Assembly (NCBI GenBank): GCA_950295325.1
Contig: OX485809.1
Coordinates: 25,064,144-25,128,143, forward strand
Reading direction: 5' to 3'
Source of the DNA: Polytrichum commune
Lineage: Eukaryota; Streptophyta; Polytrichopsida; Polytrichales; Polytrichaceae
DNA: 64,000 nt
This document shows, piece after piece, positions 1 to 64,000 of this stretch (positions are counted from its first letter, which is position 1; each line of letters opens with the position of its first letter). The notes beneath the pieces were generated by a model that saw only the letters and a program-made list of their open reading frames with translations, had not been told where the DNA came from and did no database searches. The position numbers were made by a program, and so were the translations under genes.

Positions 1-636
1 ATCTTGGACTCAACTTAATTCCACCTTGACTAGAATATTAGGGTGGTCTACGCTCATTTTTTTTATGCTAATTTTCCACCCACATTAATAAGGCTATTCA
101 ACTTACCTTCGTGATAGTTTTCAATCAAAAGACCTATAGTGGTGCATCGATTCCTTGCTTTTATTCCCTAACTTTTGAAGATCATATGAGTCAGGCTCTC
201 ACATTGCATGCATTGCCATGCAAATGAGGGTGTCAAATGTAGGATTAGTCCTAATTGACTACTTTAGTCATTAAGCATTCTCAATTTAGGATACAAGATT
301 AATCTTGAATTACATTTATTCTAATATATAGCGAAGAAGTATAGAGAGAAAAGAACATAAGCGAGGGAGCACCAACATGAGAAGGGTTTGTTTGCTAACA
401 ACCAAGCAAGAGCTAGATATGATGATTCAAGAGTATAGTTGAGGGGATATTGTTGATTTTCCAATACGTTAACTAATGTGCTTATTAATATCTTAGATTA
501 TCAAGGTTTGAGATTGATAAAGTTATGAGGTCCCAACCCCGTAGAGTGGTTTTTATACCTTTATTGTTTTGCTCCATTCAAATGGGATGATATTGTAGAC
601 ACACATTACAACCTCCAAGCCACATACCACCGCTCG
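1..636. other. Non-coding stretch, nothing recognised
   Basis: AT-rich sequence without a convincing reading frame, repeat structure or RNA gene. It ends at the left target duplication of the LINE fragment that follows. Confidence 0.5.
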
Positions 637-652
637 TACTAGCCCTAGATAT
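637..652 (+). repeat. Target-site duplication of LINE fragment (left copy)
   Basis: The 16-mer TACTAGCCCTAGATAT occurs here and again, perfectly, at 1255-1270 directly after a run of eight A. A long target duplication plus an A tail is the signature of target-primed reverse transcription by a non-LTR retrotransposon. Confidence 0.9.
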
Positions 653-1254
653 GGCAATTATGATTGTCTTAACTGGAAGTAAGCCATTTTTGGGGAAAGG
701 ATTCCCAAGAAGTACAGGAAAAATATTAAAATTTGGCAACTCCTTAGAGGCATTACATTGTGGACCCTTTGGGTTGAGCGTAATGACAAAGTTTTTAATC
801 ATGAACATGGGCATGAAACGAAGGTCAAACACCACATGTGGGATGAACTCATCATCTATGCCAAGGCAGCTTGGAAACGGGTGCTTGAACAAATTAAGAT
901 TAGCAGCTTCTCTGCAGCGGCCATGCTCCAAGGGTTCAACAAAACTTGGAGTGCCAAGAATGTTCTCTGTAGGAGGAATTGTCTTCATATTGAGTGGAAC
1001 TGGAAGAGACAATGAAGATAGATTTTGTGGCTTTCGGGGTGGGTTTCTTGGTGATTAGGGGGTTGTCCTTGGCAGGTGGGGTGGGGGTGGTCCTTGGTTG
1101 AGTGGGCTTGGTGGGTTGTCCTTGGTGGGAGGGGTTGTTACTCTTTACGTGGCGGTGTTTCGCGTGCGAGGGGCCCCGCCTCCCCTCTTTGTGGGCGTGT
1201 CTTCTTAGGTTTTTCAATTGGCGTTGGCTCTGTTGGCCTTCCATCTAAAAAAAA
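653..1254 (+). mobile_element. 5'-truncated LINE (non-LTR retrotransposon) insertion
   Basis: A 602-bp insertion bounded by perfect 16-bp direct repeats and ending in eight A (1247-1254). The interior holds the last part of a LINE ORF2 (683-1015) followed by a G/T-rich 3' untranslated region (about 1030-1246). Only the 3' end of the element is present, as expected when reverse transcription stops early. It cannot move on its own. Confidence 0.85.
683..1015 (+). pseudogene. C-terminal remnant of LINE ORF2
   Basis: The frame is open from an in-frame stop at 680-682 to TGA at 1013-1015. The translation contains a Trp-rich segment ending in WTLWVERNDKVF (about 740-790). This resembles the region around the reverse-transcriptase zinc-binding domain at the C-terminus of plant LINE ORF2 proteins, where the pattern W..W.ERN...F is common. 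The endonuclease and reverse-transcriptase domains are missing because of 5' truncation. The family call rests on this motif together with the flanking duplication and A tail; there is no reason to expect a product. Confidence 0.6.
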
Positions 1255-1270
1255 TACTAGCCCTAGATAT
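1255..1270 (+). repeat. Target-site duplication of LINE fragment (right copy)
   Basis: Perfect copy of the 16-mer at 637-652, immediately after the A tail. Confidence 0.9.
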
Positions 1271-3539
1271 TAAGGAAGAAAAACTTTTCCTGCATTTATC
1301 AAGTTGGTTTGAAAGTAGAATCATTGTTGCCAATCTAGACTTTTGCCCAATTGAACTTCGTGGAAGTATAATCTATTGATAGCTAGCCACACAAAATCAA
1401 AGAGGGGCACTACAAAGATTTGTGGAGTAAGCTTAGCCAACACTTATTTGATTGAACCAACTCTAGTAGGTAGAGATTAATAGGGTATAATTGTGGTCTA
1501 CAATGCACATATATGAGTTATATCATATAAACTTGGAGATATACTGGCTTTGAAATGATTAATGCTAGAATATCATACTAATCTGCAACAATTTTCCTGC
1601 TAGGGTGCATGCCAATGCACTAAAAAATCTGGGACCACTTTTGGCATTAAGGACATTTGAATATACTAGTACCAATAGTTTTTTTTTTAATCTTGGCACT
1701 CATAGGTGAGAAACACTACCATATCGAACTTGATTTTGAGGGAACAAGACTCTTTCTACTTCAATAAGATTTGTAAAACTTGATCCAAAACCAACCAAAT
1801 TGATGTCTTCAAGTTGAGCCCTGGGGCAGCTAGCTTATCGTTAGAAAATAGATCCTAATTCTCACACGGTGCAATTGACAAACCCTCTAGATCCCCCAAA
1901 AAATATCAAATTAAATGTCATGATCATTATATGTGAGAAATTGATATTTTTACTTTGGAATTCATATGTGTTTCTAGAGGGGGTCAAGACTCGTTGACCA
2001 TGTGACAGGTGTCTTCTATATTAGACTTCAATGCCATCTTTGAGACATATTTCATTTGTGGTGTTTCCCAAACTTCTACAGATAGTATATACTTACACAA
2101 TATGCCCTTTGTATTTGCCAACTCTATAAGTGTTAAATATCATATGTGTTAACATTTTTTCTACTCTCTACTTGGGGAGATTACAAAGATGTTAATTGTT
2201 AAGTGTTACCTGAATGTGTATTGCCCTCTTTGTATATGTGCCTTCTATATCTATAAACTTGTTATTATACTATATAATACCATATAATATAGCATATTAT
2301 ATAGAACTTCCAATTTACCCTCTATTTGAAATGATGAAGTCCAAGATATTGATTGCAAGTCCCTCTCAAGTCTCGTCAACTCAATTTGTCCTAGTTGCTT
2401 GAACCACAATGTACTAGTGCTCGAATTCTTGAGAAGGTTGCTTTTAACTTTCATATTTGCAAGTCAAATCGCATATCATTAGAAAGCTACTGAAAAGACA
2501 ATTCCAAAGGTAGTAGTGTTGTTGCAATCTAACATCTATGAAGTGAGTTATGCTTGTCCAAAATTTGCCTTCCAAGTCTCCTATAACGGCCGTGAGTTTT
2601 GGCTCTAGAATCTTGAGGGTGTTGTTTTGAGTCTTGTGGATGAACTTTGTGTCCCTCTGGTTTAGGCTCAATTTAGGGGCGGTATAGATGAGAAAGACTT
2701 CAAAGATTAGTTTACACTCATAAGAAAGAAATTTTATTGTATCAATAAAGTCAAGTAGAGTCCTTCATGTAAATCAACTCCAACATACCTCTCTCTATAG
2801 GTGCCTTTTTCATATTAGAGCAATGGAAATAGAGTGAAACTCCTCAATTGTATTTTAAAACTTCATTTAATGTTAATGAAGTGACAATTTGAAGTACTTT
2901 TCCATCTAGAATGAGTTGGGTTGGCCTATAAGGGTTGCTTAGGAAAGAAAGATTTAAGTAGCACTACCTATTTCATTATTTTTTGGAGCAATGTTTGTGG
3001 AGATTTTCTTAATCAACCCTCCAATAACTGGTTGAGCCAGCCCAAAGTTAGTCAGTTGGAACTGGGTCCTACCAAGTTGACCCAATTCATTTCCTTCATT
3101 GCAAACGTTACTTTGGTTGAAATCCGGAATTTAAAATTGGTTAAAGATCCATTTGGTTTAAATTCTAGCCAATTTTCATTTTTGTAGTGTTAATTTTCAG
3201 TCCCTTTGAACTTAGAAAATAAAAACCCCATTATCCTAACCTGGCTTGAAGGCCCCCCACTGGTTGGGGGCTAAGGATTTCCAACCCCTCAAACATACAA
3301 TGGCTTCAACAACTTCAACAATTTCAACACCTTCAAAAAAAATCTAGAGTACAACTAGCATTATCTAAAAACTAGCCACAACAAAAAAATCGGACTATAA
3401 TCAACACTTAACGTGTACATTACAAAGCAAAGATCACTCATTTAATTGTTCATCATAGACACCTACACCATTTGAAGCCATTCAATATGAGAAGTGTTTG
3501 AGGTTAGTATATAACACATCCACAATATAGTAAAATTAC
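1271..3539. other. Non-coding stretch, nothing recognised
   Basis: AT-rich DNA with only short, unconvincing reading frames and no resemblance to known domains. I see no tRNA, rRNA or clear repeat here. Confidence 0.5.
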
Positions 3540-5110
3540 ACGGTATCACATTCGGTGTCCTCTTCCTCAGGGTCATCATGTCTAGTGTAATAGTGTTCAA
3601 GATGCAAAAACAAATACCTAAACTTTGTGTTATTTTTTCAAATTCCTATTACTTCATTGAAAATATCATGGCCACCCTGCACTGGCCCTTCTAATGCAAC
3701 TTCCAAAACATTCTCCAATATTTTGGTTAGCATTATATTTGTATGCTTTGTTTTTATACAGTTATGCACTAAAAAATACACCTTCACAAGTTGCTATGCT
3801 AACGCATTGTACGCTAGCAATCTTAGTAAAAACTACCAAATTTTGATGTTTAAAGTAGTATTCAAAGTAGTATTTAAAGTAGTATCTTCAAAGTAGTATT
3901 CCAAGTTATCAACGCCAATGAAATTTTGAAACTATTATCCAACTAATATGTTGTTGCCTACAACTTAACTAAAAAAACTGTCTTTTAATTACGGTGGGGT
4001 TGATCAAGGGTGGGATCCTCCACATCTTAAGTTTCTGCTAAATATCATATAGAGTACAAAAAACTTCTAAACTAACCACACTCTAAGTAGCTAAACCTAC
4101 TTGACATGAGTTGGACCCAAGGGCAAAACAACCGTCATTACATGATTGTCATCAAATCTAGTTTCTAAAGCTTCACACACCGCCAAAACATTCATTGGAT
4201 CTTGGTCCGTTCCATCTTGTATCATTTCAAACATCATGAAATTTAGCACTCATAATCTCACTTGACAATCTCCTTATATATCCACCTTGAGGACCAAACT
4301 CTGGTAGTATACGATATATGGTGTCCTCATTAAATTTGTCACACTTTAAAGTTGTAGTCTCCTCAATGAAGAGCGTACATATTTGCATAATATTTAATTT
4401 CAACATAAATCCTACAGTTGTCAGATCTACAGATTTATGATGAAATATATGGAATAATATTGACAAAAAATGCAAAATATTAGCCAAAACATATAGAATA
4501 TAAATATACTTTATAATGTGGGGTGTAGTGTATATTATTTGTTCCAAACCATCATCCGTTGTATCTGAATCATTATGGAAATAAATAAGAACACTCTTCA
4601 AACAATCATATAAGGTTATCACAATTTGTCATTGTAACAACCATCTCAAATTTCAATATTTTTTAAAATGTTTATGAGAATCAACAAATATTTCTTGCAA
4701 ACACAACAAAATAATTTTCATTTGTATGATTTTTTAAAATAACGTGTAGTCAAATTCAAAAGACTATTTATTTCTTTTAAAAAATCATTATAACTAAGGG
4801 ATAATCTTGCATCTATTTTTGCCAAATTTTTCTTATGAGCAACACAATGCATTAATTTGATGTAAAGAAGGGGTTTATATTTTCTTTTAACTTTACTGCA
4901 ACACCATTCCTTTTACCCATTATTATTAATGCAATGTTGAAACCAAATCGTACACACTTGTTAAAATCTAGTCTTTATTCCATTATACTTCTTGTTGATG
5001 TTTGCATACATCTTCCAATCTATCTTCTTTGTGTAGCAAACCTAGAAAGACCATCTTCAATAAAAGAAGCAAATACAACTAGATGACCTAATATTAATAT
5101 CCGTAAACTT
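3540..5110 (-). pseudogene. Degenerate hAT-like transposase (DUF4371/ZMYM-like)
   Basis: Read on the minus strand, several blocks in order resemble the C-terminal half of hAT-type transposases common in plants. They are GKRNGVAVKLKENINPFF (about 4920-4865) and HCVAHKKNLA in a shifted frame (about 4845-4815). A longer open segment at 4622-4227 ends FGPQGGYIRRLSSEI. A tail with LEGPVQGGHDIFNEV lies near 3700-3640. The family normally has an intact D-G-A(S) region before the first block; here the expected catalytic Asp region reads FGFNIALIIMG and looks lost. Frames change between blocks and stops interrupt them, so this is an old relic. Boundaries are approximate and no terminal repeats were identified. 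Confidence 0.55.
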
Positions 5111-8100
5111 ATCAATTATACTTCCAAAATATCTTGAGTTTCAAACCCTATCTAGGACTTTCTTTTGCACAACCAATAAAATACAAAAATTATCACAATA
5201 CAATTTTTTTCATCATAGTAGAGTTCTTCCATCATGTTAGTGTTTTACTTTATAAGCAAATAACACAAACAATAATACTTTTAGAAGAGAATAAGCTTCT
5301 TCCCCACATAGTATGCAGCTTGAAACAAAGAGTGCATGGTTTCATCACATGTATTATTCGCCTCTGTAATGTATTTTTTTTACAATACAATTTTTCTATT
5401 GCACGGCCCAAGTTAACCTACTATACTCTTTAGTCAATCTATGGTCTTGGAAGGCTGTTGTTTTGATATTAATTTTGCCGATAGTATTAAAGATTGTCCT
5501 CCCTTTCTTCTCTTAGCAAGTTTTACAAAAAACCTTTGCCCATGTTAGAATTAAACTTAATCCAATTAAATTACATATAGCAAGCATCTTCCATTGGCTT
5601 TGAGCAATTTGCAATGGGGTTAGACCTAGACGAGAATAACAACCATCGGATGAGGACAATTTTTTTTGGATATTGCTATATTATTTTGAGAAATTTTATG
5701 TAGCATGGTTCAAAGGCATCTTTACATTTTTGTCATATTTTTGCAACTTACAAATGAACAAGTATTGGAGGGTTCTAGTATAACTACAACATTTGAAAAC
5801 ATAAAATGTCCTTCACAAACCTAAACAAACATTAGAACTAAACAACATCAATCTAAGTGCAAATCAATAATCTTCTCACATAAGGAGGATCTTTGTAATC
5901 AAACATAACATTGATGAACATGCCCAAGTCTGTTTATCCAACAAAGGCATTTTGAGAACAAAGAAGGGGAAAAAAAAAAAAAAAAAAAAAAAAAACAGTA
6001 AGACTATCAACAATTTTAACCCTAAAAAAATATGACCAACAACAAAAGAAGATCAGCCACAACAACAAAATAAAAATGAACCAAAACAACAAAATTTTAA
6101 AAATATCAAGAAGGACAAGAAGGAGGAGGACTAGCAAAACAACAACAACAACACGTTCACTAAACCAAGAAAGATGACTAGCGAGGATAACAACTACAAC
6201 AACATCAACCTATATTCTAGACCCAAAAAAAATACCAACAAAGATGACAACAACATGATTAAGAGGCACTACCGTTCTCCACCAAAGTCCAAGCCATTGT
6301 CAAAAAGAAGCCAGCGCCGAGCTACTTTCCTGCTGGCCAAATGATACCAAGTCATTACCCTTGTGGGGTCGGCCTTCATCCGGAGTTTTTAAAATTGACC
6401 AGACAAAAACCGGCTCATATCCTCGGGGGTGGTTTAAAATCTAATTCTAACATGGTTAGCCTGCCCCATATCCTAATGTTAGTCTTTCACAGTCAGATGC
6501 ACCGTCACCTCTTTTTCATTTTAACTTGTCATTTCTAAAACTCATCTGTAACTACATTGTTTTGTCTATTTGGAAGGGTTACCATTTGAAATTACACATT
6601 GCTATAATATTTCACTAAGAGTATTATTTCTTACCCAAATAACATAAGTATTAGTATGCACACCAAACAACATGATATAACTTAATAGTTGGTAGAAACT
6701 GATAACATCAGTAAACAGTTACAGCACCACATAACTCCGAATAGTAACCCACACTAATTAGACCAAAGCAGTGTAGCTGCCTGTTTCTCCCCGTTTAATC
6801 GCTTCTAAGTCAACCAACATGACTACATTCAACAGTGTATTAGTACATTCTAAAGTCTTTATATTTGGGACCACATGAGTTCGTGCACTACCCAATTTGT
6901 TAACACCAATCATATGTTCATCACTAATATAATATTATCTTCAAACTGTGAGTGATCGAGTCTCATTCAATGGCAACTTGATTTCAAAAGGTTCTCTATC
7001 ATGTTCACCATTTGCATTTCCTTGTTCAGTATATATCTAGACCTATGTTCGGGGAAAACCGACGGCTAGTTCATTATCAGCCGATGGATTTCTCCTCATG
7101 GCCGGTCCAAATTTCCAACCATCGGATGGCAATCCGACTGTAATTTCAATCCTCCGGCAATTAGCTGATGGACCAGAAAATGTTCCGGAAATGTAGCCGA
7201 TTCTTCTTGTGAGTTACTGGATTTCAGCCGGAAGCATCCAGAGCGCTATTTGTCTGGGGCATCTGATGATGCACTTGAGGAAGTACCCTAAACCTTAAAC
7301 TTTTTGAATTATGCAACCTTTCCATGACTAAATCCAATTACTTCTATGAAGAATTGGGGGACCCTTGGCCTTCAAGCGGTGAAGGCATTGCTAGGTTCAA
7401 TTCCTATCAAGGATATTAACTCTTCAAATTTAAAGTTTTGAACATGCCTTTCTTTTCACTTATTCAAGATTTTGTACTAAGAAATGATTTCTAATAACTT
7501 TTCATACATTTTTAAAACAATTAGTGCCGATATGAATTCCATTTAATCGGATATTGACCAATGAAGATATGAAAATATAGGCAATTGACCGATGGATTTT
7601 ACAAAAGACCGACTCTTGCCGATGTAAATTGGAAAAAATCCGACCCTTCGTAGCAACTACTGGCTTCAAAAACTTCCCAAACTCTGATCTAGACTATACA
7701 GTAAGTACCTAACCCCCTTTCTGCTACTGTACAATCATGCTCATGGCATGCTGACTTGGGAGTTTTTTTTAAGTTGAAAATGGTCAAGAACCTTTGGTCC
7801 GATTCCCAATATGACATACCCACGACAATGTACATGGGGCATTGTATTGTATTTGGCGAAGAGGTCAAAGGCCTTGGGAACCTCGAAGCTGTCATGCATG
7901 CATGCTTAAAGGAAGTAAAGTGGATTAGACTATAAAACGATTTTCCATCAACTACATTAAATTTATCACTTCACTTTGCAGTACATGTAGCAGGACAAAA
8001 GAATGTACTGCAGATGTGCCAGTAAAAATATAACCACATGATCGAGTCTGGAGGCGTGAAATTTGGGACCCAAGAAATAGAATTCAATTCCGGTTTTGCA

Positions 8101-8925
8101 CTTTAATCCCTAAAGTGGTCATCAGAGGTAACTCACAAAGCATATATGTACTATATATAATGCCATACACAGCTTTTGGGATTGCATGAATAGTACTATG
8201 TATTATATTTATGATGTATAGTAGTATTATGAAAACATGATACTCCAGGAAATTCATGAAGTTGATATTCCAATGGAAATTACAATGGGATGCGTTTTAG
8301 ACTACCTCTATACTGTTAGAGTTGCGGTATACATTCATGGTTTCTAGAGAATGTATTTCAAAGCATTTTATTTCAAGAAATACTCCTAGATTCACGTCTA
8401 AGCAAAGATTGAGTTGATATGCTATTGCCTTGAATTAGGAGGAGGTTCAATGATGGGGTGGAGAAAAGGAGAAACATACAAGTCAATGTAGTCGTTAAAT
8501 ACTACCTTAAAATTTAGAACACATTTTGTAATATAAATTATAACAAATTGACATAACGTTACTCAGCTAATGAATCGTTATGTTCATAGACCCAATTCTA
8601 GATTCATGAATAAAGACTCTGGATGTTGGAATCCCACTTTTTCATACTGAATCTAAAGTTAGGGTAGCTGAACACAACTCATCAGGTAAGTAATGTTATG
8701 AATAATCAGTTTTGGATGTTTGACCACTTCAAAGACCATATAAAAAGGTTTGATCAAATGTTCTTTATAATTTTATGCGAAAAAGACGGTGCAAAACTTT
8801 ATTAGCTACAACATGAAAATAGAATTCAATTAAAATATAAAGTAACTGTTTTGAAAACCTCTAAGTTGACTTGAAAGAACACATGACCTAATAAGGGTTT
8901 ATAAGGGTTGGTTACCAAAAACCAA
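5111..8925. other. Non-coding stretch with low-complexity tract
   Basis: No gene recognised. Around 7040-7650 the words CCGATGG and GACCGA recur irregularly, suggesting a decayed repeat of unknown type. The rest is unremarkable AT-rich DNA. Confidence 0.4.
5961..6250. repeat. Poly(A) run and CAA-rich low-complexity tract
   Basis: Twenty-six consecutive A at 5970-5995, followed by about 250 bp rich in AAC/CAA words. The minus-strand reading frame here (Leu/Phe-rich) is a composition artefact. The long A run could mark the 3' end of an old retroposed sequence, but I found no flanking duplication. Confidence 0.7.
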
Positions 8926-9020
8926 CACCAAACCTAAAACCAACATTGTATATCACATACATACATTTATTGCTTCTAAATGTATACGTGTGGTACATAG
9001 TGTTGGTTTTAGGTTTGGTG
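8926..9020. repeat. Imperfect hairpin / MITE-like inverted repeat
   Basis: The arms 8926-8945 and 9001-9020 are perfect 20-bp reverse complements (CACCAAACCTAAAACCAACA and its complement). The inner halves also pair imperfectly, about 17 of 24 positions by eye, leaving a loop of about 7 nt near 8971-8976. The whole folds as a hairpin of about 95 nt. It could be a very small MITE or foldback piece, or a young inverted-repeat locus able to give small RNAs. No target duplication was found. Confidence 0.65.
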
Positions 9021-10151
9021 GTGAATTTGAGTACACACACCTTAGCTCCTAATTGTCTAGGAGGCTATATCCAAATGTCAAAATGCAAACATGTAGTTAG
9101 GTTTTTGTTATGACTGAAATAATTAACCAAAACCCAATATACAAACTCCCAAGGAAGGCTTTTACTAGTGTCTATTACAAGCATTTGTCACATTATAGTT
9201 CATTAATCAGACAATAGGGTTGCTATCTTCACTCTAAAACATCACTTATCCATCTTTTACTCTATTTTCTCTTGAGGTTTCCTCTCATTGTTTCTCATTT
9301 AGTGGGGTATGTGTGTCAGTAATTGTAAGTATTCATCTCGTCATGAGATTGTAGAACAATAGTCTTTTGAGAACAATAGTCTTTGAGTATCACAATTGTC
9401 TTTGGTAATCATTGGCCAATGCATCTTCAAATCACAACAATTCCTTCATAAATCAGTCAATGTTAATTCCAATACAAGTCAAATTGTTTATTCCTTAGTT
9501 CCAAGATTTAACCATTACTCACAACTTATGCAACTAATAACAATTATTAGGGTCAAGCTATAGTCTTGATTGCCCTGCACAACCTGCCACAACAACATCA
9601 ACCAGGGTTACACACAAGACAATAGTTGATCTGGTTAATATGCGCTTATACTCAAAGATCAAATGCTCTAGATTATGTATTAATTTAAAATTCTCTTTCA
9701 ATCTAGGATAACTTATGCCTAAATCTCCTTGATAATCCAAAGTTTATCCTAACTTAGATTCATATAAACTCTCTTAACTTCTCAATTCCTCTGTTAATCA
9801 ACTGATCAGAAGTAACTTCTCATCACTTCAATTAATCGGGGGTTCTCTCATTAAACTGACTCATTAGACTTTACTCCTATCAGCCTATAGAGTTTATCTT
9901 CACTATAATCACACTCGATTAAACGATTTAATCTTTCCTTCCTCACTATCTCTCACGGGCTCAACTATAGGCTATCGTGTCATTCACAGACCGACGCTCA
10001 ATATTCCCACTTCCTTATAGTGCCTATCACAGGCCTCAACTATAGCCAATAGTTTATTTTCAAATTGTCTCTAGGCCTTCCGGCTTCTCCCCTCTCTCAA
10101 GGTAGTTCGGGTCATCGTTCAACGATACTCTTGACTTATCCTACCTCTCCT

Positions 10152-10155
<4 letters not shown>

Positions 10156-10193
<38 letters not shown>
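10156..10193. repeat. (TC)n microsatellite
   Basis: Nineteen uninterrupted TC dinucleotides within a pyrimidine-rich region. Confidence 0.95.
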
Positions 10194-10197
<4 letters not shown>

Positions 10198-10989
10198 ACA
10201 CCCTATGTTCATAGTTCGACTTAATTCCTCACCCTTCATGTTTTTATCACTCGATTTCTATCAGACTGAAGGTATTTCCTCACTCAGACAATAATTCACT
10301 CACATAACAATCTTCGCACTCCTGATTCACAACTTCAATTTGCTCAACTATATTCAAGAATTCCTTCTCGATTGTTTATTCCTCCCTCTCTCATTCACAA
10401 CCTCTTTCACTTAGACATTGATTCATCCTCTCTCAATCTCTCATTGCTCTCTGCAATTTGCACTATATCAATTCCATTCTTAATTTTGTCCTTCACAATT
10501 TACTTCTTTTTCTCAATTTCAGAGTCTCTCATCCTCACTCCCAGCTTGTTCAATTCTTTGCCCACCTTGCTTCATCTTTATCAACTCTCACACACTCACT
10601 CTTGCAATCCTAGCCTTAGTCAATTGTAATTACAACAACAGAATATGGTTAACCAATCTTGCATTTATGCAATCCAAACAAGTAAATAGTTCATCGAAGC
10701 TTCACCCATTCAAGGCCGACAACAATCAATATCACAATAAATTTAAACATAGACTAGTAATCCTACAATCACTACGGTGATTACTCAGTTCTTGGAAAAT
10801 AGTTTAATTATTGTCCTCATGCAATCTGGGTTGAGGGAGACAAGCCTATGGTTTTACTCTGCGCTCAAAATTACTCAGTGTATGTCTACATCTTTCCCCC
10901 TCGCCAACCCTCTTGGCTCGGCGGGGAAGACGATAGTTGTTGTAACTAACTAGGGCCACCTATGCCCACGACTATAGCTATAATTACCT

Positions 10990-11345
10990 TCCTAGCAGAG
11001 CCCTACATCGGGCGCCCATACCCATGCCCATGCCCATACCCACCCATGCCCATGGGTTTTGGGTGGGCATGGGTGCAATATTACTGTTCATGGGCGGGCA
11101 TGGGTGGGCATGGCTGCGCTATTATTGTTCATGGGCGGGCATGGGCGGGCATGGGTGGGCATGGGTGGGGCATAATTACACAATTACACAATTACACAAT
11201 ACACATTACATAATTTTTGAATACATGGGCGCAATTTGAATAGCATGGGTGGGCACATGTCATGCTATGTGTGGGCATGGGTGGGCATGGGTGCGCACAT
11301 GTCATGCTATGGGTGGGCATGGGTGGGCATAGGTCGTTGCTGATG
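10990..11345. repeat. GGGCATGGGTG-type minisatellite
   Basis: Irregular tandem copies of GGGCATGGGTGGGCATGG-like words, broken near 11165-11230 by short A/C-rich text and resuming to about 11345. The plus-strand frames encode Met-Gly-His-Trp repeats and are not taken as genes. Confidence 0.85.
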
Positions 11346-14300
11346 GGCATGGTCTGGGTATGGGTGCAATTAGAAAGGAAAATGTTGGGCTCTGCTTCCT
11401 AGCTTATAGTTCAACTATTTTCATCTACTTGGATGAGACTTCATCCGAGCATAACTATCTGCCCATAGTTAAACTAATTGGCCAAAATTTCGGCTTGCAA
11501 AATAAAACATGAATTTGAGTTATAGACTTTTATTTTTAGCTAATCATAATTGACCCTATCTAAAACTAACACATTCATCAAGACTTGCGAATCATCTAAT
11601 AAGCCGTAAGTCGAATGTGATGGATATGAAATTGTTTGTGTGAAATTGGTCTATGTCCTCGACATAGTATACATTAGGGAGTGGTAATAAAAATTTTCTA
11701 GTCTGTACATGTAAAAAGGCTATTATGAATTTGAAGTAAAGGTAGATGTACAAAAGTGGACGTTAAAGTTTTAAGAAAAACTCTGACAGTAGATGTGTCA
11801 GTTTCATTCATTACACATTTTCATTGATTATTGTCATATGGTAATAGTCCCCATTGACTACCTTGTCCATTATTGTTCTATGGGTTTGTATAATTTGGGT
11901 TTTTGGATTTTACCCATGACGCTTTTGAAGCGCTCATGGGTTTCCAAGAGTGTTGCTCCACGTGTTAAGGCTAAGATATTGTGCTCTTGTCTTCAATTGT
12001 TTGATGCGATTATTGAGTTTACTTGTTATGGCTGAAGAAATGTTCAACGACAGTCTCGTTGGAAAGTGAAAGTGGATTGTATATGTAATAAAGGGCCTAT
12101 TTAATTCAAGATTTTTTATTTTTATACTTAGTGGAGGCATTTATGACATTAAATAAAAAATCTCGGTGTAAATACATGAGTCCATTTTCTAGCATGCCAT
12201 TAATTTGTATACATTTGTTTTTCTATACAAACCTCTTGTATATAGGGGGTTTAATTTCAAAGTGACCCACGCACATCATTTAGGTTTCCAATGAAAAGTC
12301 CACCCCCTGCACACAAACCATGTAGGATATGTAAACTTCATAAGAGTTGAGGCCATGGTAGTTTTAATTCTTGTATGTATTTGTTTGTATCTTTTGTATA
12401 ACAACTTCAATTCGAAAATTTCTTATTGGAAGTGGTCCGGTGTTTAGTTGTTTGAATTTTCTTAGTTGAACACAACTCCAAAAAGAATGTTGTTCTTCAC
12501 ACAATCAAGCTCTAAACTTTGTTCATAACACATTTTCAATTCAACTAATGTTCTTACCTCTTGAAAACACTTGTTGAAATCTATTCATATTCTCTGCAAA
12601 AAAATCTTTGAACAAAAATATTCTTGTTGGACATGGTACTTTGTTTGATTCCCCACTTTTCTAAGTTGGACACTATTCCAAATATTAAGTGCATCTTATA
12701 TTTGAGATCCAAGAGATTGTTGAGGGCATAGACTAAGTTCTTAGTACATAGTCTAGTAATTAATTTCATGATAATTCATATCTTAGTGATGACTTAAGAT
12801 GACCTTGAATATAAAGTGAACCCCTTCTCCACCTAATATCCTATAATAAACTTTCAACACAATGCATGTGAATTAAACTTGTGTATTATTTCTTACACCC
12901 TCATTGAACAAGTAAATTCATAGATTAGTCATTGTGATTGGTCAAAGTTGGTGCTCTTCTCAAAATATTTTTTAAATTTCTTACACCACCTCAAGAATTG
13001 GCCAAAATTGTGGTGTGGGAGAGAGATGATGCCAACCCATAGGGTACTAGGCTTGAATGAGGGGCGCTTCACCTTGATCATAATCGTAAGCTCAATGTAA
13101 TATGTGCATGAAGAGGATTTAGTAAGCAAGGCTATTGGACAAGTGCTATTGCCTCCTATCAATGGTGGTCCCCTTTTGGTATCCAAGTAGGACTCATGGG
13201 GGGAGGTTAGGAACGGTCTTTTCTAGTAGTCGGGGTTGATATATTTCAAGTATTAATCAATCGATGTTGTTATGATACAAGATGCATATATGTTTAAAAA
13301 AAAATCTCAGTTTCAAAGAATGTTTAAAATGAACATTCTTTGATCATGCATGAAATGAGTACATTTTATTGTAGGACATGTGATGTAAGGTGGATGCATG
13401 GAGAGGTCACTAGCTATATACGTTTGTGTACCACGTGCGGTCAGGGGTTATTTAAAGATGGGCTATTTATCTAAATTTCTTGAATAATTGGCACCCAATT
13501 AGTAGACAAAGTGGTACTTCAAGGTATTTTTCAACACCCTACATGACAATATAATATACACCATGAACTTATTTTATGGGCTCTATTTTATTTGTAAACT
13601 ATACCATTTATCAAAATCTTGGAATATTGTCATAAATTGACTTTCATTTTTTTTTTAACCACATTACATTAACAGAACTTGCAAATAATAAAAATTGTGT
13701 TGAATGTCTAAAGTGTTGCAATTTGGTATAGTCACCTTCAAAAACATGAACAAAACTCTAACAAAGGAAAGAATTAGATGGCTCTCATATTTAAGTAATG
13801 TGTTTAAAAAAAAATTGAATGACCCTACAATATGAGTCAAATATCCAACATTATTGTATGTAAAGAATCAAATGCCCAACAATATTGTCTACGAGGGGCA
13901 TGTGTTCAAGCTTGATCAACACCAATGCAATTCTTACAGCAGCTATGATTTCCCAACAAAATCACCTAAGCTCAAGATTAGCATCTACAGGATCAAGAGA
14001 ATAAATCTTCCTAACCGAATCATACTCCATTGTAACATTTGACATATTTGAATCAGCATCTACTTGCTTATGATTTGTTTGGTCATAGTGGAATTTGAGG
14101 TGTCTTGGGAGCAGGGGGAAAGTCATACATCATGAATCCAATTGTCGGCATGGCAACTCCCTTTTCAAATGCAACTTCTTGTCTTTTTTGGAGGCCAACG
14201 AGTTACCTACATTATTCCCATTTCGTGTCAAGTTTCCTCCGCATCATTTGAACCCACCCAATCCACCATATACTATTGTTAACTCCTTGGAAATTGAATT

Positions 14301-14703
14301 CAGGGTGTTGTTCTTGGGCAGTCTCCCTATGCTGCATTTCTTGGCAGCTTGAAATGCTAGTTGAATAGAAAATCCTTGTAATAACATTTGGTTGAGGGCC
14401 CGGTCACATGTGATTTCGCACTACACTTGGGGGCTTGTGACCACATTACATAATTTTGGAAGTGTCTTGGGACGGCCTTTGGACACTTGTTGTGGGCTCT
14501 CACAATTTCATGGTCACGACTCTTGGCTTGCGTGTGATTTGGCCCTAAACCATGATATCTAATGCCAACTTCTAAATTGGATGAGTTTTAGTCAATGAAG
14601 GCAATTTCTCATCCAATCCAAATACATTAATTAAACCTCACATAAATTCTTTGTTCGTCCACATATTACATACCCCACTTTATTAATTAAAATTAAATAC
14701 CAC

Positions 14704-14707
14704 CTAG
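14704..14707. repeat. Target duplication CTAG of element A (left)
   Basis: CTAG directly before the left end, matched by CTAG at 57207-57210 directly after the right end. Confidence 0.8.
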
Positions 14708-14745
14708 AACACTATATTCGTTAATCGGAGACTTTTGAAAGTCTC
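14708..14745 (+). repeat. Left terminal inverted repeat of element A (transposase side)
   Basis: Begins AACACTATATTCG and continues into a subterminal palindrome GAGACTTTTGAAAGTCTC (14728-14745). The same arrangement is found at the transposase-side end of element B (53981-54018), so it marks that end of the family. Confidence 0.85.
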
Positions 14746-14954
14746 AAAATAAAATATGCCCATGGTTTGGGATGCCAATATTGTGGGCATACGGAATATT
14801 GGGAACATCAAGAACATGACGATTTAAAATTTTACACGTAAAGCATATTCTTATTACTAAAAATAGAGAATTTCAATTAAAATGAAAACGTGAGCTCTTT
14901 GTGGAAAATAACAATCAACTCTAAAAAAAACAATTGGTTTATGTCATTATAGAG

Positions 14955-15011
14955 TTTGGGGTGCGCATCCCATAAGTAAGGCTCTTATGAATTTGGATGG
15001 CACATCCCAAA
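14955..15011. repeat. Subterminal palindromes near left end of element A
   Basis: Two imperfect palindromes of the form TTTGGGRTGNGCATCCCA, at 14955-14974 and 14992-15011. Similar words occur near the corresponding end of element B (about 53500-53720). They may be transposase binding sites or CpG-decayed relatives of the main iterons. Confidence 0.45.
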
Positions 15012-15114
15012 CGTATACAACAATGGAGTGTGACAAGTCCACTAAGTCTAATAAAAACCAAGTCTACTAAGCGCCCATGTTTTTCGCCATTAACTCCCAC
15101 CTAATATGTTATGT

Positions 15115-15630
15115 TTACACATCTCCATCTTCCGCTTCATATCCATTCTCGGCGTCATTCACCGCAGCTGCAATACGTGCCAAGTTGTCTTTGGCAAAAT
15201 CTATATGTTTTTGGGGGATGGTCATTGTTTCTGTTTTGGAACCTTTGCGCGGCTTCCAAGCACAAAATATAGTATCCGTGTTTATCCAAACCGGTGTGTA
15301 CGTTGAGTCCACTGTCCACTTAAAATTCTTTTTGGTGTCCCAACCTAAATAAGTGCGTAGCACGTTTTGGTCTTTAGTGCTTGGACGACAATATTCCACC
15401 TCAATTTGACGAAAGTTTGGGCTAGTTCGAACAAAATTGGGTGAAGACAATGCTTTCACCAACCAAATTGGCTTGGGATGCTCCTCATCCCCTGCTCGTA
15501 CGAGGACCAAATAACCTTCATGGCAATCAACACCTACACGAAACGACGGTGCCGGTCGATCTCGGGCAGGGCCAACGTAATGCTCGTCCATTGCGAACTC
15601 TTCACGAACGTCTCCATTGCTAAAAAACAT
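15115..15630 (-). pseudogene. Element A transposase, 3' part of exon 2 (severed by LTR element)
   Basis: This is the C-terminal segment of the element A transposase, reading leftwards and stopping at 15115-15117. Its translation begins MFFSNGDVREEF and matches the C-terminal third of the intact sister protein of element B (compare MFFDNGDIREEF near 52843). The rest of the gene lies at 24166-26785. The Ty3/gypsy element entered between the codons for VESDT and MFF. Deleting that element with one GGTGT copy brings the two parts back into the same frame, with no stop in either. The segment contains the family region ending KPRKGSKTETMTIPQKHID and an acidic tail. No catalytic residue lies in it. 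Confidence 0.85.
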
Positions 15631-15635
15631 GGTGT
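15631..15635. repeat. Target duplication GGTGT of Ty3/gypsy element (left)
   Basis: GGTGT just before the 5' LTR, matched at 24166-24170 just after the 3' LTR. Five base pairs is the usual duplication length for Ty3/gypsy integration. Confidence 0.95.
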
Positions 15636-17151
15636 TGTGAGCCCAAAAGGGTGCCCACATTTAGTCTTAGACCCTTGAAACGTTAGTTGATGCACTTTGA
15701 AGTAGCATGTTACTTCACAAAAATATAAAAAGAGTGAAATGTTAGTCTTAGAAGTACCATGTTGTAAGAGGCTAGGATGTGAGTTGTTATTGTGTTTTTA
15801 CCTTCGGAAGGATTTGAGTGAATGAGGATAGGTAAGGAGAACTTGGATTGAGTAGTTAGTGAGTAGGCTAGTACAAATGGATGGAGACAACCAAAGTGAC
15901 TCAAGAGGCAAGTGCATTCGAATTGGGATGAATGGAGGATCACATGGAGCGCACAAGTGGACCACCTCATCATGGCCACTTAATGGGGAAGGCCCAAGGA
16001 AGAATGCAAGGTGGAGGATAAGCAAATTCTCAAAGCACCAATCAAATCACGAGTTAAGCATCGTGGTTTGAATTAAGTGGTGAGCGACGATTTGGGAAAG
16101 TAAGGGGAGAAAGTTATGGCGGCGGAAAGCGAAGGAGGCTAAGTTTGGGTTGAAGCATCCCAAGTTTGGTAAAGTGTGGTAGGTAGAAAGCCAAGGCTAG
16201 TTAAATGTTCGAATTAGGATCCTTGTTGATCATTTGAGGGAGGAAGACTTAGAAGATAGGATTGGCGCCTACTAAGTAGGAGGAAATCTCAAGGGCTTAT
16301 CGTGAGCCTTGAGGGTGCTCACCCCCTCAAGCTTACTATATAATCCCTCATTCTTCCCTCACTCATCCTCTCTTTCCTTTGTGCTCCAAGGCACCCCACG
16401 AGTTATAAGTGTGGGTGTGGGAAGCCATATTGGAGCACATGTGTGTGCTTAGTTTTTAGTTTGAGAGCCAAGGCTTGTTAGCCTTGAAGAGGGCTTGACC
16501 TCTTGGTAGAATTAGTGTTGACGTGAAGGATTTTAAAGTTAATTCATGATTCCAATTTGTGGTACTTTAAGTTCATGTTTTGAATACACGTGGTTGTAAG
16601 TTCCATGTTTAAGAGTTGAGCACTTGATGTTGTGATGAGTGCAAAAATATACTTGTGTGGATTAGTTAGTCTTAGTGAAGTTAGGAAATTCTCTCTCCCC
16701 CTCTCCTCTCTAGGATTTTAGGATTTTAGGATTAGAGAAGAATTGTGTGATTAGAAAGGGGTTGTTAGTAGAATTAGGGAAATTAGGTAGGAAGATTAAT
16801 TAAGGGCTTGAATAATTAGTGAGGTAGTTGGGGATTACAACTACAAAGTTGTGGGTTCATGAAGGAGCTGGGTTTATGAAGGAGCTGGGTTTGTTTAGTT
16901 AGAAAGTAAAGAGCTGGGTTTATGAAGGAGCTGGGTTTATGAAGGAGCTGGGTTTGTTTAGTTAGAAGCTAAGAAGCTGGGTTTATGAAGGAGCTGGGTT
17001 TATGAAGGAGCTAGTTAAATCCAAGACCACTTGAAGGGTGAACCTTGCACTATGGACTCATCCAAGTCCAAATCCAATACCGCGGAGGAATGTGAGCCCA
17101 AACCCACTACTCGGACTACGGACGCTTAAGGGTGGGGGGTTTGGCCTCACA
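15636..17151 (+). repeat. 5' LTR of Ty3/gypsy element
   Basis: 1516 bp, starting TGTGAGCCC and ending GGCCTCACA, same length as the copy at 22650-24165. It contains short tandem copies of GAAGGAGCTGGGTTTAT (about 16860-17010). Reading frames inside the LTR recur in both copies only because the LTR is duplicated and are not treated as genes. Confidence 0.97.
16337..16343 (+). promoter_or_regulatory. Putative TATA box in 5' LTR
   Basis: TATATAA followed by a pyrimidine-rich stretch (TCCCTCATTCTTCCCTCACTC), in the middle of the LTR where a U3/R boundary would be expected. The same site in the 3' LTR is at 23351-23357. Inferred from sequence only. Confidence 0.5.
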
Positions 17152-17155
17152 TAAT

Positions 17156-17175
17156 TGGTGCGTCCGCCGGGAGCG
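17156..17175 (+). other. Putative tRNA primer-binding site
   Basis: TGGTGCGTCCGCCGGGAGCG begins four bases after the 5' LTR. It starts with TGG, complementary to a tRNA CCA end. The implied acceptor stem (CGGACGCACCA) would suit an arginine-type tRNA, but I cannot confirm which. Confidence 0.6.
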
Positions 17176-18079
17176 AAGCGGAAGGTAGTTACAAGACTTG
17201 GAGGCGACTAGGAGACTTGGAGGCAACTAGGAGACTTGGAGGCAACTAGGAAAAATTGGAGACACAAACTTGAGAGAAGGGAAGGAGCACCCGAAACTCA
17301 GTAAGTATTCTCTCTTTGGGTTACATTTGAATTCATTGTATTTCAACTATTCCTTGGAATGAATTGCATTGTCAATTACGCAAATTCATTTTTGAGGATG
17401 GAGCGCGGCGAAGGTACGTCCTCAACCTTTTTGGGGATTTGCTAAGAACTTAAAAGGAACCTATAACCGAGTAGCTCATTAAAACATTAGAGGGTAAATT
17501 CACCTTAGGACATTGAACTTTGACACTCACCTCGGGGTGAGTCTCAAAGTTTTGGGAGTTGTCATTTCATGCTCTAGATTAAATTAATATTTCACAAAGT
17601 TTATGGTGTTGTTACATTGAGTCACGATTGAGGGGAGTGCTAACTCACAGGGGGATGCGATTGCTCAAGGTATGTTTATTTCTTCAAAGTGAACTCATTA
17701 ACTAATTAAGGAATGCCTTTTGTACTCGTGATTGTTGTTATCCGTTGTAGAGGGTAATTCCCGAATTGTGGATGGTGTGAGAAGTTGAAGGGTGAAGCCT
17801 CGACTTTTAACATAATCTACTCGGAAGGTCACCCCCTCACAATCGGTATTGTGGTGAGTGTTAATTTGCGGGAAGGTGCGGAGGTGATGCTCCGACTTAA
17901 CCAAAAAATTAACATGAACATGCCTATCCCCTATTGGGATTCTTTCACCTAAGTGGGCTTGCAGGTTCTTTTCCTCACCTCCTAAAAAAATTATAACCAC
18001 ACCAAGACAAGTGAAAATATTAAGAGGGGAATTGCTAGGATTATGTGTGGTCAAGTGAGGGTCGATCGATTCTTATGGA
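17176..18079 (+). other. Leader region of Ty3/gypsy element
   Basis: Untranslated leader between primer-binding site and gag start, with three short tandem GGAGACTTGGAGGCAACTA-like units near 17200-17250. No convincing reading frame. Confidence 0.6.
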
Positions 18080-21000
18080 ATGCAAGGTAGGACTCGCTCA
18101 CAAAAACCAAGTTTGATAGTAGGACTAGAGAAATCTACTCGAAAGAGGCGGTCCTCTAAAATCAGTGATAGATTAGAACAAGATAATGTTAGAATAGAGA
18201 GTTGTTTGAACGTCGAACCTAGGACTAGGTCAATTCTAGACACCTTAGAACTTGGAGCTCAACTTGAAGAGGAGATCACTCCCTCCAAATTGAGTGGTGA
18301 AACTTCTTCGGAAAATTACACACTTAGAGAAGAATTCCCGGTAGAAGTTGATAGGGGATTGTTGAATAGTTCACCGGTCACCATGGCCGAGGAACGGGGG
18401 ATGGATCCACCACCCATACCCCCAATTCCGCCCATACCTCCTATACCTCCAATAGACCCATTGGTTAGGCCAAGAGGCCTACCAATTGTGGTTCTACAAA
18501 ATTTAGCGGCGATGGATATGCCATCTCATCTCCCTAAATTTTATGGGACCAAGGATGAGGACCCCTCTCGGCACATGGAACGGTATATCGAACGGTTGGC
18601 TAGCTTCCTCATAACCGACCCGGGTTATTGGTTAGTGTGGTTTCCTACCACTCTAGAGGGGGAAGCCTATGAATGGTATCGGGATCATGCCGAGGGACAT
18701 TTTAGGGGATGGGAACAATTACAAAGGGAGTTTCTTAACGAATTTAGGCCGGAAGTGGGTCAAAGTACCGCATTAAGGGCATTGTCGTCATTGAAGCAAG
18801 GAAGGGAGGAAGAAATTTCGGCTTACATTAGGAGGTTTGATTTAGTGTGCACTAGATTTGTGGGTACCATGCTCAACGACGACACGCTAAAGCAATTTTT
18901 CATTCAAGGGTTTTTTAAGTCCGGAACTATTAGGGGTGTTCTAGAAAGGAATCCCTTGACCTTGGCGGATGCCAAGCGTGCGGCTAGAGATATTGAAAAC
19001 TTGGATAAAGATCACGAAAGGCTATGGAGAAGGGAGGATGAATTGATCCCACAATTCATCCCCATACGCCCTAGGGTGGTAGCGGTAGAACCCGCTAAGT
19101 ATGAGAACCAAATTCCATATGCCATTGTGGACACCGGTCCCCGACCTTTAGCGGTTAGGGAACCGGCACCTCTTTTGGCACTACCGGCCCCTAGAACGGA
19201 TCCACACTTGGAGGAGGTTGAGAGAAGACTAGGTGCTAGCCAACTAGGATTCCAAGAGGCTATGATAAAACAAATGCAAAGCCTCACGGATCAAATGTCA
19301 TTAATGATCCGGAGTCAACAACCGGGGCCTCCACCCCCGGTTGAGTCGGGTAGGCATTCTTCCGGATTATGGTGTGTCCAATGTGGCCAACCGGGCCACA
19401 CGCGTCAATTTTGTAGAAGTGGACAAAACCGTGACCAAAGAGGAAACGGTAACCCACCTCAACAAAATCAACGAGGTCAAGCGCCACCTCACTATGGAAA
19501 TGGAAGCAATAGAGGACCACAACCTAGAGGGCAAGGTGGCCAAAATTTAGAGAAGAAGGAATTTCATCCCTTTTGTGGAAGGTGGCACGCTCAAGGACAA
19601 TGTTGGTCCGAAGGTCAAGAGTTTAATTGTAGCAATTGTGGAGGAAGTCATCCCTCGGATACGTGTCGCCAACCGGACAAAATAATTAATGTCCCTTACC
19701 CGGTGGCTAATCCACAACAACAAGCAAGGGATAATATGCGAGGTGCTAGGCCACAAGGAGTACCGGCCAATGAACTTAGGCCACCTAACTTATACTATGA
19801 CCATAGTAATGCTAGGCAAACTTTTCATCCACCGGCGGGCTTGCAAACTACAACCGGTTACATTCCAATACAAAATAGACAAGGAGTTCCACCTAATGGT
19901 AGTAACGGGAGACAAGCGCCTCCAACGGATCCGGGACCATCTCACTCCCAAGATGTTAGGTTCATGGATGGAGTGTTGGAGGCCACATGTGATGACATGC
20001 TTCCTCTCCCAACGAGAATTGGAGAGGAGCAAAGTCAATGGCCTCCTCACACCAATGCTATTACATATGAGTTAGTGAAAGGTAAGGGTGTGGTTGAAGA
20101 AGCACCTGCACTAGCGGTAACTACTAGGGCTAGGAGAGGGGATGCCCCGTTGGAGGTAGGAATAGGAGAGCAAGGAAATTACTCTTCGGATGAAGAGATT
20201 AATCTCTCCGAGTTGGATAGGGTAGCTAGAAGAGCTACTAAGGATGTGGAGAGGGAAAATATAATTTTACAAGATAGGGAGAGGACTAATGTGGTACATG
20301 ACTTGGATAATAGCGATGTGGGTGAATGGGAAGGACCGGGGGTTCCCGTAGACGAATTCGACGTAGTGGGTAATTCTAAGGTGGAAAGATCTACCGGGTA
20401 CGACTTGTGGGCGGACCTTAGTACACTCAAGGCGGATATTACTTTCGGCCAACTATTGGAAATTTCACCCACGGCAAGGAAAACATTAAAGGAGGGAATG
20501 CCGGTACACAAGAGGATGAGGAAGGTGAAAGCTAAAATAGCCGCTAGGATCCAATCACAAGGTGGAAGAGACGTGAAAGCTATAGAAATAGAAGTTGTTA
20601 TAGTAGATAAGGTGGTTCCTAATGTGCTAGTCGACGGAGGGAGTAGTCTAAATATACTACCGGAGGATACTATGAAAAAATTGGGACTTGGACTCACGGG
20701 GCCTTCACCTTTGGTCATAAATATGGCAAATCAAAGTTCGACTACGCCTTTGGGGATGATCAAGGATTGTAGAATGACTACGGGAGGTGAGGAGTACTTG
20801 GTCACCTTCCATGTCATTAAAATGCACTCCAACAAGGACACCTTCCCCATTTTGCTAGGTAGGCCTTGGTTGCGGATGGCGAATGCTATGGTCAATTGGG
20901 GTGGACCTAAACCATCCATCACTTATGGTCCGGAGGGTAATAGGGTCATAGTGTCCATTGGTTCATTAGAAGGATGGATGGAGAAGGAGATGTATTTGCC

Positions 21001-22649
21001 ATTGGAGAAGGAAATTGATGACTTAAACGAGAATGAGATTGGCAAGGCATTGGTGGGAGTCGTCCATCCCGAAGGTCAAAGGGTTGTTATAGATTCGGGC
21101 TCGGGAAGTCTAGGTCCTAATTTTTACAATTATGGGGATAATGGGGATTATGCCCAATGGCTAAGGGAGTACCCCGAGTCCGAGGTTGATGTAATGGTTA
21201 CATTTCACCAAGTAGGCTTAGGGAGTGAATTTCCTAGTGTTAGTTTAGGAGAGGGCTCATTGTTGGAGCCATGTGAGGTGCTCACCGAGGAAGAGTGGGT
21301 TAGCGGTGGGTTAACACCTTGGGTAGATGACGTGGAAGAGGGTGAGGTTAGTTTAATTCATGTAGATGGGACTCAAGAGGAGGATGTGATTATTGAGTCA
21401 TCGAAATTGGAGGAGCCTTTACATTTCAAGACCACGTCTACGGGGATAGTTGTAGGTCAAGATGTGAAAGATTACCCCAATGTGCCTTCCGATTGGTATC
21501 GGAACAAAGAGGAACAAGCACATGTGTCGGAAGCGGATTGGCGGTACGTGGATGTGAAATTAAAGAATGGAAAAACCCGACAAATGAAGATGGGCTCCAA
21601 ATTGGGGGAGAAAGAGGTTAGGGAGTATAGCAATTTGGTGGATGAGTTTAGTGATACTTTTGCATGGTCCTACGATGAGCTTAAGGGAATTCCTAGGGAA
21701 ATGGTAGAGCACCGGATTCCTTTAATTCCGGGGGCGAGGCCAATTAGACAAAAGGAGAGGAGGATGAATCCTCAATTGCAATTGTTGGTGAAAGCGGAAT
21801 TGGAAAGGTTATTGAAGGCCGGGTTTATCAAGCCGGTGGAAATCACGGATTGGGTTTCTCCTATGGTCTTAGTAAAGAAAAAAAAATGGGAAATTAAGGG
21901 TTTGTGTCGACTATAGGAAATTGAATTCGTGCACACAAAAGGATCACTTCCCCTTACCTTTTATCACCTTGTTGCTTGAGGAGGTTGGAGGTCATTCGCG
22001 ATATACCTTTATGGATGGGTATGCGGGTTATAATCAAATTTCCATAGCCCTCCAAGATATCCATAAAACGGCTTTTACTACACCTTGGGGTACTTTTGTG
22101 TGGGTAGTGATGCCATTTGGGTTATGTAATGCCCCGGCTACTTTCCAACGATTAGTAATGTATATCTTCACCGACTTGTTGTTCAAATCCATGACCGTCT
22201 TTGTGGACGATTTTAGCACACAAAGTAATGTGGATGATCACCTACATTGTGTTAGGGAGGCATTGGTTAGGTGTAGGAAGATGAGGTTAGCATTGAACCC
22301 GGATAAGACATTTTTGGGAGTGAATAAGGGAGTGTTGTTGGGTTATGTTGTTAGTGAGAAAGGTAGAGAACCCGATCCGGATAAGATTGCGGCCATAAGC
22401 GACTTGGCAACTCCAACCAATTCCAAGGGGATCTCTAAGTTGTTAGGACATGTGGGATGGTACCGGGAACTTATTCCTAATTTTTCAAAGATAGCGGTGC
22501 CCATTACCCATTTGCTCAAAAAGGATGTCAAATTCGAGTGGACGGATGCTTGTCAAAAAGCCTTTGAGGAATTGTGGGATAGGTTGAGCACCTATCCGGT
22601 GTTGATACCACCCAATTGGGGTAAACCTTTTCACGTCTATTGTGATGTA
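18080..22649 (+). pseudogene. gag-pol polyprotein of Ty3/gypsy element, frameshifted and truncated
   Basis: In order: a proline-rich N-terminal stretch (residues about 110-130); a retrotransposon gag domain (about 145-320, with WLVWFPTTLEGEAYEWY); a CCHC-type zinc knuckle WCVQCGQPGHTRQFC (about 430) and a second Cys-rich knuckle-like motif (about 515); an aspartic-protease-like site with DGGSS (about 853); and the start of reverse transcriptase (about 1180). One extra A in the nine-A run at 21878-21886 shifts the frame and stops it at 21914-21916. The RT frame continues to 22649 with GYAGYNQISIA, the MPFGLCNAPATFQR block and the catalytic FVDD box (about 22200). RNase H ends after HVYCDV, and integrase is absent. 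Because an A run is involved, a sequencing error is possible for the frameshift but not for the truncation. Confidence 0.9.
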
Positions 22650-24165
22650 TGTGAGCCCAAAAGGGTGCCCACATTTAGTCTTAGACCTTTGAAACGTTAG
22701 TTGATGCACTTTGAAGTAGCATGTTACTTCACAAAAATATAAAAAGAGTGAAATGTTAGTCTTAGAAGTACCATGTTGTAAGAGGCTAGGATGTGAGTTG
22801 TTATTGTGTTTTTACCTTCGGAAGGATTTGAGTGAATGAGGATAGGTAAGGAGAACTTGGATTGAGTAGTTAGTGAGTAGGCTAGTACAAATGGATGGAG
22901 ACAACCAAAGTGACTCAAGAGGCAAGTGCATTCGAATTGGGATGAATGGAGGATCACATGGAGCGCACAAGTGGACCACCTCATCATGGCCACTTAATGG
23001 GGAAGGCCCAAGGAAGAATGCAAGGTGGAGGATAAGCAAATTCTCAAAGCACCAATCAAATCACGAGTTAAGCATCGTGGTTTGAATTAAGTGGTGAGCG
23101 ACGATTTGGGAAAGTAAGGGGAGAAAGTTATGGCGGCGGAAAGCGAAGGAGGCTAAGTTTGGGTTGAAGCATCCCAAGTTTGGTAAAGTGTGGTAGGTAG
23201 AAAGCCAAGGCTAGTTAAATGTTCGAATTAGGATCCTTGTTGATCATTTGAGGGAGGAAGACTTAGAAGATAGGATTGGCGCCTACTAAGTAGGAGGAAA
23301 TCTCAAGGGCTTATCGTGAGCCTTGAGGGTGCTCACCCCCTCAAGCTTACTATATAATCCCTCATTCTTCCCTCACTCATCCTCTCTTTCCTTTGTGCTC
23401 CAAGGCACCCCACGAGTTATAAGTGTGGGTGTGGGAAGCCATATTGGAGCACATGTGTGTGCTTAGTTTTTAGTTTGAGAGCCAAGGCTTGTTAGCCTTG
23501 AAGAGGGCTTGACCTCTTGGTAGAATTAGTGTTGACGTGAAGGATTTTAAAGTTAATTCATGATTCCAATTTGTGGTACTTTAAGTTCATGTTTTGAATA
23601 CACGTGGTTGTAAGTTCCATGTTTAAGAGTTGAGCACTTGATGTTGTGATGAGTGCAAAAATATACTTGTGTGGATTAGTTAGTCTTAGTGAAGTTAGGA
23701 AATTCTCTCTCCCCCTCTCCTCTCTAGGATTTTAGGATTTTAGGATTAGAGAAGAATTGTGTGATTAGAAAGGGGTTGTTAGTAGAATTAGGGAAATTAG
23801 GTAGGAAGATTAGTTAAGGGCTTGAATAATTAGTGAGGTAGTTGGGGATTACAACTACAAAGTTGTGGGTTCATGAAGGAGCTGGGTTTATGAAGGAGCT
23901 GGGTTTGTTTAGTTAGAAAGTAAAGAGCTGGGTTTATGAAGGAGCTGGGTTTATGAAGGAGCTGGGTTTGTTTAGTTAGAAGCTAAGAAGCTGGGTTTAT
24001 GAAGGAGCTGGGTTTATGAAGGAGCTAGTTAAATCCAAGACCACTTGAAGGGTGAACCTTGCACTATGGACTCATCCAAGTCCAAATCCAATACCGCGGA
24101 GGAATGTGAGCCCAAACCCACTACTCGGACTACGGACGCTTAAGGGTGGGGGGTTTGGCCTCACA
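22650..24165 (+). repeat. 3' LTR of Ty3/gypsy element
   Basis: 1516 bp, differing from the 5' LTR at two positions (C/T at 15674/22688, A/G at 16799/23813). It is fused directly to truncated RNase H coding sequence without a polypurine tract. Confidence 0.97.
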
Positions 24166-24170
24166 GGTGT
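24166..24170. repeat. Target duplication GGTGT of Ty3/gypsy element (right)
   Basis: Matches 15631-15635. On the minus strand it completes the codons GAC ACC of the interrupted transposase. Confidence 0.95.
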
Positions 24171-26785
24171 CGGACTCGACAACCGTTAAACGGCTTTGTG
24201 GCCAAAATCCTTGTGTTAAAGTTGTACGGGTGTCGCCACCAAGTGTCATTAGGACCGAGCGAATGCGATCCCAATACGCAATCAAAGGTTCATGAGTATC
24301 TCTAACACGTCTAGTGATGTCCTGCTCACACAACTCTTTCCAATATTCAATGAATCCGGATATGCCTTTGATGATTTCCGGCCCATTCCTCATGGGGTCG
24401 GGTTTGCAAGGCTTTGGATCCCCATCCGGGAGCAAACATTTCCCATCATTGTCTTGACGCCATACGAGTATACCATCATCCGGGCCCCAATTAGGAGATG
24501 TGCACAAAAGCTTAAATTGCATGGCCGGGAGACCATCATCCTTTATAAAGAATCGGAATTGTTGTGCTTTGGTATGTCCCACCAAACAGTCCCCTCCCTT
24601 CAACATGTATGGCTTGATGAAGGCCTTGAAATCTGGTACTTCCTCAATCATGTGCGGAATTACCGGCATATGGTCTAAATCCATATACGATTTCATAAGA
24701 AGTGGTATGGTTGGAAAATCTTCTTCATGCAACTTCATGCTCCACCGTCCGAAAGACGCATCAATGTCATCGTGTGTGTGTCCCACCATCAAGAAAGACA
24801 CAAACACCTCCTTAAAGATTCCTTTTGCCACAAGCAAGGACCAAAAACAAAATACATATCGACATTTGTTGTCCTTCGCACAATTATCAAGTTGAATGTG
24901 GAGAGTTGGAGGCAAAGGTTTCGCACAAAGAGGTTCTCCGGGTGGCTCTGGCAATGACGACATACAAACCTCCTTCCCCGCAAGCAGTGCTTCGTAAAGG
25001 GGTGTCGTTCCACAACCATCAAACAATGCACGTGATGAATGTACCGGTGGCTTCTCAAGATCGCGCAAGAGTTTTGCAAATGATCCCACCGTGTGGTTAG
25101 CATCGCCAGGGTAAAAATCCAGACCATAATGGGCATACTTAACGTCTCCATGTCCGTGGGCAATCATCCCTGGGAAAAAACAAACGATCTATGAATGACA
25201 ACAATAACAACAACAACCCTAAACAGATGTGTGAAGTTGAAACCTAACGCAAACACATCTAGTAAAATTGGATAGAATTTGAACACATATTTGTGATTTC
25301 CTACAAACATGTGACAGCTACGAGCAACTTGAAGAGTCCATCCGTGGCCTTTATTTTCCGTGCATAACAAGGGCATGCGGTCTTGGCGTGGTCCATTTTG
25401 TCATGGATGATTGTTAGAACCTTTGTAGGCCTCATTATGGATAGAGCACGGTTCTTGTAGTAATCTTGACGGTGAGTCTCTTGGTTGTTGACATGTTCAA
25501 TATATTTTACTTGGTGTCTGGAGTGGGATTCGGTGCCTATGGGGTGGGCGTCTCGAAGACCTTTGTATTTTTCACACGTCGTACACCTAGCGAACTTGTC
25601 CCCAGGTCTCTTCAAAATGTATTCAGCAAACTGTTGGTTTTTAATTACACTCAACTTGGACAAAGAAATGGGACCACATCCCGCTATGCGACCCACTTCG
25701 TTAATGTCCGTTAATATGTTCTTCCATTTTGTACATGTGGGCAACACCATTTGTACAACTTTCTCCCCTAACGACAATGTCCTCGTCTTGTGGGGCATTG
25801 CATCGGCCAATGGGACTATGATGGTGGAGAGTGTCGCGGAGGCTTGGAGTGTAGCCTCCCGAGGTTTCTTTGTGCCCGAATTTCCATGAAATCGTGAGCG
25901 GCGACCCAACGATGAATACTTTTGAAACCTATAAAAGTCAGCCTTTGACACGGCATGGATGGTATACCACGCGGTACAACACACATCCACATTCTCAAGT
26001 GTGACCACCTTATGCCCATGGGTGTCAATGTGCACATTTCTATGGACCTCGAGTTTCTTTGCCGATCTCATACGGAAATCGGCCAGCCACATCTCTTGAC
26101 GTAGGGACTTAATTTTCTCCCGTGGGAAAAACTGGCAACATTTCCGATAGCAACAGTCTTTGGCGGACACAAGACGGATAGATTCGTCTCCCAATATGCG
26201 ATCCCGTCGACGCTCCTTATCTCCTCGAGGCACACGGTTCGAATCATATTTGCGTAGGCCTTTGCGAGGACGTATTTTGGCCAACAAAGCTAATTGTGTT
26301 TGCTTATGGCGCCGCTCATGGTCCAACAAGCTCACTCCGTCATGGAGAACCCGACAAAAAGACCATCGACGCAAGGAAAATCTCCATGTCACCGGGACCT
26401 CAAGCGGAAGCAATGAATTCAAGATGCACACACCAACATCGTTCAGACCAAGGGGATTGGCATCCACATAATCACGGGGATCAGAGTTTCTACATATGCC
26501 ATCTGCCACAGGGACACCAATGTCGTTGAGTAGGACGACATCAAGGCCAACCCATTGCTCCCTCCCGAAACCGGCACACAACGGAATGTCATCGTGGTCA
26601 TCCCTGGAATGTAGAGATTGTTCGTGCACTTCTAAAGATTCATGGGAGGATGTATCCACAAACTCCCCCATCACGTTTGGCAAACCATTACAACCCGCCG
26701 AAGGGGAAGAAAGTTCACACTCACCATCGGAGGAGGAAGAAATTGTGGACAACTCCAATGAACTATATGCCACGGGCAGCGCCAT
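24166..26785 (-). pseudogene. Element A putative DDE transposase, exon 1 and 5' part of exon 2
   Basis: Exon 1 runs from ATG at 26785 to 25309. A 139-bp GT-AG intron (25308-25170) follows, then exon 2 from 25169 to the LTR insertion. I chose this start because it follows a likely acceptor and aligns with the start in element B. Cysteine pairs (CCYRKCCQFF; FARCTTCEKYK) suggest metal-binding segments. Three acidic blocks resemble an RNase-H-like DDE core as in DUF7869-type proteins: HDKMDHAKTACP, LDNCAKDNKCRYVF and GHTHDDIDASFG. The last two are identical in element B. With the segment at 15115-15630 it would total about 998 residues with no internal stop, so it was probably intact when the LTR element landed. 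The transposase role is inferred from motifs, position near a TIR and two element copies. Confidence 0.8.
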
Positions 26786-26928
26786 CCAACCTAAGCAAAC
26801 CACTAATCAATGACCAAAACAAGAAGCACCGCAATGCACACAAAAGCGAAAACGAGAGCTGTGTAGATATATGGCTCAAAAAACACAAACAACTCTCGCG
26901 GCACCGTTGGGGGACCTCACATATGAAG

Positions 26929-28459
26929 ACGAACGTGCGTTCGAAAACAACGCCATGACAAGCAAATACTACGTGGGAGTCACACACCAATGGACAACGG
27001 CATGCAATTGTGGTACATATTAACCGTGAAGGATTTTGGGTCGATTTGCTAATAAAACATGGGAAGTGTTGCCAACCAACAAAGGAGAGCATACGCACAT
27101 ATATTCACGAACGCGCGGACGAGAACATCAACCCAACAAACAATGAATTGTAAAAGGGATAAGCAACGTGCATTGCTCAGGAGCACCCAAAATGCACCTG
27201 CATCATTATCCACATGCAACAAGCATCGTAATTGAAGGGCATGTCTTTGACGGGTGTGTATCTAGGAACGACCAAACCCAAGGTAGAGCCTAAACTCAAG
27301 GGTGTATGTATACGAACGATCGTTCGTAAGTCCTGGCCGAAACATATGGGCGTATGCATACGAACGATCAATCATGTGTTCTAGCCCTAACCGTGTTTGT
27401 AAAAATGTTGACCCATCAGAAGAAACATCTATAGCGTAGTAGTAGGAGGCATGTGCATAAATGAACGGATGTTTCTGTATAATTGCAAAATAATATCAAT
27501 TGATATTTATGAATGCACGTTCGTGAATACCAGACCATCATATGTTCAGTTGGACATAACAGAGTCACGGGAGCGTAGGTGTCTTTGAGGGTTAGGAGGA
27601 AAATATACGAACGCACGTTCGTATATCATTGAACATTTTAGCGCCCACGACTACCTATAAGTAGGTCAACGTGGAGTATTATCGAATGCTCTACTTACGA
27701 ACGCACGTTCGTAAACCACTCGCATCACAACAACTTACGTGCGCCTGTATCTGGAAGGAAATATATACGAACGCACGTTCGTATATAATTGAACATTTTG
27801 TGCCTGTGACTACCTGTAAGTAAATCTACGCTGAGTATGTCTGATGCTCTACTTACGAATGCACGTTCGTAAACCACTCGCATCACAACAACTTACGTGA
27901 GCCTGTATCTGGAAGGAAATATATACGAACGCACGTTCGTATATAATTGAACATTTTGTGCCTGTGACTACCTGTAAGTAAATCTACGTTGAGTATGTCT
28001 AATGCTCTACTTACGAACGCGCGTTCGTAAACCACTCTCATCACAACAACTTACGTGCGCCTGTATCTGGAAGGAAATATATACGAACGCACGTTCGTAT
28101 ATAATTGAACATTTTGTGCCTGTGACTACCTGTAAGTAAATCTACGTTGAGTATGTCTAATGCTCTACTTACGAACGCGCGTTCGTAAACCACTCTCATC
28201 ACAACAACTTACGTGCGCCTGTATCTGGAAGGAAATATATACGAACGCACGTTCGTATATAATTGAACATTTTGTGCCTGTGACTACCTGTAAGTAAATC
28301 TACGTTGAGTATGTCTAATGCTCTACTTACGAACGCACGTTCGTAAACCACTCGCATCACATGTCTGAACCACTCGTCTATACCACTCGTCTAAACTACA
28401 TGTCTAAACCACTCGCATCACATGTCGCTACCAAGTCATCTTTACGAACGTGCGTTCGT
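26929..28459. repeat. Type-A palindromic iteron cluster upstream of element A transposase
   Basis: Sixteen-bp palindromes ACGAACG-NN-CGTTCGT start at 26929 (one mismatch), 27312, 27607, 27697, 27767, 27855 (one mismatch), 27925, 28013, 28083, 28171, 28241, 28329 and 28444. There are degenerate or half sites near 27104, 27359 and 27511. Most extend to TTACGAACG..CGTTCGTAA. The two central bases vary (CA, CG, TG, AT) while the 7-bp arms are nearly fixed, as expected of a dimer-binding site. The cluster begins about 145 bp upstream of the transposase start. Confidence 0.9.
27600..28345. repeat. 158-bp tandem repeat array carrying two iterons per unit
   Basis: The word CTGGAAGG recurs at 27751, 27909, 28067 and 28225, exactly 158 bp apart. 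Each unit has two type-A palindromes alternately 70 and 88 bp apart. About 4.7 units are present, the first (27600-27750) the most diverged. Near-identity of the later units points to recent tandem expansion. Confidence 0.93.
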
Positions 28460-29437
28460 AAAAGTCCGGTATTTGCGGCGGTATATGCGGGTATGTGCAA
28501 CCTATTGTGTACCTGGGAGGTATAGGGTGGGCACACAAGAAAATGGTTTGTGCTCGTTCCAGTCAGGTCTGTGGAGCGCACACTTGGTTGTGCCGCAGAA
28601 AAGAGCTCTGATGTGGGGGGAAGAGTTTTAAGTACCTCCCCCCTGATGGTTCAAAATCCCTTGGATGCTATTTAAAAAGTGGATTCCCGCCGCCTACTTT
28701 GACCTAACAATATGTCATTCCATCCATGCGGAATAAATAAATAGCATTATGTATGGAACATGTCTTGCATGCACGCAACATATTGTAAATATGTCAATCG
28801 GTCGCACACCTTAGTTGTCACCAAGGTCTCACGTGAATATATGTCTATATTTATATGTCTATATGAATTTCATATTGTATATTGTATTGTATTATATTAT
28901 ATATACACATATATATAATATTAGATTTATAATGTCTATATAGGTTTATGGTTAACATTGAATTTAAATGATTTGCAACTAAGGTGTGAAGTCCAAGTTA
29001 ATTGACGATTGATTATACCTAATAAAGTGATGAAGGGTTTAGGGTAATACATATTCACACACACAATGAGGTAAGAGTAGCTAAAAACATGTTGTGGAAG
29101 CCCCTAAAATTGTAGGTATCATATGATTCACATAAAAAAAATGCCCGTAATATGGTCACCAACTGCATGAATACCAATAAAAAGTCACTTAATCTATAAT
29201 GGTTTGTACTAGGTAAATTGAGGACATTTTGAAGTAATCATACCCAATATATGTAGGTAAGGTCTTCATTCAAATGTAACACTAGGTTTGAAAATAATGA
29301 ATTAAAATGGCATGATTGGAAATGATCAATCACTTTGGAACGGTGCATACGATAATGATAAGAATTGAAACCATGCCTACGTGAAGTCACACTTACAATT
29401 ATTAATATCATGTGTTTGACGTCCTATGAGAAATAAA

Positions 29438-30740
29438 ATTTCCTCCACCTTTTGTAAAGGTTTAGGATAGCGCAGGCTCGCCACAATATGAAATTGAGTC
29501 CTTTATCCAATAATTTTTTTTTAAGGAACCATTGAACACCTTGAAAGACATATTGTCCATGAAAAAATTATATTTTAAAACACCATATACACATGCTTGC
29601 GGGTGGATTTTTCATTTGAATCCACCCCCTACATTTGAGGCTCGCCAAATATCGGACCATATTATGAACTACAAGTTTAAATGCAATTGATCATTGGTGA
29701 AATTTAAAGTTGATGGCACTAGTATTCGTTTGTTAGTTCAAGTCGACAACTAATTAAATGACTTGACCTCCTAAGAAGGGTTGGTAAGATAAAAAGATGT
29801 AGGGTTTAGGGTTTAGGGTTTAGGGTTTGGGGTTTGGGGTTTGGGGTTAGTGTATATGGTTTGTGAAAGTTGTCTAATATGTGGTTTGCAGGCTTAGGGT
29901 TTAGATCGTTAGTGATACTTAGGACGGGTTTAGACTTGGAATCAAGGCTCAAAAATGGGTTGGGGTGAAAGAAATCGACGCCTCTCATTGGTAGAAAGGC
30001 TAGGATTTTCCTCTTCAAGTTTACACCATGAGTTGGGGCCAATCACAAATAAATTATTTTATTCATCATGACAATGGCTTCAAGCCTTGGAAAAGAGAGC
30101 TCCCAACATTGTGGACTCTTTCCCTCTTGTTGAGGCCATTGTTAGAGCTTTTATTCGCTTATAGTAGTTTATTCTTTGAGCATTGAGTAGGAGGGGAGAG
30201 ATTCTAAATTTATTATACTTTAATTATTATCCATAGAATAGTTCATGAGTACGTTGGAACCTCTCATAACCCTCTCATAATTGCAACCTCCAAATGGCCC
30301 CAACCCCACCTAAATAGGTTTACACATGAAAGCAATGAATGGAGTTAGGTTACTTTCTTATTAATGGCCTTTGGGGCCCATTTGCATGCCACATGGGACA
30401 TATTGGCCTTCGTTCACAATGGCCTTGGCCCCAAGTCTAAACATGCCCTTAGTGTACTATGCGTTCGTATTTAGAGTATCTAATACTAAATATCATATTA
30501 AGGGTGGGTCAAGCTAACACCTCATGAAATTAATGACATCGTATTGAAAAATGAATTTTCCCCCACCTCTTGAGGAGAATCTGATAGCCCCTCTCCACAA
30601 TTCAAAATGCGTCCTTTATGTATGTAAAATTTGTTTGAGGAACCATTGAACAACTTTAAGGATGTGTGGTTCATGAAAACTCTATTTTGCAAAACACCAT
30701 ACACACATTGGGGTGGATTCTTCATCGAAAACCTACTAAA
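29438..30740 (+). repeat. Diverged direct duplication (about 29438-29640 and 30553-30740)
   Basis: Both segments share, with many changes, the phrases GAGGAACCATTGAACA / AAGGAACCATTGAACA, AAAACACCATA.ACACA and GGGTGGATT.TTCAT. They are old direct copies of about 200 bp of unknown nature within the central region of element A. Confidence 0.6.
29799..29846 (+). repeat. Interstitial telomere-like tract (TTTAGGG then TTTGGGG)
   Basis: Four TTTAGGG-like units followed by three TTTGGGG units. TTTAGGG is the common plant telomere repeat. The minus-strand frame here (PKP/TLNPKP repeats) is an artefact of the repeat. Confidence 0.85.
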
Positions 30741-30893
30741 TGACATGCATTGTGTTGTACAAATTAACTGAACATACTTTTCTAAAATATGTTTACAAGG
30801 AATCCAACTGTAGAGGTATTAAGGGGATACGGAATGTAAAATTCATGTCCCCGAACTAAGCTCCCACCATTTCGTATTTCTTAATTCGTAAAC

Positions 30894-31012
30894 CCTCATC
30901 CCTCCCTATCCCCATTCCCCTCCCATCCATCCCCATCCCCATTCCCTCCCCATTCCCTCCCCTCCCCCATCCCCATCCCCATCCACATCCCCATCCCCTC
31001 CCCCATCCCAGC
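30894..31012. repeat. C-rich CCCCATCC simple repeat
   Basis: Irregular copies of CCCCATC and CCCCATTCCCTC over about 120 bp, just before a GC-richer stretch (31015-31150) that may be the promoter or first exon region of the large gene. Confidence 0.85.
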
Positions 31013-31199
31013 CCTGGCCAGTGGCTGTCAACCACGTGGCAGCCGCCAGGAAACCCTAGCGGTGCCGGCTACCTCCCCGCGCCTCTTCCTCTCCTCCTCA
31101 TTTGTCATTTGGAGCAGAGGAGGAGGGGAGAGCTTAGGTGCGGCGAAGCCTTGGCCATTTGTATAGCCGCATTTTATGTTTATTCTTGGCGCGCATTGT

Positions 31200-31440
31200 C
31201 AGAAGCTTGAGAGTAGGATCGCTTGAGAGGTTGATATTTGTAGAAATCTTGAGAAGGTTGAGAGTTTTGGAAAGCTTGAGAGGTTTAGAGTTTTAGAAAG
31301 CTTGAGAGGTTGAGTGTTTTAGAAAGCTTGAGAGGTTGAGTGTTTTAGAAAGCTTGAGAGTTTTAGAAAGCTTGAGAGGTTGAGTGTTGCAAAAAGCTTG
31401 AGAGCTTGAGAGTTTCAGAAAGCTTGTGAGTTGTGTTTAC
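31200..31440 (+). repeat. GAAAGCTTGAGAGGTTGAG minisatellite in putative leader
   Basis: Tandem, imperfect copies of a unit of about 27 bp containing GAAAGCTTGAGAGGTTGAG. It lies before a likely splice donor (GTGAGT at 31601-31606) and is probably part of the untranslated leader of the large element A gene. The leader of the corresponding element B gene also carries a purine-rich repeat (45120-45575). Confidence 0.7.
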
Positions 31441-31600
31441 ATCAGAATATTTGTAGGATTTGTAAATAAATTCTGAAGGCTTGAGAGTGTGAGAAAGGAG
31501 CGAGGGTAGAAATTGCATTTGAAAGCGAAATCAGTGCATTTGTGAGGTTTCTGGATTTCTGAGTAGCAGGCAGCAGGTTTTGGGTTTGCAACAATTCAAT

Positions 31601-32678
31601 GTGAGTACAGGTTTCATTTTCAAAACACTTCTTTGCAATCTAAAATTGTTCTTTGTTGAATTCCATGTGTCATGTTTTATGCATTATGAGCTTTGTCATG
31701 TTTTGTATGAATTAGGACTTTCCCTTTCATTATGAATTCTTAATCACTGAATCTCAATGTTGTTGTCATTACATATTTCACTTTGTGTTTCATCATTCTG
31801 ATCAAGAGTTGCAGGCAAAAATCCAAACAATGTCAATAGCAACATTCATAAACCCATACATACGTATACGTATGTATACATATCCATATATATACGGAAA
31901 GCATTTATTATCATACACAGACGACCACATTTACGAACGATCGTTCGTAAATGTGGCGTTTATACATCTAATACACCAAGCCCTTTACTTTTACGAACGC
32001 ACGTTCGTAAAATACGCACTCACCTTCTACTTTTACAAACGTGCGTTCGTAAAATACCCACTCACCTTCTACCTTTACGAACGTGCGTTCGTAAAATACC
32101 CACTCACTTTCCACCTTTACGAACGTGCGTTCGTAAAATACCCACTCACCTTCTAATTTTCCGAACGTGCGTTCGTAAAATATGCGCTCACCTTCTACTT
32201 TTACGAACGTGCGTTCGTAATTGATTAAATAAGGAACATCTTGTATTTGCAAACGTCCGTTCGTGAACAAACACTGAATCACATCAATATCCTAGATTTA
32301 CGAACGATCGTTCGTAACCAGGGATCCAAACACACCCAAGATTTGCGAACGCGCGTTCGTAAATCTACACAAAGGCATGGACATAAATATGTGTACCCAA
32401 AAACTAATAAAAATGAGCCCAAAAAATGAAAATAAAAACGAACCCTACACCTTTTGATTACGCCATATGAACATCACAGCACTCAAATACGACCGCGCGT
32501 TCGTATTTATTGAAAATGAATAACACCTTGGAAATCAAACCAAATTTGCGAACGAACGTTCGTAAACAAGAACCAACAGATGTCTTGCCAATAATAAATA
32601 ATTTATTGACGACCTGCAAATGCCAGTAACGAACGCGCGTTCGTAAATGCAATTCTGAATGTGTATGTTACATTGCAG
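31601..32678 (+). other. Putative 5'-leader intron of element A large gene
   Basis: Donor AAT|GTGAGT at 31601. Acceptor TTGCAG ends at 32678, directly before the ATG. The same acceptor-ATG junction (TTGCAG|ATGGC) exists in element B, with donor AAAG|GTAAGT at 44642. Both inferred introns contain iteron clusters. Not proved without transcripts. Confidence 0.5.
31933..32644. repeat. Type-A iteron cluster before element A large gene
   Basis: Thirteen sites start at 31933, 31993, 32035, 32077, 32119, 32161, 32203, 32250, 32300, 32345, 32489, 32548 and 32629; a few have one or two mismatches. From 31993 to 32203 they recur every 42 bp or so with the linker ACTCACCTTCTA. The cluster ends 34 bp before the start codon. 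Confidence 0.9.
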
Positions 32679-33974
32679 ATGGCTAGACCAGTCAGGAGCG
32701 CAATCGAAATGTTCGCGGTTCAGTTGGATCGGCTTCCGGAGTCAGTGACAGATGACAATGGGAACGATAATTACGTCCCCAAAAATGACTTCATGGGGGA
32801 GTGGACGGCGCTCCCGGAGAAAATCGAGGGTGGATTGTTCGCCCTGAGATTCACATACGAGTTGGAGACAAGGCCAGACCAGCCGGAGCAGTGGGTGCAG
32901 ATGAAGACATGGGAGATAGAATCCATAGAGGCACAGGGTGATTTTGTTATCTTGGATTTGAAAAACAAAAAAGACCACATCAACCTCCTGCTGGACTTCA
33001 GGAGGCACCCTTTCTCCCATACATACGCACAAAATAATGTTGTAGAGGATGCCAAGCATTTCGACCTCGTGAACCTTTTCACGAAGTACAGCCTCAGCCA
33101 GCATTGGACAGCCAGGAAGTTGACTGCACTGGCCCTAAATATGTCAAAGTATAACAGTGTCGTCGTGGAGGCCAACAAGAAGAAGAAAAGTCCCAAAAAA
33201 CCTACTGCATCCGGAGCAGGAGGTTCTAGAAGTGCGCCGCGGCCAGTGCCTTCAGCTAGCAGATTGTCAGAGGGGCCAAGCAGACACTCCACGCCATCTA
33301 AAAGAACTCGGGACGATATGGAGAAGTCTGGTGTCACGGAGACAGCTGAGGTCAACTCGCCGCCTGTCATGCCGACCCCTTTGAAGAAGGGGGAAAACCC
33401 TGATGCGGCAAAGGCGACTCGTATCCTTCGCGACTTCAATAATTACTCGAAGGATTGTTGGCCCATGGGACGGCACTTCACCTTCAACGTGGACTGCTTC
33501 AAATGCGAGAAATCCCCCAACAAGTGGGTGGTGAGGTCACGTGAAAGCGGAGGTGTGAAGTGGTAAATCAACAACTTGATGAATAACGTGAAGTGGGATA
33601 GGCAAACTGTGTGCGTTATGCCAAAGGGTTTCACTTCCCGTCCCACGGAGAAAGATTGGGCAAGAATCCAGAACGGGGAGTTCTGGATTATTGATGGACA
33701 GCACAGCCTGGAGGCATCGCAGATCATCCTCAAGGATGATAACTTCCAGCATGAGCTGAAGGGGGACCTGCGCTACTAGAAGGCGTTCCTGGTGTGGTCA
33801 GACGACTGGGACAAACTCCGGAAAATTTCGACATTTTTAAATTCTGGGAATAAGATCAAAGCGTTTGAGGCATCACGGGCAGCAAACATAGTGGCTGCGA
33901 GAGACGTGTGGGTGGCACACGGGTGCCCACCAAAGGAGAGGGAGAATGCGAAAAACCAGTCTCCACAATGGAAG
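32679..33974 (+). pseudogene. Element A large gene, exon 1: ParB/DGQHR-like domain, two premature stops
   Basis: The exon of 432 codons runs from ATG at 32679 to a GTAAGT donor at 33975. It contains NGEFWIIDGQHSLEA with D339-G-Q-H. This resembles the DGQHR motif of DndB-like proteins and the ParB N-terminal superfamily, whose members bind or act on DNA or nucleotides; here Ser replaces the usual Arg. A basic Ser/Pro-rich linker (about residues 165-235) separates an N-terminal region of unknown function. In-frame TAA at 33564-33566 and TAG at 33777-33779 stand where the element B copy has Gln (CAA) and Trp (TGG). Both are transitions, so this copy is dead. Domain assignment is by motif only. 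Confidence 0.7.
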
Positions 33975-33982
33975 GTAAGTTT

Positions 33983-34055
33983 ACGAACGAGCGTTCGTAA
34001 TTCTCAGGTTCCTTTAGAACATTCCTGATCATTTTATTTACGAACGTGCGTTCGT
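33983..34055. repeat. Two type-A iterons in intron 1 of element A large gene
   Basis: Sites at 33983-33998 and 34040-34055 inside the 116-bp intron 33975-34090 (GTAAGT...TAATGCAG). Element B intron 1 also holds one site, of type B (42164-42179). Confidence 0.9.
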
Positions 34056-34090
34056 ATTTGATTGACCGATGACATTCCTTTCTAATGCAG

Positions 34091-35416
34091 GTGTTTTGCA
34101 ATGCGATGGTGGACAAATTCTCTTCCATCGACATGAAGTCCACTTCAACGAAGTCAGTGCTCGAGCTGAAGGGTGAGCTCCGGCTTATTTGTTGCAACAG
34201 AGACACTTGGGATTTGTGGACCCAATTTTTTGATGCTCACAGTGCGGGGGATCTCGTCAACCCCGACATTGAAGAAAAATATAATCAGGAGAAGACTGGG
34301 GAAGCGCCTCCGCTGCTGAGGGAATTTTTTAGGCCGCTTCAGGGGTTGACGGAGTCGGAATTGCAGAGATGTGCAGTTCATGCTCTTGGGAACACCGTCG
34401 GGAGAACAATCCCCTACCTGAAGAATTTTTTGAAGAGGCCAAAGCATAGGCCCGGAACGTACTCCATCAAGGAGTGGTGCGAACATCGCAAGTTGAAGAC
34501 CAAGGCAATGAGGGAGTTGGGCGCACTAGTCCCGGAGTACAAACTCTTCCAGGCCGACGGGGACATCAACTGGGCTGGATGGAAGGAGTTCAAGGTCGGG
34601 TATAACATCAACGGCTCTTCCATGCGTAGGCTAGTTAAAGAACACGCCTCCGTCTTGAAGCTGAAGGGGAACAAGCGGACCAAGAAAGCAGAGACAAATC
34701 CCCAGGAGGTGGAGTTGTATATAAAGTTTTTGGAGAGGAAGCGGAAGGCCACATTCGAGGGAGTGGCCAGGTTTTGTTTGGTAACCACCGGGCTGGAGAG
34801 GACCACTTTTTCTAAGTGGGACGGCACCATCAGCAGGGCCGAGGTGAGGGAGGACCGCAGGGGTTGCCCATTTGCCCTGATTGATTTCAGGGGGATCCTA
34901 GGAGGTGCGAGGCAAGGGGCAAAGGATTTTCCCTTCTACAACCCTTTCATGGCAAAGTTTCAAGACTACAGATCGCTTGAAATGAGGGAGCCTCACGTAT
35001 GGCTTTGGATAGTGGAACAGGAGAAGCTATCCATTGTCACTGAGCTGTACGAAAATACCATCAAATTTGAATACAACATCTACCACAGCACCTACGTGCC
35101 CGCAAAAACGGAAGGGATCGTGGCCATCAACGAGGCCAGGGGCAACAAGCAGGTGGGAGCTGTCAGCTTGATCTTCTTAACGTACAATGCTCTCAGAAAT
35201 GGGAGAGCGCCTGTGAAGGCAAACAGTACTTTCAAGAAGATATACAGCATCCCTCACCCCCCTCCCAAGGAACTGTTGCAGGAGACACTGTACACGGTTT
35301 TCCCCGCGTTGGAGCTCAGGTTGGAGTTCTACGTGTCAGTGTTGCAGAGTTTGGCAATCAATGGAGAGACTGTCTACAACATCTTTGGAGGCAGCAAGTT
35401 CATGTACGCGGCCATG
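34091..35416 (+). pseudogene. Element A large gene, exon 2 (uncharacterised domain)
   Basis: The exon of 442 codons is fully open, bounded by acceptor TAATGCAG and donor ATG|GTAAGC, phase 0 at both sides. The matching element B exon (42068-40750) shares FSSIDMK, LKGEL, RDDPRGCPFA-like and EPHVWLWIVEQE blocks and the end KFMYAA. I do not recognise a named domain. The protein is rich in Lys/Arg (for example LERKRKATF), suggesting nucleic-acid contact, but this is inference. The exon belongs to a gene that already has premature stops in exon 1. Confidence 0.65.
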
Positions 35417-35438
35417 GTAAGCTGTCATTCTTAGATTT

Positions 35439-35552
35439 ACGAACGCTCGTTCGTAATTGTCATTGATTCAAATGTTATAATAGTTGTGGAATTTTTCCCT
35501 TTGCGTTGATCTGGCCTTGTCTCAATGTTGATGTTTACGAACGCACGTTCGT
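35439..35552. repeat. Two type-A iterons in intron 2 of element A large gene
   Basis: Sites at 35439-35454 and 35537-35552 inside intron 35417-35584 (GTAAGC...GGTACAG). Intron 2 of element B has three sites (40591, 40637, 40684). Confidence 0.9.
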
Positions 35553-35584
35553 ATATGCTGACATGTTTGGAGACGTTGGTACAG

Positions 35585-36690
35585 ATGCTGGGGTTGGTCG
35601 TCAATAACTACGTTGACGCCCAAGACGAGGATGAATACCAGGTCCACAGGGTGAAAGCGTCCACAATGGACCTCGATGACATGTGTGTCCCCAGGGAGGA
35701 CTTCAGCATGCCCGTCGACGAAGGCATGCCGGGCTTGGAGACATACGAGGACGAGCCTGCCCCCTCCGTGGACGTGGATGTGGACGCCATCTTGCAGTCG
35801 TTCAACATCACTCCTTTACGGATGTTGGCGCCAGCGGGTCACCCGTCTGACCCCCAAGGGACACCGGGGGGCTATACAGGATCCTCGGCTGGGACAACCC
35901 AGGATGTCCTCCCCGCTAGAGTGTCGGGTGCGGAACCCTTCGGCACACCTGGCGGTTGTTCGACGTCAGTGTCTCCCAGGCCCGTCGTGGTTCCGAGGAT
36001 GGAGACCCTCGACCTCCTCGACCAACGCTCGCGTCCATCCTTGGACCACTTCCGGAACACGAGGAGGAGGATGAAGAAGACGCCATACGTGGAGTTGCCG
36101 GAGGGAGCAATCATCGAGGTGTCCGACGAGGACGAAGGGGACATGGACATCATGGCGGAGCTGGGGGTGGATTACGACAAGAACAAGCGTGTGAAGGAGG
36201 AGGCGTTGACGGTTGCCGAGCTGAATGCCAAGCTAGAGCAAAAAATGAAGGAGGAAATGGTGGCTGCGGTAGAGGAGAGTGCAAGAAATATGGCCCGCAT
36301 GCAGGAGGCGCTGCGGGAGTCCGCAGCAAAGACGGACGCCATATTTGAGATGCTCAGAAATATGCAGAGCTTCTCGGCGCCAGCACAACAACCTTACCCC
36401 TTCCCCGGAGGATACCCCTCCCATACCCCCCCTCCAGGCCTGTTCCCCGGAGGACCTTCGCACCCACCAGCACCACACCCAACGCCAGCTGGGAGTCCTC
36501 CGCCCCTTCAATTGACTGCCACCCCCTTCAACTCGGACGATGCGATAAGGGCTGCCATACGCGAGGACGAAGATTTACGAACGCGCGTTTGTGAATCTTC
36601 AGGTCCGGCAGTCCTAACCCCTCCCCCTCCAAGGGTAGGACTGGCCTCAGTCACTGCCACCGCCTCTTTGACAGTCGTCCCGAGGGTAGT
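35585..36690 (+). pseudogene. Element A large gene, exon 3 (5' part), split by element B
   Basis: Starts MLGLVVNNYVDAQDEDEYQVHR after acceptor GGTACAG, matching MLGLQVNSFVQDSDYDD in element B. An acidic, Pro-rich region follows, then PYVELPEGAIIEVSDEDEGDMD, and a coiled coil rich in Glu/Lys/Met (about 36190-36360: LNAKLEQKMKEEM...). A Pro/Gly-rich stretch comes next. The frame is cut at 36690 by element B and continues in frame at 54023 once B and one TAGT copy are removed. An iteron with one mismatch lies in the exon (36577-36592) and is read as DLRTRVCESS. Confidence 0.8.
36687..36690. repeat. Target duplication TAGT of element B (left)
   Basis: TAGT directly before the left end of B, matched by TAGT at 54019-54022. 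Confidence 0.85.
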
Positions 36691-36740
36691 AACACTATAT
36701 TCGTTATTTGGAGACTTTTTGTTAATTTTGAGACTATTTA
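36691..36740 (+). repeat. Left terminal inverted repeat of element B (phosphatase side)
   Basis: Begins AACACTATATTCGTTATTTG, then GAGACTTTTT and a GAGACTATTTAAGGA stretch. The same extended sequence, slightly diverged, forms the right end of element A (57157-57206), so the two ends of the family can be told apart. Confidence 0.88.
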
Positions 36741-37000
36741 AGGACGTGGCTTTCACATTTATAGGAATGAAAACACTAAAAATATGCTATGTTCCCAATT
36801 TTGGAAACAAATAAGAGACTCAAATGCATGGAACTACACATTAACAATAAGAAAATGGGATATATGAAAACATTTGCATATGGAAAATCAATATCATATT
36901 TATTGAATAGGGGTTGAAGTACAAAATGCAAGTGGAATATCCAATATTAGGCGAAAGTCCTAGAAACATAATTCCACAACTACATGTATGTTAATATAGC

Positions 37001-37897
37001 CTATACGTTCGGATCATGATTACGACTCACTACTTTTGCTTTTGCAATACTATTATTAGCATTTACGGCCGTTTCACGTTCCTTTGCTTTCATGGCCTCC
37101 ATGGCTCTAAAGATCTCGGGTCCGCGGCTGTAACCTTGTTTATTTGTTGACCCCGAATATGCGCCATTTGCCCATATTTGCCGACCCCCTTCCGAATAAG
37201 TGGAATACGAATGCGTTTGGGAAACCGAACGTCTTGCACTCTTCCGTAGGGCCAAACAACGATCAGACTCGCAAGAAGCTGTCTTCAGTGTTCGCCTATC
37301 CAATGACGAAGTCGATGATGCCCGGCCCACATTCGTGTACATTGGGGTCTGAACAATGACCATAAATATATATAATGAAGTGGGTTAGTATAAGTGGTTA
37401 CAAGTTACGGATGGAAGTCCGAAAAACCCAAGAAGTTGAAATGCACTAATACACGGAAATCATCAAGGAAAAACTTGAGAATGCCAATAGTTGGGCACCT
37501 TCGCCTTTGGGGCGCTGGTTAGAGCTTTTGGGACATCGACGGGTGTAGATACAAGCCCGAGAGGGACGTTCGCAAACGCCGGGACATCAATTTGGGGTTC
37601 ATCCATGCAAAGGCGTCTGGTCGACCGTGGGTTACGGACGTGCTTCTCACTGCGGAGGGGAGATGGAGATGGACTTGGAGAGTAATTGAGTTTTGCAACC
37701 TTTGCAGGAGGGCTATCCACGACTCCGTCTTCAAACCCGGAGTCTTTGGAGTAATCAACAGCAGAGGCAGCATCGACGGCCGAATATTGGAATAGTGAAG
37801 GCATTGCAACGTCGCTCATACCAAGGGAAAGGGAGCCGGTGTCTGCCTGAGATGCAGACATGCCATTGACGACACTTTTGGGTGCTTGGTGAGGCAA
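37001..37897 (-). CDS. Element B accessory gene (two exons, unknown function)
   Basis: Exon a is 37897-37499 and exon b 37348-37001, with a 150-bp intron starting GTGCCC and ending TCAG. The element A counterpart (55819-56804) has the same junctions and phase, with a 152-bp intron. Conserved blocks are MPSLFQYSAVDAASAVDYS with an acidic segment, and in exon b SSTSSLDRRTLKTAS-ESDRCLALR and GYSRGPEIFRAMEA. The N-terminal boundary is a likely 3' splice site (GTCTTAG before 37897), so an upstream exon or alternative splicing from the phosphatase exon is possible; I could not locate the donor. No known domain recognised. It ends 310 bp from the element end. Confidence 0.6.
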
Positions 37898-37989
37898 CTA
37901 AGACACAAAAATACATTACAAAGATAAGGGGAGAAATGTTAGATATTTACATGGAGAGTCCAAGTACAAACCCAAAATCATCAAAGTTT

Positions 37990-38757
37990 TCATATTAATT
38001 TATTGAGTCTAGCGTAGCCGTACAATCTCCTAAATTCCTCATCTTGTGGGCCTAGAGGCCTATTGCCAATTGGGTTGGAGAGCACAAAATCCGGGACACT
38101 TCCGGGGTGATAGGCAAGCCTCCTAATGTAGGGTCCTAGTTCACTCTCTAGAAAGTTGTCATTTCTATCGCTTTCCCAAGGATCCGGGAATATGCAATTG
38201 CCCGGGGGATTGAGAATACTCTTTGCCGGGCTGTCGTCAATGAGGAGTGTGTTATCCGGGGTGGGCCAACAACCGTGGGGAACCCCCTCCAACATAGGGA
38301 CGCCCACCCAGAGGTTCTTCCTCAGGACCTTTAAGAATTGAGGCCCACGACCTCCTCCAACCTTGGGTACAATATTGCCACTACGGTCATAGAGGTCATC
38401 GCAGTGTTCTTGACCGAGAAGCAAGCATGGCATTGCGAGTTCTCGGAAAAGGAAACCGACGATGGCCTTCGTGTTGTCCATGAGCATAGAGCTCCAGATG
38501 ATGACATGGGCGAAGCCAAGGACCTCACGAAGGAAGCTCCTCAAACCGGGGCGGGCACGTACAACCTTCTTATTTATGAGAGTATCGAAATGTCCGCCGT
38601 AATCCATGTCTTGTGGACTACGGAAGGGCCCCTTGGACGCACTATTCGAGATATGTTTGGATTGACAAAGCACCCCATTGAGGTCAAATATTATGAACGG
38701 TTTCATCATGGGCGCGCTTGGTTTTCCCGCGGGGTTGCGACATATCTCCGACGGACC
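37990..38757 (-). CDS. Element B large gene, exon 4: FCP1-like HAD phosphatase domain
   Basis: The 256-codon exon (with stop) begins after acceptor CATCACAG. Haloacid-dehalogenase features in order: motif I FDLNGVL (about 38695), with the nucleophile Asp kept but the usual second Asp replaced by Asn; RPGLRSFLREVL; motif II VIIWSS; and motif IV TLLIDDSPAKS (about 38245). These fit the FCP1/SCP (NLI-interacting factor) branch, whose members dephosphorylate phosphoproteins. The Asn at the acid/base position may weaken catalysis. The exon has the same length (768 nt) and phase as in element A. An internal Met (38709) would allow it to be a separate protein, but phase-matched junctions favour fusion to exon 3. 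Confidence 0.75.
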   Translation of the reverse strand, partial: GPSEICRNPAGKPSAPMMKPFIIFDLNGVLCQSKHISNSASKGPFRSPQDMDYGGHFDTLINKKVVRARPGLRSFLREVLGFAHVIIWSSMLMDNTKAIVGFLFRELAMPCLLLGQEHCDDLYDRSGNIVPKVGGGRGPQFLKVLRKNLWVGVPMLEGVPHGCWPTPDNTLLIDDSPAKSILNPPGNCIFPDPWESDRNDNFLESELGPYIRRLAYHPGSVPDFVLSNPIGNRPLGPQDEEFRRLYGYARLNKLI

Positions 38758-39050
38758 CTGTGATGGAACATTCTATCTAGGTAAATGGTACTACTCAAGA
38801 AAACCAATTGACAAGCATGGATAAACTCAACACAAATTATAAGGCCAAAAATAATCCGAACCATCCAGTTGAAAAATTGGTATTAATGTAATTGGTGATA
38901 TACATTTGGTGAATAATATACATTGTCGCAAAAAATATCTGTTGAAGTTAATGGAATCTATGCTAACAAAATTGTATCCACCCGCCGGGCGAAGTCGAGG
39001 ATTGAACTCGATAATATACACACGCCACGAAGGAGGCAGACAAGGAAGTT

Positions 39051-39066
39051 TTGGACGCGCGTCCGT
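39051..39066. repeat. Type-B iteron in intron 3 of element B large gene
   Basis: TTGGACGCGCGTCCGT, two mismatches to the consensus, inside intron 39097-38758. Element A intron 3 carries four type-A sites. Confidence 0.8.
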
Positions 39067-39097
39067 AACGTGGGAGGCATGCTCAAAGGTTGATTAC

Positions 39098-40513
39098 CTC
39101 TTCAAGGGCGAGGTCCGCGCCAGCAGTGCCTCCCTCACCTGGCCCCGTCATGGGCACAGGATCCGGACGCGCGTCCGCAAAATTGTCCAGATCTTCGACC
39201 ACCAACAAGGTGTCTCCAGCCGCTTGCGACCCTTGAGTATCCACGTAAGGCTGATCCTCATCTGTGGAGTCTTGGCTGCCCCGCATATGTACATCTTCAT
39301 CGCCGATGGGGGCATTGCCTTCATTGACATCTGTCTCGGCGGCACCCGCCATGTCACGTGCCGGTATCTCCTCCACTCCTGTAGGATGAGAGGAGGGCTC
39401 CTCTGGAGTGGCGACAACAAGGGGAGAGGGCGGGACAATCAACGCGGGGGCTGGATAAGCATGCTCGGGTATATACACCGCATGGCTACTAGACGGAGGC
39501 CGCATGAGAGTGGGGGGCATAGACATGACGGCATCGGGAGCTGTATAGACTACAGGGGGTCTTGCCTGCAAGCTCTGCATCAGGCTCATAAATTGTTGAC
39601 TTTGGGCCAAGAACTGTTGATTTTGGGCCATGAGATCGGCGTGCCTTCGAGCAGACTCCAACCTAGCTTGCTCCATCTCAGCTTGGATGGCGGCCATCTT
39701 TTTGGCGTGCTCCTCGTTAGCTTCTCGAAGCCGTTGGTCAAGCTCTTCCTTCATTCGCCTCTCCATCTTCTCGTCCAATTCGGACACTGACATCGGCTCT
39801 TTCTTCACCTTGCCAGGTTCCGTAGGCAAGGCAGAGATGGCATTGTGAATCCTAATCTCATCCTCGTCTTCATCGGAGAGCTCCAAGACCGCGCCTTCAG
39901 GGTATTCGTTGTATGGCGTCTTGTTCCTCTTTCGTCGACTCTCACGATATAGAGAGATATCAGGCCTCAATATCAACTCCAGCACATCCCTCCCCTCCAT
40001 AGGGGGTAGATCTGAATGTTGAGATCCCCCTCCAGATGAAGCGGTGCATCCGCCTTCTGCCGCAAGGTCCACATCCTTCTCGGCCATAACTCCTGGAGCA
40101 CGAGATGGACCCGCAGTTGAGGGAAATCCAACTCGAGAGGTGGGAGTCCCAAAAGGTGAGAGAACAGGGGTATGAGGGACCCTTATCGGAGTGAAGTTCA
40201 CGCGTGCCTCCTGCGCATCCGTGTCGTCTGTTCCCAGCAGGAAAGCACTTGGATTAATTGGGTCGCGAACAAGGCCGTGTAAAGGCTCCTGTGTGGAGGG
40301 TTGCGCTCTTGGGGAACTGGGATCTTGGTCCTCTTCAGGGTCTGTCTCCATTCCGGGCATTGCCTCTTCTCTAGAAGAAAGAGGCACAACAGGATGGGGT
40401 GTAAGGACGTCCATGATGTCCTGGATATCCATTTTGGAGGCCATTACCCTGTGAGTATGGGCGTCATCGTAGTCGGAATCCTGCACAAAAGAATTCACCT
40501 GCAAGCCAAGCAT
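39098..40513 (-). CDS. Element B large gene, exon 3: acidic linker and coiled coil
   Basis: 472 codons from acceptor GGTCCAG|ATG at 40513 to donor GAG|GTAATC at 39097. The order of regions matches element A: MLGLQVNSF, an acidic Pro/Ser-rich stretch, PYNEYPEGAVLELSDEDED, then a strong coiled coil (about 39800-39560, with KMERRMKEELDQRLREANEE and Gln-rich continuation). An acidic, low-complexity tail follows. The frame is open. A type-B iteron lies in the exon at 39163-39178. A reading without the donor would stop a few codons later; the matching phase of exon 4 in both elements argues for splicing. Confidence 0.7.
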
Positions 40514-40590
40514 CTGGACCATAACAAGAAAATTAGATAAGAACAATAGTGGTGATTGCATATAAATGAGGCTAGATGTCAACACGTTAT

Positions 40591-40699
40591 ACGGACGCGC
40601 GTCCGTAAAACCACCACTCAAATCTTGGACAATTTTACGGACGCACGGTCGTAAAATTCACATGCACCTGATACTGGGTTTTTACGGACGCGCGTCCGT
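40591..40699. repeat. Three type-B iterons in intron 2 of element B large gene
   Basis: Sites at 40591-40606, 40637-40652 (one arm altered) and 40684-40699 inside intron 40749-40514. Confidence 0.9.
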
Positions 40700-40749
40700 A
40701 AAATAACTATGCAAAAGATAGGTGGGTTGAAAGACAAACAAATACTCAC

Positions 40750-42068
40750 CAGTGCTGCATACATAAACTTCGTGCCTCCGAAGACGTTGTAAACTGTCTC
40801 ACTCATGACAGTTAAAGCCTTCAAGACCCCTATATAAAAGTCCATCCGGAGCTCGAACGCCGGATAGATTGCATGCATTGTCTCCTCAACAAGCTCCTTG
40901 GGATGTGGTGGCGGCAACGAATAGACTTTCCTGAACACCTCATGTGGTTTAATGGGCAATCGCCCAGTTGGGGAAGACTTGCGTGTTAAGAAATAAAGCT
41001 GCACAGCTCCCACTTGCTTCACCCCCTTGCCTCTTGAATGAAAGTGATCCCTTCTGTCTTCGCTGGGATGTAGGTGCTATGGTACATATCGTATTCGAGG
41101 TCCATCGTTGATGTGTACAGATGGACAATGGATGTGGACCTCTCTTGCTCTACAATCCATAACCACACATGAGGCTCGAAGAGGGCAGGCGAGCGATAGC
41201 TCTTGAAGGCTTTTAAGAAGGGCTCGTAGAAGGGTGCTCCCGCAACGTCTTGCTTCCATGCTCCGGGAATTGCACGAAAATCAAAAATGGCGAAAGGGCA
41301 ACCCCTGGGGTCATCTCTCACAGAGGCTCTTGAAGCATGGGTGTCCCATGCGCCGAACTTCATGCCCTTTGCGACCGTGCAGAATCTTGCAAACCCTCCA
41401 AATTTCGCGTTCTTTTTCCTATCGAGAAAGTGAACATACAACCCTGCCTCCCTCTCGTCGATGGATCCCTTCTTTTCGTTCCTTCTGGATCGTTGGGCAA
41501 GGAAGGATGATGCCCCTCTTATCAAAGCTCGCATTGAGACGCCATTGATGTGGTATTCACCCTTCAGCTTCCTCCAATTCTCCCACACGATCTCACCATC
41601 ACTATTAATGAGGTTGTGGGTGGGTAGCAATTTGCTAATCTCCCTTACAGCCATGGTCTTCTTCTTTCTGTAATCGCACCATTCCTTAATGTGGTACGTG
41701 GATGGCTTCATGTGCTTCGGCCGCTTCAGAAAGATTTTGGGATAGGGCAGAGTTCTTCTAGGAGTTTCTAGAAGAATGTGTTCTGCTGCCCTGTACAGCT
41801 CCGAGTCCATCAATCCTTGGAGGGGACGAAAGAACTCTCGCAGGATTGGTGGTACCTTAACTTTTGAGTCGCTCTTGTAGGTGTTCTCCGTATCTGGATT
41901 GACAAGGTCGCCGTTGTTGTGGGCATCGAAAAGTCGCAACCATATTGACCACGTCTCTTCTGTTGCAGTGATGAGCTTGAGTTCGCCTTTTAATTCATGC
42001 ACTGTTTTCATGCCGCTTGTCTTCATGTCTATACTCGAGAACTTTGTCAATATGGCATTGCTGAATGT
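40750..42068 (-). pseudogene. Element B large gene, exon 2, with a -1 frameshift
   Basis: Begins TFSNAILTKFSSIDMK after acceptor TTGCAG and ends KFMYAAL at donor GTGAGT. Near 41019-41025 one base is missing relative to element A: the A copy reads EARGNKQVGAV in one frame, while B runs into TGA after QEARG and resumes one frame over at KQVGAVQLYF. The length of 1319 nt is one short of a multiple of three. The domain is conserved with element A but not one I can name. Unless the base is a sequencing error, this copy cannot make the full protein. Confidence 0.65.
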
Positions 42069-42163
42069 CTGCAAGAGGCGCGAATTGCAAGAAATCAGAA
42101 CATTGAATTTAGTACAAATTAAATTCAAATATTTGAAGCAGTGGGAGGAGAAGGGCCACATTT

Positions 42164-42179
42164 ACGGACGCACGTCCGT
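42164..42179. repeat. Type-B iteron in intron 1 of element B large gene
   Basis: ACGGACGCACGTCCGT inside intron 42200-42069. Confidence 0.9.
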
Positions 42180-42200
42180 AAATCTATTTGAGTAACATAC

Positions 42201-43490
42201 CTGCCATTTTGGGTTCTTCACGACAGCATTATCTCTTTCTTTTGGGGGACATTCGTGCTCCACCCATAAGGTCCTCCCAGCCACGATGTTGGCTGCCCAT
42301 GAAGCCTCGAACTGCCTCACTTTATTCCCCTGGTTCATGAAGGCAAATATTGCTATGAGTTGGTTCGAGTCCTTGGAATGCACGACGAATGCCTTCCAAT
42401 ATCGGATTGTCTCCTTTAATGGGCTTTTCCACTCGTCGTCTTCAAGGAGAGCTTTTGCAGCCATTACACTATGTTGGCCGTCGACAATGTAGAACTCTCC
42501 ATTCTTGAGAATCGGCCAATTTTTTTCGTTGACTTCAACGATAGGATCCTTTGGTGTCACACAAATGGTTTGCCTGTCAAACTTGGGGTTGTTCATGATG
42601 TTGTTCATTTGCCACCATACACCGCTTTCTTCTTTTGCTCTGGTATTCATACTTTCGGTGCCCTTGTGGCATTTGTAGACGTCTACTTCGAAAGTAAAAT
42701 ACCTGCCAAGGGGCCAGCATCCCTTCGTCTTCTCATCGAACTCTTGGAATATTTTTGTTGAGAGTTCGGCGTCAGGGCGTTGACCCTTTTTGAGGAGTGG
42801 AGCGACAGTCAGTGTAGAGCTGACATCCGGACCCTCTGTTAGTCCAGAGTCCATCTGCGAGTGAGAGCGTTTACTCGCCTGTCTGCTCCCTCTTGATGCA
42901 CCACTCTGCGAGGGCCTTGAGGATTCCGGCACTGGTTTAGGCATACGCTTGGGTCGTTCAGGAACGACTTGTTTTTTCTTATCTTTCCCCTTTCTGGCCT
43001 CTAGCAAGGCTCCATTTACTCTTGTTGCATTGTTCAAGAGTCGTCCAAGCCGCTTACCCGTCCAAGGTGCATTGCATGCATAGTCTTGGAACTCCGTCTG
43101 GAGATTGAAGCAAGCCGCATCTGTACTAGCATTCTCACACTCATTTTTGTTGAAGGGGTGGTAGGATTCGTGCAAAATGAAAGTGACCCGATCTTCTTTC
43201 TTCTCAAGGTCTATTACTACATAATCCCCTTGTGCCACTGCACACTCTACTGTCCACGATTTAAGCTTTATCCACTTCTCAGCTTCATCTATGTCCGTCT
43301 TCATTTGATATGCAAATCTAAGCACAAATATTTCTTTCTCGTCCTTTTCTACCAATACTGTCTAATTATCCACAATTTCATCTTGTGGCTTGTAATGGTC
43401 GTTGGGACTTATGTCTTTAATGGCTTCTGGTAGCGGAGGAATGAGAGCTTCTGCGAACATCTCAATTGCATGTCTCTTTTTAGATGCCAT
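42201..43490 (-). pseudogene. Element B large gene, exon 1: ParB/DGQHR-like domain, one premature stop
   Basis: 430 codons from ATG at 43490 (directly after TTGCAG) to donor CAG|GTATGT. It contains NGEFYIVDGQHSVMAAKAL with D337-G-Q-H, the best-conserved block between A and B, followed by an FEASWAANIVAGRTLWVEHECPPKERD block. A basic linker lies between. TAG at 43364-43362 replaces the Trp codon (TGG) of element A: a G-to-A transition. A shorter product could start at Met 43355, about 45 codons downstream, and would keep the DGQH region. Similarity to ParB/DndB families is by motif and needs structure-level comparison. Confidence 0.65.
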
Positions 43491-44642
43491 CTGCAAATGA
43501 TAAGATAGATAAGTTAGAATTCTTGGCAAAAGATATAGATCATACTTTACGAACGCGCGTTCGTAAAGTTTTCCAAATTGTCTCAATTATATTTTTGGAT
43601 CCAAATGAAAAGATACATTTCTTCCAAATACGCATAACGCGTATATTATATACTCAAATATCTCTATAAGTTACGGACGCGCGTCCGTAAACTTCGCAAA
43701 GATAGTATGGTGGTAAATATCAATGTATTCAAGTTACGGTTAATATTTTTTTGAGAGTCTTGTTTCACACCTACATTTTTTGAGAGTCTTGTTTCTCACC
43801 TACATATATTTTTGAGAGTCTTGTTTCTCACCTACACAAAGATCCACAAAGTTTACGGACGCGCGTCCGTAAACTTTGAGTATTATAAAGGCTATTTTAA
43901 TATGCCTAATATTACAATATTTGGCTTCGTTTGCGTAATATATTGTTTGAGAGGCTTGTCTCTCACCTACCCAAAGATCCACAATGTTTACGGACGCGCG
44001 TCCGTAAACTTTGAGTATTATAAAGGTTATTTTAATATGCCTAATATTACAATATTTGGCTTCGTTTGCGTAATATGCGGTTTGAGAGTCTTGTTTCTCA
44101 CCTACACAAAGATCCACAAAGTTTACGGACGCGCGTCCGTAAACTTTGAGTATTATAAAGGCTATTTTAATATGCCTAATATTACAATATTTGGCTTCGT
44201 TTGCGTAATATGTTGTTTGAGAGGCTTGTCTCTCACCTACACAAAGATCCACAAAGTTTACGGACGCGCGTCCGTAAACTTTGAGGATTATAAAGGCTAT
44301 TGTAATGTTTGCGTATTCCAATGTTTTCATTAATGCTCCGTGTTTTTCGGGACTTTACCTTGTCGTCCAATATGGTTTTGCCCTCCAAATAAGAATGCAA
44401 TTTTACTTCACTGCAATAGCAAACACTGCACTGCAGATTGACAACATAAGGCACTTTCAGAACACTGACATGTCCATAACTAAATGATTCTTAGAATGTA
44501 GCCATAGACAAAGTACTAAACAAATTCAGAATTCCTTGAAACTGGAATCTCACATTCTGTCATGCTAACCTTAAGCCCTAAACCACAACAACCCAAAATT
44601 GCAATCATACAAAATGCAATTGCAATGTTCTAAAAAACTTAC
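43491..44642 (-). other. Putative 5'-leader intron of element B large gene, with iterons
   Basis: Donor AAAG|GTAAGT at 44642 and acceptor TTGCAG ending at 43491. It contains type-B sites at 43673, 43855, 43990, 44125 and 44260, and one type-A site (ACGAACGCGCGTTCGT) at 43549-43564. A further upstream exon may end near 44690 (acceptor ATTTGCAG before TTGGTATTAG). Confidence 0.5.
43740..44283. repeat. 135-bp tandem repeat with one type-B iteron per unit
   Basis: The site TTTACGGACG recurs at 43852, 43987, 44122 and 44257, exactly 135 bp apart. The linker includes the TTTGAGTATTATAAAGG and TTGTTTGAGAG(G/T)CTTGT words. A shorter unit of about 35 bp (TTTTGAGAGTCTTGTTTC) precedes it (43750-43835). 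Reading frames on both strands here simply follow the repeat. Confidence 0.93.
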
Positions 44643-45096
44643 CTTTCTAGAGTGTTTGCTCCTAAACCACAACTAGCTGCTCCTGCTGCAGCTAATACCA
44701 ACTGCAAATGAACAATAAAATTGAGGTCAGAAACCTCTAGTAATTCAATGTGCACATGCATGATTCAACATTGAGAACTACTCAAAAAAGTTGCTCATAA
44801 ATCAGATTCATGCAACACAAGTGAAAGGAAACTATTGATTTGTATGCAAAAAATATAATGAACTACATGGTGAAGCTACAACTGAAACCCTAATGAGCAA
44901 CATCTGAAACACTAATTACCCTTGCAACAACTGAGATCAACAACTGAAAACAACCTAATGAGCAGTAGCAAGCAACAATGAGCATCCTAATGATCTAATG
45001 AGCAGCAAGCAAGCAAGCAGCAAGCAAAACTTACTAATGAGCTAATGAGCTAATAAGCAAATGAGCAGCAAACAAGGAGAACTTACTCTAGCTCTG

Positions 45097-45110
45097 ACGC
45101 GCGTCAGCAA
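45097..45110. repeat. Short type-B-like palindrome in leader region
   Basis: TGACGCGCGTCA with flanking GC/GC, equal to the inner part of the type-B site (GACGCGCGTC). It lies in the presumed leader of the element B large gene. Confidence 0.5.
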
Positions 45111-45119
45111 TTGACCAAT

Positions 45120-45575
45120 AAGAATGAGTTTTGCATTGTGAGGAAAGAGAAGCAAGACCAGCAAGGGAAGCAAGAGAAGAGAGAGAAGAAAGTGAAGATA
45201 AGGGTAAGAAGCAAGAGAAACAATAGAAGAAAGTGAAGAGAAGCAAAAGAAGCAAAAGAAGATGAGCAGATGAGCAAGAGAAGATGAGAAGTTGAGCAAG
45301 AGAAGATGAGCAAGAGAAGAAGAGTAGATGAGCAAGAGAAGATGAGCAAGAGCAGATGAGCAAGAGAAGATGAGCAAATGAGCAAGAGAAGCAAGAGCAG
45401 ATGAGCAAGAGAAACAAGAGAAACAAGAGAAACAAGATAAACAAGAGTTGCAAGAGAAGGAAGCAAAAGCACGAAGAGGAGGGCAAAAGGGAGCTGGTGT
45501 ACTTTGAAACCCTATAACCCTAAAGCAAGAGAAGCAAGAGCAACAGTAGAAGGAACGGAAGGAAGAGATGATAGA
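45120..45575. repeat. Purine-rich GAGCAAGAGAAGAT repeat
   Basis: Imperfect tandem GAGCAAGAGAAGAT and AAGCAAGAG words. The Leu/Ser-rich minus-strand frames are composition artefacts. Probably in the transcribed leader of the large gene. Confidence 0.85.
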
Positions 45576-47290
45576 GAAGGAAGGAAAAGCACGAAGAGCG
45601 AGGGCGAAAGGGTGCTGGAGTACTTGGAACCCTAAAACAATGGCGTGCCTCCACGTGTCCCTACCCCAAACGTCGCGCCCAATCGCCGGCCTATACCCTT
45701 ACGTGGCATCACCCTACTGGTCTATATTTGGTATTGAAATAGGGGTTTAATTTATACTTAGTTTGGTGATTTTATTATCATATTATGTCATAATAACATC
45801 TTATGTTTATGCTAAGGCAAGTTAAAAGTCACACTAAATGTCACTCTAAATATAAAATGAGCCATCTCGTTGCCTCTTCTCTTCACTTTTGATAATGAGT
45901 GAAATATTCATACGAGCTCTAGAAAGTATTCATTATTTTAGGAAATTATATTAGGGTGTGAGGTTGAGTAAATTATTATGTCATTGTCAACAATTAAATG
46001 ACATCAATAATAATAATAATATCATTTTGGAACTCCAAACAATGAGAGAAACTAACTACAATTTCTAGTGTGGCCTCTATGGAGAGTGGGGGAGCACCTT
46101 TCATTAAAACCTAGAATCACGTGCGTTCACTGCATACTCTAAAAACCCCCTAATATATACAAGTGATTTTTTGTGAAATGAAGTAATACACATACAATTG
46201 CAACAATAAATATACAAGCAACAATATGTATACACAAAAAAACATCCATTCATATATATTAGTCATTACTCGGGGGGGCAGTGTGTTAAAAAAATAAGGA
46301 TATAGGGGGGTATTACTTTCAATTCTCTTATTTTTTTTCACATGCTATCATTATATAAATTTCTACTTTGGGTTAATAGAAAAATGGCTTGCATTACTTA
46401 TAATTCCAAATTACCAATTATTCCATACCCTATACTACTTTAAAGATGTCCAGTGCCATTTTTGATACCCTATATTACTCTTAAGTCCATTTATAATTTT
46501 TTGCCCCCATGTTTTTAAAATACCCTATCATTTGTTTGCACGTATATTGCTACTCCAACCAATGACTGCCCCCCCCCCCCCGAGAGTCATTAACATAAGT
46601 ATACAAATGCAATTATTGTCTCGAAGTCTACCATGGAATGATCAATAAGATCATATGTCCACTTGTTGTTAGCCCCTTTTGATACCAACATAAACCAATC
46701 TCCACGTTTGATGGACGGTCCATCAAGTCAAATGGATCCCTATACTCCACCCAACGATTACCAAACTTCCTCCGCATCCTATAAACTCTCCCAACAAACC
46801 AAACCTTATGAAAACTTATCCAATATGAACACTTATGATATATAGTATAGTAACAATACCATACAAGTACAATTATTCTATACTTTTTAAAGGCCTTCCA
46901 TATATGTACGTAACTATAAATTATAACATGTATACCATATGTATATGCAATACGGCAAGGTCCAAATCAATACCCCTCCTGTGCACTCACGTATAACTCG
47001 TACATGTTTAGTACAGTGCACCCCCCGAGCTATGGAGGGGACTCTATATTTCGAGAATAGTAATAATATTCAATAAAAGGATGTCTTGTTGATTAACTTC
47101 AGTATAAGAATTCTTTTTCTTCTCAAAGGTGGGATTCAAATGCAATTGGGGCAATATACCAATTGGCCACAAATTCTCATGAAACTTTGCCAAGAAATAC
47201 TTGTGAATCCCTCAATTATCGCAATAAGTTGTGAAACGCAATTAACAAAACCGAAACATCGAGATATGGGGAGAATTCATATGCTTGTAA

Positions 47291-47455
47291 TACCTTAAAC
47301 AACATTACGGATTAATTCAATCCCTCCACACATAGGTCTAAGCTTGTATTAAAACAAAATGCATGGGTATGTGTTGAATGTACATCCCTCTTGTACATTA
47401 AACAACCTTTCGGATCCATCCAATCCTTCCACACATAGGCCTCAGCTTGTATTAT
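47291..47455 (+). repeat. Direct duplication of about 61 bp (47291-47351 and 47394-47455)
   Basis: Both copies contain TTAAACAAC, CCACACATAGG and AGCTTGTATTA at the same spacing, with about one change in five bases. Nature unknown. Confidence 0.7.
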
Positions 47456-47800
47456 CGCTTATAAGTAGTAGCAAACTTGTTTATATTTGGAGTTTTCTTT
47501 CGGTGGTGAGTTGTGTTTAGGACTCGATTATAGAATACCAATATACGATCTTCAAAACCTTTCATCAAAAGTATATGTTTAAAGCAAATGGTTTAAAGCC
47601 AAAGAAAGATTTAAAAAAATGAAAGGTAAGGTTACCCCTAAATTTGCTTCACATTTGAAATGTTTATGGTTTTATTTTACAAAATTTAAAGGTAGTCATA
47701 TAGTTTTGAATTACTTCCACTTAAGGCTACACATGTATTGGGAGTTATTCAGTTAACCATGCGTACCGTATGTCGTTGTGTTTGTTCAGGGGTGGGCGGT

Positions 47801-47862
47801 TATAGGGTATAGGGTATAGGGTATAGGGTATAGTGTTTAGGGTTTAGGGTTTAGGATTTAGG
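47801..47862 (+). repeat. Interstitial telomere-like tract (TATAGGG then TTTAGGG)
   Basis: About five TATAGGG units followed by three to four TTTAGGG-like units. It lies in the central region of element B, as a similar tract does in element A, but its flanks do not match those of A. Confidence 0.8.
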
Positions 47863-49080
47863 GTACCACGTATGAACTAATGAGAGTATCCCCCTTCTGT
47901 CACCAACTTAAAATTGCTTGCCTTTATAATATTTGGATACCCTACCCTCCCCTTCTCTCCATTATGGTTTGTTGGGCTCATAATGTTACTTAGAACAACA
48001 ACTGCTATTGTTTGAGTCAATATTGTAGATAATGTACATGGGGTACTAAAAATTGTTTTTTGTCTCACGTATAGTACATTAAGAATGCTAGTATTATTTT
48101 TTTTGAAATAAATGTTGATGTATTGAAGGGGGCCCTAAAGTTAAGAGAGGAAATTGAGAATATTGATTTTAAAGCAACCCATAGTGCCTATGACAATAGA
48201 TGTGCTATTTTCATGGCATCTAGGCGCTCAAAGTTTGTGTACGTATTAGTATAATTATGTATAGGTGTGTAAAAGTGGGTAAATTAAACGGGTTGGATGG
48301 TAGGGTGGTGGCAAATGTAATTACTAGTTTAAATGCTAGATGAGAGGAGATAACATGATATTGGAGTGAATATCATTACATCGTATGCAAAACAATAAAA
48401 TAGATGCTAGTTTAATTTTGAATGACACGTATTTTTATACTCCATGTACTATTGTTGTTGTTGTGGTTGATGTTTCACACGACACTATAATTTTCTGTCT
48501 CCTAGTTCTACAATGACCTCTCAATATTAGGTACTTCAATATTATAAACCACCCCTCAACAATGTTCAATGCTCATATATTATTAGCCTATTTTCTTTGT
48601 TGTCCACCATAAATACGTAGATGCCTTTTGCTTTGTCATTATGTGGACTCATCGTCTATGCATGTTGTCCACTATGAATACACATTCCATTGTAAGGCTG
48701 GCACACGGAATGTAGTAATGTTAGGTTTTTATTTATAGGACGTAGATGGTGGCTAGTATCCTATGTTGGAAAACGGATCCAAGGGAAACGATCAGTACTT
48801 AAGGGGACACCCCTCCACCAAGGGACTCTTTTTGCATCTCAGATGTGGGTTGCGCTGCTTGGACCCTTGTAGTGTTCTGGATGTTTATTTCGTGCAGGTA
48901 CAGATCCTATTGCAATGGACCTTTTATACCCTAAACACTAAATTCCAAGCCATAAACCCATTAGTGGAGCCAATTTTATGTGGATTGCACTGTCTGGATC
49001 CTTATAGTGATTGATTTTTGTTTATGGCAAGTATCGTTCCTGGTGAAATGGTCCTATTATGGCGCCGCAAATCACGGAGG

Positions 49081-49480
49081 TTTACGGACGTGCGTCCGTA
49101 AACCTTAAACCTCTTGCTTGGTTGGATATCTATTTCTGTGAGAATTGCACTTGAGCTATTTCATGTACATTGAGGTTTACGGACGCGCGTCCGTAAACCT
49201 TAAACCTCTTGCTTGATTGGATATGTATTTTTGTGAGAATTATACTTGAGTTATTTCATTTACATTGAGGTTTACGGACGCGCGTCCGTAAACCTTAAAC
49301 CTCTTGCTTGATTGGATATCTATTGTTGTGAGAATTATACTTCAGCTATTTCATGTACATTAAGGTTTACGGACGCGCGTCTGTAAACCTTTAACCTCTT
49401 GCTTGATTGGATATCTATTGCAGTGAGAATTATACTTGACCTATTTCATCTACATTGAGGTTTACGGACGCGCGTCCGTA
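49081..49480. repeat. 95-bp tandem repeat with one type-B iteron per unit
   Basis: TTTACGGACG starts at 49081, 49176, 49271, 49366 and 49461, exactly 95 bp apart. The linker carries AAACCTCTTGCTTGATTGGATATCTA. It occupies the same relative place (upstream of the transposase) as the 158-bp array of element A but has a different linker and period. Confidence 0.93.
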
Positions 49481-50120
49481 AACTTTTGCACCTTTTTGTT
49501 CCATTGTTCGGTATTGCACCTGAGCTGACATCATGACCACTTGCCATGTATAGTATACCAACGAGACTGTATTGTCATGAAAATTTTCTGACTCACGTCC
49601 AGTAACCTAAACCTATTTGTGCTAGTAATGAGGTACAGAGAGGTTTACGGACGCGCATCCGTAAACCTGCAAACCTTTGGTTCCATACTTTTCACTATGT
49701 GCCATGTAGAATATTACATTGAGACTGTACGGTCAATGGAGGTATAAGATCCCTAAACCCTAAGCTTACATCACCCTATGTGTCATAGTATAATATTTTG
49801 ACATTCATAATACACAGTAGGAACCTGGCACCTGGACATCTTGGTTTCCTAAACCTCTGTGTGTCTTGCACAACACTGACTTTTGACATTCGGATGTTTG
49901 CGGACGCACGTCCGTATACCTATGTTGTATAGTTTGCGAAAACATTTGCGCATGATATTGACCTCTTTGACCACGAAGAGATTTACGGGTGCGCGCCCAT
50001 AAAACTGTCATGTTTTTGTTGTCTGGACCTTTCCGCCGACTATGAACAAATAAAGACATATGTATGCGCGTGCTTGCACTGATAATGTTGTTACATGGAG
50101 ATATACGTACGCGCGTTCGT
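49084..50120. repeat. Type-B iteron cluster upstream of element B transposase
   Basis: Sites start at 49084, 49179, 49274, 49369 (one mismatch), 49464, 49647 (one mismatch), 49900 and 49985 (degenerate). The one at 50105 is a hybrid (ACGTACGCGCGTTCGT) with one type-A arm. The last site is 145 bp before the start codon, like the first site in element A. Confidence 0.9.
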
Positions 50121-50264
50121 ATACCAATGTGTCTTTGTTTCCAGGCCATGAAATCCACTATTGTTGACATTGTGTTTCATTGACAATAAGCGTTAGGACT
50201 ATCCATGACATTTATTGAATGGGATATTTTGACATACTCTTCATGTGGGTCACTTGTAGTGGCC

Positions 50265-53200
50265 ATGGATTCCAACGTCCGAGATAGTGCATTCGAGTTC
50301 TCTTCGGAAGCGTCAAGCTATGCTAGCGAATTTGAAGGTGTTATGGAACATGAAACTACAATTGGTGTCGCCAATGCAGAGGATGATTTCATACCAACAT
50401 GTGAGGGTTATTCGCGGGAACAATGGATTGATCTTGATGTTGTCATAGTCAATGGATACGGCGTCCCCGTGGCCAATGGTGTTTGTAGGAACTCAAATCC
50501 TATGGACTGTATTGATGCAAATCCCCTTGGGGAGGAAGATGTTGGGGTGTGCATTTTGAACTCCTTACATCCATTGGAAGTACCTCCTGGTTGGAGATTC
50601 TCTCTTCGTCGATGGCCGTTGCGAAGTGTTCTTCACGATGGTGTCAGCTTGTGGAATCATGCACGTCGTTTTGAGGAAATACAAAAGACTTCGTTCGCCA
50701 CAATGCGTCCTAGACAAGGTCGGCGTAAATATGATTCCGTTCGCGTGCCCCGTGAACCCACGCAACGTCGTCGAGATCTAACATTGGGAGACACATCTAT
50801 TAGGTCCGTAGCAACAAAGGATTGTTGTGCAAAAATGTGTTGCCAACTATTTCCCCGTGACAAAATCAAATCTTTGAGACAAGAGATGTGGCTTGCGGAC
50901 TTTCGGATGCGATCTGCAAAGAAACTTGAAGTCCATCGCAACATGCACTTTGATGCCGAAGGTCGTAAGGTTGTGACCTTGGAAAATATAGAGGTATGCT
51001 GCACGGCATGGTACATTATACATGCAGTTTCAAAGGCAGATTTTTATAGGTTCCGGAACTACTCGCTGCAAGGACGGCGTTCTCGGTTCCATGGCAACTC
51101 TGGTACAAAGAAGCCCAGGGAGGCAACACTCCAAGCAGCTGCAACACTATCAACCATCATTATGCCATTAGCAGATGCGATGCCACACAAAACACGGACT
51201 CTGCCGTCGGGGGAAAAGGTTGTCCAGATGGTTTTGCCTACAGGGACAAAATGGAAGAACATACTTATGGATGTTAATGAGGTTGGCGAAAAGGCTGGAT
51301 GTGGGCCGATTTCGTTGTCAAAATTGAGTGTGATCAAGAATCAACAATTTGCAGAGTACATTACGAAGAGGCCTGGGGATAAGTTTGCCAGGTGTTCTGC
51401 TTGTGAAAAATACAAGGGCCTTCGAGATGCACATCCCATAGGGACTGAGTCGCACAATAGACATCAACGGAAATACATTGAGCATGTCAACAACCAAGAG
51501 GCACACCGTCAAGACTACTACAAGAATCGCGCATTATCGATAATGAGGCCGAGTGAGGTTTTGACAATCATTCATGACAAAATGGACCATGCGAAGACTG
51601 CGTGCCCTTGTTATGCACGGAAAATAAAGGCTACAGATGGATATTTCAAGCTCCCAATATCTGTCACAGGTTCGTTGGTTTTCACATTTTTTTTGCGAAC
51701 CCACATACTCATCGTTAAGAGTTACGGATGTACATCCGTAAGTGTTTGTTCATTTTCTTGGCCTGCTTGCGGAAAAATTGAATTTCCTTATTATAAATGA
51801 TATTGGAATGTACTTCTCATTTGTATGTCTTAATTCAGGTATGATCGCACATGGCCATGTGGACGTCAAGTATGCACATTATGGCTTGGATTTCTATCCA
51901 GGCGACGCCAATCATACCGTAGGGTCTTTTGCAAAACTTCTACGAGATCTTGAGAGTCCGCCAACATCATCCTCTCGCGCTCTTTTTGTTGGATGTGGAA
52001 CAACACCGATTTATGAGGCTGTGCTAGAGGGGAAAGAAGTATGTCTATCGTCACTGCAAGAACCGCCTGAACAAACCGTTCTTGCTAAACCTTTGCCTCC
52101 AACTCTACATGTGCAACTGGACAATTGTGCCAAAGACAACAAATGTCGATACGTGTTTTGTTTTTGGTCATTGCTCGTAGCCAAGGGCATTTTCAAAGAA
52201 GTGTTTGTGTCTTTTTTGATGGTTGGCCACACGCATGATGACATTGACGCTTCATTTGGACGTTGGAGTATGAAGTTGCACGAGGAGGATTTTCCGACGA
52301 TTCCTCTTCTCATGAAATCATACATGGATTTGGATAATGTGCCAGTCATCCCGCATTTGATTGAAGAAGTGCCCGATTTCAAAGCGTTTATCGAACCATT
52401 CATTCTTAAGGGAGGTGACCGTTTAGTGGGCCATACCAAGGCTCAACAATTCCGATTCTATATGCGTGATGATGGTTTGCCGGCCATGCAATTCAAAGTT
52501 TTGTGCACTTCCCCGGATTGGGGTCCAGAGGAAGGGATACTCGTATGGCGCCAAAACGAAGAAGGCAAATGTATGCTACCTGATGGGGAGCCGAAGCCTT
52601 GCAAACCCAACCCCATGAGGAATGGACCAGAAATCATCAAAGGTATATCCGGATTCATCCAATATTGGAAAGAATTGTGCGAGGAAGACATCACAAGGCG
52701 TGTTCGGGATACCCACGAACCATTGATTACGTACTGGGATCGCATTCGCTCAGCATTGCTAGCACCCGATGTCGAAACACATTCATGTTTGACACAAGGT
52801 TTTTGGCCACAAAGCCGAGTGACAATCGTGGAATCTGAGGCCATGTTCTTCGACAATGGGGACATCCGTGAAGAGTTCGCAGCGGACGACCATTATGTTG
52901 GCCCAGCTCGTAATCGTCCGGCTCCATCATTTCGTGTGGCTGTTGATTGTTACGAAGGGTATATGATCCTCGTACGTCCTGGAGATGAGGAGCACCCTAA
53001 ACCGATTTGGTTGGTAAAAGCATTGTCATCACCAAATTTTGTTCCAACTAGCCCAAATTTTCATCAAATTGAGGTGGAATATTGCCGTCCCAGCACCAAA
53101 GATCAAAATGTGCTCCGCACATATTTAGGGTGGGACACCAAAAAAGGTTTCAAATGGACAATGGACTCAGCATACGAACCAATATGGATAAACACAGATA

Positions 53201-53361
53201 CCATACTTTGTGCTTGGAAACCACGCAAAGGTTCCAAATCAGAGACAATGACCATCCCCCAAAAACATATAGATTTTGCCAAAGACAACTTGGCACGTAT
53301 TGCTGCTGCAGAAAACGATGTTGAGAATGGAAATGAAGCTGAAGATGAAGATGGAGAATGA
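50265..53361 (+). CDS. Element B putative DDE transposase (DUF7869-like), intact
   Basis: Exon 1 is 50265-51669 and exon 2 51839-53361, with a phase-1 GT-AG intron of 169 bp; 975 residues without a stop. The N-terminal 60 residues are acidic and variable. Cys pairs (CCAKMCCQLF; FARCSACEKYKG) suggest metal-binding modules. Acidic blocks in order: HDKMDHAKTACP (D438, D441), LDNCAKDNKCRYVF (D563) and GHTHDDIDASFG (D602, D603, D605). This spacing fits an RNase-H-fold DDE enzyme of the DUF7869 type, many members of which have no assigned function. The C-terminal 250 residues are closely shared with element A, down to KPRKGSK-ETMTIPQKHID. It is the only fully open transposase here and the best candidate for an active source. 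Mobility is inferred. Confidence 0.82.
51724..51739. repeat. Variant iteron in transposase intron of element B
   Basis: ACGGATGTACATCCGT, a perfect palindrome equal to the type-B site with both inner CG changed to TG/CA, inside intron 51670-51838. The element A intron shows no clear site. Confidence 0.75.
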
Positions 53362-53980
53362 TATTGACGTAGGGTTGGACCACAATTATTTGAAATGTGT
53401 CTTGGTTTTTCATGAAATATATGACATTGGGGTCGAATACTATATTAGACACATTTTATAGCAATTTTATAGATTACAATTATATATCATGATTGTATTG
53501 ATTTACGGATGTGGAATCCAACTTCACATGCGCTATCAAATGTTTTTTATATGTTTGTGTTTACGGATGTGGAGTCCAAACTATATAATTATATTGCAGA
53601 TGCTAATTTGCAATTTCTTATACACACTGTCAAATTATTTTAATATTGTTGCGTTTGGGATGTGCCGTTCAATTCACCCACAATTGGCTAAGATGTTATG
53701 TTTGGGATACGCATCCAAGAGTCCCTAGATATAAAATCAGATGGCTATTTATAGATTCATTAATTTTGTTCAATACAAAATCAAAAATACAAAATAATTG
53801 TGAATTTGTGACATTGGAATATTGTGTTGGCGTAGTTTTGATTATCCCCCAAATAATTACTATATTTAGAAACATATATATTCATCACATATGGATCTTT
53901 CGAACATTATGTTGCCATTGTTCCCCATGTTCCCTACGTTCACAATATTCGCATCCGAAACTACGGGTCCAATTTATTTT
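53362..53980. other. Subterminal region of element B, transposase side
   Basis: Non-coding. It carries words such as TTTACGGATGTGGA.TCCAA (near 53503 and 53560), GTTTGGGATGTGCCG (about 53653) and TTTGGGATACGCATCCA (about 53701), similar to the subterminal palindromes of element A (14955-15011). Short frames here are not supported. Confidence 0.45.
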
Positions 53981-54018
53981 GAGACTTTCCAAAGTCTCCA
54001 ATTAACGAATATAGTGTT
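53981..54018 (-). repeat. Right terminal inverted repeat of element B (transposase side)
   Basis: Contains the palindrome GAGACTTTCCAAAGTCTC (53981-53998) and ends CGAATATAGTGTT. Its reverse complement matches the left end of element A almost base for base over about 45 bp. Confidence 0.9.
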
Positions 54019-54022
54019 TAGT
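54019..54022. repeat. Target duplication TAGT of element B (right)
   Basis: Matches 36687-36690. Confidence 0.85.
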
Positions 54023-54377
54023 GCATAGGCAGGGCGATGAATCTGCGCAACACACTGACATGGTCATTGTGGAGGAAACGCAGGGGAGCCCCAATGACGC
54101 GGCAGCTGTCCAAGGAATGGACGTTGAGAGCCCTGACCTGGAACGGCATCCATCCGCGGAGATGGAGGATGTCCGCATGGACACTCTCGACCTGGGCGGA
54201 GATGACGACGACGACGCGGATCACATTGTGCAGACCCAGGCGTCACAGTCGGAGCGTGCCACAGACGCCATGGAGACAGAGGCGGCTGGCCCAATGGGGA
54301 TTACGAACGCGCGTTCGTTAATCGAAGAGGAGGGAACTGCTCGGTCCAGCGCCGCTGCCCCTCCCCCCGATGACGAG
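54023..54377 (+). pseudogene. Element A large gene, exon 3 (3' part after element B)
   Basis: Continues in the frame of 35585-36690 after removal of element B with one TAGT copy, giving an exon of 487 codons. It ends at GAG|GTAACT. The translation is acidic (DLGGDDDDDADHIVQTQAS) like the tail of the element B exon. A type-A iteron lies in frame at 54303-54318, read as TNARSLIEE. The donor and phase equal those of element B exon 3. Confidence 0.8.
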
Positions 54378-54408
54378 GTAACTCTCCTCTGAGAATACCA
54401 CTCATTTA

Positions 54409-54822
54409 ACGAACGCGCGTTCGTAACCACTAACCCATGCGCGTTGTGTTCTTGGCGGTTCCTGTCCATCAGCATCACGAGGCGTGCGAGGACCCTTCTC
54501 TACGTGGACCCTTAGCCCGATAAATTTTGTAGAACACGGCATGTATTTGCCATAGGAAACTGTGAAAAATTATCACGTGAGACAATTGTAAATATTCACC
54601 GAATTAATATATGAGCAGATGATCTCTGCGTCACATCTCCCAAACTTATTGTATCGTATCGCATCTTGTATTATGTATGTTCATGCGCATCATTACACTT
54701 TCACGCCCACTTTCACCCTCCTTCACGAACGAGCGTTCGTACATGTGCTTCTATCCGCGCTCACGAACGAGCGTTCGTAAATGATGCGCCACCCCAGCCT
54801 TCATTCACGAACGCTCGTTCGC
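54409..54822. repeat. Four type-A iterons in intron 3 of element A large gene
   Basis: Sites at 54409, 54725, 54763 and 54807 (central bases CG, AG, AG, CT; the last has one mismatch) inside intron 54378-54938. Confidence 0.9.
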
Positions 54823-54938
54823 AAGTCTGCACTTGACCACATTCTCCTTGCACTATTTTCCTCGCATAATCGTCTTTTTCTCAATGCAATGTTGTTTATT
54901 GGATCATAGAATTAAACTAGTCGAGTTGTTAATCACAG

Positions 54939-55706
54939 GATCCCCCGGAGATAGGTCGGAAACCCTCGACCAGTGGACGTCTTACCCGAAACAAACCGTT
55001 CGTCGTGTTCGACCTAAACGGGGTGTTGTATCACACCGAACACATCCCCCGGGTCCCCACGCGTCCCTTCCGTCACCCCGACGAAAGGGACTACGACGGA
55101 GAGCTCGACACTCTCATTAACCGCAAGGCTGTCCGCGCCCGTCCCGGCCTGCGTGACTTCCTTCGAGAGGTGCTCGATGTAGCTCACGTCATTGTGTGGA
55201 GCTCCATGGTCATGGAGAACACCGAGCCAATCGTCGACTTCCTCTTCCGCGATCTTCCGAGCCCTTGCCTCATCCTCGGCCAAGAGGATTGCGATGAATT
55301 GCTCGACGAAAAGGGTCTGCCGGTTCCAAAGTTCGGCGGTCGTGGCGGAGGACAACAATTCCTCAAGGTCCTGAGGTCAAGACTGTGGCGGGGCATCCCC
55401 CGGTTGCAGGGGGTACCCCACGGGTGGTGGCCGACTCCCGAGAACACCGTCCTCGTCGACGACAGCCCCACCAAAAGCGTCTTGAACCCCCCGGGGAACG
55501 TCATCTTCCCCGCCACTTGGACCGGCGATAGGAACGACACGTTTTTGGTCGATACGCTAGCGCCTTACCTTAGAAGGCTTGTTGTCCACGCCGGTAGCAT
55601 ACCATTTTTTGTTAGGTCCAACCCCATAGGCAATGTGGGTTTAAGCCCCCGTGATAATGTATTCAAGAGCATCATGAGGCTCGCCAAACTCAATAAATTG
55701 ATTTGA
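54939..55706 (+). pseudogene. Element A large gene, exon 4: FCP1-like HAD phosphatase domain
   Basis: 768 nt, as in element B, starting DPPEIGRKPS after acceptor AATCACAG. Motifs: FDLNGVL (about 55005), RPGLRDFLREVL, VIVWSS, TVLVDDSPTKS (about 55450). The Asn in motif I is the same as in element B, so it is a family trait rather than decay. The exon itself is open to TGA at 55704-55706 and much more GC-rich than its surroundings, as is the accessory gene after it. It belongs to a gene with stops in exon 1 and an insertion in exon 3, but an internal start could in principle express it alone. Confidence 0.75.
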
Positions 55707-55818
55707 AATGCCTCCATGTCTTTGCTTTGTATCAAGTGGTTCACATTTACTAATGCTTGCTTCGTTTTTGGATGTCTTTTGTTGTTGTGATTGTTGTTGT
55801 GTTTATTCTTGATCATAG

Positions 55819-56804
55819 TCTGCCCCCATATGCGACGCCCCTGTGGTCGATGGCCCTTCCCGTCCCCTCTCGCCACCTGCCTCCCCTTCCCGCGACGTCA
55901 CAGACTTCCAAATGCCATCCCTCTACCAGTTCTCGGCGGTCGACGCAGCCTCGGCCGTGGATTACTCCCGCGACGTCGGCATCGACGACGGCGTCGTCAA
56001 CAGCCCGCCCCCCGCACTTGTCGCCCGCGTCTACGCCCCGTCGCCCTCCCCCCTCTCCAAGGAGAAACGGACGCTCGTTCGTTTGGGGCACCTCTCGCCC
56101 TCTAAGGACGACGGCGTCGCTCGTCGCGGGCAGAGCCGGCGTCTCCGCATGGAAGGCCCCCGTTGCCACACCTCCCCCGCCGACTCCGTTCCTCCCCCCG
56201 CAACGTCCTCCGCCATCGTGGGCCCTCCACGCCTCGACTCCCCCCCGCCACTCACCAATACAATAGTTCCATCGGCTCCGGATGCTCCCGTCGACGCCCC
56301 CCTCGTTCCCACCGTTCCCCGCATGGACGTCCCCAAAGCCGAGGTGCCCTCCTCAACCCTAAACCCCTTTCCCGCTTTTGCTTCCCTTGTCTTCCGTTTG
56401 CGTGCCGTTCTCTTTACGAGCGCCCATCCCAAACCGCCCTCATTATTTTCCCCACTCCATTCCTATTCTTATCTTCCTATGACGTTGTTTCGCAGGTGGC
56501 TACCCGCTCGCTTGGTGCCCGGCCCTCCTCCACGTCCTCCTTGGATAGGCACACCCTCAAGGCCGCATCTTCCGAGTCCGATCGTTGTCTGGCCCTCCGG
56601 AGAAGCGCAAGACGTTCCCTTTCGCAAACACCCTCGCATTCTACTTATAATACCACCTCTTACAATTCGGGAGCGCGTCTTGAAACATGCAAGAACGACA
56701 CATATTCATGTCCAGGCAACACACAAGGATACAGTCGTGGGCTTGAGATTTTTAGAGCCATGGAGGCCGCCAAAAAAAAAGACTTAGCCGCAAAAAAAAA
56801 ATAG
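55819..56804 (+). CDS. Element A accessory gene (two exons, unknown function)
   Basis: Exon a is 55819-56343 and exon b 56496-56804. The intron of 152 bp begins GTGCCC and ends TTTCGCAG, both phase 0 and matched in element B. Conserved: MPSLYQFSAVDAASAVDYS with a following acidic segment, SSTSSLDRHTLKAAS-ESDRCLALRR and GYSRGLEIFRAMEA. It ends in a Lys-rich tail (AAKKKDLAAKKK). The 5' boundary is a likely acceptor (GATCATAG), so the first exon is not identified. The region is very C-rich, and other-frame readings (Pro/Arg-rich) are composition effects. Site ACGGACGCTCGTTCGT at 56067-56082 is a hybrid iteron in the coding part. Confidence 0.55.
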
Positions 56805-57156
56805 TGGGTCGGACTAGTGTGACTAGAAGCGTACTAGTGGGACGGACTCCCTAAATGGGCTTAGGTGTAGAACATATTTAAGTGCTTACTTTCTATGCTA
56901 TTGCAAGTTACTCAAGACATTGATGGTATTTCCATTATAATTGTATTTCAATCCCAATTAATTCATTCAACTTCCATTCATTCTTCGCATCTTCCCTTCC
57001 ATTCATAACGAGTTGTCATTTCATACGCAACTATTTTCATGTATGCCTCACATTTTTGTTCACTTCCATGCCTTTATGTATAATAATAGTAGCATACCAT
57101 TATACATATGGGATTTTTAGTCGTCATTACCGGTCCAATTTTGAAATGTGCATCCT

Positions 57157-57206
57157 TATATAGTCTCATAATCAACAAAAAGTCTCCAAATACCGAATAT
57201 AGTGTT
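57157..57206 (-). repeat. Right terminal inverted repeat of element A (phosphatase side)
   Basis: Ends CCGAATATAGTGTT. Its reverse complement matches the left end of element B for about 50 bp (AACACTATATTCG, GGAGACTTTTTGTT, GAGACTAT.TAAGGA), with a few changes. Confidence 0.88.
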
Positions 57207-57210
57207 CTAG
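57207..57210. repeat. Target duplication CTAG of element A (right)
   Basis: Matches 14704-14707. Confidence 0.8.
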
Positions 57211-57756
57211 ACTTTCCGCTTACCCAACTTTAGATATAATAATGTATGGGTCATTTTATCCAAGCTATGGTAATTCCAAACTTTGTATAATTTGTTTTCT
57301 ATTGATTTAAAAGTACCCTAAATTTTTTCTCACTTGGTTTAAAAAAATTCGACAATGACTTGATGTGGGTGGATGATGCTAAAACCATCACTTTAAGTAT
57401 TGTTTATATAATATTATAATCAACTAAAATATTCTAAAATTGACAAGGGATTCCAACCCAACAATCTTTTTCTTATCCGACTCCCATATACAAAAGTTAT
57501 AAGGGTTCAAAATTTTATTAGTAAGCATTGACCCAAAATCATCATGTGAGCTTGATGTTAAAGTGGGGGACATTCTCAACATCGAAATGTTCTTATTGTG
57601 CAAGATTTCAAGATGATGGTTTTGGATGTGGTAGTTGTTTAAAATGCTCTACCCTATTGGTTAATACATATTTATAGGAGCATGGAAGACAGATGAAAGG
57701 AATGAGGGTTTGAATCTATGAGATACCATCTAACCTGTGAATGGGGAGAACCAGCC
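57211..57756. other. Non-coding stretch between element A and the foldback element
   Basis: AT-rich, no gene or repeat recognised. Its first bases continue the sequence that lay next to CTAG before element A arrived. Confidence 0.5.
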
Positions 57757-57765
57757 GCTAATTAC
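57757..57765. repeat. 9-bp target duplication GCTAATTAC (left)
   Basis: Matches 59154-59162. The unoccupied relative near 61160 reads GCTAATTTC. Confidence 0.9.
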
Positions 57766-59153
57766 GGCTAGGGTGAACCAGCACCTACACTCGTACCTTC
57801 GGGGGATGAAGGCCTCGCGGATGACACTGAAAACGTCATCCTTCTTTATGGGAAAGCCACCCGACATTTTTTCTGCACCCGACCGAAAACTGTTGCCCGC
57901 CCGCCCGATTTCGAAAAAACTAGTGTACTTGCATTTTTGAAGGCTACTTGTTCACAAATCCCATATTGAGTGCACTTCATTTTCAAGGTCTCCAATCCAA
58001 TATATATGTTCACTTCCATTGAGTAAATAAGCAATTGACTAGATTTCATTTTCAAAGTGAAACCGTCAATAAAGCATGCAATTAACTTGGAAGTCAAAAA
58101 CATTACAAAATCCTCATTAATACTGAGGTTATAATTTTTGTCACTTACAATTGAAAGGCACCTTGTCATTCTAAAATGAAACTAAAATTCATGATTTTTT
58201 ATTTATTTTAATATTTTAATATAATATAGTTAATACTTTCTACTATCACAAAGTTTCCATATGCATTTAAACTAGTTAAGTAAGATTGAATGCAACTAAG
58301 TCTAATATATTTTGATTAATCCTAATTAAACCCAATTAAATCAGAAAATATGCTTACCAAATTAATTATGCCTAATTAATCATAAATTATATTTACTGGA
58401 GTTAATTCCATTTAAATCATGACTAATTCCATTAAGTACATTTTATAATTAATTAGGGTTAATTAATTTGGTACGCATATTTTCTGATTTAATTGGGCTT
58501 GAATACGATTCATTAGGATTAACCAGAAATTATTAGACTTAGTTGCATTCAATCTTACTTTACTAGTTTAAATGCGTATGAAAACTTTGTGATTGTAGAA
58601 GGTATTAACTATATAATATAATATTAAATAGTATACTATAGTATATACTATAGTATATACTATATTTAAAATATATTATACTAGAATACATTATATTATA
58701 TTAAAAATAAAATAAATAAATCATTAATTTTAGTTTCATTTTAGAATGACAAGATCCCTTTCAATTGTAAGTGACAAAAATTATAACCTCAGTATTAATG
58801 AGGATTTTGTAATGTTTTTGACTTCCAAGTTAATTGCATGCTTTATTGACAGTTTCACTTTGAAAATGAAATCCAGTCAATTGCTTATTTACTCAATGGA
58901 AGTGAACATATATATTGGATTGGAGACCTTGAAAATGAAGTGCACTCAATATGGGATTTGTGAACAAGTAGCCTTCAAAAATGCAAGTACACTAGTTTTT
59001 TCGAAATCGGGCGGGCGAGCGGGCAGCAGTTTTCGGTCGGGTGCAGAAAAAATGTCGGGGGGCTTTCCCATAAAGAAGGATGACGTTTTCAGTGTCATCC
59101 GCGAGGCCTTCATCCCCCGAAGGTACGAGTGTAGGTGCTGGTTCACCCTAGCC
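57766..59153. mobile_element. Mutator-like foldback element with long TIRs
   Basis: 1388 bp starting GGCTAGGGTGAACCAGC and ending with the inverse. The arms are about 600 bp each and nearly identical as reverse complements, leaving a short AT-rich centre (about 58375-58455). Nine-bp target duplications and long TIRs are typical of Mutator-like elements. The two mirror-image frames (57846-58169 minus, 58746-59168 plus) exist only because the arms repeat, and I recognise no transposase domain in them. Non-autonomous. Confidence 0.88.
58620..58690. repeat. TATACTATAGTA-type AT repeat in right arm
   Basis: Short TATAGTATATAC words present in the right arm but not the left, a local expansion after the arms diverged. 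Confidence 0.6.
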
Positions 59154-59162
59154 GCTAATTAC
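59154..59162. repeat. 9-bp target duplication GCTAATTAC (right)
   Basis: Matches 57757-57765. Confidence 0.9.
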
Positions 59163-59350
59163 AGCTGAATCGGTTCAGTTTGAGAAATAACTAAGTTAGT
59201 CTAAGTTCGAGACTTCAGGAAAATTACGGATCATTTTACAGGAATGTACGGAACGTACTTCAAATTTAATAAAGATCGATGTAACCGGTTGGACTTGGAA
59301 ACACTAGAATTTTGACCAATTATGCCCAAAAACCTCTCCGTACGTGGACA
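59163..59350 (+). repeat. LTR-like dispersed repeat, copy 1 (interrupted by foldback element)
   Basis: Together with 57741-57765 this matches 61144-61350: GGGGAGAACC, the GCTAATT(A/T)C site, GGTT.AGTTTGAGA, GGAAAATTA.GGATC.TTTT, GGTTGGACTTGGAAACAC and CTTGACCAATTATGC or similar. Such text is common in plant copia-type LTRs. A tRNA-Met-like primer site follows at 59449. Confidence 0.55.
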
Positions 59351-59448
59351 ATCAACTTTCCTCATGAAAGGCTCTTCAATTTAGATCTGATTATCAGCTA
59401 TGGCCCACACTATACATCATCAACCCACGTAATCAATCTTGTATCACT

Positions 59449-59461
59449 TGGTATCAAGAGC
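59449..59461 (+). other. Primer-binding-site-like motif (initiator Met tRNA type)
   Basis: TGGTATCAAGAGC is close to the TGGTATCAGAGC site used by many plant copia elements, and lies three bases after a CA that could end an LTR. It suggests 59163-59446 is the end of an old 5' LTR. No coding region remains after it. Confidence 0.45.
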
Positions 59462-61140
59462 TGTGTTCTAGGAAGTTGATCCCTTATTAAAAAACTATAA
59501 AGAGAGTCTATGATGAGCATGCTTAATTTGTTGCCGCATTAGTATATGATTCTGCTGTGTGCATTGGGGACTGAGCTAGCTACATTCAATTCCATTGCAC
59601 CTTTTTAGAACTTGCCATAAGTTAGTCTTTCAAAGCACCTCCCAAATCCCATCTCTGTCAGGAGCTTCGAGGTAGTACACATCAAAGATTTTGAATTGTT
59701 GATTACTAGTTATTAAGCTGTACACGTACACCACACAGATTTCCAAAGCCTGTAGCAAGTCCCTAAAATCATTGGTAAATAGTACCATTAAGTTTATTAA
59801 TTTCAAGTTACCAGGCGAGAAATTTTATTAAACATGAGGGATATGGGTGGTATCAAACAAAATGCCTTCATACACAAGGCTGAGAGGCTTATGTAACATT
59901 AATCTGGGAAGAAGTTAGGATCTACTGTTTGAATATACCATTATCTTGGGCTGATGAATTCAAACATAGGGTTTGACTGCACATCACTTATGCAGCCCAT
60001 TAAATCTTTATTGATTGAAGGAAACACTAAATTACATTGTTCACATTTGGGGGCTAGCACTGGTCTTACAGGTTTGGAGAAAATACTGGACTTGCACGAT
60101 GGGTTAACTATCCTTTTGCATGGCTAAGAAGGGCTGGTAGTGAGTCAACGTTCCTTCTCTTACTCATGATATATAGATAAGGGTCCTCTTCAATCAATAT
60201 AGTTGACGTACATGATGCCAAACTCAAACTTGCACCCCAAATTGGTTCGAATCCACCTTGGAGTTTTCATCTTAGCTTGGTTTTTTATGTACTTGCAAAA
60301 TCTATGGCCAGCTGTGGTTTTATGTTGGTGGGCTCCTCAAGTCCCAGAGTACAAATACAAGTTGGTCCTGCCCAATGCACTCAAGACATTGCTATGAAAC
60401 TACGCATTTTTGGCAATATAGTGGCTAGCCTATAGAACGTACTCCATTGGATCACATGTAGTCCACTAAAACCCGACCTTGCAGTCATGCATTCCAAATT
60501 ACTGGGTAGTAGCATGCAATGAGAGGGGAATATTATTGCATGACTTGGGGTTTGTGGCGTATGTGTAAACTCACCCATCTTGGATGAAGGGGTTTCTAGT
60601 AAGAGCGAGTCCTTTACGTGTTGGGTGCCGAACAATTCCACTAGGTGGTTTCTAAGTTTATTTCTAAGTCAAATCACCTAACAAAAGTCCTTCCTAGGTT
60701 AAATAAAAAGCTTTCATTACGTTTTCACCTCCGTAATGGATGAGTTTGCATAAACAAGACGCATGATGATTGTTTAGCTAGCACTCATATGCCGGTAGTG
60801 ACACCATTATTCCCTAACCATTATTCCATGCAAGCGTACATCTTGTTTGCCTATCAAATAAGCAAGTTGAGTTCACATGATAAAAGAAAGCTTAAGCTCT
60901 ATAAGTCACACTCATGTAGTTTTTCATGTATAGATAGATAGGTAGATAGATAGATAGAGTTTGGAGATGTTGAGCGATGATTGCATGGATAATCACCAGT
61001 CAACCCCCATTCAACCCACACCTAAAAGAGTCCACCATTGACAATAGTTTATTGAACACATAGTACCGGAATGGCCCGAACATTAATTCACATGCACCGG
61101 TGCAAAGGGCCGGTACGACACGGACTCGTGCTACGTAGCA
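59462..61140. other. Non-coding stretch, nothing recognised
   Basis: Probably internal or flanking remains of old LTR elements. The frame at 60203-60397 shows no recognisable domain. A short GATA repeat lies at about 60930-60957. Confidence 0.4.
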
Positions 61141-61143
61141 ATG

Positions 61144-61360
61144 GAAGGGGAGAACCGATTGCTAATTTCAGATGAACCGGTTGAGTTTGAGAGATGATGG
61201 GTTGAAGTTTAAGGCTCCGGGAAAATTATGGATCGTTTTGAAGGAATCTATAGAATATACCTCAAATGAACAAGGAACAACCAAAAGATCTCAATATGTA
61301 ACAGGTTGGACTTGGAAACACGAGGATCTTGACCAATTATGCTCCAGAATTTTCCTGGAC
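61144..61360 (+). repeat. LTR-like dispersed repeat, copy 2 (without the foldback insertion)
   Basis: Diverged copy of 57741-57765 plus 59163-59350. It lacks the 1388-bp foldback element and shows GCTAATTTC once where the other copy has GCTAATTAC twice. The frame 61172-61372 lies within this repeat and is not considered a gene. Confidence 0.6.
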
Positions 61361-64000
61361 ACTGTTACATAGTGGATATATATGTATATATATATAGAGA
61401 GAGGAAGAAAGACGGCATGTCAGGTGCTTTTAGGGGCTTATGTCTAGTCTCCGCACGCAGAGCAACAACCGTCCATACAAGAGTCTTCATTTGTTAGTGA
61501 TTCTTGATATATATAATAGTACGATATTGGTCGAGTAACCCTATTCAACCAGTGGCTTTTAGAATCTAACAAAGACTATAGTGACATGGCTCATGAGATC
61601 TTATATTGCACCACAATGAATTATTTGTTATTTCTTAATGCAATTTGGCCTTCTGTCTCAGAAATAAATGAATTCATAAATTGCTATCAACAAAGTTAAT
61701 ACTGAAGTAGCTTTATCACTTCAGCACTAATTAAGCTATTTTAAGAAAAATCAAAATGTTCGGAAATTGTATTTTAAGAATCTCAAATATTAATATGGAA
61801 ATATTAATATTTTCTTTAAATCCGGGATTGCTGAATCTAAAAATAAAAATAAAAATCTGTCTTCTCCTATAAATAGCCTAAGCGGTAAAGGTACTACAGT
61901 ATCCTTGGGTACTTACATGTTGAAATATGAAATGTGGGTCGCACTAAATCACCTGTGTATTGTAGTGGGGTTGTAGTGGACAACATTAATTTGCAAGGGG
62001 CATGGAGATGAGGTGGACCACAATGTGTGACTATGGTCCACTTGTCATTTAACATATTGCCATCAACAACTCTAACACCACTTCCATGATGTCACAAATT
62101 TTCATTAATTCCCCATTGAACCTTGCCAGTCTAAGATTTGGATTTGAGAATGTCCGCTCTTCTAAGTTGTGTGTTGAACACAATGAATTCGCAGTTGTAC
62201 AAGCAATTAAATTGTTTTTCTCCTTACCCCTTGTGCTTTAGTGGAATTCCAAATTGCTTTGAATGCTTTTAATTATTCTATTTTAATATGATGAACTTGA
62301 ATAATTTACTTCAACAATACTTACCTAGAATGAAATTTTAATTCCGAGGAACCTTGTGTATGAAATAGAAATTGCCACCCATGGCAATGTGCCCAAAATA
62401 AAGGCACCCATGTAGGCTCCATAGTGACACAATCAATCTATGTGATAGTTTTAAGAGAAAAAAAATCTTTGCTTATGACCTCTTATATAAAATAATGCAT
62501 CAACTCCAATCAAAACATTACTCAGTGTTCAGCTCTCATTTTGTGGGCCCTCGGAATATAACAGTTGAATGCTCGAAAAGTTGCGCATGGTGATTCATAT
62601 TCAGACTGAGCTCCCAACATCCCATTGTTATATTCTAACGGCCCACGTCGTTGAGTAATGTTATGATTTTGAAACTTGAGATAACAATCATTATGATTGG
62701 CAATTGCTAGCTAGAGGAGACAATTCCTAATCCAAATTAATGGCCAAAATGAGTCTGAAATTGTATGTGGAGTTGGAAGTGCCCACATAGGGCCACATAC
62801 CTTAGTAATCTGAATTTCAGAATTCATGAATGACTCCAAATCACTGTGGACCACACCAATTTCAAGATGTGGACAGTCCACAATTAATGTAGATTAGTGT
62901 TCTCCAATTGAAGCTGATGCTTTTAGGGCCCCAATCCCAATGTTTTTGTTGCCTTGCTATCTCAGGTCCCAGAGGACCTACCAATATACCTACAGAATCT
63001 TTCCGAATGCCTAGATTTTACTTTTTCTTGTAATTTTTGTATCCTGGGATGCTATAATAAGTGGCAACCGTGGTGATAAAGAATCAAGATGACACACAGA
63101 TAAGTCTGCAGTTCTTGTCTGAGATAATCAGTTCTCATGTATTGTGATCTATAAGATGGATCTTGTCTCCATGGACTCCAAGATGATGTATCTATCAGAT
63201 GTTATATATGTATGACATCTATGTCATAAAATATATGCATACGATGATGCACAAATTTGAAATTCATGAATCTGAACTTGCAATTGGAAAGACCACTGAT
63301 TAACCTCAAGAGTGATTCAACTTCTATATGATCCTCTGGCCTATCCAGATTGGTATTGATCCCAGCACCTGAAGGAAAATCCCAAGAATTGCAGCCATCT
63401 GCAGACTGAACTCAATCTATGTCACTTGCATTGCTGCACATTATAAGGAAACCGTGGCTGCTGAAGTGCCAGACGACAAATTTGAGTTGCTGCAGATTTG
63501 CTTCCAGACTCTAGTAGTGCAGACGAGTCACAATTTTCTTAATTCAATAACTTTGTCCCAACTTTGAGGTTGAGCTGAATCAGCAGTGATGCATCAAGCC
63601 CGAGCTGCAGCTTGGGATCCACCTTGAAGGTCACCGACCTGGAAGACAGAGCCTAGTAGCATGAACTAGTATTGTAGATGCCTGGATAGATAGACCACAT
63701 TATATACTACGTCCTCTAGCTCACTGCTTGGCTTTGCTGACTGCTTCTGCTGCCTGCATGGATGGTGTTGCGTCACTCGATCATGGTGCAGTACAACAGG
63801 TAATCTTACAGCTTGCAGATCAAGTTGACATTGCGGTGCAGTTGACTAAGTTGATGCAACGTTTCAACACCTTCATGTACTGTGGTTTTCGATAATTACT
63901 TAAAAACGTATTCTCGGATGGATCATTGTGTGAATCCACTGGAATTGGTATTGCATGCTGCCTGCAAGCTCATGTCTGTCCAAGAGAACATTATGTAAGT
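61361..64000. other. Non-coding stretch to window end, nothing recognised
   Basis: AT-rich with a short TATA/GA simple repeat at about 61378-61406. No supported gene, RNA or mobile element signature. A gene partly outside the window cannot be excluded. Confidence 0.4.

Follow-up and report, generated by a model that had tools for sequence, protein, structure and literature searches.

Two sister DNA transposons, A and B, carry palindromes that are specific to each element, and we consider it probable (at roughly two chances in three) that these are operator-like sites read by a dimer of the ParB-like (DGQH) protein that each element encodes, with element-specific expression or anti-silencing as the likely purpose. 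The original prediction, that the arms of the palindromes co-evolve with an element-encoded DNA-binding protein, was supported, having survived tests of sites outside the elements and of lineage.

Nested elements and their palindromes

The window, the whole 64-kb stretch of DNA that was analysed, contained element A (14708-57206, plus strand; TIR AACACTATATTCG..., TSD CTAG at 14704-14707 and 57207-57210), with two insertions, an LTR retrotransposon (15636-24165) and the 17.3-kb element B (36691-54018, minus strand; TSD TAGT at 36687-36690 and 54019-54022), which sits within A, oppositely oriented, and has an identical TIR. TTTAGGG-like repeats point to a land-plant host. These limits correct the element boundaries proposed originally. 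Because B is nested inside A, A-type sites at 54303-54807 were assigned to A; the iteron spacing without interruption was seen in a C1 copy of element A.

The element A transposase gene (DUF7869, PF25273 E 1.9e-40; 24130-26803, minus strand) resumes with its C-terminal part at 15120-15632, past the LTR insert. A type-A iteron array with a 158-bp tandem unit (26929-28459) separates the transposase gene from the divergently oriented DGQH gene, and a second set with a 42-bp unit (31933-32644) lies upstream of the A DGQH gene (32679-36690, plus strand), which is cut by B and continues after 54018. The exons of this gene (ends approximate) are exon 1 at ~32679-33974, with two in-frame stops in the window copy, exon 2 to ~35416 and exon 3 from ~35585; intron 1 holds type-A iterons at 33983 and 34040 (33983-34055) and intron 2 holds those at 35439 and 35537 (35439-35552). 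Further type-A iterons (54303-54822) precede the A NIF-like phosphatase gene region (54933-56787, plus strand; 60.9% identity to its B counterpart).

Element B comprises a NIF-like phosphatase gene region (37001-38769, minus strand; PF03031 E 4.3e-13 for 37993-38769), a DGQH gene (39083-43490, minus strand) and a DUF7869 transposase gene (E 4.5e-40; 50205-53361, plus strand). The window copy of its DGQH gene has one in-frame stop and one frameshift, with exon 1 at ~42201-43490, exon 2 at ~40750-42068 and exon 3 from ~40513 (ends approximate). Type-B iterons were found in intron 2 (40591-40699, where a third site, 40637, is equidistant from both types), in intron 1 (42164-42179, the place orthologous to 33983 in A), upstream of the DGQH gene in a 135-bp tandem unit (43673-44275), and upstream of the transposase gene in a 95-bp tandem unit (49084-50120), the final one of which (50105) is off-type.

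Across the window there were 27 exact type-A sites (ACGAACG-NN-CGTTCGT), 12 exact type-B sites (ACGGACG-NN-CGTCCGT) and 41 matches to the generic pattern ACGNACGNNCGTNCGT, two of which (50105 and 56067) were neither A nor B. Element A held 26 exact A sites, and element B held 12 exact B sites and one A site. When up to two mismatches were allowed, the window total rose to 59, with 37 sites closer to type A and one tie in element A, and 18 closer to type B, two closer to type A and one tie in element B; the earlier estimates of about 30 A and about 20 B sites were therefore fair. No A or B site was found in the window outside both elements, even at three mismatches, and ACGRACGNNCGTYCGT had no match in 100 simulated first-order Markov windows. 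The palindromes described originally are real, and constant flanks lengthen their half-sites to TTTACGAACG in A and GTTTACGGACG in B.

The exceptions listed earlier fared unevenly. The site just upstream of the B DGQH ATG (43549-43564) is indeed a perfect, single A-type site within B. Among the three supposed hybrids, 56067 is a true A/B hybrid, 50105 (ACGTACG..CGTTCGT) is not, and near 27104 the sole match, at 27107, is a two-mismatch match to the generic pattern.

Lineage specificity across the genome

Genome-wide, we counted 5602 A sites (4 for the control) and 1394 B sites (1 for the control), the control being the reversed pattern, which differs in CpG content from the real one. Mixed or other sites numbered 324, relative to ~2450 mixed sites expected under random arm pairing. 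In the window scan the sites were not common outside the elements, and the genome-wide excess over the control agrees with this. We then took 13 of 131 A-like and 20 of 104 B-like matches, picked to spread over identity (some on C1 were already known from pattern listings). All 129 exact sites in the A-like loci were type A, and 131 of the 151 in the B-like loci were type B (14 mixed, 6 type A); arm type therefore follows element lineage closely, although the sites of one lineage are copies and not independent events. Lineage counts are lower bounds, as the DGQH-query searches scored the best 97-131 of 677-1100 candidates. One locus, L034, held 33 exact A sites with no match to any element gene. 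Of 21 B-like loci, 15 had an A-type site ahead of the DGQH ATG, at a distance of 72-78 bp from the reference ATG position; the site was exact in 7 of them and carried a single mismatch in 8.

The intron position of the sites is common to different lineages. The first site of intron 1 was exact A in 14 of 14 A-like introns; in the 18 readable B-like introns (of 21, with 3 lacking a readable donor) it was exact B in 12, had one mismatch in 4 and was degenerate in 2. At this place the C locus had an exact C site and the D locus a one-mismatch D site. B-like intron 2 contained further hybrid sites. Pairwise identity of the intron-1 arms was 0.94 among the 18 readable B introns and 0.99 among the 14 A introns, relative to 0.60 (B) and 0.53 (A) for the remaining intron bases. 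These values bear on the idea of neutral tandem arrays kept uniform by slippage and gene conversion. Many sites do sit within tandem units of 42, 95, 135 and 158 bp, as that idea would have it, but at isolated intron sites outside the arrays the arms are near-invariant while the introns have diverged and the central NN varies, and the 7-NN-7 architecture recurs across seven lineages; we regard neutral origin as very improbable.

Five more lineages (C-G) carry other 7-NN-7 palindromes, for example TGGGTCG (10055 copies, control 1); genome counts for two of the five were 10055 and 971. The single-base symmetric arm change recurs beyond the A/B pair, in E/F and E/G. Lineage C is represented by one element (L039, L043, L046), F by one locus, E by two and G by four, with the E, F and G loci covered as ~4-kb pieces. 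The D-lineage DGQH gene was found in L045. Promoter sites of the G lineage are often asymmetric, and the arms of B and D differ at just 2 bases despite ~21% identity of the ParB-like domain. No recurrent palindromes were seen in L037 or L044. TGAGGCA palindromes beside the distant L038 transposase (311 genome-wide, control 0) were rejected as an eighth lineage, since the neighbouring ORF has no evident relation to DGQH proteins and the sister locus L036 has no such palindromes in the stretch examined.

Binding by host transcription factors, with spelling that tracks lineage by descent only, would fit the promoter location of the sites and the inheritance of types within clades. However, it would demand seven 7-NN-7 specificities from a single host, with each type missing, or nearly so, from the other lineages surveyed, and symmetric replacement at orthologous positions requires coordinated change; we consider a host reader very unlikely.

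Candidate readers encoded by the elements

Between A and B, identity was 77/84% for the transposase, 61% for NIF and 44/53/33% for the DGQH exons; between A and C, it was 59/78%, 45% and (DGQH exons 1 and 2) 34/37%. The transposase and terminal repeats are the least divergent parts, and DGQH is the fastest-diverging gene. Across seven lineages, arm distance correlated with ParB-like-domain identity (Spearman -0.51, exact Mantel p 0.016) in a test with n = 7 that covered the ParB-like domain only, left out L052 (no donor found), used a short piece of L053 and took palindrome types found by inspection. Of the two proteins suggested as possible partners in co-divergence with the arms, the pattern favours the ParB-like DGQH protein over the transposase.

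The transposase is also element-encoded and has sites upstream of its gene, and so the palindromes might be DUF7869 binding sites used in transposition. Against this, the outermost 1 kb at each of the four ends of A and B contains no site, even when two mismatches are allowed; A, B and C have a common TIR start, yet 3-4 of 7 arm bases are different in the C iteron; and the C-terminal part of the C transposase is 77-79% identical to those of A and B. Its N-terminal part, only 59-66% identical, is still a candidate reader, but overall we consider binding by the transposase unlikely.

The location of the sites in promoters and introns, not at element ends, makes a role in expression upkeep or anti-silencing likely for the ParB-like protein. 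One DGQH subunit would contact each ~10-bp half-site of the palindrome, with the free 2-bp centre between them, so that a shift in DGQH specificity would alter the two half-sites in concert across almost all sites of its element. The lineage would thereby acquire a private code, by which each transposon could tell its own DNA from that of close cousins. Brought to the whole element, the DGQH protein might keep its genes expressed or shield it from silencing, acting in cis and also on non-autonomous copies that retain sites. We infer DGQH binding, dimerisation, and activation or anti-silencing, and the data separate activation from repression in neither direction.

Bacterial DndB and KorB are repressors, and with this precedent the ParB-like protein might bind the sites for repression or copy-number control instead. 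The sites flank the DGQH gene itself, and autoregulation might be the role of the A-type site found ahead of the ATG in B-like loci. The elements are, however, present in high copy number, and genome protein searches gave sets of stop-free copies with equal scores, which suggests that expression has not been held down, and the sites extend into introns and promoters as VANC targets do in the account cited (PMC5735166), which leaves repression as the less probable mode of action.

The system offers a natural series of homologous proteins, each with palindromes built to a single plan and distinguished from the others by one or a few symmetric bases, at thousands of sites in one genome. How protein-DNA specificity evolves, and how sister transposons come to tell self from non-self, thereby becomes directly testable.

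Known systems and the predicted DGQH fold

VANC serves the VANDAL elements of Arabidopsis as an anti-silencing system, much as proposed here for the DGQH protein. VANDAL elements are MuDR-like. The present elements have a DUF7869 transposase, not a MuDR-type one with VANA/VANB/VANC, and a Pfam search with their DGQH exons gave nothing below E 0.01. In both systems lineage-private short motifs cluster in non-coding parts including introns, but the VANC motifs (YAGTATTAY, AGTTGTCC/AC) lack palindromic symmetry, the VANC passages cited make no mention of a ParB-like protein, and binding and hypomethylation are demonstrated for VANC (PMC5735166). The algal transposon Sola1-1_Ec32 encodes a 1104-aa accessory protein of ParB-like and DNA-methyltransferase type (PMC12477816). 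In the portion of that report drawn on here, the likeness extends to a large protein with a ParB-like domain, to its coding by a giant DNA transposon and to an accessory gene opposite in direction to the transposase, and tentatively to an N4C/N6A methyltransferase-like half; the present protein differs in having no methyltransferase catalytic motif, and the transposase in being DUF7869 (PMC12477816). No target sequence is named for the algal proteins in that portion, in contrast to the lineage-specific palindromic code found here, which suggests a kind of target for such accessory proteins, whose role there is just proposed (PMC12477816). We noticed no earlier account of such an iteron code among the matches listed in the open-licence PMC literature.

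The present sites are internal (promoters, introns) with none closer than 1 kb to an end, unlike the subterminal short repeats bound by an element protein in En/Spm (TnpA) and Ac. Bacterial ParB-parS, Noc and KorB share the ParB/Srx fold predicted here, and parS is likewise a 16-20-bp site with two-fold symmetry. The differences are the eukaryotic transposon setting, the dozens of sites per element and the replaced nucleotide-motif arginine; no matching HTH or C-terminal ParB domain was identified in the DGQH protein. A more speculative possibility, less likely than not, is that a eukaryotic transposon superfamily has ParB-parS-like self-recognition, in which a protein combining a ParB fold with a dead methyltransferase half would load at lineage-specific palindromes, spread along its own element and shield it from silencing. 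On that reading, symmetric base switches would diversify the palindromes, so that many orthogonal codes would share a genome, and non-autonomous copies would persist through retention of their palindromic address.

The ParB/Srx fold of the DGQH domain is predicted from structural models whose overall confidence was low (mean pLDDT 58 and 55). Structure comparison gave a best Z of 8.5 (rmsd 3.0, 95 residues), with ParB, Noc or PadC in every one of the top eight rows, and the first four Foldseek rows were ParB (best E 3.5e-3, none at E ≤ 0.001). A phage ParB family profile was matched weakly by 5 of 12 DGQH rows (best E 0.019), and an unnamed phage family was matched by one row at E 0.0032, better than any row's ParB match. 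Sequence searches of the protein against Pfam and the PDB gave no significant match, and a search of NCBIfam gave nothing useful. All 12 rows have [DN]GQH followed by S or T; the canonical ParB nucleotide motif is GERR/GxHR with arginine, and the arginine of the ParB/Srx motif is replaced in every row.

Spliced DGQH models reach 1382 aa. Exon 2 gave weak fold matches, many to methyltransferases (best E 0.19; best Z 4.9), chance-like rows only in the PDB sequence search and, for the spliced region, no match in profile searches. An intact N4C/N6A methyltransferase has the catalytic motif (D/N/S)PP(Y/F/W), and none of the five spliced proteins searched has it (one of them, L021, has a frameshift further on in exon 2). 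At its probable place these proteins read DFRxIPG or something very near it, and the F and G loci inspected read DFRFIPG. A methyltransferase-like half without DPPY is kept as a tentative reading, because it draws on weak fold matches and a motif reading with no profile match. A YEATS match to exon 1 (E 0.018-0.022) was dropped, being under the curated cut-off and present in just 2 of 12 rows, and the PDB sequence search with exon 1 returned Cas1 (E 0.18) and a cellulase (E 1.1) alone. The N-terminal part of exon 1, in the predicted model, resembles PH/PTB/FERM domains (Z ~5-6).

Two nested elements and their palindromes

An exact scan of the window gave 27 type A (ACGAACG-NN-CGTTCGT) and 12 type B (ACGGACG-NN-CGTCCGT) sites, which bore out the original prediction of two palindrome types in two transposons. 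The generic pattern, which also admits mixed arms, had 41 exact sites; allowing ≤2 mismatches, 59 were found, all within elements A and B, two sister DUF7869 transposons. Self-comparison and end sequences showed that B (36691-54018; 4-bp TSD TAGT) is nested inside A (14708-57206; 4-bp TSD CTAG) in the opposite orientation, and thus A-type sites past 54018 belong to A. Their common TIR was AACACTATATTCG...GGAGACTTT. Each element encoded a DUF7869 transposase and a NIF-like phosphatase, and also carried a gene of several exons that encodes a DGQHS motif (the DGQH gene). The A transposase gene was split by a young LTR retrotransposon (15636-24165; end repeats of 1516 bases, 99.9% identical), and the DGQH copies in the window were damaged (stops in A; one stop and one frameshift in B), while exon 1 was open in many copies elsewhere in the genome. 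The NIF/CTD-phosphatase-like gene (37993-38769 and 54933-55703) was present in lineages A, B, C and D. The palindromes (iterons) were placed in promoters and introns of element genes, and none was found within 1 kb of the four ends of A and B in the window (≤2 mismatches).

Across 408 Mb, the generic pattern occurred 7321 times (reversed-pattern control 139), type A 5602 times (control 4) and type B 1394 times (control 1). Only one generic site had both arms pyrimidine and 324 had the remaining combinations, compared to ~2450 mixed sites expected under random arm pairing, as computed from the genome counts. These counts demonstrate symmetry and enrichment but not independent events, because the sites are copies of one another.

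Palindrome type and element lineage

Of the DGQH loci listed, 20 of the 104 B-like and 13 of the 131 A-like ones were retrieved. Exact generic sites were type A in 129/129 cases at the A-like loci, while the 151 at B-like loci comprised 131 type B, 6 type A and 14 mixed sites. In a tree of 19 exon-1 proteins, the B group had support of 99/100 and the A group, drawn open, 82/99; three label changes accounted for four palindrome types, although the C and D branches were long and their joining was unsure. Further lineages, reached via a transposase-family search and a search with the D protein, had arms TGGGTCG (C; 10055 copies genome-wide, control 1), ACGGGTG (D; 971 copies, control 3), CCACTCG (E), TCACTCG (F) and CCTCTCG (G), all with the same 7-NN-7 architecture. 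Foreign exact sites numbered zero among types A-D, save the A sites in B-like loci, and none was found in seven E-G loci. Like A and B, E differed from F and from G by a single symmetric base. Over the seven lineages, arm distance fell as identity of the ParB-like domain rose (Spearman -0.51, exact Mantel p 0.016), with the B/D pair as an exception. Promoter sites of lineage G (L047, L048, L051) were often asymmetric (CCTCGCG with CGAGAGG), while its intron sites were mostly symmetric. At another locus (L038:5537-6160), TGAGGCA-NN-TGCCTCA palindromes (311 genome-wide, control 0) adjoined a distant DUF7869 transposase and are possibly an eighth code; no relation to DGQH proteins was found for the neighbouring ORF.

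Orthologous intron sites supported conservation of the arms. An iteron lay just within the donor of DGQH intron 1, being exact A at offset 9 in 14/14 A-like loci; at offset 21-22 in B-like loci (18 of 21 introns readable) there were 12 exact B sites, 4 with one mismatch and 2 degenerate. The C locus had an exact C site and the D locus a D site with one mismatch. Over all readable introns (18 B, 14 A), pairwise identity was 0.94 (B) and 0.99 (A) for the arms, 0.58 and 0.80 for the centre, and 0.60 and 0.53 for intron 1 outside the site; the arms are conserved, and the B centre is as free as the remaining intron bases. Intron 2 (readable in 15/21 B-like and 14/14 A-like loci) also held iterons, with hybrids more frequent in B-like loci; in the B-like locus L009 it contained a tandem sub-variant near ACGGCCG-NN-CGTCCGT with a 48-bp period.

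A perfect A-type site inside B (43549) was immediately upstream of the DGQH start codon. Such a site, exact in 7 and with one mismatch in 8, was near the start in 15/21 B-like loci; five others had a B-type site at -63/-64 in its place. Among sites with 1-2 mismatches, C>T/G>A at CpG made up 52/82 changes in A and 47/143 in B, a sequence pattern that decay under methylation would produce, evident in A but weaker in B.

A candidate reader of the palindromes

Between A and B, identity was 77/84% for the transposase, 61% for NIF and 44/53/33% for the DGQH exons; between A and C, it was 59% (N-part) and 78% (C-part), 45%, and 34/37% (exons 1 and 2), respectively. The TIR start was common to A, B and C. 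Thus, divergence is smallest for the transposase and its probable target, whereas the iterons shift together with the DGQH protein. AlphaFold models were of modest confidence overall (mean pLDDT 58 and 55), with pLDDT about 80 for the DGQH domain. For this domain, ParB chains filled Foldseek rows 1-4, and the eight highest VIA rows were ParB/Noc/PadC, with Z reaching 8.5. The ParB arginine position was S/T in 12/12 rows, and for one row an unnamed phage family scored better than the ParB family. The second half of the protein, with weak methyltransferase matches and an FGG(S/T)K motif, is at best methyltransferase-like; the DPPY motif was absent from 5/5 spliced proteins examined. Algal transposons encoding ParB-like and methyltransferase proteins, as described in PMC12477816, fit this picture.

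The best reading of these data and models is a putative self-addressed ParB-like regulator, whereby the element's own protein would be directed to the palindromes of its own element in promoters and introns. Several observations count against it: the low confidence of the models, the S/T at the ParB arginine position, the better score of a phage family for one row, the A-type site near the DGQH start of B-like loci, and departures from a strict code, seen as hybrids at B-like loci and as asymmetric sites in lineage G. The regulator would probably act as an activator or anti-silencer, resembling VANC, the anti-silencing protein of Arabidopsis VANDAL transposons (PMC5735166), in logic and not in protein; that the putative regulator instead represses is a less probable alternative. 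At L034:648-6097, 33 exact A-type sites were found together with inverted-repeat-like ends and no element-gene match, and this locus is an apparent non-autonomous element.
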